Below are positions 1-64,000 of a DNA stretch of 64,000 nucleotides, piece by piece. A model generated the notes under the pieces. That model worked only from the letters and a program-made list of their open reading frames with translations. It had not been told where the DNA came from and did no database searches. The stretch's first letter is position 1. Each line of letters opens with the position of its first letter. A program made the translations under genes and the position numbers. The stretch comes from Nereocystis luetkeana (taxonomy: Eukaryota > Sar > Phaeophyceae > Laminariales > Laminariaceae), in NCBI GenBank assembly GCA_031213475.1, contig JARUPZ010000026.1, forward strand, positions 8,053,700 to 8,117,699. The letters run 5' to 3'.

Positions 1-113
1 AACAGCGCGTCGGAGAACATCACGGATCCGGTGGTGAAGAGGCAGCTCAAGCGGGTGGCCAAGCTTCTGTCAGACCCCGATTCCCTCCACACCGTCAAGG
101 AGGGTTCTATCAG
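1..113 (+). CDS. PDE gene exon A (partial at window edge)
   Basis: The frame is open from base 1 and encodes a hydrophilic stretch that includes DPVVKRQLKRVAKLL and ends VKEGSI plus two bases. The donor is ATCAG|GTACCG. The exon ends in phase 2, and exon B supplies the missing base to give Arg, which supports the join. The last roughly 30 bases and the donor are repeated several times downstream in the intron (see the array at 395-850). Function of this N-terminal segment is unknown. Confidence 0.65.
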
Positions 114-3100
114 GTACCGACGTGACCTCTGCTTGACGCCTTGACTGACTGACCGCCCTCCCACATACGAAGTTTAGTACGATTAAAGCAAAACTGCATG
201 TGTGAGGCACGATCAAGGGGGGCTCCCATCCGGTATGTGATGTAACCGCGGTTTGAGCCGCTGACTGACCGCCCCCTACACTAAATGTGGTATAGTAAAA
301 TTATGTCAGGTACCCGTCACCGCGGTTTGACACCATGGCTGACCGCCCTCTGCACTAAACCTGGTGCACTCTGACCGGCAATATAAGAACCTTCGGGACT
401 CCATCCGCATCCGTCAAGGAGGGTAAGAACTCCCCCCACACCGTCGAGGAGGGCCCCATCAGGTACCGCCGTGACCGTGGTTTGACCGGTTGACTGACCG
501 CCCCCATACACCAGATGCAGTATACCATAAATAGGACCCCCTCCACGCCGTCAAGGAGGGCTTTACCAGGCACCGCGACCGCCGTTTACCTCCTTCACTG
601 ACAGCGTTCCTACACTAAACATGGTATAATAAGACTCCGACCACACCGTCAAGGAGGGTTCCATCAGGTACCGCCGTGACCGCGGTATGATCTCGTGGTT
701 TGACCGCCCCTATCCACAAAAAATCGGTATGATAAGCGGTTCGGCCCCTACGCTGACCGTCCCTCCGACACCAACCAAGGTGTGAGACCCATGCCGTCAA
801 GGAGGGCTCTACCAGGGGGCCATCATCACCGCGGTTAGTTAGCCCTTGAACAAAGGTTACGCGTATGAGTGATCAGCGTTGGCGCTCGTGCTGTGCTCGC
901 TGTCAGATAGATGGCAATGAACGCAAAAATGATAAGAACGACAGTTATCAAGCTTATTGTTTGCGTTCATTGTTGTGGGTGGCAAACGTAGCACAACAAC
1001 TGTATTTAGTTAACGCTTGGCACTGGCTGGGTCAGTCGGTAGCGATTGTACTGTCCCCACAGTCAATCGGTACGCTGGATTGCAGCAGCATACTATCAAT
1101 ACACTCTCTCCCCCCGAAGCGCATCTAGTGGGGTTTCCTTCCTATTACGGGTGGACCGTAGTTAATAGGACCTACGGTACACACAAAAACCAATATATTT
1201 TACCTATTTTTTGTAACAAGAGTTCGTCCTATTTACTATGGTCCCCCGTAGTAATATAGGGCGTGTTTGGATCGCTACACACTGACTGTGCCAGTGCTCA
1301 GCGCTCCGAATAGTACTTTGGATGGAGTCTGGACGCGGCTCAGGAAGTGAGAGTAGGTGGTGGAGCAAGGTTACCGGTAAATCGTAAAAGAACGTACAGA
1401 AGAGAGGGTGATAACGGGAGGATGTTAACGATGGCGCTCATGCTGCACATGCTACATCATGTCGGATGTCGAAAGCTATGCCGTGGTCCCCCGCAATGGG
1501 ACTGCGGTCTTAGGAGGGTTAAGGAGCTCCATACCTCACCCGATAACTGAACTCAGCGAAAAAACAAGTTGCATCCCGGAAGAAAAATCCCATGGCCCAA
1601 ACCGAGTAGACAATTCCGTCATTTTGTTTTGGTTAGTGGCGTCCCGACGATTTTGGGTTAAGGACCCCCGTCGTCCAGAAAACGTTTATTAGAAGATTGT
1701 GCTATTACGGGGGGGGGGCGTACTAAATAGGACCCACGGTAGACACAAAACAATATATATATTTCCCTATTTTTACTAACAATTTTTGGTCCTATTAACT
1801 ATGTTCCCCCGAAATACGAATGCCTCTAAAGTAGAACGCGTTGGATATAGACGGAGTGCTCAGTCTTCATATTTATACCCCATCGCGACTACCGGATATC
1901 ACCTTGGGCGACAACAGAATAACCGCTTGGTCTTCATACTACTGTTCGAGCATGTCTTGTGTTTCCTTCCAAGAGAGGTAGCATGAGGGACCGATTTTTG
2001 GGATCGAGATTTGAGGTCGACGTTTGTCGGAGGGAAACACAGGAGAGATACTTCGCGTGAAACAAATATCGTTTGTTGGTATCCCGCTGTTACGGAGACA
2101 ATTCGTGTCGGAGATATGCTTCACCGTGGCGAACTCGCAGCTGTTGGCGTATCAGGCATTCCGTTCCAGGTACGATACTTTTGGTTGTAGATCAGGTATA
2201 CTTGAGCAGTAGGTGCTTCATGTATATACCTGGTATGTATTACTTAAATCTCTGTTTAAATACAAAGATTTTCTTACACGCACGTACATGCATACCCCCC
2301 CGCCCCCTCCGCCTTGCCTTAGGCGGGTGACCATGGATGTGGGCACGCGGAGCTACATCGAGAACGTTCTTCAGACGAAGGTCAAGAACTCGTCCGCGGA
2401 CCGGAACTGGAGGAAGCTGAGGACAGGAATGTTCGTCGTAAGGACCTTGGGGCGAGAGGTAATACTGATATGGATGTGCCACGTGGGGGTGGTGCCTTAT
2501 TTCATTTTTTTCCGTGTACCACTTTGTCCCTGAGTATAAGGACCGTGTGTATACTAATATCGAATAAAAAACCTCCTTATGTTTCAGGACTGAGTGTTAT
2601 TCAGTATGAGCAATGCCCACGGTAGGTATGCCGTATTTTGTTTTCTGCGAAGACAAAAATTGACCGGGTGACCTGTTAGGGCTACCGCAGTCCCGTTTTG
2701 GGGACAAACTACTTATAATTTGTGTGAATTGTCCCCAGATTGGGACTGCAGTCTTAGCAGTACTAAAAGGGTCAATGGACTTGAGAACGGAAGATTGAAA
2801 ATTGAAAAAAAAAAACAAAGGGACGATCTCACAGCACTGGCCGTTTTTCGTGCTTCGGGGATTTCCAAAGGAAATGTCCCGAGTGATTTTTTTGTTTGCT
2901 TGTACAATGGAGATGAAAGAAGGCGCCGCTATAGTACGGGGCGCAGCAGCCACAAGGTCCTGCCACCCCGTGTACGGCCGGGCGCTCACACCGCTTGTAA
3001 ATGGTTGATGAACAATACAACCATTGTCATGATCGCCATGGAAGGGGGGCGCTGAGGAGCTACAAGCGTGGAGGTTCAGAAGCGTTGGGTGCTGTGGACC

Positions 3101-6100
3101 CGTCTCGTGACGGCCCGCCTTCACTCCCTCCCTCCTTTTCTCCCCCCCTTCATCATTGTCTCCTTCCTGTCCTCCCTCCTCCGCCCCCCCCCCTCTCCAT
3201 TCTCCCTCGCTCCTCCCCCTTCCCCCCCACACCTATACCCTGTGGCACTCTCCATCTCCCACCTAAATTCATGTCTACAATGATCTTCCCCCTTACCCCC
3301 TCCTCCGAGCGTTTTCGACCAGCACCGTTTTTTCGGTCTGTTACCTTGCTTCTTTTTCGCCCTCCCCCCTCCCCCTCTCCCTCTCGCTTCCGTCTCGAAA
3401 GGGATGCGTGGTCAATGGTCAAATGACTGAGGCAAGAAACATATGAGAAGCCGACATGAGATCGAGTACATCTCTCCTATCGAGTACTCCCCCCCCCCCC
3501 CCCCGCCCTCTCCCTCTCCGGCCTACCCAAAGCGCGATTCTCCGGCCTACCCAAAGCGCGTATACCACTATTGCGGGAGACCATAGTAAATAAGACCTAA
3601 TATTGTGAGTGAAAATAGGTAAATACGTAGGTCTATGTGTGCAACATAGGCCCTATTTAATATGGCCCCCGTAATATCACACTGGGGTGATAAGATCACG
3701 CTCACCCTGGGACGTATTTTAGACCCCGGTTTCCTCCAAACTCGAAACGATGGGGGGGGGGGGGGGGTGTACTCGATAGGAGAGATGTACTCGATCTCAT
3801 GCATGGCCGTAGTCGTATGACCATAGACCCTCGCATCCCTACAATACCGGGACGGAGCACGTCGGGAATGGGGGGGGGGGGGCAACACACACAACGAAAT
3901 AAAGGGTGGTTTTGGGACAAAATCGTCGAGAAGGTCTGCATGCATAGGTAGACGCATCGCTCGTCGTGTTCAGTACGCCCAGCTAAAATGTTTTCTGAAT
4001 GACGGGGCTCCTTAACACCAAATCGTCGCAATGCCAATCTTGTTCCGAAAAACGTGTTTTTTTTTGTATACTCGGGGCATGGGATTTACTCATCCGGGTG
4101 CAACTCGATTCTGGCTGAGGTCAGTGTTCGGGTGACTTACTAATAGTATGGAGCTCCTAGAGTGAGGAGCCTCTCGGAAAAAATTAGACCGAACCTCTAT
4201 CGTAGAACGCCTCCCCGTTTGGCGAGAAACCCAGCGTGGAAAATCGTCCGAGGGGGTGTGTTTTCTCATCACCCCAAGCGTGATAAGTGTCATACGGTAT
4301 CAAATTATCCCCACCGTGATGCTGGATACGTTTTCGGCCCCCAACCCCGCTCGCGACCCCGCCGCATCCCGGCCCAGCGTCTGAAGCATGCACGGTTTTC
4401 GTGGTCCGCGCTTCCCTCCCCTGTAAGACATGCTCTCTTCGGGCTGTCTCTATGAAACCCCCTCTCCCGTGTTGGGTGGTCGGGGCCCTTTGCATAGCAC
4501 CCCGCGACGTTGACCCAACCCCCCGCGCTCCCCCCCCCCATGTCACCCTTCTTTTCGCTAGTCCCCTTCCCCCCCCCCTCGTCCTTTACTACATATGGGT
4601 TGGATTGGCGTCGGTTGGCAACGACACTGCGAAACATATGGCTCACTACTTGAGCTATTAGACAACCAGGGTACCGTTTTTTGTTTTTTAATCCGTCGCC
4701 CGCGGCCGGTCTTAGACCATTTGTGCGAGGTGAAGAACCTTTGCTCCGCACAAGGGGAATGATCGTATCACGTAGTGTTCATGGCAAGGCACCCACGAGG
4801 CAGTTACGTACAGTTACATAGTACTCCCATTGCTGTCTATGGAAGTGGCCGGCCACGCCGGAAAAATAAATTAACTCGTCAAAGCTGTCATCCCTATGTG
4901 CAAGTCCGCCTCACGAGCGGTTCTTAGTAGGATGCAGCTCCCCCTTCATGCGACTCGCCTGACACCTCACGGCGCTTCCCGCTGGGTGCAAGAAAATCTT
5001 TGCCTGGACGGGGAAAATCCGACCTGCTCAGTCCCAGCATTACAGGGATGCGAGGATCTATGGTCATACGACTACGGCCATGCATAGCACGACTTCCCCC
5101 CCCCCCCCCCCCCCCTCCGAGGAGATAGATGGTGGCCACTGGCGGCGAAACAGGAAGGGGATCACTTTAACCAAATATGTTTTTATGCAATACATGGAAC
5201 CGACCTAGTGAGCGCCAAAATGTTGGAGGTGTCTCAATCAGAGGCGTAGGAACGGTGCTCCGTCTCGAAAAGGATGCGTGATCATGGTCAAATGACCAAG
5301 GCAAGCAACAAATGAGTACACCCCCCTTCCCCCTTCCCCCGCCCCCCTTCCTCCCAACCATGTCTGGTCTCCCTCCCACCCCACCCCACCCCCCCCCCTG
5401 CCCTCCAATTCTCCCCTGTGGCCTTAGCCGGCGTCAGAGAATCCGGGGACGGTGGTCAGTGAAGTGAGGACGTTAGACGCGTGCACGGACACGATCAACG
5501 CGATGAACAGCATCAGCAGCATCAACAGACACGACAGCGACACCGGGGACAACGGCCAGACCGAGCTGGACGAGCTGCTGGACGACATGACCCGCGCCAG
5601 GGAAGGGAATATCGACGACGTCGCGATCTGGAAGAGGTGTGTGCTGTGGGTGCACGTATTCGCGTTTCCGACTAATCGCCTACAAATCATGTACAGATCA
5701 TGTACATATCATGTACAGATCATGTGCAGAATATATACGGATTATATACAGATCATATACAGATCATCTATATATCATCTATAGGCCATCTACAGATTAT
5801 GTACAGATCATCTACAGATAATCTACAGATCATTCCCACAGTTCATGATCTAGACCAACCAGGGCGGTCGAATCCCTCATTTTCGCAACAGGCGCGTTTT
5901 TCATCTGAAGACACTACTTTCTTCTACTGCCAAAATGCCCCCATACTAAGGTCAAGTGTTTTCTCCGCCTCAGCAAATGCGGGCAATGCATAAGGTTTTG
6001 TCGCATATATAATCCTGCGTATACGAGCAATGCCTTTTAGGGATGGCGCCTTATTTTCTGAGCTCCTCCTTACATGAGGGGCTCACGAACATCTCATCCG

Positions 6101-8245
6101 AACTAATTTGACCTCGAACAAGGTACACCCCTGATCTGCATGATCTGTATGATATGTATGATCTGTACGATCTGTATGATCTGTATAAACTGTATGATCT
6201 ATATGATCTGTATGATCTGCATGATCTAGCTCGTTTTTCCGGGTGGGAACCGAATAATCTGCATGCCTTGGGGCAGGTGTCCTGGGCTAAATCTGTGCCG
6301 GGCAAATCGAGCGCACGAAAAAAAGTATACGGTAGATGAAGGTCTAGATGGTCCAGGCACGTAGATGATCCGTGGAGCATGGTCTGTCCCACGTGTTGGG
6401 CATAAAGTTGAATGGTAAAGCCTAAGCGCGCGCTATGTGCAGTAGTCCGGGTAAGGTAGGCATGGTGTTGCTTGAAGACCCATCCGCCCTTTTGAGGAGG
6501 AGGAAAAACATCCCCTCTCGAACAGACCACGAGCTGTAGATCATCTGCCGAAGCAGCTCCCCCACCTGCCGCTGTAAGAGCTTTGGGTACGGGGTCTACC
6601 CTGGACCTGGTCCAGCCCGTAGGGACCCTGTGCTGTGTAGGTCCTGCAGGCCATACGGCTCCCACCCGAGGTAGCAACACGAGCTACACGCAGATCCCAC
6701 AGATCAGGATTTGTTTTGTGCCCCCAACGATCTGTATATCATCAAGCGAAAAATTAAATGGGGCATGTCAGAGACGTGGAAGAATTGTAGGCTGCAGTAA
6801 GCTCGATACACAACCCAACGCCTTTGCTAAGTAAGCGGTATCGCACTAAGGTGATAAAAAATCACACCCCCCTGCGACGGTTTTCAGACGCGAGTTTTTG
6901 TTCCGAAACTGGCGGCTGGGGGGCGGGGGGGGGAGGGGGGGGGCACACACACAAACGAAGCGTTGTGAGTAAATATATCGTCGAGATATTTTTCCGTCGC
7001 CGCATCGCCCGGTGCTCTTTACACCCTTTCCCCGTTGTAAAAAAAGACAGAATTGGAAACCCCTTCAAAGGGGGGTTATGTTTCTGTATGTGATATAAAA
7101 GTACCCTAATATTTCGGCCCAAACGGTGTACCCTGGTGCTAACGTACCACCCTGGGCAGACGCCATGAGGACCGCTTGGTCTTCACATCATTGTCGAAAC
7201 AGCCCTTCTATATCCGCTCAGAGTTGGGTACGGCGGTGTGTAGGCCTTCAACGAGAAGCAGTGACCGGGTCCTTTCTTATAGCACTGCAAGTGCGCAGCC
7301 ACACAAGAGAAAGATGCCCGTGCCGTATATCACTATCACACTGGGTGATAAGATATCCCACCCCCTCCTGGTACGCACTTCAGACCCGGTTTCCTCCAAA
7401 AAATGGGGGGGGGGGGCAACACACACAACGAACTATTACGGGGGGCCATAGTTAATAGGACCAAATATTGCTAGTTGAAATTGTTAAATATACAGGTTTT
7501 TATGTATTCCATAGGTCCTATTAACTATGGTCCCCCGTAATAAATGGTGGTGTTGGGAAAGAGTTCGCCGAGAAGGTTGCATGCATGCACAGACGCATCG
7601 CTGGTCGTTGGCGAGAAACCGAGCGATGAAAATCGTCCGAGGGGGTGTGTTATCTTATCACCCTAGTGTGATATTACGGGGGACCATAGTAAATAGGACC
7701 AAATATTGTTAGTAAAAATAGCGAAATATATAGGTTTTTGTGTGTACCGTAGGTCCTAGTTACTATGGTCCCCCGTTTTAGTGTGATACGGTTCCGCTCT
7801 GGGTGTCTGTCAACATAAAAACCGCTTGTTCTCCGACTTAATGTCTAAACAAACCCCAGGCTTCCGCCCAGTAGTACACGGTAGTTTGTCCTCCAAAACG
7901 GAAGTGCAGGTCGATTTTTTTCCCGCTTCGGGCGGAATTTAAGTGCCGTCCATACGATAATATGAAGACCAAGCGGCCGTTACATTGGAGCCCAGGGACA
8001 CCTCTCTGCCTGCAAACATGAGTGCCGTCCGTACCATATTAATACCAAGACCAAGCGGCCCTCATATTTCCGCCCGGAGTGTTGTTGTGTTTTTCGTCAC
8101 ATCGGATGCAGTGGTATATACATAATTCGGTAGTTTTTTCATTCAGTCTGTCTAGTAGTTCGGCTCCTCCTTCGGCGATACACCATTCGGCTCAAAAGGT
8201 GGGCCCCCAAAATGCCTGCCATATTATAGCAGCGTTCTCTGTGGC

Positions 8246-8276
<31 letters not shown>

Positions 8277-11200
8277 CTGGTATATATATATTATACCAGG
8301 TATACATATATGTCAAAGAGAACGCTGTTACATATAATTATATTCCTGGTATATGTATATACTTGGGTGCATGGATGGGCTGGTGGGTGAGTGGGTAGAT
8401 CGGCGGGTGGGGTGGGTGCGGGGGCCGGGGGTGATCACGCCAGGGATGGTCGTGGTCGTATGACCATAGACCGCCGCATCCCTACATTGCCGGGGGACGG
8501 AGCATGTTTGGGTTTTCACCCACCAGGGACAGGTGTTTTACTTGTACCAGGCGCCGAGGCCCTGTGAGGTGTTCGGCAAAGTCATATGAAGGGCGAGAGC
8601 TGCATTCTGCTGATAGTCGACTGCGAGGCGGACTTTCTTCGTGCCGTTCGAAAAATATACGGCGAATAATTCATGCCCACAAAAAATCAAATGTTGGTTT
8701 TCCCGTCCGCAAGACCTTAACTCCGGACAAGGGGAATGCTCGTATCACGTACTGTGTGTGCCTGGGACTTACCTGGTATATTTGTTAGGTTTTTGTCTGC
8801 TATTAATACTCCTTTTTGCTTCCCTGGTGTCCGCAGTGGTGGAGTGCGTATGCTTGTTTTTTGTTTTTTACCTCTGTTTTACTACCGAGGTATTTCTTCC
8901 ACTCCAGAGTTATTGGAGCCTGTCCTGCGACCACGGACTGCGTTGTATTGTGAGTTAATGTGAGAACAACAACAACAACAACAACAACAACATGGTAAGG
9001 CCTCACCAGGCAGTTACATGGAGTACACCGCAGGACAAAACAATTAATCGGACGCTGTCATTCATGTATTGTATTGGTATATATAGCCAAAGGCGCGATT
9101 AACTCCGATGGGTGACATTTCCTTGCAAGAAAAAAATGGATCTCCAGCGGTCTGATCGTACGTTCCAACGATAAAAAAAAACTTGTAGCACATCTCTCCG
9201 TGCGTCAGCACGCGCAATACCTTGGACCGTTTTGTACGCTTAACATAAGGTCGTTCCTTTAACGTCACCGTCCCGATCGCAAAACGCCTCCATTGCTAAC
9301 TCCTCCTCTCCTCACTTGCCGTCTGGCGGTGACAAACGGGGCATGGTGTCCTTTCCGTTACCGTCCCGATCGCGAAACGCCTCCATCGCTAACCCCTCGG
9401 CGTTGGGGGGTGACGAACGGGTGGGGTTCGATTGGCGCAGCACGCCGCGAGACTCGAGGAACTGGGATATCGACGACGCCGGAACCTTCGACCAGCTCAA
9501 CCGCGGCCTCATCCAGGGGCAGCAGCTGGTGCGTTTTGTGTGTGTGCGTGTGTTACTTTGGCCAAGTGAGGTTATTATGGTGCGGCTTGTTTTCGGCTGC
9601 TCGTGGGGCGGTACATTGTTACTGCTCCCCAGGCCATTCGTCATCTGTCAATGTCGTCGTTGCGCTTGCCCCATTTTTACTTTCGCTTTCTTGTTTGCAC
9701 TGGACCGGCATCGTGTACGATTGACTTGCTTTGCATCTATTAATAGCTCCGCTTCTAGATAGCCCGCACCGAATCCTCGTTGCATTTCCATTTCCGACAG
9801 TGTTCCATTACTTTTCCGAAACGGTCCGAGACAAGGTTGTATACTGTACAGGGTTACGGTTGTATGGAGCAGGACCGCACTACCCCTGGCTTCAGATGTC
9901 CAAGTTAATCGACAACGTTTTAACCAGCAGACCCTGGGGAAGAAAAAACTCGCTGGTTGATCTGGACGGAATAAGAGAAGCAAAACGAAATCAACCTTGA
10001 TGTCTGACGAGAAAAACAAAACCGAGACATTTTCTCGCAAGAAACGAATGATTCGATACATCGCCCACCAGCAGACAGGGAAAAAAAGGGAGCCACGGAC
10101 GAAAACATTGACGGCCGACGAACGAAAAGCACAACCGCGACCCTTTCGCTGGCAAGAAACAAGCAATACTCGTACGAGAGATGGCTGCGGCAGGCACAGA
10201 GAGAGATGTTACACACTACAGCTGCAGCAGCGGTAGCCAAATGGCGGAGTGGGAGACGCGGCTGTCGGAATCGGAGGCACTCTGGTGTCACTTACTGCAG
10301 TATGTCGTTAGTATTCGACCCCTATAGGGAAAACGTCAGTCCCGTTTGGGACACAAACCAGACAAATTGTAAGTAGTCTGCCCCCAAAACGGGCGTGCAG
10401 CCCTGAGAGTGACAACCAGTGCACTGTGCAGAGACCTATTTTCGACTTTATTTTGTTTCCAAGCCATCTCTCCCTGAGCCCGGACGGCAGTTCGAACGGG
10501 ACTGCAGGACCCGTTTCGGGGACAAAACCAATCAAGTCCTTAAGTATGTTTTCCTCGAAAAAGGGTCGACGTCAAGCAGAGTTTCATGCGTTTACGTACC
10601 GTGCGCGGCGCGGCGGGTCGTAGGACAAAAATCGCGCACCTTCCGCACACCTTCCTTCCTTCCTTCCTTCCTTCCTTGCTTCTTTCCTTCCTTCCTTCCT
10701 CTATCTCTAAAAAAGCGTTAGCGCAGATTTTCACTATTTGCACGGACTTTCTCCTGCCTATTAAAAGGCGTTTTCCGAATATTTCACCACGTGTTGGACG
10801 GACGCATCAGGTGGGGGTGGCTGTAGCTCGACACATTTTTCGAGAAAAAGACTGACGGTCACTGCTCTGCACGAGACGATTAGAACTACCGCAGTACTCA
10901 CCCTCTGACCCAGGCCCTCCTCTAAACCCTGGCCCTCTGACGTAGGTATAACCAAACCCAATCAACCATTGGCCGCAACAGCCCCTCCCTATTGCCGGTG
11001 CCCGCGACCAGTGCCCGTTGAAATTCGCTTGGAAGTGTAGCAGTGTGCTGTTAGTAGCGCCGGTTGCCGCCACATGTAGTGCCTGTGTGCTGGCCTTGCA
11101 CGCGTAACACCGCCAGTGTAGAGGGACCAACTTCTTGATCCCCACACTTTAAAAGGGAAAGGCTATCTACAGGGCAATCAGACCCAATCGACCACTGTTC

Positions 11201-13578
11201 AGCGATGGGCCCGTTTGTCCGGCGCCAACCATTGCTTAGCGGGGCCAACCATCTGTATCGAAAAAAAGTGGTATACAAGCTGTGAGCTGCGCTATTTTCG
11301 GAGGACCACGTTAAACAGGACCCACGGTACACACAAAAACCTGTATAATATTTAACCATATTTATTTACTAACAACATTTGGTCCTATTCACTGTCGTCC
11401 CTCGTAATAATAGCTGTCTCGGATATCCACAGCCAAGGCGATCCAGAGATCGTCGTTGGGAAATTTCAAGACGATTCAAGAGATCGTCGTTGGGAAATTT
11501 CTGCAGAAAAAGCCCGGCACGAGAAGAAAGAAAACAAGTTTTCCCGATATTTCGTTCCTGTAAAAAATATTAGTATTCTGTGTTCATAAAAAAAGGGCCT
11601 CTCAACTATGAGAAGGTTGTCGGCGAAATATAAATTGGCATTTTTTGGGGGGGGTTTTCGCTTGTATGTATTCTTTTCCGTTTTCTTTTTGTTTTTCCGT
11701 TTCGAGCCGTGTTTTGACAACCCCGAGTATGGACGGCGCCGCTGTGCAAGCCGGGGGGGGCTACACGTCAAGGCTTGGGGTTTTTGCCTAAACCTGAGCC
11801 CCTTGAAGGCAAAATAGATAAAAAAAAATACAGGATATATATACGACGATCTGTTCGAATACGTCGTATTCCGTTTCGCCTCCTGACATTGTGCGGCGCT
11901 TGTTCCAAACATGCATGATATACCGTCCGCAGATCTACGTGCGCGAGGAATTCCAGAGTCCAGCCAGTGAATTCAGACAAGGAAGATGCCATCTATTATA
12001 TCAGACCCGAATACTTGACGATAGTGCACCAACCCTGAGCAGCAGTCGCCTCTTCGAAGGACTCCGCTGACTCCTTACCTGACGTCCCACCAATAAAATC
12101 TTACCTGGTACTCGTTTCATTATTCATGTTTGGGACGTTTTCCCACAGGTGGGCAAAATAATCGCAGTGCGGACGGACGTCCTGCCGTTTGTTCGGGTCC
12201 TCTCCTATTGTGCGCCTCGTGCGTAGTCTGTCTAGTAGCAACTGCACCGTGCCCCCCCCGGTACGTTTCTCCGATCGCCTCGGATTGTCGGGGTTTCGAT
12301 CTCGACTCTTTTAGTGCCGCAGTGTACATGTGCCTAATTCCGAGTCTAACTTCAAGTATTTCGGGGCCATGATGGGAGCACCGCGCTGAATGGGGTTGAA
12401 AAAAAAAGAAAAAAGCAATGCAGGCGTCCTTTTTTCTGAACGCTAAAACAACAAAATCTCCCGGAAATGGTTGAGTGTCTATTTGCGTCAATACTAACCA
12501 TTGCTGTAAATTCTGAGCAAAAGAAACACGTTTCACCCTGATCACCCGCTCACCCCCCCCTCCTCCCCCTCCCCGGAATCACCCCGCCTCTGCCCGCCAA
12601 CCCCACCCCCCGGTGTCATTGTCTCCGGTCCGACTAACAACAGGTGGCCAAGACGATGTCCAGGGGAGACGTACGCAAGGATCCGGACCGGTTGAGTGTT
12701 CGGGTAAGCACAATTTTGTTTTTTACCGGTTACTTTCTGTGATACTAATCTTGAGGCGTATATAAGGAAAGCTTGGTACTATAGTTTGTACTGAAAAGTT
12801 TCTTACATATCCGACCATATTGATGAGTGTTTCGCACACAGCGTAACGCGGCCGCTGCAATCGTGGCTGCTGCTGTTACTATGACGGGGGACCATAGTTA
12901 ATAGGATCAAATATTGCGAGTAAAAATGCTTGAATATATAGGTTTTTATGTATACCACAGGTCCTGTTAACTATGGTCCCTCGTAATAGTAATAGTGATG
13001 GTGGTGGTGGTGGTGGTGGTGGTGGTGGTGCTGCTGATGCTGCTACTGCTGCTGCTACTGCTGCTGCTGTTGCTGCTGCTGAATTCGGCGGTTGTGCTAA
13101 CGCGGCTCATAAGCCTCGCGCAAGCAATGATACACGAGGACGTGGCCTCCGGTGTTATTCCGGACGGACCCCTTAGACATTTCCTGGTACTATTAATAAT
13201 AGCAATTCTTGCTTTGTTTTATTGAAATCATTCCACAATGTCTCTAAATTTAGGAACTTGTTATATTGAATGTTAGTGGGTAAACGGTCCTTATAAATCG
13301 GGACGGAGTGGTATGGCACAAGACGCGAGCAGACGAGGGAAGAAATAGGGCTGAAAATCTTCTCGCATTTAAGATAACAAGAAAAGCGCCAAGGTGGAAG
13401 GAGAGCCCGATTTGTGACCACCCCTGCGTTTTAAGTTGCGACTATTGCGGGAAACTATAGTAAATAGGACCTGCCTTACACACTAAAACCTGGTACCGGG
13501 TGTATGTTTACCTATTTTTACTCGCCATGTTTGGTCCTATTTACTATGCCCCCCCGTAATAAATACCTGGTACGTAAC

Positions 13579-13636
<58 letters not shown>

Positions 13637-16600
13637 TAGCCCTTTTAGGACTGCAGTCCCGTTTTGGGGACAAATTACTTATAATTTGACTGGTTTGTCC
13701 CCAGAACGGGACCGCGGTTCTAAAAGGGTTAGGGTTAGGGTTAGGGGGCGAAGATCACAAATAAATGAGACTTTTCCTTTTTTTCAAGCAATACATACGA
13801 TGCAGCACAGGACACCTACGCACTGATAGCAAGAAACAGGGTAAGCTGATTTACGCTGAACCTTAATTTGTTTTATTTTCGAGAATGAGTGCGCGTTCTA
13901 CACAAACTTCAGAACAACGACTGACGCGTTTCTTAAATATACCTCTTCATCTCAGCCCGCCTTTTTCTTGCTAGGTGTCCTGTACTGGCTGCACCAAGAA
14001 AACCAAGCAAGGCTAGACTAGAGTACGTAGCAATCGTAAGAAAAAAAGCAGGCCGAGATCCAAGGAGAACTACTACTCGTACCTCGTAAAATCCCCGGGA
14101 GCCGTTGCGTACCGAAGGAAGCTACAGCGACAGTAGTAGTTGTAAAATACACCCGTTCCGAATGAAAAAAACCCCAGGCTACCGGTGGTGAGCACTCCTA
14201 TTAATAGTCCTACTTTTTACATTTTTGGTGTCCTGTGTGGTGTACCAGGTACGTACTGCTGTTGTACTATTGATACTACTATTTTTGCGGGGGACCATAG
14301 TAAATAGGACCACATGTTGTTAGTAAAAATAGCGAAATGTACAGGTTTTTGTGTGTACCGTAGGTCCTACCAGGTACCAGGGTATTTAATATGGTCCCCC
14401 GCAATGGTAGCGATGCGTACGTAGTGTTTCGTCTTTTGGTTTTGGGTGAGCGTGGGGGCTGATTCCCATTTTTGGAGTCCACAACAGTGCCGTTTCGGGG
14501 ACAGCCCGTACTCTCGAGCTACAAGCGGTTCGTCCCCCACACGGGACTGTAGTGCTGATAGCTTCAGGCCTGTCCACAGTGTAGGCCCACGATTAGGAAA
14601 CAGTCTATTGATATTAAAAGTTGGCACATAAGGGAGGTAGGCTTGGTGCATGGGTTTCATTTTGTTTCCGAGGTTTTCTTCTTTCGGGAAAGTTATGAGT
14701 GATCAATGTTGAAGATCATGCTCCACACTGTCGGATGGCCAAGAGAAATAATAATAATAATATTGTCAAGAACAAAAAAAGGCTCACCTCTTGGAGAACG
14801 TTGACCCCTTTAGGACCGCAGTCCCGTTTTGGGGACAAACTGCTTGAAATTATAGGGGTTTGTCCCCAAAACGGGACTGCGGTTCTAAAAAAAGGGTTCA
14901 TAATGCTTGGTTGAGAAAATGACTCTCTACGCTAATTCCTATATAATAGCCTATCTATGCTCAAGGTTGTCTGAAGATGGCGCCCAAATATAAATCTCAG
15001 GCTTGCCCAGATTAGGTGTTTCCTGGCGTGGCGGGCCCATGCTGTGTGAGCCCACCAACAAGAAGCAAGCGGTACAGATAGGCGGACTATAGTAAACAGG
15101 ACCCATCATACGTACAAAACCTCATATATTCCAGTATTTTCACTAATACTACGGGGGACCATAGTTAATAGGACCTGTCGTATACTTCAAAAAAAACTAT
15201 GGTACATATTCAACCGTTTACACTACTAACAATATTTGGTCCTATTAACTATGGTCCCCCGTAATAAGCGTATTCGGTCCTGATTACTGCTGCCCCCCCC
15301 CCCCCGTATCTATTCGAGTGGGTGCTCTCGAAAGGTTCTCGGCCGTTACACCTACGAGTAACGGATGGAAGTTTTCGGCCGTTATATCCCTCAATATCTT
15401 CAAAGATCCGCTCATTCCAACTGACTCAAAATGTGTTTCGGTCGATGAAACTGGATGAAGATTTTCTGCCATACCTGGTAATTTTTTTCACTTGTTTGTT
15501 GTCGTCATGCACGTTTTCCAGGGAATTACTCGATATGATAAGAGGTAGACTTGGTGCATGGGTTTCCTTTTGTTTCCGAGGTTTTCTTCTTTCGGGAAAG
15601 TTATGAGTGATCAACGTTGAAGACAATGCTGCACATTGTCGGATGGCAAGAGAAATAATAATAATAAGGGGATTCTCCGAATTTCGGGGAGACGAACAAA
15701 AAAAAGAAAGAACGATCGACTCAAAAAAACTGTGACTGACTCGAGAGATAGATGTTTTTCAGCCGATACAACTGGATATATTTCTATGTTATCGGCTATC
15801 GGCCGTTTATCACATCCTACCAGGGGTGGAAAACTTACAATATCCCACTCGTACACACAGCCATCCATTGACTTGACTCGCGTATTTTTCGGCCAACACA
15901 ATAACAATAATAATAATAATAGTAATAACGGGCTTCTTTTCGCCTGGTATCTGTGTTTGTGTAAACTTCGAATTTGAGACGACTACAAGTTTGTCTCCAA
16001 AAAAGACTATTACGGGGGACCATAGTTAATAGGACCTATGGTACACATAAGAACCTATATATTATAACCATATTTACTATCAATATTTGGTCCTATTAAC
16101 TATGGTCCCCCGTAATAATAGTACTTGAGTTTGGTCATAGAGAAGGACCCCCGCTTAATAATAATAATAATAATAATAATAATACCAGGTATATATTAAC
16201 ACGCGCTATAAACGAGTTAAATATACAACACCTAGTGGCCAATCTTAACGAGGAGTGTTTTTCAGTTTTTTCCAGTATTTTCCCGAAATTTCGGTGTTTC
16301 CCTATAGGAAAAAACCAAGAGGTACCGAACTTACTTCTTGCGGGAAAATACCGAAAAACCCATAAAAATAGCCCTCGTTAAAAACCCTAAAAAATAGCCC
16401 TCGTTAAGATCGACCCTCACAGCTGGCTCATTTTTTTTTTGGGTCGCGATATACATACGAAGAAGGTACACAGCACGCACACACACGTAGTACTTCGTGT
16501 ATATATATACTCGTAGCTGATGGATGGACGTGGTCAGCCATAATGACATTTTAAAACTGAAGGTTCCACTCCCGCAGATACACGAGTACATACCCATACA

Positions 16601-19600
16601 TACATACATGCAGAGCTACGAACGTAATGCACAACTGGACTCATTTTGCGTCAGTTGCATGGAGGGGCCCCAACCGTTGTCAAGAGAACAAACACTCCGA
16701 CAGCACCAGCAGCAGCAGTGCAGCAGCAGCAGCAGCAGCAGCATGGCCTTCAACGTTCATCCCTCAAATACATCCCCGACATATTAATGCCGCTGGTAAT
16801 ACATACATATTTTACGTGTCGTGATCACATATTATACGATCATTTTTTCATTTTTTTTCTTGCCATCCGACAATGTTCATAATGTTGCATGCCATGGTGC
16901 AGTGTTAAACTGCTGCTGCTGCTGTTGTTGCTGCTGATGCCAATGCCGTTAGCGCGCTCCATATGTTAGGAAACGTCAATTTGGTATCCAGGCTCATTTT
17001 TTTTGTGTTTTTCTGACCTTGATCTATTAATAGCTGACTCTGTTGTACCTGGTATAGGATTTAGACTTGATCCCACTGTTGAGCTGTGTTTTGACCAAAA
17101 ATCTGGTACCGATTTTCCCATTCTTCGTGCCGATCTGAGCCTAATTTTCTCAACAGAATGTGCTTTTCACAGCGTTGAACGACAGCATTGCTATCATCGT
17201 CGTATCATACGAGCACTGCACGACCTTGCACATCAGGATTGACAACATTTATTTCCCTTTTAACTGCGCATCCTTGCTACTATTACGGGGGACCATAGTT
17301 AATAGGACCAAATATTGTTGGAAAAAATGGTTAAATATATAGGTTTTTATGTCTACCATAGATAGGTCTTATTAACTATGGTCCCCCGCAATAGTAATAA
17401 CGGTGAAATATATACCAGGTAGGTTTTTATGTATACCATAGGTCCTATTAACCCTTTTAGAACTGCAGTCCCGTTTTGGGGACAATCCAGTCAAACTTTA
17501 AGTAGTTAGTCCCCAAAACGGGACTGCGGTTCTAAAGGGGTTAACTATGGTCCCCCGTAATAATAACAACTGCTGTAGTATCAAATCGAAAAAAATGGCA
17601 ATCCAAAACAAACAGAGAATATTGTAATGATAAGACCACAACTATTAATGGCGACAAAAAAGCGTACGATGACGGCAACCCATGAAATCAAGTCGATTTG
17701 ACCCATAACAACAAGTACTGTACTATGACGGGGGGCCATAGTTAATAGGACCGAATATTGTTAGTAGTAATGGTTAAATATATAGATAGGTTTTTAGGTA
17801 TACCATAGGTCCTGTTAACTATGGTCCCCTGTAATAGTAATACGCACCAATATCGACGAAAAATGTAAGGATCGCTTAGACGTTAATAATATGAAGACCA
17901 CGCGGCTCTCGCATTCCCGCTCATCATAGTGCATACTCGTGCATAGCATTGCTTCGACGCTCGAATTTTTTTTCCAGAGACGACTACTTGCGTACAGCAG
18001 TAGACTATACCAGTAGGATTATTAGACTCTACAGTACTTGATACGCAGCGCTTTTATTCTGGAGAGTTTATCACTTTCTGTTATTATTATTGATAGTATT
18101 TTGTTAGAACAACACTACACCCACTGCTGTCGGATGGCAAGCATAATAATAAGAACACTTGACTCATGAATATTTATTTGCGATTCTACCAGATTTCCTT
18201 AAAAAAATAATGCCATATTTTGGAAATCGAAATATAAGCCACTTTTGCACATATTTTGGCTATCGAAATGTACCACATATATTATTATTCCCCGGTCCGG
18301 CCGGTATTTACTATAATAATAAGTTGGTGGAAGTTCGAGTGATGATGGCGCCCCAAATACCCCGTCACTTCCAGGGACAGGTGTTTCGCTTTTCGTTTTT
18401 CAGAGCATAGAGCGGTACTGCTGCTGTATATACGCATAGATCCATGGAGCAGCAGCAGTAGTAGCCTATCAGCGTGCTGGCGTACCGGTATTAATTTATT
18501 TAGCGCGCGTGTCGCGAGGGAGAGTGCAGACATTCCCAAAGGCGCACCCGACGGAGACCGCGGCGACGACGACTAAGACGACCCCACGACAGCAGCGACA
18601 GCAAAGCAAGGGAAACGGCGTACGCACGCGCGCAGTCGGTGCGCTTTTTTTGGCCGTTTATTTTCTAACTTTGCTGCCCCAATAAACTTATACCATATAT
18701 ATACCTTCTTTTAAGAAAAGGTGCGAGCAATATCTATCTACGATGATGATACTGCTGTACGAGCCCCCAGCATGTCAGAAGCGCTGTAGTCTCGTGCGGA
18801 CGCGTCCACCCATCCGTCTCTCTTCCTATACTTCCTTTTTTTTTTGTGATAAATAAATGTGTGTGTGTTTTTGGGGGGGGATCGCCGATCAAGGTGTCCC
18901 TGGGTGTTGGGTGACCTCTCTCTGTATGTGCAGGAGGAGGATTGCGTGGAAGCTGTATCTGCTTTGTACACTACATAGAGTAAGTAGTATGACAACATCC
19001 TCGAGTGGCATAATGAGTGGCAGCAGTCAATCAGTCAGAGTGTTTGCCCCCTCTTTTTATCAGGGGAAAACATTTAGATGGAAATCATCTCGTTTATAGG
19101 TTAATCCTTTTAGGGCTGCAGCCCCGTTTTGGAGGCAAACTAGTCAAATTCTAGGTAGTTTGTCCCAAAAACGGGACTGCGGTCCTAACAAACAAGGCCA
19201 AGCGATCCCCTTGTTTGTCCGGAGAGAGTCGTGTCAGAAAATAATACTATCAATACCTCGTGTATGTGTACCGCAGCAGCAGTGTAGTAATGTTAATATA
19301 GGGGACCATAGTAAATAGGACCAAATATTGTTAGTAAAAATAGGGGAATATATAGGTCTTTGTCTATACCGTAGGTCATATTTAATTTGGCCCCCCGTAA
19401 TAATAGCGTTGTAGTCGTACTTCTTTGAAGAGTCTTTTTGACACAGACAGGCTTGGAAGTATTTTTGTTGGCCAGATTCTGTTCTCGCAGCAGGTTTGCG
19501 CCTTGTGGCTGGCGACAACGGCGACAAGAAGAGAAGGAGCAACCCCGCGTGCGAGCTGATGATGGCGCACTGCGGCTGCTGCTGCTGCTCCTGCTCCTGC

Positions 19601-22600
19601 TGTTTGTTCGCTTCCGCAACGCATTCGCGCGTTAACCCTGTCGCCCCTGCCCGCGTTGCCGTCTGGCTCTGCCCGACGTTGCTCCGGTCGTCGTGTTTCG
19701 CAATGCAGGAGCTTCGAGATCTGGTTTCAGATAACAAAATGCCTGAGAAAATTATGGAACACCCGCTTGGAGAGGAGTCCCTCGAGATAGACAAGACGGC
19801 GCTCTACGGCATCAAGCGCATCCCCCGGCTTCCCAGCGTCGACGAGGTACACGATAGATAGGCTGAAAGCGCAACGAGCGCAACGTTGTCATATGGCTTA
19901 CAGTAGATTGGGTAGGGTTAGGGTTATTGTCTTTGACCACAGTGGCCCAACGGAAAACAGCTCGCAAGCGGTAAGACCTTCACAAATGGCGTCGATCGGC
20001 AGGACGTTGAGTTCGAACGTTACGTCTACCATGAAAATTGAGCCTGTGATGTGACAAAACGCTTTTGTCCGCGGCGAGGGGGCTTGGGATGTACACTCGT
20101 CCAGACGGCACTCTTAAAACTTGCCGATATTTTAGGGGGAAATATCATACGACTATTACGCGGGGCCATAGTAAACAGCACCTACCTACGGTACACACAA
20201 AAAACTGTACCACCAGGTATATTTACATATTTTTACTAACATTATTTGGTCATATTTACTACTACCGGTATGTTCCTCCTTAACCCCTTTAGAACCGCAG
20301 TCCCGTTTTGGGGACAAAACTACTTGAAGTTTGAATGGTTTGTCCCCAAAACGAGACTGCGGTTCTAAAAGGGTTAATACTGCTGTAATCGCATGGATTT
20401 TTGGTATGATTCGGTGAAACGTTGGTTGTGGGAGTCAGGAGAAGTCTAAGAGTCGTTCAGAAGCAGGGCCTAAGTTGTTAGTTAGTTACTGATATGATTT
20501 CGTCATAATAAAAAAAGTGTTCAGATCCGACAGATAGATAGTATCTTCCACGTCCGAAAGTAAGTGTGGTCGTTGGGGATCCGGAGTCCCTCTTGTATGC
20601 GTGGGATGTAACTGGAACAAGCTCTACCAAACATTATCAGAAAACAAGATAAAAAATAGTCAATGTACACAAATAATTGATTAGCTGTTTCCTATTATTT
20701 TCCGAAATCGGGCAGACGATTTGCTGTGGTGTGTACTAAGGGAACACCCTCCGAAGGCATTTTTTTTGTTTTATTTTTATCGGTTACGAATAAAAAAAAG
20801 GGAACGCTAATTGTACCAGGTACTGGTATGTAACTACTTATTTTCTGAAAATTGGGAAGACGAAACAAATCAAAATGGAAACTTAGTAATTACACCACCT
20901 CGGCCGGAAATGCACGGACCATTTATTATACAGTAATATGACTACCACGTTTGCTAGTATGCCAGGAGATATAGGCTGGTTACCGGATTCCAAAAGGGGC
21001 AGTACATGGGGTTGTCCCGGCCACCGTAATAATGCAGGTCGAGCTGTCAATAGACGTGTGCGGTTACTCCTCACAAGAGTCGGGTGTCTCATCTTGATCA
21101 TTCCCGCTTTCCTGACCCTCAGAGGGTTCTGTGGCACCAGGAACTTTGTACCTGGTGTGTTCTTACCTCTCTTGCCATCCGACAGTGTGCAGCATGATCT
21201 CCAACATCGGTCACTCATAACAACCCCGAGAGAAGAAAACCTCGGAAACAAAAGGAAACCCATGCACGAAGTCTACCTCCCTCCCTTCTGTGCCAACGTT
21301 CGGCTTGTCTATTGGTTTAATTGGTTGATTTGGCGCGGCCCACCAGAAGCACGCCTCCTCGACAATAGAGGGGAGACGGGATACTGTCATGAATGCCATG
21401 ACTCATATGCTCCGAGTGGTGTACCTGGTTCAGTACCGTGGGGGTTGCGGTTTACCGGTGGTACGCCTTAAGATAGGGGGTGACCTTCTCGTAACGAAAA
21501 CCGAGCGTCTATGTATATATTATTATCATACTTTTTATCCAGGCCGGTCGCCACGGTGGTTCAAGTGGTTAACCTCTAATTCTACTTGTTTGAGTCCTGG
21601 GTTCGAGCCCCAGGTGGGTCGGACTTTGACTTTATTTGCAAAAATAAACATAAAAAGGATTCAATTGTTGAGAGCGCCTTGCAGCGTGGGTAGGCACAAT
21701 TCGATGCGAGCCGACGAGGGAAGAAAAGGCTGAAATCTTCTCGCGATAAAAATGAAGGCACGTACCGTAGCGGGAAGGGGGGAGAAGAGCCTGCTATGTG
21801 ACCCCGGATCTGAGGTACGAGTTGGAAGGAGAGAGAGAAGAAGATGTGCGAAGATAATGAATGGGATGAGAAAAAAACACACACACACATAAAAATCCGA
21901 CAAGAGCCCAATGTGCAGCATGAGCTTCAACGTTATTCACTCAAAACAATAAAAAATATATACGTAATTAACGGGGATTTTTTTTTTCAGAGTGGTTCCT
22001 GGTACGTTCGTAGCTCCTGGTATTACGGGGGGTCATAGTTAACAGGACCTATGGTATACATAAAACCTATATATTTAACACTTTTTACTAACAATATTTG
22101 GTCCTGTTAACTATGGACCCCCGTAATAGTGTTTTTTGTTAAAAGATAGAGGCGCGTCTTTATTTCTCTGGGGCCGTTGGCTCGATCATGATATATGAGC
22201 TCTACGCCTCACCCAAGCACCGATTTTTAGGAAAAACGGAAAGTCGCAAAACCTGACGGATAATCCCCTGGCCTACTGTAGGTATAGAAAAACAATGATA
22301 ATATTTGCTGGGGGGGGGGGGGGGGGGATGGCATTATTCAGACCATTTTGGGTCAAGGGGCCCCGAAATTCAGAAATATTTTAGCCACGAAAGCGCTCCC
22401 TCTGTTTTGTCGTAGCACCCGTCTTAAACTCTTGAGTAGATTTCGTTGGTCTGTCATTTCCTGCATCCGGTGCTTCTCTTACGCCGATACCAGGTGTAAT
22501 ACTAAAATGCGTACAGTAAGTAGTTCTTAAACCGCGTTCAAAAAAAAATATTTTTCCCGGAGACCTGGAGTCTGGAATACTCTGGAATATGGAGTCTCGC

Positions 22601-24773
22601 CGGAATCTCGCCGCCGGCATGAAGGGAGGCCGAGATTATTAAAAGCGGCCGATTTTTTTTTTTTCGCCAGTTCGACCCCCGCGCAACGGAGGTCTAACGC
22701 TTCTTGCACCAGGAAGAAGTTTCGTGGCGAGGGGGGGGGGGGGAGTTTACGTTTATTACGCTGCTTTCAAATTTAACATCGCGCTTCCAGATTTGAGATT
22801 CGAGATTCGAGATTCCGTGCTCCGAAGCGGGCTCAGCGTTTCTCGGGACCGCTGTTGCGGCAATCAATCTGGCGTCACTGTTTAAGGGCCACTGCTCGCT
22901 GTGGCGGACTGCGTACAACCGCCGTCTCAATAGATGGCTCCTTTTTGGATGAACCCTCGGTACGCGGGCACTACAACAGTACTTTCGTTTTTTTGGTGAA
23001 GGGCGTGGTGGATGTCGATGGAGGGTACCTCCCCACCGCAAAATCTTTCGACGTCATGGTTGAAGGTTACTGCCGCGTAGGATACGAAGCGTAACCAAAC
23101 CCTTATATCCCTGTCAATACTGACCCTTGTTGCCCCTTTTGTCACTGTCTCTTAAGACCGCAGTCCCGTTTCGGGGGCAAACTACTTGAAACTTGAGTGG
23201 TTTGTCCCCAGAACGGGACTGGCTGCAGTTCTACCAGAGTCCTGAAAGGGTTAACCTTACAACCTTACCTATACACAGAGGAACTAGACGTGCGGGTTTT
23301 TCTTCTTTTTTTTTTGTGGGTAGGGGGGGCTAGCTACCGGCAGCTGCAGTTGCCTTCGTACCTACCGGCAGTGGCGAATTGAAAAGTACCTGGTACGTGC
23401 TAAGTAAGTGCTAAGCAAGTGCTGAGCAAGTGCTATTACGGGGGACCATAGTAAATAGGACCAAATATTGTTGGTAAAAATAGCGAAATATATAGGTTTT
23501 AAAGTGTACCGTAGGTCCTATTTAATATGATCCCCCGAAATAGCACTTGCTCAGCACTTGCTTAGCACTTACTTAGCACGTGCCTGGTACTTTTCAATTC
23601 GCCAATGCCGGTAGGTACAAAGGCAACTGCAGCTGCCGGTAGGTAGACCCCCCTACCCACAAAAAAAAAACAAAAAAACCCGCACGTTTAGTTCCTCTGT
23701 GTATTCTTACGGGGGGGCCATAGTAAATAGGACCATATACTGTCAGTAAAAATAGCGAAATATATATATATATATATATATTGTGTGTACCGTAGGTCCT
23801 ATTTAGTATGGTCCCTCGTAATAGTAGAAGCCCCACCAATCGTCACTGTTTTGTCTTGTGCTTTGTTTGGCATTGCTGCATGTGAAGCAAGTCGACGAGG
23901 GAAGGGACGGCTCACGTATCCTCGCGATAAAAGTGCAAGGCACGCGAAGCGTAGTGCGGACGGGGGAGGAGAGCCTTCTGTCTAATATCGGGTCTGAATG
24001 ACGATTATTAATATTATAGGAGGATCTGACTTACGATTATTTACGGGGGGCTATAGTAAATAGAACCCACGGTACACACAAGAAACTCTATATTTCCTTG
24101 TTTTCACTAACAGTATTCGGTCCTATTTACTATGGTCCCCCGTAATAGTTACTACTGCGGGGGGCCATAGTAAGTAAAACCCACGGTACGGACAAAAACC
24201 TACCAGGTACATTTTTACCTACTTTTACTAACAACATTTGGTCCTATTTACTGTGCTCCCCCGTATTAGGAGGGAGAGAGAAAAAGAAGGGGCAAGACTA
24301 TTACGGGGGGCCATAGTTAACAGGACCAAATATTGTTAGTAAAATGGTTAAACATATAGGTTTTTATGTGTACCATAGGTCCCGTTAACTATGGCCCCCC
24401 GTGATAGTAAATGGGATAAACAAAAACAAGAAAAGAACAAGCTAGTTCCGGAGGTACCGTTCGTTCGATATCAGCACGAAAACTTTATGTGCGAAGGAAG
24501 TAGAAAATCAGACATCGCTCCCACCCACTCTTACGTAAACGGTTTCGTTTTGGTTGGGCGGGGGGGGGGGCGGGGGGGGGGGGGGGGTACTCGATAGGAG
24601 AGATGTACTCGATGTCATGCATGGACGTAGCCGTATTACCGTACGTAGACCCTCGCGGAGCACGTCGGGTTTTCACCGACCAGGCAGACACTGCTTGCTT
24701 ACACCAAGCGCGGAGCGCCGTAAGGTGTCCGGCGAGTCGCATGAAGGCTGAGCTGCATCCTATTAAGAACCGA

Positions 24774-24808
<35 letters not shown>

Positions 24809-27800
24809 CTCCCGTCCTCCCCTCAGCAGGAGAGTATGGCGTCCGCGCTTGTGGTTATTGACTATTGAGTGAGGAAGTTTCGGCAACGAGATGCGCATAC
24901 CAGTAAGAACAACATCAACAACAACGACGACGACGCCGTCAAGCTCACAACTCGGCCACAACAGCAACAGCGACCACGACAACAACGACAACAACGACAA
25001 GCATACGTTCGCTGCACGGCCTCTCTAACGCCTCCCGTGTACTGCTGTCCCGCGCTCGCTAACTGCTTGCGCCGGTTCCGGTTCGAAAAGGAACGCATGG
25101 AGGGGATCGCGACGCTGATGGCGGACGGAGGTTTCTTGCGGTGGGATTTCGATGTCTTCGACCTGGAAGAGCGTAGCGATGGACACTCCCTTTGGTAAGC
25201 TCACCCTACGTCCGTCCGTGTCAACTTAGCTCCCTCGATCGGATGTGGAAGGCGTCCTACGATAGATATTCACCCCTATTTTTCTGGGGCTCCTGACTTA
25301 AGGAGCCCCATACCTCACCCGAAAACTAATTTCAGCAAAATTCAAATTGCATCCGGACGAATTACCCTATGGCCCGAGTATAAAAAATCGCCATTTTTCG
25401 AAACAAGATTGGCATTCCGACGATTTTGGGTTAAGGAGCCCCGTCACCCAGAAACACAAAGAGCGGAAATGTGCTACCTCTATCATAGAACGTGTCGTTC
25501 GCCAAGGTACTATAAATAGTCTGTTGGGCAACTGGTAGGAGGTAGCCCGACTGGCCGAACGGAGAAAACAACATTTCAAGACTCCAGTCCCGTTTGGGGG
25601 ACAACCTACTCAGATTTTTAGTGATTTTGTCCTTAAGGCGCTGCAGTCCTAAAAGAAAGGGTTGAGCAGTTTATCGCCCAACTGCCTCTCAAAATATGGC
25701 GAATGAATATCGACTACTTTTACGGGGGGACCATAGTAAATAGGACCAAATGCGTTTAGATAGCATAGGCGAGCATGTAGTTGTTTTTTGTATACCGTAG
25801 GTCCTATTTACTATTGTGCCCCGTAATATTGAATAGTAGACTTTGGAACTCCCCGTTTTGGTTGTCAAGGGGTTGGTCGCCTGATGAACAACAGGGCTAT
25901 TGAGCCGCTCCCATGCTTGCGTTGCAATCTACTGTAGACGATCGCTGCTTGCAGAGGCGTACCAGGAGTCCACCCCCGTCCCGACCGCTAAGCAGTGCTC
26001 CACGAAACGTCGCGGTGCTCGAGAAGACGGAATCCTTCTACTCCCCCCCCCCCCCCCCCCCCGCCCCCTCGTCAGCGTGCTCCGTCTTAGAATTGCATGT
26101 ATACAAGAGTCTATGGTCATACGAGTACGAGTACAGGCATGACAATTATTACCCCCCTCCTTCCCCACCCCCCCCACTCCATCGAGTACACCCCCCCCCC
26201 CCTCCCCCCCCCTCCCCCCCGACTCCCACCCCTCGCGCTAGAGGCCAGCAAGGCAAAGGGTGCCTGGTCGGTCAAACACCGACGTGCCTCGTCCCGGATA
26301 TGTAAGGATGCAGGGGTCTATGGCTGTACGACTACGGCCCTGCACGGCATACGTACACCCCCCCCCCCCACACACACACACCTCTACGCCCCTCACGATA
26401 ATCCCCTCCACTTATTCCAACCCCCCCCGATTCCACCCACCCGAACCACCATCACTCTCACCCCACACGTACCACCCCGACCACCCCCGCCACCCCCATC
26501 CTGACACGCCAACCTCTCTTCATGACTGAACTGCCAGGTTTGCGACCATGTCTACTTTCTCTACTTTCTCCCATGACGATATTGTTGGAGTAGCCCTACT
26601 TAGCACCCACCCTATTTAGCACCCACCCACCGACCCATCCACTAACCCACCCACTCCATCCACCCACGTCCCCCTCGCCCCCCCCCCCCCCCCCCCTACC
26701 CCACTCCTCCTTTTGTCTATGTCTGAACTGTTTCAGGTTTGCTGCCATGTCTACCTTCTCCCACTACAATCTTATCGGAGCTTTCGGCCTGAGCGTCGAC
26801 CGCTTGAGCCAGCTGTTCTTGTGCGTCGAGGCGACCTACTGCTACAACCCGAGCGACCCGAACAGCTACCACACACACGTTCACGCCGCCGACGTTACGC
26901 TTACGGTGAGGAAACCTAAATGACGTCCTCTACTATACCTTGCGTGCGTCTACGCTCACACCAGTGCTCATACAAACGCTCACACAAAACCTCATACAAA
27001 CGATTATATAGACGTGCGCACAAACGTTTATACGTACGCTCCTTGCAAAGTTCATACCCATGACCATACAAACGTTCGTATAAACGCTTAGACAAGCGCT
27101 CATACAAACGCTCATACAAACGCTCATACAAACGCTCATACAAACGCTCATACAAACGCTCACACAAACGCTCATACAAACGCTCGCACAAACGCTCATA
27201 CAAACGCTCATACAAACGCTCATACACACGCTCATACACACGCTCATACACACACACTTTCACTAAACGCTCACATGATCACAATGCTCCCCCCCTCCCC
27301 CCCCGCCCGACCCAAATTGATCGTCCGCGCTGGATGCCATAGGTGGCGCACTTCCTCTCGGTCGAGGTGATCTCGAACTCTGTGCGGAGCACCCACGGGC
27401 TGGCCCTCTTGATGGCTGCCATCATGCACGACTACCGCCACCCCGGCGTGAACAACGGCTACCTCGTGCGAGATCTAGACCCCCTCGCGCTGACCTACAA
27501 TGACGCCTCCGTCCTGGAAAACTTCCACGCGGCAGAGGGCTTCAAGATGATGCTCGACCAAAACTTCGACATATTCAAGGTGCGTTTGTTGTATGTATCT
27601 GGTACCTACGTTTTTTTATTTTTTTATTTCAAAAAGTCACTTTAGCTCGCACGAGTTTATGGTATGGTATCGAGGGTTGCGCCGAAGATCACTTTTGCAA
27701 GCCAAGCCAGCTTGTTGCTACCCTGATCGCGCTCCGCTGTGCTGCCGGTTTTCCATGACCTCGACATCGGTTGTTTCAGCTAGCACTCACTCCTGCAATT

Positions 27801-30800
27801 TGTTCCCCGTCCCTGCTGTAATTTTATATCGGAGGGGGTGTACGCACGGGTTGGCGTGGTCACTCCTCCTGCAGTAGTTCTCTTGCTTTGCGGAATACAC
27901 CAGGTACTACCAGGCTTCTAGTTGTGGTCTCGGGCATGGAAATCGTACCGGAGGGGTTGGTTACCCCCCCCCCCCCCCCCCCCCCCCCACCCACCCGGTG
28001 GTGTTTGTTGGTGCGTATCATCGAGATCGCGTTGATCACCTGGACCCGAGCCTGCCGTCGGGCAGAACGGACCCAACCCAGGAAACCAGTCCTAGACCAA
28101 GAGGCTAGATCAAATGCACCAGAACTATATACGCACCGGAGTATCGTGATATATGCTGTGGGAGTCGAGGATCTGTTCGAGGTGGCGCAAGCTTGTCAGG
28201 AGGCGTTCTACGATAGAGGTTCCCCCTAAACTTTCTGAGGCTCCTCGCCTAAGGAGTTCCACACCTCACCCGATAACTGACTTCAGAAAAAAGCAGACTG
28301 TATCCCGATGAATAATCCCATGCCCCACGTTTGCGAAAAAGGCATCTTTTTTAGCAAGGTTGGCATTCCGACGATTTCGGGTTGAGAAGCTCCGTCACTC
28401 AGAAAATATTTACGGGGGACCATAGTTAACAGGACCTATGGTTATGCCGGTCGCCCCGGTGGTTCAAGTGGTTAACCTCGAATTCTACTTGTTTGAGTCC
28501 TGGGTTCGAGCCCCAGGTGGGTCGGACTTTAACTTTATTTGAAAAAATAAAAAAGGATTCAATTGTTGAGAGCGCCTTGCAGCGTGGGTAGGCATAATTC
28601 GATGCGAGTCGACGAGGGAAGAAAAGGCTGAAATCTTCTCGCGATAAAAATTGAAGGCACGTACCGTAGCGGGAAGGGGGGAGAAGAGCCTGCTATGCGA
28701 CCCCGGATCTGAGTTACGAGTTGGAAGGAGAGAGAGAAGAAGATGTGCGAAGATAATGAATGGGATGAGAAAAAAATAAACTAAAAAAATAAAAATGGTA
28801 CACATAAAAACCTATATGTTTAACCATTTTTACTAACAATATTTGGTCCTGTTGACTATGGCCCCCCGTAATACCTCGAGCGTAGAATGCGTCTCAGTCT
28901 TGAAGTGCCGGCCGGTCGTAGTACTGTATGTCACAGCTGAGGCCTTCTGATGACACGCATTTTCCCTCCACATACCGCTGTTATCCCTTCTATTACGGGG
29001 GACCATAGTTAACAGCACCAAATATTGTTAGTAAAAATAGGCAAACATATAGGTTTTTATGTATACCATAGGTTCCATTAACTGTGGCCCCCCGTAATAC
29101 TGCAGGACTGTGCTTCCGTTAGTGGGGACGAACCGCTTACAACTTGACAGGTTATTGTCCCATGAACGGGACTGCAGGGTTGGCCTCCGCTGAAACCCCT
29201 CCCTGATGGGCAAGTATGTCTCGCTTACGGCGGCAACTTCAACTGCTGTGCGTGCCACTCCGGGCTATAAGGACCGCTTGGTACTAATATTATGTGTAAA
29301 CGGTCCTTATATTTACGATCAGAGTGGTCATGTTTTTTTTTGTTGATTTGCGGAGAGTTATTTTGCTTCGGATTTCCGGTTTCAGATCTCGGGGGTGTCA
29401 AGATCTGCCGCTTGACCCACAGCCCGAACGATGGCCCTGGATTTTTTTTTTGAGTAGTCGCAAAAACGAAGAGAGTCTCGCCTGGCTTGAAAATTTTCAA
29501 GAAGCACAAACTGTTCGCCGCTGTGTCGCTATCTAACAGGGGTGGAAGCCTGAGGATGTCAAGTTCTTCCGACACGCCTACGTGAAGTGCATCCTGGCGA
29601 CCGACCTCGCCCTGTCCCTCGAGTACATCTCCAAGTTCCAGAGCTTGACGAACAACATGTTGGCGAGAGAAGCCTCCCAGAGCAGCACCTCTAGCACTGC
29701 CACCAGCAGCGTCGGCATGGGCAGCCCTAGGGGCTCTACCAGCGGTAAGCGCGCTTTTTCTTCCCAAACTAAACTGCTGAACTTAACCAACGTATATACA
29801 TATATATATAGCCGACTTATACTTCACGTACACTCTATTACGAGGGACCATATTTGTTAGGACCTACGATACAGACAAACACCTACCAGGTATATATTTC
29901 GCTATTTTCAGTAACAATATTTTGTCTTATTTACTATGGTCCCCCGTAACAGTACTCCAACCCCAACCGGTTTGCCTCCCCAAAACAAATGCTTGCAGGT
30001 CTGAAGGCGATAGCACCTTTTAGCACCGCAGTCCCGATTGCGGGGACAAAACACTCAAATTCCGAGCAGTTTGTCCCCAAAACGGGACTGCGGTTCGAAA
30101 AAGGGCTAAGGCGTAGGCCGGTCACGACTAGAACTACCTAAGTACCCCGAGCAATACGTGCTGAATGGATGAGCCCTTGACCTTAAGGAGTGCAGTTTTA
30201 TTCGGGGGGAGGCGTATTGCTCAGAATTTGAGCGGTGTGTCTCCAAAACGGGACTGCAGTTTTTTGCCCTGAAGGGGTGATGTGGGTGGAAAACGAGCAG
30301 GGACTGGTGCTTCGCCTAAGGGAGTGTACCTACTTGTTGCTTCCCTCAACCATTTTCACCATTGGCCACGCACCCTTTTCGAGACGGGGCAGCGCCGTTC
30401 CAGCTCACAATAACAGAGCACGCCTCCAACAGTTGGGCGCTCACTACGTTGTTTCCTCATAAGTATACGAAGTATAACATTGAAGCGTTTTTGTTAATCT
30501 CGCCCCCTTTCCCATCTCGCCGGCCCGTGGCCACCGTCTATCTCCTGGCTATAGGGCAGCGATCGTTTTCCCGCCACTGTAGCATCTAGTGTGCCACCGA
30601 CACTCCTCTCTTGTCGCATCAACCGTCTATTATTGTTTTGTCATCTCCGGTAGGATGCCACGATTATTCAACTCTACCGCGCTTAGGCAGCTCGGGCGGA
30701 GGGGGCTCTTGTCACCTCTCTCAAAAAGCCGAAAGTTGAAAATGCGTTGGTGGTGCTTATATGCCGTACCCTGCGAAGAAGCCAGAATTCAGACCAACAA

Positions 30801-33800
30801 AAAAAAAAATAGGGTACGGTTCGAAGGAACGTCGCTTTTTGTCAGCCCGGGGGTGAGCCGCACGTACGTACCTATACGGCGCAGAGCGAAAAAAGGGCTA
30901 AGCGCTCGTTTTGCCGAGAACGGTGAGGGTTTCTTAAGTCAACATGCGTTATCTTCTCGTGTATGTACGTACATGTGCAAGCGTATTACGGGGGACCACA
31001 ATTGATAGGACCTACGGTACACACAAAAACCTACCAGGTATATATTGCCCTATTTTACTAACATTAGTTGGTCCTATTTACTCTCGCCCCCCGCAATAGT
31101 CCCAAAAGGGCTATAGACTGAGAACGGCAAGGAAGGAAGGCTCTCTCGCTCTCGGCCGGAATATTTAATTTCCCGAAAAAAACACCATGTTCGGTATTTA
31201 TTGACGATCGACAACCATTTTGTTTCCCGTGCTGATGGCGTCACGCTCTGTTCCCGAATATAAGCACCTTTAGTGTGTCAATACAGAACAAAACCACACT
31301 TTATGTTTGGGGGCAGTAAGTCGCGCGGGTCCCCAAAGGGGCCTAGTACTTAGTCACCCCCCCCCCCTCTATACCGTTCGAGTACGTATCCTTGGCCCAG
31401 CACGCGCCTTCATGGGTGTCTTTGCAGCGGGGATATTTTACGGTGTAATACCCTGGGCTATCCGGGTATCGCACCTGGTAGTTTTCAGAGTCCTTCACGG
31501 GTCATGGCCCCAACGCGCGGGTCCGGCCAGGGAGTTTTCGACAGCCCGCGGGTTAGGTAGGGACGGGTCAGGTCAGGACGGGTCGGATCGCGTCGGGTCG
31601 GGTCGGGTCGGATCAGCAGAATTTACAAATCCTCATGGATCGGGTCCGGTCACCGTTACCTGACCTGACCCCACCAAATCCGTGACGCGACCCAACCCCA
31701 CCGGATCCGACCCGACCCGACCCGACCCGACCCGACCCGACCCGACCCGACCCGACCCGACCCGACCCGACCCGACCCGACCCGACCCGACCCGACCCGA
31801 CCCGACCCGACCCGACCCGACCCGACCCGACCCGACCCGACCCGACCCCACCGGATCCGACCCGACCCGACCCGACCCGACCCGACCCGACCCGACCCGA
31901 CCCGACCCGACCCGACCCGACCCGACCCGACCCGACCCGACCCGACCCGACCCGACCCGACCCGACCCGACCCGACCCGACCCGACCCGACCCGACCCGA
32001 CCCGACCCGACCCCACCCGACCCGACCCGACCCGACCCGACCTGATCCGCGAGGTTTTGACACGGCTCGTCAACAGTCCTGATTGTTCTAGGCATACTCG
32101 GGTAGGTATAGGTACCCGGGTACCTCCTGAGGTAGGTACCCGGGTGCCCCCAGAGGTAGATACCCGGGTACACCCAGAGGTAAATACCAGGGTACTCCCA
32201 GAGGCAGGTGCCCGAGTGCCCCCAGCGGCAGATATATCACTGATATACTCTGAACCATCCGAGTACCGAATGTCGTTTGTTTCGGGTATACCCGAGTAGG
32301 TACCCGGGTACCTCTAGAGCATGTACTCGGTCCTTATTACGGATACACGCACCCTTGAAGCTCCCCATTAACGGATTATATACTTGACTTGTTCGGATGC
32401 AGGGAATGGGGGGAGCTTAGGAGGGGCAGCGAAAGCGAACGGGAAAGAAAAGGGAGTCGGGAAGGTGGGGGGGGTCGGGCTGGAGAGCATCCAGAGCCAG
32501 ACGCTGCTGCTGCAGATGGTGCTTAAGGTGAGAAAACGTATATCACGAGTATCTATATGTACTACGAAACCGGGCTGTGTTGGACGCGTCAGGCCTCGTT
32601 TGGCCTTGAGGCACCAAGTACTCGACCTTAGTGTCGGGAGGGGCGATCAGTCAAGCGGTCAAACGAGGTGACCGGACACATTTCAAGTCTATCGAACTAG
32701 TTTTAGCGTAGGATACGGTCAGCCAAGCGGCCAGACCGAGGTCGCCTGCGCGGCAAGTTTGAACGATACTATTCATCATGTAAGAGGGTGGTCAGTCAAG
32801 CGATCAAATCGTGGTCTATTAATAGTAGCACATTAATGTGCAGTTTATAGCGTACGGGGCGGTCAGTCGAGCGGTCAAACCGCGGTCTCAACAAGCATGT
32901 GAAATAATCCTAGGTTTAGTGTAGAGGCGCGGTCAGTCAAGCGGTCAAACCGCGGTCTACTAGGATATTAACGTACTATTCACACTGTAGGGAGCGGTCA
33001 GTCCAGCGGTCAAACCGCGGTCTACTATTAACAGTAGTATACCAATACACTATTTACAGTGCAGGGAACGGGCAGTCGAGTGACCAAACGGCGGTCCTTC
33101 GAAGATGGGTGGGGCGAACCTCCCAACCAAAACTCGGTCAAAGCTCCCGTTCTCATTTTCCACGGAGGCTGCTTCTCGAACGTCGGGTTTGTTCTGCGTT
33201 TTCTTCAACCACGCTCTGCTCTACTAGAAGACCGCGAGTTGGCTGGTCGACGGGGCGCCCTCCCGCACGAGCGAGCGAGGGCACCTCAGAGCTCCTGCGC
33301 TCGATAAAACACGATGCTGCTGTAGTAGGAGATCCCGATTCTAGGCGTTGACAGTAGCGTATGAGGGGGTCGTGATTGGAGCTGGACATTTGCCGGCGCA
33401 GGCAAAAACATGTGTACATACAGTACGCACCGTGTTACAAAATGTGTGTGCTCTCAACCCTTTTAGGACTGTTAAGGGCTATTGCGGGAGACCATGGTAA
33501 ATAGGGGACCTACGGTACACACAAAACCCTGTATATATTACCTATTTTTACTAGCACTATTTGGTCCTATTTAATACGTTCCCCCGTAGTGCTGCAGTCC
33601 CGTACCGGGAACAAAACCGCTCATAATTTGAGTGTTTTGTCCCCAGAAGGGGGCTGCAGTCCTAGGAGGATCAAGACATGTGCATGCTAACGGCAGCGGT
33701 ACCGTGTGCCTGGTGTTCGTTTCTGATGACCCCAACGTTTGGTTTCCGTTCGTGTGTAGGTGGCTGATGTCGCCCACCCGTGCAAGCCGTGGGACATTCA

Positions 33801-36794: not shown

Positions 36795-37049
36795 GGAAAT
36801 AAATGAAGAATCAGGGCCCAAATATGCTACAGAAGGAGAGCCCAACCCCCCCCCCCCAACGGTTCTGGCCCGTCGAACGACCTCTTTTTCGAGTCCATTC
36901 GGAACACGGTTGTACGACAACTTTTTCGTGCAAGAAGAAGGATGCACCTCTCGAAAAACGCCTTTCACATCGGATTACGGGGCAATATACTGCAGTAATC
37001 AGGATCAAACATGCCCAGTAAACATGCTGGAATACATGGATTCTTGTGC

Positions 37050-37092
37050 ATATGGGGGGGGGTCCTAATTACTCTAGGTCTCCCGGAATACT
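37050..37092. repeat. MITE-A right-end fragment
   Basis: GGTCCTAATTACTCTAGG then TCTCCCGGAATA. Confidence 0.5.
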
Positions 37093-37107
37093 CTACGGCG
37101 GGTCGTT

Positions 37108-37200
37108 TAGGACCGCAGTCCCGTTTTGGGGGCAAACTACTTGGAATTTAAAGGGTTTGTCCGCACAAACAATTGGAGTGCGGTGCTAAAAAAGGCTCTT
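37108..37200. mobile_element. MITE-B copy
   Basis: TTTAGGACCGCAGTCCCG and TTGGGGGCAAAC, facing a decayed right arm (GGAGTGCGGTGCTAAAAAAGG). Confidence 0.75.
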
Positions 37201-37434
37201 TCGGCCTTAATGTACCGAAGCTTTGGATGCACGGTTCGAGCGCTCTCCCGCAAACATGTCACTACTACCGCAGGAGGCCGATTGTTCGGGTTTTTTTGTT
37301 TTGTTTTTTTTCGGGCCGTCACGGCCCCCTTCTTAGGTCTTATTATGTTGGTTTTAGTGTATGGTGAGCCTCCTCTCACCCAGCAACAAACTGTAAGATA
37401 AGAGAAATTTCAGATCTGCTTGGGCCCTTGGAGG

Positions 37435-38110
37435 CCAACACTTTTGATCCTGCTACGCTAATTTTAGTACACGGGAGCGGTCAGTCAGCAAGGGGTCAAT
37501 CCGCGGTCTCCTCTTCTTCTTGGCCTGAACATGCTAGTTTTAGTGTACGGGCGCGGTCAGTCAACGGGTCGAACCGCGGTCTCTTCTCGCGCAAATTTTG
37601 CCAGATTGGCCGGGTTTGTTTTTGGGGGACTTTAGGGAGACCTTTTTCAGCCACACACGTATTGTACCACGTACAGTAGTTGTACCACGCACAGTAGTTG
37701 TAATGTAAAACCTCGCAGGCGCGGCCTGTCGAGCGATAAAAAATTCGGTCCTTTCACGCCAATACGCCACGCATGGAGGAGGTCGGGTCTATTTGGACCT
37801 GCCGAGGCCCTGCTGTCGCCAAGTAACTCTGGGCGTATTTTTAAGGTTCGCCTATACATTGAGACGAAGACCGATCGGTTCTATTAACAATACTTATACC
37901 CAGAGTCGTGGTATACTCGTTGTAACGGCGCGGTCGGTCAACGCGGTCAATCCGCGGTCCTCTCACGCCAACCAGCTATGATAGGGGGTCGGTCTTTTTG
38001 GGGCTTTTTTTCGGCCATGCTGTGCTGGTTCTAGTGTGTGGGCGCGATCAGTCGAGCGGTCGGTCAAGCGGTCAGTCAGCCAAGCGGTCAACTCGCGGCC
38101 TCCTGGAATG
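37435..38110. repeat. Second GCGGTCAGTCAAGCGGTC array, longer units
   Basis: Units of about 75-190 bp with GCGCGGTCAGTCAACGGGTC and CCGCGGTCTC. Spacers contain CTAGTTTTAGTGTACGGG. Confidence 0.75.
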
Positions 38111-38284
38111 TCTCGCGCGGACGCACCTATACCGGGCGGGGTGACGAAGCGGCTCGAATTCTTTTGATTTCCTTTTTTTATGAAAATTTTACTCAATTTA
38201 TTGATATGTAAGGAGCTCATTCATTCATCTATGCATTCAATAAGTTGCAAGCAGAGGTGTGCTCAGTATAAGAGGGTACACGTA

Positions 38285-38870
38285 TACTTTGGGGTACCCC
38301 GGGTATATATAGCGTGGTGTTTTCGGTCGCACTCGGGTAGATACCCGGGTATCCCCAGGGCATATACCTCTACGTACTCGATACCCGGGTATAGAACGCG
38401 GTGGATTTGGTCGCACTCGGGTAGATACCGAGGTGCCCCAAAAATGTACCTATTCTAGATACACGGGTGGCTCCAGAGTATGTACGTCTACTGCAGTAGA
38501 TACCCGGGTATACAAAGTGGTGGCTTGGTCGCACTCGGGTAAAGACGCGAGTGCTGCCGGAGACTACACCTCTAGTAGATACCCGGGTATCCCTAGCAAG
38601 TATACCTCTACTGGTAGTAGTTATCAGGGTGAAGAACGCGGTGGGACAGGTCGCACGTGGGTACTATTAATACCAGATAGTATTCCCCCTAGTATTACAT
38701 CGGGTACCCCCCAGAGTGTATAGATACCTCTACTAGGCCCCCGGGTATGAAACGTGGAGGCTTCCAGGGTAGATACCCAGGGTAGCCCAGAGAATATCTA
38801 GCTCTACTAGATACCCGGGTACCCCCCGCAGTGTGTACTTCCACTAGAGACTCGGGTACCGCCAGGGTAA
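38285..38870. repeat. TACCCGGGTA minisatellite, long array
   Basis: Higher-order units of about 100-120 bp built from AGATACCCGGGTATCCCC, ATACCTCTACTAG and GGTCGCACTCGGGTA. Confidence 0.85.
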
Positions 38871-39027
38871 ATGCCTCCCCACGTATTGTACCCACGCTTT
38901 TGCAAGTCGTGCTTGCAGTCATTTATGCACGCGAAACGGAGCGACACCGTTTTTAAGAAGGACATCACGCCCTGGATATATATGTTGGTTTGTTCTGCTT
39001 TCTGTGGTGCCGAGTATCTGGTCCGAG

Positions 39028-39175
39028 AGGGAGGGGAGGGGAGGGGAGGGGAGGGGAGGGGAGGGGAGGGGAGGGGAGGGGAGGGGAGGGGTGGGGTGGG
39101 GTGGGGTGGGGAGGGGTGGGGAGGGGAGGGGAGGGAATGGGAGAGGGGGGAGGAGGAGGAGGAGGAGGAGGCGGG
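39028..39175. repeat. GGGGA pentanucleotide satellite
   Basis: (GGGGA)n with GGGGT variants, passing into GGA repeats. Confidence 0.97.
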
Positions 39176-39179
39176 GGGC

Positions 39180-40650
39180 AGTCGGGGCGAGAGCCGCACC
39201 GCTGAGTACGGTAGGTATAGTGGAAGGTTGCTTGAGTGACGGAGCTCCCCCAACTAGAGAATGGCTCAGTACCTTCCGAGTCCCAATGATGTAGCGTGCT
39301 ACACTGTGGTCACTCTGACCGACAACATAGTGCCCGTTGGGACTCTAACCCGAAGATAAAAAAGCGGGTATTGTTACAATACCGGCCAGAGGGGTTGAAC
39401 GCGTTCGCTCTACGGGGTACCTACCACGAAAAGAAAACATTCAAAATCCCTTTTCTTTGGTGTGAGGTACGAGCGTAGAGCTCCTCGGATGACGAAACCA
39501 CAGAAGACAATAGTTGCGGTACTGCGCCGCTGGTACCACCGCTGCTACTGCAGCATGTGTCGCGAGAGAGGTGGGGTGGTGGGGTGGGCGAGGCCGTGAG
39601 TATTTGTTTCCCCTTCTTTTGTCGGACAGTCGGGTTCACGTCTTGGTTGCGTCTCACTCTGCAGCGGGGATGGCTCGCCTGATGCTAAATACGTCACGTT
39701 TCGTGCACCCATGAAGGAAAGGCCGAAAGCCACGCGTACACGTATTTTGGTATAGTACGATGTTTTTACTCAGGGGGTTTCAACCGGGGAGGGAGGCGGG
39801 GCATGTCGGGGCATACATGCCGACAGGGTATGGAGTTTTAGGCGATAGCGCGGGGGGGGACCCGGGGGGGGGGGGGGGGTATACTACTTTGTACACAGTA
39901 CTGGCATACTTCGAAGTATCTACCTGGTATATATATGTGCAGCAGCTCATAGTGGCAAAAAAATGCTAGGACCTTCCCGCTACACTGCTGTACGACGATG
40001 ACGATGCAACATTTCGCATCGTGTTGCGTGTTACCAAAGTGTTATTTTTTTATTTTTCTATTTTATTTTTATTTTTGGTTCTCGTTTCTCTCCCCCTCTG
40101 AGGGTCGGGGACGTAAGTCAAGCGTCCCCGCTTCCGAATTTGTCGTCGCCGTCTCCCACGGCACACTAATCAATTAAACACAGTCATCACGACCGGGTAT
40201 GATATTGTTGTAGATCGCCTCGAATGTCGGGGTCAGGATTTCGCGGCTGCTTCGACGGGCGCCGTGCACTGAAAAGTAGCATCTCGATCTCGCCGCTAAT
40301 TGGCTCGAGTGTCGGCGCGAGCTGACCGTATCGACGACACGCGCACGACTCCGAGGAAGCGGTGCGTGTGGTCTCTGTTAACCGCACACCGTCTATGCCC
40401 TACCGGGCACCCGGTAGGTGTTAGCCTGTGGGCTCTCTACTACGTACGTACCTGGTACCCGTACAACGGAATGTCTTCATGTGTCGGATAAAGTATAACA
40501 CGCGGGAATACTGCTGTTATACTTCGTACACACGCAATCAAATGGTGCAAATCAAAGGACACCGCGTAAATGAAGTAAACGCGATACACGAAACAGCAAA
40601 CGCCACTCGCGCTATCACTGTGACACCGATTATCAGCGCTGATGTCTCAC
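39180..40650. other. Intergenic sequence, nothing recognised
   Basis: Downstream of the PDE gene. It has a poly-G run (39868-39879) and two TACCTGGTA motifs (about 39921 and 40449). No supported exon. Confidence 0.45.
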
Positions 40651-40744
40651 TACCGACGGGCAAATACTAGCGCTGCCACGAGTATTATTGCCGAGACATC
40701 GACGTCGATCGTCGGCACCGTAAGAATACCGGCGAGCACCACCC

Positions 40745-41368
40745 CTACCTCCTGAAATACCGATGACATTGCGTCACACCGACGGGTGTCAGCACTGTTG
40801 ACACTGCTGAAATACCGACGACATTGCGTCATACGGACGGATGTCAGCACTGTTGACACCACTGAAATACCGACGGCATTGTGTCATACCGACGGGTGTC
40901 AGCGCTGTTGACACTACTGAAATACCGACGACATTGCGTCATACCGACGGGTGTCAGCACTGTTGACACTACTGAAATACCGACGACATTGCGTCATACC
41001 GACGGATGTTAGCACTGTTGACACCACTGAAATACCGACGACATTGCGTCGTACCGACGGGTGTCAGCACTGTTGACACCGCTGAAATACCGACGACATT
41101 GCGTCATACCGACGGATGTCAGCCCTGTTGACACCACTGAAATACCGACGACATTGCGTCATACCGACGGCTGTTGACACTGTTGAAATACCGATGACAT
41201 TGCGTCATACCGACGGATGTCAGCACTGTTGACACTACTGAAATACCGGCGACATTGCGTCATACCGACGGATGTTAGCACTGTTGACGCCACTGAAATA
41301 CCGACGACATTGCGTCATACCGACGGATGTTAGCACTGTTGACACCACTGAAATACCGATGATCTGCG
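40745..41368. repeat. 55-bp minisatellite, about 11 units
   Basis: The unit carries ACATTGCGTCATACCGACGG, GTCAGCACTGTTGACAC and TGAAATACCGACG. Units are 85-100 percent alike by eye. Confidence 0.95.
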
Positions 41369-41479
41369 TTATTGTCAGAGCACCAACGGGTGTGCCTGCG
41401 CTACAACTGTAATTGCACCGTTCGTCACTGCTGCTGCTGCCATCGTACCGCGATCTTCCACACTTTTATTTAGCACTTG

Positions 41480-42450
41480 ACTTAATTTCCATAAAAAGCG
41501 TCCATGGAAGAAGTAGAGTATGAAATTGTAAAGTACTTCCTCGGAGAAAGTGATATTTAGTTTTCCATGGAAATGAAATCAAGTTCCATGGGAGGAAGCA
41601 AATTTTACTTTTTTTATGGAGTAAATCCGGAGTTGGTTTTAAATCGAGGGAAACAAATCATAGGTTCCGTGGAACCTTACAGCACAACATCCATCAACTA
41701 AAAAACCAACTTCAATGGAAGTACGCGTGCTTCCACCAAGAAGGTTGGATTTGCTTCCGTTGTGGTTGCGTAAAAGCTTCCGTAGAATCTACCTTCTGGG
41801 ATATTCCACCGATTTCCCTAGTGCTCTGCTACCGCGTGGTACCCTGACCCCGCAGTCGTTCCTTCCCATTTGCTACCCGTCGGCTCCCACCCACAAGGTT
41901 CGGCCATATATCTACAGTAGGCTTCCGCAGGAGCCAGAGGAGGCCCATCTGTCGAACCCTGGTCCCAGGAGCCATGGAAATACACAAGCCTCCATGGAAC
42001 CATCCGGAAGGCGAAAAATACTTCCATTCCATGGCATAAAGAAAACCAGATTCCATCAGCAAAAAAAATAATGCATGGGACGTATATGTTTTCTCCAATG
42101 GAAGCAACGCATTTATTTACGTCCATGAAACGTTCATAGTGAAAATACTTCCTCCGTGGAAGCAGTGCACTCTGTGGAAGCTTCGGTGGAAGCAATAGAA
42201 GTCAGTGCTGCGCTCTTGTGGAAGTTAGGGGCGGCTTCCACCAAATGGGGGCTTGTTGTGGAAGCTTCCGCTGGTGGAAAAGCTGGTGGGAAAAAGCTCC
42301 ACTTTCACTAACAACCGTGGAAGGTTTCACACGTACATTCCTCCATGGGAACATAAACTTGACTTCCATGGCAGCAAAAAATTGAGATTTCATGGGAGAA
42401 ATTTTCACTTCCCCTGGAAACCATACGTGGCAACTTCCATGGACGAAACT
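41480..42450. repeat. Cluster of short CTTCCATGGAAG-type palindromes
   Basis: At least 25 occurrences of TTCC(N)TGGAA or half of it, spaced 15-60 bp with no fixed period and unrelated spacers. A 118-codon + frame and 125-codon minus frame here reflect no recognised protein. Confidence 0.8.
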
Positions 42451-42499
42451 CTAGAAAAAGGTGAATGGTGTGGTGGGCTCTCATACCGGCGCGTTTAGC

Positions 42500-42960
42500 A
42501 GAACCACACGTACTGTGATACCGACGATAACTTACCATACCGGCGGGCGGGTGCCGAATATTTACCACCGTAATACCGACGATCGGCACTGCCATCATAG
42601 CACCGACGGGTATTCAGCACTACACAGTATAGCAAAATACCGATGATCAGCACCGTCAGCCGACCATCTATTATCTCGTTCCATTATTACTCCTTGTGGG
42701 CGAGCGTACCCGGTGGAATCGCCCGCTTCGAGAAGCGTCTTGCACACCATCCCGACACACCGGGGATCAGCAACACTGTTACACTACAGGGACGGGTACA
42801 CCACTACCGACGGGTACATCACTACCGACGGGTGCATCACTACCGACGGGTACATCACTACCGACGGGTACATCACTACCGACGGGTACATCACTACCGA
42901 CGGGTGCATCACTACCGACGGGTGCATCACTACCGTATTATTGCAAACCATACCGAACGG
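42500..42960. repeat. ACCGACGG-based arrays including an 18-bp tandem repeat
   Basis: Eight units of TACCGACGGGTACATCAC at 42790-42935, preceded by scattered ATACCGACGAT motifs. Confidence 0.92.
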
Positions 42961-43097
42961 CTATATACCACAAAATGTACACTATCGACGGCTCCGATGT
43001 GCTATCGACGCCAATTGTTAGGGCACTATCAGTCTGTCGGGCAATGTTGAAAAAATATTATCCGTTCGCCTACCCAGAGTAAGCCATACACACCCTA

Positions 43098-43735
43098 CTT
43101 GCAGGTTGGGTTGGCGTCGGTTGGCAACGACGCCGTAAAACACGCCTCTCACTGCATGAACTATTACGGGGGGCCATAGTAAATAGGACCAAATATTGTT
43201 AGTAAAAGAGGATAATATCTACCGGTAGCTTTTTGTCTGTACCGTAGGTCCTGTTTACTATTGTCCCCCGTGACATACAACCAGGGGAAGGTTTTTTTCG
43301 GTCACCAAGGCTGGCGGTCGAGTTAGATCATCCGCTCGGGCTGGAGAACCCTCACTCCGCACAAGGGGAATTATCGTATCACGTAGTGTGTACCAGGTAT
43401 ATGGCAAGACACCCACGAGGCAGATATCATACCGTAGAGTACCCAATGCTGTCTCTGGAAGTGGCCACACCACAGAAAACGAATGATATCATTTCAACCT
43501 GCCACCCATAGCTAGTCCGCCTCACAAGCGGTTCGCAGGATGCAACTCATCCTTCACACGACTCGCCCAACACCTCCCATTTCGCTTCGCGCCTGGTGCA
43601 GGCAAGCACTGCCTGCCTGGTCGGTGAAAGCCCGACACGTGCTCCTCCTTCCCGGCATTGTAGGGATGCGAGGGTCTATGGTCGCACGACTACGACGACG
43701 ATGATTTTTATCGAGTACACCCCCCCCTCTTCCCC
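43098..43735 (-). repeat. Rep-C1, near full-length copy with a MITE-A inside
   Basis: GGTTGGGTTGGCGTCGGTTG to TTTTATCGAGTACACCCCC. MITE-A copy 34 at 43164-43273 interrupts the CTAGACAACC site. Confidence 0.8.
43164..43273. mobile_element. MITE-A copy 34, nested in Rep-C1
   Basis: TTACGGGGGGCC to TTGTCCCCCGTGA; TACCGGTA in the centre where the consensus has TA. Confidence 0.88.
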
Positions 43736-43869
43736 TCCCCCGGCTGGAAAGAAAGGCGCGGGAGGTTCAGGCCCAGACCAGATATACCGGTCGGCGTGTC
43801 ACCGGCACGCGGTTCCAACCTTTGGCAAGCTCGGGAGATTATTCTCTATAGGTGCGACATGGGGAAACG

Positions 43870-44145
43870 TAGGCTTACCCCATCACACGACGGTGATAAG
43901 ACAGCACACCTCCTGGGACGAAAATTTCGGAGCTGCGTTTTCTTCGAGCCATGGCTTAAGCGGGGCCCACCCAAACGAAAAATGCGGTTTGGGCAGCAAG
44001 TTGATCTCGTCGAAATCTATCTGTCCATAGACGCGTCGCTTTTAGGTCTTGCGCGTTCCCCGGTACCCGGAAAAAAAATCAGCTTCGAAATTCGTCCCAG
44101 GAAGGGGTGTGTTCTCTTACCACCCTAGCGTGATACGGTATATTT
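43870..44145. mobile_element. Rep-D copy, diverged
   Basis: Left TIR CATCACACGACGGTGATAAG, right TIR AGGGGTGTGTTCTCTTACCA and CCTAGCGTGATA. The centre differs from other copies. Confidence 0.6.
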
Positions 44146-44329
44146 CTTGTAGCAGTGGGTGGGGGGACTCGAATTCGCGACCCAAAATTCATTTCCTGCC
44201 GTCGTCGCCATTTTTTTGCAGGTATAGGTCTGCCGGCCTACTGATAAACTGAACAAGGTTAATCGATTGCCTTCTACTCAGACTGAGCCTTGTAACGCAA
44301 GAATTAACCATACCCACCATAAATAATGA

Positions 44330-45260
44330 GCACTACCTGGAATACCGACGGTCGCGACGGGCATACCAGCATTTTTGCCCGGCATGCCGAAAACCAGTTC
44401 CGACGGATATCGCAGCACTATACGAATGCAACACGGACGATCCCTGTATCAAAGCGGCGGCTACTATTGATGGCGCTGCTAGTAGAAATACAGACGGTCA
44501 GGAATGTCAGGATACCCGACGATCGGCGCTATTGTAGAACTGACGGCTACTAATAGCACGGCCGAACCACATCATCACTCAGTATCAACGGTCAGCGCCA
44601 TAAATACATGCGAAAATGCCAACCGCCCGCACAACCATGCTGCGGTCAGCACCATCGCAATACCGACGGTCGGGAACTGCTACCACGCTACCGACGGTCA
44701 GCACCACGACAATACCGACGGACCGCACTATCACACAACCGGCGGTCAGCACCACGACAATCCCGACGGACCGCACTATCACACAACCGGCGGTCAGCAC
44801 AAGGACAATGCCGACGATCAGCACCACCATCCTACCGACGATCAGCACCAAAGCAGTACGACGACCAGCACCACGACAGTAGTGCCGACGGTCAGCACCG
44901 ATTGACTACCGACGACCAGCACCACGACAATACTACCGACGGTCAGCACTACCACCACCGAGGATCGATACCACACAGCTAAACACTAACGACGGTCATC
45001 AACACCATACACTACCGACTATCAACACCTCGCCAATATCGACGGCGAGCACCACGACAATACTACCGACGGTCAGCACCAAGAGATACCAAAAGCCAGC
45101 CCTACCATACTACCGACGATCAGCACTACGACAATACCAACGGCCACTACTACCATCCTACCGACGATCGGCATCACGACAATACCGACGACGGTGAGCA
45201 CTACCATCCTACCGACGATCGGCATCACTACACTACCGACCGTCAGCACCACGCTACATA
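44330..45260. repeat. ACCGACGGTCAGCACC repeat field
   Basis: About 25 units of 20-45 bp with the core ACCGACG(A/G)(T/C)C(A/G)GCAC and CACGACAATA spacers. Open frames on both strands here are repeat-derived. Confidence 0.9.
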
Positions 45261-45870
45261 CAGAACGGGACACCTACGAAAGAAAAGAGTGTCAAGAAAG
45301 TCAGATTTCAGCGAAAAAAGAAATTCGCGGGACGTTTAACCTGAAATTGCTGGACAACAAGAAAGTAGGGAACCTTTACACTGGAGCTCGTGAAAAAATG
45401 CACTGTTTCTTAAATAAGAAGGCCAGCCTGAGTCCGAATTCGATTTCACTTTTCTTACTATTAATACTATGTACGTTAGGTGGTTGTAGAACTCGAGTAT
45501 TAGCTAAGTCAGGCTTCAGAAATACCTGGTAGACGATTATTTATGTGGATAAAACAGGTAATTTGAAGGCGAGAAGATTATATCGCGAAAATGAAACGTC
45601 TCGGCGCAACAACGCCATATACGCGTGTTTGCACACTGCAATTGCTCCTTCTGGACGAGCTTCAAGTATAGATCTGGGGGGAAATAAATGAAACCAGAAA
45701 AATCACCGGACTCTCCGATAAGCAAAAACAAATATACCTGGTATGTTAATATTTTAACGAAAACGCAAAGGATTTCCGAATGGTAGTACACAAAAAACGG
45801 GCAACGCGAGTATCATACCTACGTGCCAGGTACACACATCGTCCATACTACCGACTAAGTACCGCCATCC
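45261..45870. other. Intergenic sequence, nothing recognised
   Basis: It contains two TACCTGGTA motifs (45523, about 45734). No exon with good borders. Confidence 0.45.
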
Positions 45871-45872
45871 TC

Positions 45873-46450
45873 ACCCCCCCCCCCCCCTTCCCCCAATGTC
45901 TGCCTGGCCATCAAAGCCCGACATGCTCCGTCCCGGCATTGTAGGGATGCGAGGGTCGATCGTGGTAGGACGAGACAACGGCCATGAATGACATGAGGTT
46001 GGCGTCGGTTGGCGACGACGCTGAAAAACACGCCCCTCCCTGCGTGAGCTAGACAACCAGAGTACCGTTTTTTTAAAGTAGTATACATATATGTTGGCAG
46101 TCATCACGGTTGGCGGTCGAGCTGTATCATTTTTTGTGCGGGGAGAGCCTCAACTCCGCACGAGGGGGATGGTCTTATCACTTAGAGTGTACGTGGTGAG
46201 GCACCCACGAGGCAGTTACATGTTAGACCCGTTGCTGTCTCCGGCAGTGGCCACACCAGAAATAAACCAATGCGTTTGATTCGACGCTGTCATCCATACG
46301 CAAGAAAATCCGCCCCAAAAGCGATTCTTACCGAGATGCAGCTCACCCTTCATGCGACTCGCTCAACACCTCACGGCGCTTCGGGCTCGGTGCAAGCAAT
46401 ATCTCCCTGGTCGCTGAAAACCCGACGTGTTACATGATAATGAGTCCCCC
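45873..46450 (-). repeat. Rep-C1 copies, two in tandem (one partial)
   Basis: A partial copy (GTCTGCCTGGCCATCAAAGC to CGGCCATGAATGACATGAG, 45898-45995) runs into a longer one (GGTTGGCGTCGGTTGGCG at 45996 to ACCCGACGTGTTACATG near 46434, then poly(C)). Confidence 0.7.
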
Positions 46451-46734
46451 CCCCCCCCCGCCCAGCCCCCCCTTCTTCTTCTCAGTCTTTGAACGAAACC
46501 CATCTCCGCCGTTCTCGGCACTACGATGTTCTTTACTGTCTGTCTCCTATCGACTACCGCTTTCCTTTTTTCTCCCCCCCCCTCCCTTTCCTCCTTCTCA
46601 ATCTTTGGAAGACGCCTCTCCACCCCTTCCTGCTCTCCCCCCCACCCCCCCCTTCTCCTCCTCCTCCTCCTCCTGGCAAGCCGTCCCCTGCCTCTCGTGG
46701 AGGGTCGCCGTCGTGATCGGCAACTCTTGAAGGC

Positions 46735-47340
46735 AGCCCGGGGGCGCCTTCGTAACCTAGCTCCAAGGCAAGATCGGACATCTGCGACCACATCCAGTTG
46801 GGCGAAAGGTTTTAGGGCAGCATCGGAAGGAAGTTTTTCGGAGGGAGGGAGGGAGGGAGGGAGGGTTAGCGCGGGTGAGGGTTCCTAGCTCCAGGGCAAG
46901 GCCGGACATCTGCAACCAAAATCCAGTAGGGTGAAAGGTTTTCGAGCAGCATTGGAAGGCGGTTTTTCGGAGGGAGGGAGGGTTAGCGTGGGTGAGGGTT
47001 CTTAGCTCCAGGGCAAGGTCGGACATCTGCAACCAAATCCAGTAGGGTGAAAGGTTTTCGAGCAGCATTAGAAGGCGGTTTTTCGGAGGGAGGGGGGGTT
47101 AGCGTGGGTGAGAGTTCCTAGCTCCAGGGCAGCCAAACCCACTTTTCTTTTCAATTTCATCCTCCGGCGGATTGGTAAAAATAAAGCTTAAGCTCACCAC
47201 ACCTCCACGTTCCTGTTGGGCTAAAGTTTCTCAGCAGTATTAGAAGGCGGTTTCTCGGAGGGAGGGGGGGGGGGGGGGCTAGGGTTAGAGGGTGAGGGTT
47301 CCTGCAGTAGCTCCAGGTAAATATCGGACATCTGTCGTCA
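46735..47340. repeat. Tandem repeat of 117-127 bp
   Basis: Three and a half units carrying CTAGCTCCAGGGCAAGGTCG, GACATCTGCAACCAAATCC and AAGGCGGTTTTTCGGAGG with a GGGA microsatellite. The minus-strand frame repeats QMSDLALEL; on that strand each unit also has a plausible acceptor (GGTTGCAG). I could not support an exon. Confidence 0.85.
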
Positions 47341-47382
47341 AGTCCAGTTGGAGGTAAGGGTTTCGCGAAAACATTCGGGGGG

Positions 47383-47908
47383 GGTGTACTCGATAGGAGA
47401 GATGTACTCGATCTCATGCATGGCCGTAGTCGTATGACCATAGACCCTCGCATCCCTACAATGCCGGGACGGAGCACGTCGGGTTTTCACCGACCAGGCA
47501 GACATTGCTCGCACCAAGCACGAAGCGCCGTGAGGTGATGGGCAAGTCGAATGAAGGGTGAGTCGCATCCTACTAAGAACCGCTATAGAGGCGGATTTTC
47601 TTGCTTTTGGATGACAGCATCAATGATTTGATTTAATTACTGGTGTGGCCACTTCCAGAGACAGCAATGGGGTTTACTATGTAACTGCCTCTTGGGTGCC
47701 TCACCACATGCGCACTACGTGATACGATCATCCCCCTTGTGCGGAGTAAAGATTCCCCCGCACAAAAATGATCTAACTTGACCGCCAGCCGTGGTAACCG
47801 CCAAAAAAAAAAAAAAACGGTACCCTGGCTGTCTATGTCTAGCTCACGCAGTGAGAGGCGTGTTTTACAGCGTCGTTGCCAATCGACGCCAACCCAACCT
47901 ATAATATA
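47383..47908 (+). repeat. Rep-C1, full-length copy
   Basis: Poly-G, GTGTACTCGATAGGAGAG, through GGGACGGAGCACGTCGGG, CCACTTCCAGAGACAGC and CGCACAAAAATGATC, to CGACGCCAACCCAACC. About 525 bp, the best reference copy. Confidence 0.85.
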
Positions 47909-47930
47909 TATACACCAGGTACATAAGATA

Positions 47931-47959
47931 GGGGGGGGGGGGGGGGGGGGGGGGGGGGG
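47931..47959. repeat. Poly-G run
   Basis: About 28 consecutive G. Confidence 0.97.
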
Positions 47960-48445
47960 AGCATATATTATTTGTTGACTACACTAGATATTGTGCCAGT
48001 GACACGCAGGAAGAACACTGACGAAGAGTGGGGTAAGCGAAGGTTTGCCAAGGGAGGGAGGGAGGGAGGTGCGAGCAGGGGCCGACAATGAGGGAAGCGA
48101 CATATGTGTTGGTTCAGAGGGATAGAAGAGAGGACGCTGCGGAAACAAGAGGATGTTCGATTCAAGCCGGAATGGAATATGTACGACACATCGTCGGACG
48201 GCACACGTGAGAAGACGATGTCATCCGCGCAGAATATCTCCACTTGTTATTGAGGCGCTCCTGTCCCTTTACACAGAAGTCTATAACCATCCGGTCTTTC
48301 TGCCCGAAAGCTTCTGGGCGAGGCAAGAGCTTGAATATCAACTGCCACGTGCGACAAAAATGTTGACAAAACAAGGATGACAGAAACGTCTGAAATAGGT
48401 AAGACGGAAAAAAGGATGTGGGGGAAAGAGCGAAGTGGGTCGTCT

Positions 48446-48675
48446 TCATATCAAACCGTTCTTTCTACCCGTAGACATCTAGCGCAACCAGTATCCATGC
48501 CGGCTCTTCCATCCTAGAGAGACACAAGCCCTGTGGTCGCAAAATTACGGCACAGAGATACTACTGCATTGCTATACCGTAAGCAGAGTAGACAATGCAA
48601 TGCCATGTCATCGTACCGGATACGACGGGCACGACATACACATTCTACGATAGAGAGAAAACGAAAAAAAGAAAA
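48446..48675 (+). repeat. Rep-G copy 1
   Basis: CCGTTCTTTCTACCCGTAGA through GGCACAGAGATACTAC and CACATTCTA to an AAAG-rich tail. Paired with 53127-53360. Confidence 0.75.
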
Positions 48676-48747
48676 AAATCGAAACAACAAAAAGAAGGTA
48701 CGTAGCTCCCGGTAAGTAGCAAAAATGCCCTCGCAGTTAAAAACAAA

Positions 48748-49392
48748 ATGACAAAAATGGCCAAAACGGCAAGGCAAGAACGAAAGACAGCAGAAGAGCA
48801 AGAAAGGCCCGATGAGCGTGTCCGTCGTTATCACGCAGCTTGCAAGGTTGAGTTTCAACCATTCAATCAGCCGCACTCGCAGAAAAAGAAGAGCAAGATG
48901 GCAAAATTACAACAAGCGCCAAAAAATACGCGAAATAGCTCGTCACACTTCAAAGTACAGAGCAAAATCGACCGTGACGCAAGCGCTTGCCTCTTGCAGG
49001 AGCTCCCCAGAACAGGCGGCAATGCCTTCCCACGTGACCACGAAACCCCCAATCTTCTCCTCGGTGTAACCGTCCCGCGGTTGATCCGCTGGTCGGTGGG
49101 TTTTTTGCGATTGGCCGGTGTGGAAAACGGGATGGGTGGGCAGGTGGATCGCTTAGGGTTAGGGCACACGCCCCACGATGTTGTCTGGGGAAACGCGCGC
49201 TTCGCCCTATCACGCGACTGCGCCAGCGCGAAACCAAACCGCACAAAAAATCCGGAAATCTCCCCTTCTCACCTTCCTCTTCCGTCGCAGTTCTACCCTC
49301 TACCTCCTCAGCAAAACGCAGCGCCTGCAGGGCAAGAAGTTGACAAAAAGGGGGGACAAAAAAAGCGACATAAAAAACATACTTCGAAGTAA
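48748..49392 (+). CDS. Unsupported 214-codon open frame
   Basis: An uninterrupted frame from ATG with a basic, Lys-rich start and end (TAEEQERPDERVRRYH; KKGGQKKRHKKHTSK) and no known domain. The region is A-rich on this strand, which lengthens chance frames, and it lies between repeats. No homologue is recognised; listed for completeness. Confidence 0.15.
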   Translation: MTKMAKTARQERKTAEEQERPDERVRRYHAACKVEFQPFNQPHSQKKKSKMAKLQQAPKNTRNSSSHFKVQSKIDRDASACLLQELPRTGGNAFPRDHETPNLLLGVTVPRLIRWSVGFLRLAGVENGMGGQVDRLGLGHTPHDVVWGNARFALSRDCASAKPNRTKNPEISPSHLPLPSQFYPLPPQQNAAPAGQEVDKKGGQKKRHKKHTSK

Positions 49393-49396
49393 AATG

Positions 49397-49502
49397 TTAC
49401 GGGGGGCCATAGTAAATAGGGGCAAATTTTGATAGTAAAAACAGGGAAACATATAGGTTTTTGTGTGTACCGTAGGTCCTATTTGATATGCACCCCCCGT
49501 AA
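49397..49502. mobile_element. MITE-A copy 35
   Basis: TTACGGGGGGCC to GCACCCCCCGTAA. Confidence 0.88.
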
Positions 49503-50034
49503 CAGTACACGCCGAAAAAGGTGCGACATCCGAAAATTGCTCTGTCACTCCGGATGGTAACGTGAGGACTGTTTCATGAGATACGTGACACATGCTCAGG
49601 TAGAGAGGTGCATCCCTTTTTTTTGCTTCTTTTATTCGTTCGAGGAGCTATGCTATTGGTCAGCCGTCTTTTGAAGAAGAAAAAGAAAGTGCAATGGTTG
49701 ACGAATAAAACAACCTCATTGCCTAGGTGCACAAAATACTAGAATCGCAGAAAAGAAAAGAAAAGAAAAGAAAAGAAAACGTTCTGACGATTTTGGGTTT
49801 TGAGGAAAAGAAACGTCGTTCGGAAAAAGATCTTAGCCAAAAAGCGCCACCCCTACAGCCAGCACGCCGTCACGTGCAGTCCAACATTCCTTACACCTAC
49901 CTACCTTCCTGCTTGAAAAACCGCAAAACCTTCGTTTCGTCATGCCGAACCATCACTTTCAACGCATCCTTGTTGAGTTTTGAGAGACTCTTAAGGGCCT
50001 AACACGATGGTGAATGCAGCATACGCCACACGTG

Positions 50035-50260
50035 GAAACCCTGCAAACCCGGCGCCGCTGGTTCAAACAAAACCCGGCGGCAATCCGGGTCAGCCCGGAC
50101 GATAACCCGGCATCTCCGGCCCACATCCTGGATCACTAGCCCGAGATAACCCGGACAACCCACACCCGGTGCTATTCCGGGTTTCCCCGAGTAACTTACA
50201 GGCGGCGTTAATTCGGGTGGACACGGATAATACCCCGGAAAATCCGTCCGGACATTGAGG
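50035..50260. repeat. CCGGGTT-rich degenerate repeat
   Basis: About 17 occurrences of CCCGG or CCGGG with AACCCGG spacing of 10-25 bp. Confidence 0.7.
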
Positions 50261-50399
50261 GCACCGGAACTACTGGACAAAGCGAGCATATGAGCGTGTG
50301 AGAGCATGAGCTGTACAGCACGCTAGAAGCACGAACTAATAGAGATGGGGGAGAGATCGGCCTTGTGTGTCGCGGCCCGCTAACCTTGGAGATGGAAGC

Positions 50400-50770
50400 G
50401 CTTGAAAACCCCCCCAGCGAAGCCACCTGGCAGAACACACACACACAAAAAAAAGCGCAAGAGAGAACGATAAACAGAGGAAGAGGAAGCGACATAAACA
50501 TAAAGAGGGGAGAAGAGGGGGGGAAGGGGGGAGGGCACGGAGGGGAAGCAGGCCGAGATGGCGGGGGGGGAGCGGGGGGGGGGGGGGGGGAGATACCCAG
50601 AGAGAGCGATAGAAGCGAGACGGAGACGAACATGCAAGTGGAAGATAGACAGAGGACAGAGACAAGAAAAAAAAACAGAGGTCGTACACAGATATATACT
50701 TCGATGTCACATGCGCATAGCGGGAGGGGCGGGGGGGGGGGTAGCAAGTAAAAAAGGAGAAGAAGGGGGT
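50400..50770. repeat. Purine-rich low-complexity tract
   Basis: GAGAGG and poly-G runs. The long minus-strand Pro/Ser/Leu frames (50208-50974) derive from it. Confidence 0.8.
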
Positions 50771-50949
50771 ATGCCTTGGAAACGCCTCTAACCTCCAAGA
50801 GGGAAACCCTTCCCTATGGCCACCTCTCTCTGTATATATTCCGTGGAGGCACAACCGCAAAGAACGCAGACGTGGGACGGCTACCGTAAACGTTTCACAC
50901 CTCTTACGAGGACTATCGATCCCCCACTTCCACGACTTAGACCTTCCAG

Positions 50950-51125
50950 GGCGGATGATCTGTATGATCTGCACGATCTGTATGATCTAGCCGGTGTTGC
51001 CGGGAGGGAGTCGTACAATAGTCTGCATGATCTATGGCTAGTTCCCGGGCTGGATCTGTACTACACAGATCCTGCACGCAATCTCATAACGGTAGGTTGA
51101 TGCTCTAGATGATCTGCAATATGTA
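50950..51125. repeat. GATCTGTAT repeat element, second copy
   Basis: GGATGATCTGTATGATCTGC to GATCTAGCCGG, followed by TCTGCATGATCTATGG; parallels 6130-6300. Confidence 0.7.
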
Positions 51126-51129
51126 GATC

Positions 51130-52010
51130 CTGCTCTGTCCATACGTCGCCCTCGCCTTGCTTGGTGGCGTGTCTTCCACGCGATACCACCCGTCCACTCC
51201 CTGGAGCATGGCCCTGTTGTACACCACCCAATACCACCCCCAAGCTTCCAGGCAACTGTCGGAAACCTGCGGGGTATCGGGCAAGCAAGCAGGCGTTTTT
51301 TTTAGGACGGGCGGAGAGGGCGATGGTCGAGTAACAACGTAAAAGCGCAACCCAAGAGTCTTGTTTCGTGGCAACTGACCAGAAGACCTACTGTAGGGTA
51401 CGGTGGGCGCGGTTGGAGAAGGGGGGGGGGGCTTAGCTGCTGTGAGGAAGCAAAAACCTACATGCTGATAAAATCGTGACGATCACGGTGATGGTGTCCA
51501 AACAGTGTCCTCACAGCACGTAGCTCATTTCCCTGAAATATGGCCAGAGGTCACAAAAAAAGACTAAAAAGCGCCCCGGTGGACGAAAACAGTAGAAAAC
51601 AATGCGTGCGTGCACTGAAGCAGCAAGTACGCAACGGAGCGGTGCGTACGACCCGTGGTATACTATCCCCTACATCCCTCGTAAGCCGAGACATACCAGG
51701 ACATATACATGGTGTCGTAGATACCCGGCACCCGGAGGATACGGGTGGACGGATGAGTACGGATAGATGAATGAATATGGGTGTATCGAATTCGTTTTTT
51801 ATTCCGTGTTAACCTCCACTCTTCTCGACAAGGCCTGCCTACAGATGCCACCCCTTCGCGATTGTATGAATGCTGAATACATCGACGGACAACTGTATGA
51901 ATTATTGCAATCCGTGTACAACATGTAAAGCCGAACGTGAGCGGAATAGGCCGTAGCGTGTCGTATGACTTGTAACTAGACAAGACAAAGAATACTCGAA
52001 TCGTCTACTT
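51130..52010. other. Intergenic sequence, nothing recognised
   Basis: Open frames of about 90-106 codons on the minus strand have no identifiable domain or splice context. Confidence 0.4.
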
Positions 52011-52011
52011 C

Positions 52012-52017
52012 AACAAC

Positions 52018-52082
<65 letters not shown>
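52012..52082. repeat. CAA microsatellite
   Basis: (CAA)n, about 23 units with one interruption. Confidence 0.97.
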
Positions 52083-52651
52083 CCATAGTAACCAACACGC
52101 TACGATGCATGAAAGACGTGAAAGACAACGAGGTGAACGGAATAAAAAATACCACGAAAGTAAACGAAACGATCAAAGTATTCACACATTCTTCGCCCAA
52201 TCGAAAGTCGTACCGCTGCCACAAAGGGCAAATCTACTGTAACGAGAAAGGAGTGGGCAAAGGAGCAGTGAAAATGGCAACATTGCTTGGAGTAAGCGAA
52301 TACGTGGTACAGCACAGAAACCTTACAGCATAAAGAAAACGAGCGACAAGGAACGCAGGCCGCGACTAGCAGGAACACAATACATCCAGGAGCCGTTCTA
52401 CTGAAGTTTTGCTGTTTCTCCGATTAGAAATCCCGCCGGAACCAGGTTTGCTGTTTCTCAATAGGTGTCCTGTACTGCTGTACATAACCGGACACGAAAC
52501 TACTCTGGTGCGTCGAAAGTAAGAAGCATAAACAGATGAACAAATAAATACACAGTAACTATCAGGTACGATACACCGTAGGAAAAAAACAAAAACAAAA
52601 ACAAAAACAAAAAAACACCCAGTAAAAAAAACCCCAACAAAGTCCTCCCAC

Positions 52652-52760
52652 CTTCGCCCACTCGAAGCCCTCGAACGCAGGCCCGTTGTCCCGCAGCTGG
52701 GACCGAACAACCTTATCGGGAAATAGAGCCCGAACCGCGGTCAGTCGTTGCCGCCCGTTG
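52652..52760 (-). CDS. Possible exon of an unidentified gene
   Basis: On the minus strand, acceptor AGATTGCAG|C and donor GCGAAG|GTGGGA bound 109 bases. They read NGRQRLTAVRALFPDKVV, then RSQLRDNGPAFEGFEWAK. The composition is protein-like and the borders are canonical. DNGP recalls retroelement integrases but the context does not fit well. No partner exon was found. Confidence 0.35.
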
Positions 52761-53126
52761 CTGCAATCTTGCCCGGCATATTCCTTCGAAGCAGCCGACT
52801 TATAGGTCAGATAAGCCACCGTTCGAAGTGGGTGCCGCACCTTACAGCACCAAGTGTATAATCGACCAGACGGTACGACAATAGAAGTGGTGTTGATGGA
52901 TTTTCGCGTTAACGTTTTTAATGGGGACTATCGGGGTTGGGTTGATTGGTTCACATTTTGACGTTCAAAAAAACAAAAACAAAAAACGAAAAATGAACTT
53001 GTTCTTATCCATTTTCGATGTCCACTGTGACAGCCCGTTCGTTAATGAGCGTTATGCCAGGTACCGGCATATTTTATATATCGCCGAAAAGGCACGAGAC
53101 CATTATAGCCGTGTGTGTGTTCTTCA

Positions 53127-53360
53127 CATGAAACCGCTCTTTCTACCCGTCGACATCCAGCACAACCAGTGTCCGTGCCGATTCTTCAATCCTAGAAGAG
53201 AGACAAGTTATGTGGTCACAAAGCTACGCCACAGAGATACTACGTAGCTAGTATGCAGTAAGCACAGCAGTGGGCAATGCAATGACATGCCATCAAACTG
53301 GATACGACAGGCACGGCCTACACATTCTATGAAATAGGGAAACGAAAGGAAACAAAAAAA
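53127..53360 (+). repeat. Rep-G copy 2
   Basis: About 80 percent alike by eye to 48446-48675, with the same AAAG-rich tail. Confidence 0.75.
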
Positions 53361-54048
53361 GAGGAAAAAAAAACAAAAAAGACAGATCGGGAGAGAAAAA
53401 GAAAAAAAAAAGAAAAAAATAGAAGGAACAAACTATCGTGCCCCCCCCCCCCCCCGCAGGCGAGGTGGCAAACTGTTGAAAATAACGAGCTGGGAAAAAG
53501 GAAAGCATAACAAAAACATCACTACTTCTAGGACAAAGAACCAAGAGAAAAATAACAGGCAAACCAAAGCACAAAGCGCCCTCCAGGGAGGGGCAATAGT
53601 TTGTGGTACGAGTAGCATAGCCAGGTTCTGCCTCCTATTAATAGTCCGCCTGGTACCTTGCTACCCTGACTGCCTGTCTCCGACCTACGTTCGTCAACTA
53701 TGCCCAGCCCCTTGGCGTCAGACAACAAGAAACAAGCAGAGCAGGCTCGTCATCCACTCACGCCACACGACTCCTTCGATACGGCTTATCAATCGAAAAA
53801 AGGAAGAGAAATAAATAAAATAAAAAATCACGGAGAACCAGTTGTGTCCCATTTACCAAGGCTAATAATACCATTTGTCTGTGTCCCAAAATGTACGAAA
53901 CGTTTGCACATTAACGTTTTATCAAAACCATCCTCATAAATCGGTACAGAGTCGTACCAACTTTGACGACGCCAGAGCGCCGTCGGGTCTATTCAAAATG
54001 AATCGAGAGGGAAAAACCCACGTTGTTCATCTTGTTTGAGCTGGTTTC

Positions 54049-54320
54049 GACGAAACTGGCGCGGTTTTAGACATTTTGCTGCGCTGATTTCGACGAAATC
54101 GACGCGGTTTTATCAATTTCGGAGTCGATTTCGACGAAACTGGCGCGGTTTTGGTCATTTTGTTGCGCTGATTTCGACGAAATCGACGCGGTTTTTATCA
54201 ATTTCGGAGTCGATTTCGACAAAAACTGACGCGGTTTTAGTCATTTTGTTGCGCTGATTTCGACGAAATCGACGCGGTTTTATCAATTTCGGAGTTGATT
54301 TCGACAAAAACTGACGCGGT
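54049..54320. repeat. 84-85-bp tandem repeat, 3.2 units
   Basis: GACGAAACTGGCGCGGTTTT, CATTTTGTTGCGCTGATTTC and TATCAATTTCGGAGTCG per unit. Each unit is itself two related halves (TTTCGACGAAATCGACGCGG). Confidence 0.95.
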
Positions 54321-54784
54321 TTTTTTATCCATGTCGGCGTTGACTGTGACGACAAAAGGTGCGGCGCCATGCCCACACTATCGAAAATGACACGTCGCGA
54401 CAACCGAAAAGGCGTTGTCGTCGTCTTGACGGCACAGAGAGCCGGTAAATTATCGAGAAGTTATCGCGAAAGCACGGCAATCGATTCCGTGTTATCCTCG
54501 TTGGCCGTGCTATCCATTATGACGTCAAGTTGGACGTCATAGGGTGCCGCATCTACCGCATGAGCTGACAAAACACGGGACGAGCACCGAAGCGGTGTGA
54601 TTACACTGCTGCATCTACCAGAAAAAATTGACGCGCCAGTTGACCAACAAAATGTCGCGAAACTTCAAGCCTGCACCGCTGAGGACATACGGCAGTAGGA
54701 GCGACGACGCTTGCAGCACCGCCCCCGCACATCGCAACCCGGTGCTGCTGGACTAGAAAGATGCCATGAGGATTTCTTTCTGCT

Positions 54785-54863
54785 GTTACGGGGGACCATA
54801 TTGATGGCGATCAGGACCCAGCATAAATATACGCAAAAGCCTAACCATTTCTGCGTTTTTAGT
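54785..54863. mobile_element. MITE-A copy 36, truncated
   Basis: TTACGGGGGACCATATTG; runs into copy 37 without a right TIR. Confidence 0.75.
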
Positions 54864-54864
54864 A

Positions 54865-55006
54865 TTACAGGGGACCATAGTAAGCAGGACCAAATATTGT
54901 CAGAAAAAGGTAAATAGTAAATGGGACCAAACATTGCCAGAAAAAGGGAAAATATATGCAGGTTTCTGTGTTTACCATAGGTCCTATTTACTATGGTACC
55001 CCGTAA
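54865..55006. mobile_element. MITE-A copy 37 with internal duplication
   Basis: TTACAGGGGACC to GGTACCCCGTAA. The segment with GGACCAAATATTG and CAGAAAAAGG is present twice. Confidence 0.8.
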
Positions 55007-55109
55007 TATTAACAAACATGTTTGTCCTGACTACCCGTGTATTAGCCGTGTTGGGAACCAGACATACAAGACGAAAAAATGAACATGAAGATCTGCTCCA
55101 GCCACCCTA

Positions 55110-55220
55110 TTACGGGGGACCATAGTTATTAGGACCAAATATTGCTAGTAAAAATGGTTAAACATATACCTGGTAGGTTTTACGTGTTCCATAGGTCCTA
55201 TTAACTATGGCCCCCTGTAA
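55110..55220. mobile_element. MITE-A copy 38
   Basis: TTACGGGGGACC to GGCCCCCTGTAA; TACCTGGTA at 55167-55175 in place of TA. Confidence 0.9.
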
Positions 55221-55299
55221 TAGTGATGCCATGCAGCTCGCCCATCGTACATATAAACATCGACTTCGGCCATTAACACAGCAACACAGACAGCGACAG

Positions 55300-55450
55300 C
55301 AAAAGCTACAAGAGCAACAACAACAACAACAACCGCTGCAGCGGCAGCAGTAACGGCAGCAGCAGCAGCAGCAGCAAGACCACCACCAACACCACCACCA
55401 CCAGGCACCACAGAAACAGCAACAGCAACAACAACACCAACACTACCACC
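55300..55450. repeat. CAA/CAG/CCA microsatellite cluster
   Basis: Interrupted trinucleotide runs. Confidence 0.85.
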
Positions 55451-55964
55451 TCACCGAGCAAAAATCACCTACAACCCCACTACCCAAAGATAGAACAACA
55501 ACATATAACCAAAACACTACCCTCAACAGCACCAACCGATGCGGACAAACAACACAAACCACGTAAAAAAAAACAACACCTTAACCAATACCACAAACAA
55601 CACCCCTCACCCCCCCCACGTCACCTGCAACAAATTAGTTCGGAAAGGAGTTGCACACCCTTCCGCGTTACGCCCCCCCCCGTCCCCTCCTTCCGCCCCC
55701 CCCTGTCCCCGGAGAGCGCAGCCGTATTCCCGACTGGTCACCGAATGGCAGTCTTGCACCTTACATCTGCCATCCCAAAACCTGGTCAAGGGTTAGATTG
55801 AGGGGGTGAGGGAGAGGTGAAGGGGGGCGTCAGGAGGTGAAGGGTGCCTCTACAGTGCGGTAGGGGATATAGTCATGCATCAACACTGCGGTGGGGAAGA
55901 GAGTCATGCCCTTACAGTGCTGTAAGGGATACAGCCGTGCCTACACAGTGCGGTCGCTGGGGGG

Positions 55965-56360
55965 GGGGGGCGGGGGGGGGGGTGTACGCATTATCATGCA
56001 TGGCCGTAGCAGTATGATCATAGACCCTCGCCGACGAGGCAGACATCGCGCGCTCGGAACCAAGCGCGAAGCGAATCGTGAGGTTTTCGGCGAGTCGCAT
56101 CCAAGGGTAAGCGGCATCCTACTAAAAAACGCTTGCAAGGCGGACTTGCATACAGATCGCGGCTTCAATGAGCCGATGATGGGGGGAAGGGGTGGGGGGG
56201 GTGCTCATTATCATGCATGGCCGTAGTCGCATGACCATAGACCCTCGCATCTCTACAATGCCGGGACGGAGCACGTCGGGTTTTCACCGACCAGGCATGC
56301 GTTACTTGCTAGTTGCTGCTCGATCGGAAAGACATGCAGGGATGGAAGCCCACCGTACTC
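55965..56360 (+). repeat. Two Rep-C1 fragments in tandem
   Basis: Each starts after poly-G with GCATTATCATGCATGG or CTCATTATCATGCATGG (55984-56150 and 56203-56350) and lacks the distal part. They share a start variant that differs from the GTACTCGATAGG copies. Confidence 0.7.
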
Positions 56361-56385
56361 CTGAGCGTATTACTTGCACCAGGGG

Positions 56386-56490
56386 GGGAGGGGGACCACA
56401 GTTAATAGGACCTATGGTATGAATAAAAAACAATATATTTAATCCTTTTTACCAACAATATGTGGTCATATTAACTGGGGTCCCTCGTAA
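56386..56490. mobile_element. MITE-A copy 39
   Basis: GGGGGACCACAGTTAATAGG to GGGGTCCCTCGTAA. The left end merges with a G run. Confidence 0.8.
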
Positions 56491-56726
56491 TAGCTCAACC
56501 TGCAACTTATGTTTATGCTGCAGCAGCACGCACGCTACCGACGACCTTACAGATACAAATAAGTTGCCAGTGTGGAGAGTAACCAGCGAGCAAGGCTGGG
56601 GTCAACGTTCCCTTCGAGTCGGCTTGAAAAAAACATAACAGGACCCTTTGGCGAGCCATCAGCAACTATCGAGCAGTCACCAGTACCCATCCGTCACCCA
56701 TCAGTTCATCGTCCATAAGGCGTAAC

Positions 56727-56806
56727 CCTCTGACCCGAAATATAGGGACGATTTCCGACATAAATATTCAATCTAAATCGTCCTTATATTTTGGGTCAGA
56801 GCGGTA
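56727..56806. mobile_element. MITE-C hairpin
   Basis: CCTCTGACCCGAAATATAGG and GACGATTT face AAATCGTCCTTATATTTTGG and GTCAGAGCGG; near-perfect stem of about 33 bp. Confidence 0.75.
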
Positions 56807-57303
56807 AATAGTTTGGTGCCGTGTCATGCCTCAACTAAATCGATAGCTCGGCAAAACTGATAAAAGGATAAATCAACAGCGACACGTGGTCACCTTTCCA
56901 AGAAGCCGCAGGCCGAAGCCGCCTGAAACATGCTGCTGCGGTAGGAGTGGTGCAGAGAGCTGGAGCAAAGAAGTGACAAATTCGGTGTTCCACTGTTGTT
57001 GGCGTTTTTATATATTTTTTCAACGTTTTCCACGTTTGTTTGTAACGTTTCCAGCGTTTCGAGGAGGTAGACAAACAAACGAAAAGGTAGGAAAGGCGGG
57101 ACAGACGAAGAACGAGTGGGGAGAGAGAAGGAGGCGGGGGAGGGAAGGGGAAACAGGGGGGGGGGGGCGAGGGAAGGAGACGGGGGGGAGAGGAGACAGG
57201 AAGTGTAAGAAGGGAGGCTGAGAAGGGGAAGATGCGCCAGAGGGATCACCATGAGATGCCACTCCGCGGCAGCACTCGATCAGTTGGGAGTCGAGAAAAA
57301 TCG

Positions 57304-57546
57304 GCCCGAGTCGAGCTATTCCCGAAACACTACTGTAGGATAACCAACACCCTGGTAGTGGACACTAAACTGAAGATAGTGTGGGGCGAGTCGAGCTATT
57401 CCCGAAACACTACTGTAGGATAACCAACATCCTGGTAGTGGACACTAAACTGAAGATAGTGTGGGGCGAGCCGAGCTATTCCCGAAACACTACCGTAGGA
57501 TAACCAACATCCTGGTAGTGGACACTAAACTGAATATAGTGCGGGG
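57304..57546. repeat. 80-bp tandem repeat, 3 units
   Basis: TCGAGCTATTCCCGAAACAC to GAAGATAGTGTGGGGCGAG; units differ at only a few positions, so it is recent. Confidence 0.97.
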
Positions 57547-57995
57547 CACGCCCTGTCTCACGCATGCATGGATAACGAAAACTTGGGCCTGGCCGGCCCC
57601 GATTCAGAAATTATTCACAAACGGAGTGGAAAAAATAAAGCTTGAGCTCAAGCGGTGTCGCGTGCTGCACTCAGACTCCGGATCTCCTTCGTAAACGCCG
57701 CCGCAGGTACTGTCGTGCCCCTAATCATAGCGATAACGAAAAGAAAGAAAAAAAAAAACGACGAACGAGAGTGCGGCCTACTGCAACAAGAGCGTGTCGG
57801 GCCGTGTGCGGCACATTCAGTTCCTCACATTGAGGCCGGTACACAAAAACCGAACCGCCGGCGGCAGCCCGGGCTGCTTGTTTCGCCCGCAGGCCGATGC
57901 CGGAGCCGTCGAAACATTGTCGGCAATGTTTTTCACTTTGTATTGTTTTTTTTCTTCATCCCCGCTCAAAGCCCCAGGGGGGGATCTAAGAGCCC

Positions 57996-58090
57996 GTTTT
58001 TAGGGCTGCAGTCCCGTTTGGGGGGGGACTAATTACTTGAAGTTAAGAGTCATTTCTTCGTTTCTGTGAAGTGCGGCCCTGAAAGGGTTA
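57996..58090. mobile_element. MITE-B copy, diverged
   Basis: TTTTTAGGGCTGCAGTCCCG with a G-expanded loop; right border CCTGAAAGGG-TTAA. Confidence 0.7.
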
Positions 58091-58189
58091 AAAAGGTATT
58101 TCTCTCAAAGCCAGCCGTCGTTCTCATTTTGTGTGTGTATGTGTGTGCCCCCCCCCCCCGCGAAAAGGATTCATCTGCTGGAGACTTAA

Positions 58190-58279
58190 CCCTCTTAGGA
58201 CCCCAGTCCCGTTTTGGGGACAAACTACTGATAATTAGAGTGCTTTGTCCCCACATATGGGAGTGCGGTGCTAAAGGGG
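58190..58279. mobile_element. MITE-B copy with TTAA on both sides
   Basis: TTAA-CCCTCTTAGGACCCCAG to GTGCTAAAGGGG-TTAA, 90 bp. Confidence 0.9.
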
Positions 58280-58356
58280 TTAATCTAGTCTACGTTCGTC
58301 GTATCGTTTCAAAAATAACTGGGGCGCCCAAGGGTATGCTTCAAAAGCAATTACTA

Positions 58357-58461
58357 TTACGGGGGGCCATAATTAATAGCACCTACGGTATACATAAAAA
58401 CCTATATATTTACGCATTTCTACTGACAATATTTGGTCCTATTAACTATGGTCCCCCGTAA
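58357..58461. mobile_element. MITE-A copy 40
   Basis: TTACGGGGGGCC to GGTCCCCCGTAA. Confidence 0.92.
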
Positions 58462-58683
58462 TATTACAATTTTGTTGTAAAAACACGGGTAGGTACGGAC
58501 ATGTTATTTATTGAGCGCAAAAACATTGGCGGGGGAAAAAAGCGGCGCTCCCCTTACAATATTATTTTGTCGGAACTAGTTCTTTGGCAGCAGCAATAAG
58601 AGCGCTCACCCAAGAAAACGTACGTACATGCTTCCACCAATAAGCACGCTTTTATTGCCCTATTTTGTCTACAGTAGTGGCTA

Positions 58684-58788
58684 TTACGGGGGGCCATAGT
58701 TAACAGGACCAAATATTGTTAGTAAAAATGGTTAAACATATAGGTTTTTATGTGTACCATAGGTCCTGTTAACTATGGCCCCCCGTAA
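58684..58788. mobile_element. MITE-A copy 41
   Basis: TTACGGGGGGCC to GGCCCCCCGTAA; almost perfect TIRs. Confidence 0.93.
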
Positions 58789-58898
58789 TAGTAGGATACC
58801 TCGAAGGAAACCCCCTGTGCACAGTCAAAGCGGTATTTATATATCACAAAAGGAGTAGGCGTTATCGTGCAGGGGACAGGACAACACAGCTCGCATAC

Positions 58899-59071
58899 CT
58901 GAGGAAGCGGATGCCGTGGGCCCAAGAAATGGTTCCGTCGCGGCAGAACTCCCTCTCGCTGTCTGAGGCCTCGTGCCCCACCTCCACGCCCAGCTCCATG
59001 AGAGCCTTCGACATCTGGGCGGTGCCGCTGCCCACCGTTCCCACTACCAGGAGCTGCTTTTCCGCGTTCAC
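58899..59071 (-). CDS. Sulfotransferase-like gene, P-loop exon
   Basis: On the minus strand, acceptor GCACGGCAG|GTG and donor CTCAG|GTATGC bound 173 bases, phase 0 in and 2 out, 57 residues. It begins AEKQLLVVGTVGSGTAQMSK, a beta strand followed by a glycine-rich P-loop, as in the PAPS-binding 5' loop of sulfotransferases. It continues KALMELGVEVGHE, then DGTISWAHGIRF. The GxxxSGT-x5-KAL-x2-LG-x2-(V/I)GHE pattern is familiar from sulfotransferase-like proteins, but this is from memory and could also fit another P-loop family. Later exons were not found in the window. Confidence 0.65.
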
Positions 59072-59166
59072 CTGCCGTGCATCAAGGTACGAGCTATTAT
59101 TTTAAGAATATTTAGTCCTCAACTTGGGTAACATACCAGGTACAATACCACTCTGGATTCAACACT

Positions 59167-59282
59167 ATTTCGGGGGACCATAGTAAATGGGACCTACGCT
59201 AGACACAAAAACCTACCAGGGTATCTATTTACCTATTTTTTTACGAACACTATTGGGTCCCAATTACTATGGTCCCCCGTAA
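59167..59282. mobile_element. MITE-A copy 42
   Basis: TTTCGGGGGACC to GGTCCCCCGTAA; TACCAGGGTA at 59214-59223, a one-base-longer variant. Confidence 0.88.
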
Positions 59283-59524
59283 CAGCACAAAAGCGGCCAT
59301 TTTACTTTATTAATAGGACAGAGCGGAATGTTGATTATTCTCAGAGTTTTGGTTGAAAAAATGACTAATTAACCATCACCCCCCCCCCCCCCCCCCGCCC
59401 ACATGGTAGGATAATGTGAAATGTACAAGGAGGAACGGGATGTGTTAGAAGAGGAGATGGGATGAGGGAAATAGAGGAATGTGACATGGAGGAGTTTTAG
59501 ATAGCAGCGAGAAAACGATCGCTA

Positions 59525-59875
59525 TCCTAGGAGATAGATGGTGGCCACAGGCGGCCAAAACAGGAAGGGGACAAGACTAGCAAAAAAAAAACTATTACGG
59601 GGGACCATAGTTAATAGGACCTGTGGTATACATAAAAACCCTGGTATATATTTAAGCATTTTTACTAACAATATTTGGTCCTATTCACTATGGTCCCCCG
59701 TAATAGTATGTAATATATATGGAAACAACATAATGATCGCCCAATTGTTGGGGGTGTCTCTGTTATTAAGAGGAGTTGAAACGGTGCTCCGTCTCGAAAG
59801 GGATGCGTGGCCAATGGTCAAATGACTAAGGCAAGCAACAAATGAATACGACCCCCTCCCCCCCCCCCCCCTCCC
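59525..59875 (+). repeat. Rep-C2 copy 2, interrupted by MITE-A
   Basis: GGAGATAGATGGTGGCCACA to CAAATGAATACGACCCCC and poly(C); MITE-A copy 43 lies inside. Confidence 0.8.
59595..59703. mobile_element. MITE-A copy 43, nested in Rep-C2
   Basis: TTACGGGGGACC to GGTCCCCCGTAA. The centre reads AACCCTGGTATATATTT, a partial form of the 7-bp insertion. Confidence 0.92.
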
Positions 59876-60114
59876 CAATTCCGATGTCCTCACCGGTACA
59901 ACTGGGCCAATCAGGCCGCTCCGGAGGATTACCCAGCGCATGCACATCGGTATAAGTTTCGGGAGAATCACGGCTATCTGCCAGAGGGGTTGCGAGGGTT
60001 GATAAACGGCAGGTGCAACGGTGGGACAGAAAACGGCGCGGCAGCAGAGGCAGCGCGGGGGAGAGGTGGGGGGGGGTGGTGGTGTTAAGAGTAGCATCGG
60101 CCGTCGCGTCTGCA

Positions 60115-60460
60115 ATAGAAACGGGAGATATCGAAACATCGGAACATCGGACCTTCGAATACACACATATGCAAGACATTAATAAGTTTCCACCTGCGAG
60201 GCACGCGATATCGGCATATCGAGATACCGTAATACCGAATTCATACAAAATTCGAGATATTAATGAGTTTCCACCTACGAAGCTCGTGATTTCGGAATAT
60301 CGAATACCATAATATCGAATACCTGGTACACGATATAGGGATATCGAAAATATCGAATATCGGAAAATCGAGAGATCGAATTCATCCTGCTGTCATTCAA
60401 GACGTTAAGTAATTTCCACCTACGAGGCATAATCATATCGGAATATCGAAATGCTGATGA
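60115..60460. repeat. ATATCGAA degenerate repeat
   Basis: Frequent ATATCGAA, ATATCGGAA and AATACCG at irregular 8-20-bp spacing; a TACCTGGTA is embedded (about 60320). Two units of about 80 bp (AATAAGTTTCCACCTGCGAG type) are also repeated. Confidence 0.8.
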
Positions 60461-60689
60461 TGATGGCAACGTGCGCATGGTCGGAGGAATGAACAGCGCG
60501 CACGACGCGACTCGACACGTCGAGACAGCAGGAACAGCAATGGTTGGAAGACGGTGGGCAGTTACACATGGTTGAAGAACCGACAGACACCACGAAATCA
60601 CTTGCAGTGGGTTAAGGGACAAACATGCGCGACGGCATGATGGCGACGGTGGCGGGTGCAAAACGGTTTATGGTTGGCGTTGGGGGACA

Positions 60690-60840
60690 AACGCCACACG
60701 GCAGGACACGACACTCCGGCCGCAGCAGGTTGCGATGTGGTTGGAGGGCGGATAAACGGGCACGACAGGACAAGGCACTCCGGCCGGAGCAGGTTGCGAT
60801 ATGGTTGGAGGGCGCACGACAGGACACGACACGACACGGC
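60690..60840. repeat. Tandem repeat of about 80 bp, 2 units
   Basis: CACTCCGGCCGCAGCAGGTT and GCGATGTGGTTGGAGGGCG repeated. Confidence 0.85.
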
Positions 60841-60864
60841 GCGACTCAACGGCAGCAGGTGCAC

Positions 60865-61050
60865 ACGGCTGCACGGGGACGGCACATGCAATGGTTGCAC
60901 GTCAGATGCAAACGGTTGCACGGGGACGGCGGATGCAATGGTTGAACGTCAGATGCCAACCGTTGCACGGGGACGGCACATGCAATGGTTGAACGTCAGA
61001 TGCAAACGGTTGCACGGGGACGGCGGATGCAATGGTTGGAGGGAGGTCAA
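60865..61050. repeat. 47-bp tandem repeat, 4 units
   Basis: TTGCACGGGGACGGCACATG and CAATGGTTGAACGTCAGATG per unit. Confidence 0.95.
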
Positions 61051-61541
61051 CGCTCACGACACGAAGACGACCACGACGACGACCACCACCACCACGGATG
61101 CAACGCTTGAGAGTACGGGACAGCTCAGAAAGTCACACACACGGAAGTCACCCGCGGACGACATGTGCAGCGCGCACGGCTGACGAGGACGGGTAGCGCG
61201 CACGCACGACATCACGACGACGGAGTGTCCAACGGCATACAGCACGAGATCGGCGGGCACGCGATGGCTGGAGAACGGCCGGACAACGCTCACGACACGA
61301 CGAGCAAGAGCAGGCGCAAGTGGTCGGGCGGGGGGGGGGCGTTGAGCACGGTAACGGCAGACGCACCGGTTCGCGCGCAAGGACGGGACAACCCGCACGA
61401 CACCTCGACGAAGAGGTTGCAATGGTTGGGCGAGGACGGACGGACAATGCGCACGAGGCGACCACGACAACCTCAGAAAAGCTGGTTGGAGTCCAAGGGC
61501 CAAGGGGCAAGGCTTACAACGCAAACAAAAATGGCATTTTA

Positions 61542-61638
61542 TTACGGGAGGCCACAGTAACCAGGACCCATCCTAAGCATAAAAACCTACATATTCCAAT
61601 ATTTTGGTTTGGTCCTGATTACTGTGTTCCCGCGGAAT
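61542..61638. mobile_element. MITE-A copy 44, diverged
   Basis: TTACGGGAGGCCACAG to CTGTGTTCCCGCGGAA. Confidence 0.75.
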
Positions 61639-61672
61639 AGGAGGAAGGACAAAATGGGTTGTAGGTATGTAC

Positions 61673-61905
61673 CGTGATGGTGAGGAAGGGGTAGGCCAGC
61701 AAGAATCTCGACAGCTTGCGCCAAGGCCCTCCCTCCGGCGTCGTCCTCTTTTCACCGCCGTCGCCGTCGAGGACGCCGCTTGCGTCTCCGCTTGCGACTC
61801 TCTTTGCGTCTCCGCTCGCATCACCTGCGTAGTTCGCGATGTCAACAAGAGCGAAGAGAGATTTTGCGCTTTGGTTTGGGTCAAGCGAACGTTCGTCAAT
61901 TCCAA
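61673..61905 (-). CDS. Sulfotransferase-like gene, upstream exon
   Basis: On the minus strand, acceptor ACCTGGAG|TT and donor ATCACG|GTACAT bound 233 bases, phase 1 in and 0 out. The open frame of 77 residues has no in-frame start codon, consistent with an internal exon. It reads GIDERSLDPNQSAKSLFAL early, an acidic-basic middle with the repeat ASGDA, then WRKLSRFLLAYPFLTIT, a basic turn followed by a hydrophobic stretch such as an N-terminal signal anchor would start with. The phase joins exactly to 58899-59071. Frames on the other strand in this interval are less protein-like. Confidence 0.5.
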
Positions 61906-61914
61906 CTCCAGGTA

Positions 61915-62345
61915 ATAATATATATATATATATATATATATATGCCGGTGTTCAATACCAGGTATCGAATAACAAATATCGGATATCAAATTGCGAATAT
62001 CGAAAATTTGATACCGAATATCGAATACCCTGGTATCGAACTTTGATTACATCCAATGTCGAATATCGAATATCGCATGTCGAATATCGAATATCGCATG
62101 TCGCGTACCAGGTATCGCACATCGCTCACAAGGTACACGAAAGTCGAATATATGAACATCGACTTTCGAAGATACGAAAAGCGACCATTGAACACATCGC
62201 ACACCAGGTATATCAAAATCGAGTATATCAATATCGAATATCGAACGTACGAACAGAGAGAAGATGTGGCACACCGGGTAAAAGCGTATCGGATATATGA
62301 ATATTATCGAATATCGAATACACGAGTAGCGATCATCGAACACTG
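61915..62345. repeat. (TA)n and ATATCGAA degenerate repeat, second array
   Basis: A TA run (61918-61943), then ATATCGAATATCGCATGTCG-like units, with TACCAGGTA embedded at about 61967 and 62104. Same sequence type as 60115-60460. Confidence 0.85.
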
Positions 62346-62649
62346 AACGGCGAACTTGCCCCACCGCCATCGTTGGCGAATGCTTAGGGCGCTCGTTGTG
62401 TATAGTTGATGTTCGTTTCGAGGTCCATTCCGATCACCTGGCATTGAAAAGACTGGTGCCTGGTATGGCACACTGAACACGAGTAATTTTATTCACCCGC
62501 TGACAACGCATACCAAAGTACCCCATATCATGTATACAACGATAGGGTATGGGTAGGTTGACCCAGCGAGGGGCGAACTAATCAATCGTATTTTATTAGT
62601 AGACGACGTGTACCTCGGAGGCGGCAGTGCTGGTGGTATGATTCACACC

Positions 62650-62735
62650 TACAGTTCATACCAGATTATATATATATATTAAATACTGGTAATTCAATAA
62701 ATATATTTATATATATATAATATATAACGTATATA
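62650..62735. repeat. AT-rich palindromic TA tract
   Basis: TATATATATATT and AATAAATATATTTATATATA, no family assigned. Confidence 0.7.
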
Positions 62736-62760
62736 GGCGTGGGTGAAATTGGTTCATTAA

Positions 62761-62863
62761 CCCTTTTCGGACGACTGTAGTCCCGTTTCGGGGACAAACT
62801 ACTTAGAATTTGACTGGTATTTCCCCAAAACGGGACTGCAGTAAGCCACCTGCCCTAAAAGGG
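62761..62863. mobile_element. MITE-B copy with TTAA on both sides
   Basis: TTAA-CCCTTTTCGG to CCCTAAAAGGG-TTAA, with a small insertion (AAGCCACCTG) in the right arm. Confidence 0.9.
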
Positions 62864-62869
62864 TTAACT

Positions 62870-63750
62870 GCTTGAATGTGACAACAGCGGGGCAATGTGC
62901 CGGAAGCGGGACAATACCCTCGCCTCGGTGCAACCGAGAAGGTTATAAGGGTAAGCGTGGATGGAATTAAGTCATCAAACAGTTGAGCTCGTGGTGTAGA
63001 TTATTCAATTCTGCCAACACCAACAGAGGAACACGATTCATATAGAGCGCTTGAAAATCAGTCCAACATTGGAACGAACACTCGTTCCCCCTTTCGGGGG
63101 TATCTTGTCATCGTCGATGCGTTATACCAGGGCCGTACCAGGCAGTATGTCGTGTAGTACCAGAGCACGCAGCACAGTATACGATACGCAGTACCAGATG
63201 CATGCATAAATCCTCTCGACCCGTGTATATGCCAACGTGCTGAGTACAGACACCCAACATGTGTACATCAAGTTATGTGTTGGGAAGTTTTCGTGCTTTT
63301 TTCGAACACGTCTCTTCGAACGAGCACTTTTCGGCCAAACAAACGCCAAGCGCCCCGACACGCGAGACCCTGCCGGAGACAACGGTCGAGGTCTCGGCGC
63401 GATCCGTGCGCTCTGGAGCGCGTGGCGGGTGCTCGATGTTTTTTTTTCTCCCTGGCGGGAGGGGATAAGACGATTTCCCTGGTTTCAGTGCGAGAGGCCT
63501 TACCTTGTACCAGGTACATACGTACCGGGAAATTTGTTGTCTGTATTTTGCCTCATGGACACAGACTAGACATACACTGTAGGACCAGGGAGACAACAGG
63601 CAACATTCACAGAGCGCAACGTTCCAACGGTGCCGCCCTTACGCCGTGCGTGCGAGACATACCCATTCGGGCTGTACTGCTGTGGCTGGGTTGTTTTTAT
63701 CGGGGCCTACGGTCCGCAATCCACCATCTACCTCTCAAGCTGCTGCTCTA
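62870..63750. other. Intergenic or intronic sequence, nothing firm seen
   Basis: Overlapping frames of 70-158 codons on both strands, none with a recognisable domain. Confidence 0.4.
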
Positions 63751-63755
63751 GAATA

Positions 63756-63791
63756 ATGAGTGACAGGTCTTCGCACACGCTGGACGGCAAG
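63756..63791 (+). CDS. Possible first exon of a downstream + strand gene
   Basis: ATG at 63756 reads MSDRSSHTLDGK and ends at a consensus donor AAG|GTAAGG. A possible acceptor (GTGTCGCAG|GTC) is near 63980, close to the window edge. Too short to be sure. Confidence 0.25.
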
Positions 63792-64000
63792 GTAAGGACC
63801 GTTCGGATTAAACATGAGTACCTCAACTGCCCTTACATCCCTGACGTTTGCTGTTTCTTGCCCGAAGCATACCCAAGAAATCTAGACGTCAGACAACACG
63901 CGAGAAATACCGAACAGCGTTACAATTCCGCCTAGCAGCACAAGCTTCAGCGGGCCACTCCACGCGCGTGTGTGTCGCAGGTCCGTGGTGTACTGCTTTG

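Follow-up and report, generated by a model that had tools for sequence, protein, structure and literature searches.

The window, a stretch of 64 kb from the genome of Nereocystis luetkeana, carries 32 copies of the nine-base motif TACCWGGTA (16 TACCAGGTA and 16 TACCTGGTA), several of them lodged in copies of the repeat MITE-A (Table 1), against 0.6–1.6 expected under Markov models of order 1–4. The original prediction had put the number at about 30, and each of its 13 example coordinates lies 0–6 bases from a real site. Genome-wide (465 Mb, a single assembly), TACCWGGTA occurs 182,395 times versus 1,744 for the reversed pattern, an excess of about 105-fold, which the original prediction had named as a check. 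The count corresponds to one site per 2.5 kb and places the motif among the commonest 9-letter words of the genome, simple repeats aside. The observation made in the window is thus confirmed as real and is far larger in scale than first noted. In a sample of 261.5 kb, composed of the window and 20 stretches of 10 kb picked at round coordinates (N excluded), 115 sites were counted, and each single-base neighbour of TACCAGGTA occurred 0–16 times; the single-base neighbours of the motif number 102 against a background of about 43, which points to scars of a spread of ages.

Table 1. Scars, variant scars and an empty MITE-A copy in the window (positions counted from its first base).
Feature	Coordinates	Strand	Remarks
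Scar TACCTGGTA	2227..2235		
Two scars, TACCTGGTA (8274) and TACCAGGTA (8294)	8274..8302		20 bp apart, TA-rich sequence
Scar TACCTGGTA	8770..8778		
Scar TACCTGGTA	12102..12110		
Scar TACCTGGTA	13564..13572		Adjoins MITE-A end
Scar TACCAGGTA	14243..14251		
Tandem scar TACCAGGTACCAGGGTA	14368..14384		Five-base then six-base type; within MITE-A copy 14285-14405
Scar TACCTGGTA	15472..15480		
Scar TACCAGGTA	16183..16191		Within AAT repeat
Scar TACCTGGTA	17046..17054		
Scar TACCAGGTA	17413..17421		MITE-A hot spot, partial MITE match
Scar TACCAGGTA	20814..20822		
Scar TACCTGGTA	23387..23395		One arm of foldback repeat (~23272-23703)
Scar	24201..24209		MITE-A hot spot
Scar	29884..29892		MITE-A hot spot, sister sites seen empty
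Scar	31032..31040		MITE-A hot spot
Scar TACCTGGTA	33910..33918		
Scar	33993..34001		Other TA of MITE-A, model position 24
Variant scar TACGGAGTA	34037..34045		Hot spot of the MITE-A copy with the 33993 scar
Scar TACCAGGTA	35399..35407		
Scar	35776..35784		MITE-A hot spot
Scar TACCTGGTA	39921..39929		
Scar TACCTGGTA	40449..40457		
Scar TACCAGGTA	43391..43399		Aligned as nine-base insertion vs L030
Scar TACCTGGTA	45523..45531		
Scar TACCTGGTA	45735..45743		
Scar	55167..55175		MITE-A hot spot, L024 site empty
MITE-A, empty hot spot	58682..58790	+	109 bp, TA at both ends, inverted ends TTACGGGGG..; example substrate for reading insertions
Scar TACCAGGTA	59134..59142		
Six-base by-product TACCAGGGTA	59214..59223		Within MITE-A copy
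Scar TACCTGGTA	60320..60328		Adjoins TCGATA-type repeats
Scar TACCAGGTA	61956..61964		Adjoins TCGAATA-type repeats
Scar TACCAGGTA	62106..62114		Within TCGAATA-type repeats
Scar TACCAGGTA	63508..63516		

When repeat copies are aligned, CCWGG and a duplicated TA, seven bases in all, are seen inserted where sister copies show a plain TA, in agreement with the original description of a MITE-A consensus that has TA only at this place; a TA target with TA duplication is a trait of Tc1/mariner elements. In pairwise repeat alignments covering 304,594 bases, CCWGGTA accounts for 22 of 100 seven-base insertion events and the next word for 5, a tally in which a single insertion is possibly counted at neighbouring positions and which gives no unbiased rate, as loci L002–L008 and L029–L036 were fetched by similarity or motif. 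The inserts are found in MITE-A and in unrelated repeats of four further loci (L009, L015, L017 and L020); within MITE-A, they occupy model position 24 and both TAs of the TATA at 58–61, in both W states and with several variants. In the window, the motif lies at one MITE TATA in the copies with 24201, 29884, 31032, 35776, 55167 and 17413, the last of which matches the MITE model only in part, and at another MITE-A TA at 33993 and 14368. In the MITE-A copy at 33971, the hot-spot TATA holds the variant CGGAG. The coordinates originally given for the motif in MITE-A approximate the starts of the MITEs and not the motif itself, which is nonetheless present inside those copies. Several insert positions, both W states, differing variants and unrelated arrays with the same insert argue against one inherited clade, the outcome originally set as a refutation; five hot-spot copies in the window have one W state in common, and part of them may therefore be a single inherited lineage. 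Of the 10 canonical rows of the hot spot, 6 read CCTGG; the four with CCAGG all belong to loci retrieved by means of a query itself carrying TACCAGGTA, and elsewhere only the partial copy at 17413 reads CCAGG. This make-up is counted against the explanation preferred below.

De-duplication by flanks left 102 of 126 sites, which display a symmetric R-TA-Y core with A/T at ±5 to 7. The corresponding χ2(3) values are 48 at ±1, 48 at ±6, 80 at ±7, 8.0 at ±8 and at most 4.7 from ±9 to ±12 (n = 102), and the two halves agree when taken separately. R..Y flanks enclose 69 of the 102 sites, compared with 36% of all TAs. This preference around TA, symmetric from ±1 to about ±7, is likewise characteristic of Tc1/mariner elements. 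Among TA-x-TA words with at least 4 sites, CCWGG has the top flank score (z 16.9), a rank that is partly built in, because the score matrix derives from the same sites. Taken together, insertion at TA in sister copies and symmetric target flanks point to insertion by a transposase and not to a regulatory palindrome.

TACCWGGTA is therefore probably a footprint left on excision by a cut-and-paste transposon that targets TA and resembles Tc1/mariner elements in its mechanism but with a five-base stagger; this reading, already proposed in the original prediction, is the best available and is supported by the seven-base inserts at TA and the symmetric target consensus. The donor would have inverted ends 5'-CCAGG, and the transposase would make its second-strand cut five bases inward from each end, whereupon the overhangs, CCAGG against CCAGG, would anneal with one central A:A mismatch, the repair of which would yield A or T; CCAGGG would result from slipped annealing. 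Since the scar would leave two TAs in a favourable context, re-insertion could yield tandem scars. A few donor copies would be enough if they had been jumping for a long time.

Of the products counted, the five-base form is the most frequent. Locally, with L058 and L059 left out as both were fetched by pattern, the six-base by-product occurs as 13 TACCAGGGTA and 1 TACCTGGGTA (CCAGGG:CCTGGG = 13:1), and TACCAGGGTA reaches 11,422 genome-wide versus 409 for the control; a six-base product that is CCAGGG and rarely CCTGGG suggests that the element ends are CCAGG. Of the length variants originally listed, CCAGGG is thus confirmed; CCGG is enriched locally, with 19 sites where equal base frequencies would give about 4.6; and CGGAG appears at one MITE copy only. 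Double fill-in is seen at 27 sites genome-wide versus 3, of which 10 have the form expected for CCAGG ends and 1 that for CCTGG ends; the 16 of these 27 sites whose two halves carry an identical W letter, as well as four TACCCCAGGTA sites, are unpredicted by the simple model. Tandem scars, exactly 7 bp apart, make up 9 of 96 neighbouring pairs, where 0.9 would be expected at random TAs and 2.9 with the target preference, and some of them may be slippage, as 7 of the 9 share the same W.

Several other origins of the motif can be weighed against these data. The seven bases could have been added without a transposon, through aberrant end-joining at TA breaks or when the insertion of a transposon end was aborted; this is improbable, for although no donor is recognised and the transposase-type target preference fits abortive events as well, the fixed five-base word, the TA duplication and the slipped by-products are what excision predicts, and we know of no case in which such bases are added without a transposon. 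There is a slim chance that the TA transposon responsible had a shorter stagger, for example one of three bases with ends CCA, whose overhangs would meet by one base to give CC, A/T and GG. TACC(A/T)GGTA can indeed be written as CCA+GG or CC+TGG, animal elements leave at most three nucleotides (part of PMC9632168), and the 1–4 bases of plant elements are counted per end, so that in total five bases or more can separate the TAs (part of PMC1925063); however, CCATGG would be the next product of such a stagger, and CCATGG was counted 2 times versus 13 for CCAGGG, a product for which bases four and five of one end are needed. It is very unlikely that a few repeats gained the motif once and were amplified with it, the count then reflecting repeat copy number: several of the 32 window sites are the MITE-A hot spot, five with one W state, and at C1:1305185-1308353 the six-base form is multiplied by a tandem array, but most sites (102 of 126) survive flank de-duplication.

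Programmed elimination, whereby elements kept in another stage or nucleus are cut from the sequenced tissue in the manner of ciliate internal eliminated sequences, would match the very large number of sites, the single dominant product and the fact that no occupied site was recognised; against it, the scars show decay and differ in age, tandem scars exist, and to our knowledge no such process occurs in brown algae, and its likelihood is regarded as remote. A conserved palindromic protein-binding site under genome-wide selection is scarcely credible: the motif is almost perfectly palindromic and its flanks are symmetric, but the seven bases are added at TA in some repeat copies only and at several positions, 182,395 copies are present in 465 Mb, the excess of one-base variants suggests decay, and the empty sister sites largely refute this explanation. 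Slippage of a seven-base microsatellite CCWGGTA has hardly any chance of being right; tandem copies do exist, mostly with the same W, but 87 of 96 neighbour pairs lie more than 7 bp apart and the sites stand at preferred TAs, which refutes slippage for single sites.

The excision reading, as originally formulated, called for an element with CCWGG ends, which stays a putative donor: none with matching terminal inverted repeats was recognised in a 304 kb end-pair search, in 11 fetched MITE hot-spot copies or around ten of the 28 DDE_1 matches. The 304 kb contain 36 CCWGG end pairs with at least 9 of 14 inverted similarity, 25 of which were listed, and a second listing gave at least ten or so pairs, the best among those listed being L021 3377-8718 and L008 218-1867; a scar or MITE lies at the ends of each listed pair and only 5–7 of 7 further bases match, and by a rough estimate these candidates were judged to be chance. 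The MITE hot spot reads TACCWGG followed by non-T at 51 places, 12 of which were fetched (all 10 non-CCAGGG and 2 of 41 CCAGGG); 11 are MITE copies that run straight on with no insert, L052 being equal to L056 in sequence, and L054 is no MITE. At the protein level, the DDE_3 profile had no match in the genome, and neither did Transposase_1, which gave none in control genomes either. DDE_1 (pogo-type) gave 28 matches, and no CCWGG inverted ends were recognised on reading through 10 of them and one further stretch. One of the open frames, L038, is 415 aa long, is related to Ectocarpus proteins and shows a Tc5-type domain at a score under the cut-off; its other relatives in the genome are 40–53% identical and shorter or interrupted.

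The scars resemble those of Sleeping Beauty and animal Tc1/mariner elements in the TA target, the TA duplication and a footprint built from the element ends; in these elements, the central W of the footprint comes from a mismatch, and animal Tc1/mariner elements have a palindromic AT-rich target preference. In contrast, five bases are involved here, and no donor or transposase is linked to the scars. TA duplications are also made by the wider pogo/Tigger group, but no CCWGG inverted ends were recognised at the ten loci read among the pogo/Tigger-type (DDE_1) matches of this brown alga. Ciliate internal eliminated sequences are TA-bounded and very numerous too, and their developmental excision commonly leaves a single TA, whereas the scars here retain five extra bases and show decay. 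Brown algae are stramenopiles. The PlantMar family holds elements from plants and stramenopiles (part of PMC7325037). Footprints of plant Mariner/Stowaway elements (Osmar5, Ppmar2) keep the duplicated TA and pieces of the ends (parts of PMC4561436 and PMC1925063), but they comprise 1–4 bases per end and diverse products (parts of PMC1925063 and PMC9632168), whereas here one five-base word dominates and no PlantMar transposase was identified. In the literature consulted, Tc1/mariner footprints amount to 2–4 bp, or 1–4 bases per end (parts of PMC1925063 and PMC9632168, among other sources); between the TAs, the commonest scar here has five bases and a minority six, from which the length per end is deduced. 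A five-base stagger, if right, would lie beyond the 1–4 bases per end given in that literature (part of PMC1925063).

In the literature consulted, excision footprints come as a handful per study; here, target choice, repair products and history are readable from the scars alone, without the element. It is conceivable, albeit doubtful, that a lineage with a five-base stagger has left more scars than other traces, with about 180,000 intact marks against almost no resident copies, excision being nearly obligatory and perhaps even timed by the life cycle. If true, past jumps could be dated from the scars as a neutral archive, and seven-base insertions numbering in the hundreds of thousands would make up the mutational force. 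Should the donor prove truly rare or lost, the count would measure how much mutation can arise from a cut-and-paste element that leaves no copies behind, and such a mutation load would be missed by ordinary repeat annotation.

The nonamer TACCWGGTA (W = A or T), hereafter termed the scar, is found 32 times in the window, 16 times in each form, whereas Markov models of order 1–4 predict 0.6–1.6 occurrences. Across the whole assembly (465,085,209 bases in 1,987 contigs), it is present 182,395 times, against 1,744 for the pattern read backwards. Twenty 10-kb stretches of the same genome (L009–L028), picked by the analyst at round coordinates, contain 83 scars, with 0 to 22 per stretch and a variance of about five times the mean; with the window included and N excluded, there are 115 scars in 261.5 kb, in which the single-base neighbours of TACCAGGTA occur 0–16 times each. 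The richest stretch (L021, contig C11:3000001-3010000) holds 22 scars within 10 kb, several in tandem and one as a triple, and the triple gave no match in IMG/VR, from which records near the Nereocystis genome may be excluded. Another word, TACGAGTA (complement TACTCGTA), is apparently frequent too, with 39 occurrences in the 200 kb of L009–L028, and could be the four-base footprint of another element.

The original prediction had claimed this excess together with an insertion of the scar at the TA of MITE-A repeats, and both are borne out: the excess holds genome-wide, and in-register alignment places TA-CCWGG-TA in scarred MITE-A copies opposite a plain TA in sister copies, with the same difference recurring in repeats unrelated to MITE-A (L009, L015, L017, and L020). 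In an all-versus-all comparison of the window and L002–L036, minus two overlapping loci (304,594 bases), the word CCWGGTA accounts for 22 of 100 seven-base insertion events and the next words for 5, where one insertion may score at neighbouring positions and the rates are biased because L002–L008 were fetched by similarity to a motif-bearing window stretch and L029–L036 by the motif. Other common TA-x-TA words (TATA runs, TAC triplets, and the GGACC of MITE-A) are apparently simple repeats or MITE-A.

MITE-A is 109 bp long, with TA at each end, long inverted ends (TTACGGGGG(A/G)CCATAGTTAA..), and a high copy number; a 401-base query returned 5,337 first-look candidates genome-wide, 40 of which were scored, and the MITE-A profile gave 183 matches with both strands counted. 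When each locus was represented by a single strand, the length and score filter retained 85 of 101 copies. Inserts occur at model position 24 (equivalent to 86 in the opposite orientation) and in the TATA at 58–61, the hot spot, where ten rows bear the canonical scar. Six of these read CCTGG (five window copies and one in L028) and four read CCAGG (L002, L005, L007, and L008, all retrieved with a CCAGG-reading query, L007 and L008 being identical in sequence); a partial copy at window 17413 likewise reads CCAGG. Further hot-spot variants include CGGAG, CCCTGG, CCACCAGG, and CGTACCAGG. Since the inserts differ in position, W state, and variant, several separate events are indicated, and some window hot-spot copies may share one insertion event.

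Coordinates of MITE-A copies (examples, with many more present in the window), of scar-ended pairs with further similarity among the pairs listed, and of other features
Feature	Location	Remark
MITE-A copy	window 7434-7542	
MITE-A copy	window 16008-16117	
MITE-A copy	window 58355-58463	
MITE-A copy	window 58682-58790	
MITE-A copy	window 59593-59705	
Scar-ended pairs	L021 3377-8718, 3187-8677, 5959-8718	tandem scars at 1724
Scar-ended pair	L011 331-3210	
Scar-ended pairs	window 60320-62114 and 60320-63516	
Scar-ended pair	L008 218-1867	same as L007 sequence
Foldback	window 23272-23703	scar inside arms; below threshold, Rfam matches a microRNA precursor family, probably by hairpin shape only
Hairpin	window 56722-56807	both strands; sub-threshold MIR1120 match; perhaps a MITE
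Tandem array	window 31613-32313	CGACC-type; several frames open
Tandem array with six-base scar	assembly (G000) C1:1305185-1308353	TACCAGGGTA every 528 bp, seven times

Products of differing length accompany the canonical scar, which is present 142 times in the 304,594 bases, beside 14 six-base products (CCWGG lengthened by one G or C, both readings), 19 CCGG, 2 CCATGG, and zero of the double fill-in product. In the whole assembly, the six-base TACCAGGGTA is counted 11,422 times on the two strands together, compared with 409 for its control, and the double fill-in TACCWGGCCWGGTA 27 sites against 3. Of the length variants originally predicted, CCAGGG is abundant genome-wide and CGGAG is present at the hot spot of one MITE copy. 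In products that are not palindromic, W is informative. TACCAGGGTA outnumbers TACCTGGGTA by 13 to 1 when the pattern-fetched L058 and L059 are left out, and CCAGGG outnumbers CCTGGG by 41 to 1 at the MITE hot spot, where the 41 sites may be mutual copies and in some of them CCAG runs into the MITE's own GG (for example, window 59646). Ten of the 27 double fill-in sites read TACCAGGCCTGGTA and one reads TACCTGGCCAGGTA, which favours ends reading CCAGG, while the other 16 carry an identical W letter in both halves. Two CCAGG overhangs would pair with a single A:A mismatch; the 16 same-W sites and the four TACCCCAGGTA sites counted are not predicted by such ends.

The scar process works like Tc1/mariner excision, and its source is a candidate member of that group. 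In the published descriptions compared here, Tc1/mariner footprints measure 2–4 bp (PMC7913693), those of Osmar5 and Stowaway comprise 1–4 bp pieces beside TA duplications, with totals that can exceed this (PMC1925063), and the staggered cuts of mariner-type elements fall within the element ends (PMC4561436); PlantMar elements are described from plants and stramenopiles (PMC7325037), and 17 Mariner-Tc1 families, together numbering almost 12,000 copies, are recorded in Ectocarpus (PMC12477816), in a study whose main text does not contain the word “footprint”. In literature searches on the motif, on footprints, and on brown-alga transposons, neither the motif nor a five-base TA footprint appeared among the entries and passages listed. 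Counted as 1–4 bases per end, the published footprints make a five-base total less unusual. A three-base stagger whose overhangs overlap by one base is the nearest rival explanation of the canonical scar, though an unlikely one; it is the repair products that suggest a stagger of five bases. TACCWGGTA is probably the excision footprint of a TA-targeting transposon with putative CCAGG ends and a predicted five-base stagger.

Target preference is visible in the flanks of 102 of the 126 complete-flank scars, as left after dropping similar flanks and tandem neighbours. R before the left TA and Y after the right TA are combined in 69 of the 102, compared with 36% of all TAs. Outside the nonamer, A is preferred at −3, −5, and −6 and A/T at −7, with the mirror image on the other side; chi-square (3 degrees of freedom) is 8.0 at ±8 and at most 4.7 over ±9 to ±12, and the left and right halves each display the pattern on their own. 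This symmetry is read as the mark of a transposase that prefers dyad-symmetric targets. Among TA-x-TA words of 1–12 bases with at least 4 sites, the flank score ranks CCWGG first (z = 16.9), followed by TATA runs and GGACC, the ranking being partly circular as its matrix was built from CCWGG sites. Moreover, tandem scars exactly 7 bp apart form 9 of 96 neighbour pairs, against 0.9 expected from random TAs and 2.9 from weighted TAs; because seven of the nine share the same W, slippage may add to re-insertion.

Excision remains the best available reading, but the predicted CCWGG-ended element was not found in the 304-kb scans or in 11 hot-spot MITE copies. A search of the 304 kb for CCWGG ends in pairs, each backed by inverted similarity, gave 36 pairs with at least 9 of 14 matches; the 25 listed are scars, MITE copies, or the foldback, whose arms extend past the motif on both sides, and are chance-like by judgement. 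Similarity in the L008 pair, inspected whole, fades beyond about 13 bases; the extension TTTATATTAT shared behind TACCTGG (L023, L035/L036) is compatible with a decayed TACCTGGTATATATTAT, and at L046 the long inverted repeat consists of duplicated sequence and does not represent transposon ends. The hot-spot word TACCWGG followed by a non-T stands at 51 places in the whole assembly, 12 of which were fetched (all 10 places lacking CCAGGG and 2 of the 41 with it); no element is inserted at the hot spot in 11 of them (L052 and L056 being the same), the MITE continuing within a few bases, and the twelfth (L054) lies outside any MITE.

With regard to transposase genes, the DDE_3 profile had no match in the genome and was positive in three control genomes, Transposase_1 was equally silent in the genome and the controls, and DDE_1 gave 28 matches. 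In the 10 of these 28 loci that were inspected, no CCWGG inverted ends were present within about 1.5 kb on each side, a span that larger elements would escape. L038 has the longest open frame, of 415 aa; it matches DDE_1, and a Tc5-type domain in it scores below that domain's cut-off. This frame has relatives in Ectocarpus, and those within the genome are all distant, shorter, or interrupted. Two scars flank it, 297 bp before it and 115 bp after it, the latter inside an apparent MITE-A, and their inverted match ends at CCAGGTA. Five DDE_1 matches of equal score, extent, and stop counts (C2:7920664, C809, C872, C1099, and C1378) are possibly recent copies; one of them (L047) was rejected as a donor, the 6-kb stretch around it being free of TACCWGG on both strands. 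Separately, L012 holds a Copia reverse-transcriptase frame, the closest named relatives of which, among 120 listed, are Ectocarpus and Sphacelaria proteins.

Beside 115 intact scars, words one base away from the motif occur 102 times in all (50 different words), while 284 random palindromes have about 43 such neighbours on average, which suggests that about a third of detectable scars bear one change. This excess indicates that scars accumulated over time. Neutral scars would become fixed at their rate of origin, so that a low number of donors would be compatible with the scar count, and a few dozen donor copies acting over a very long time would be enough.
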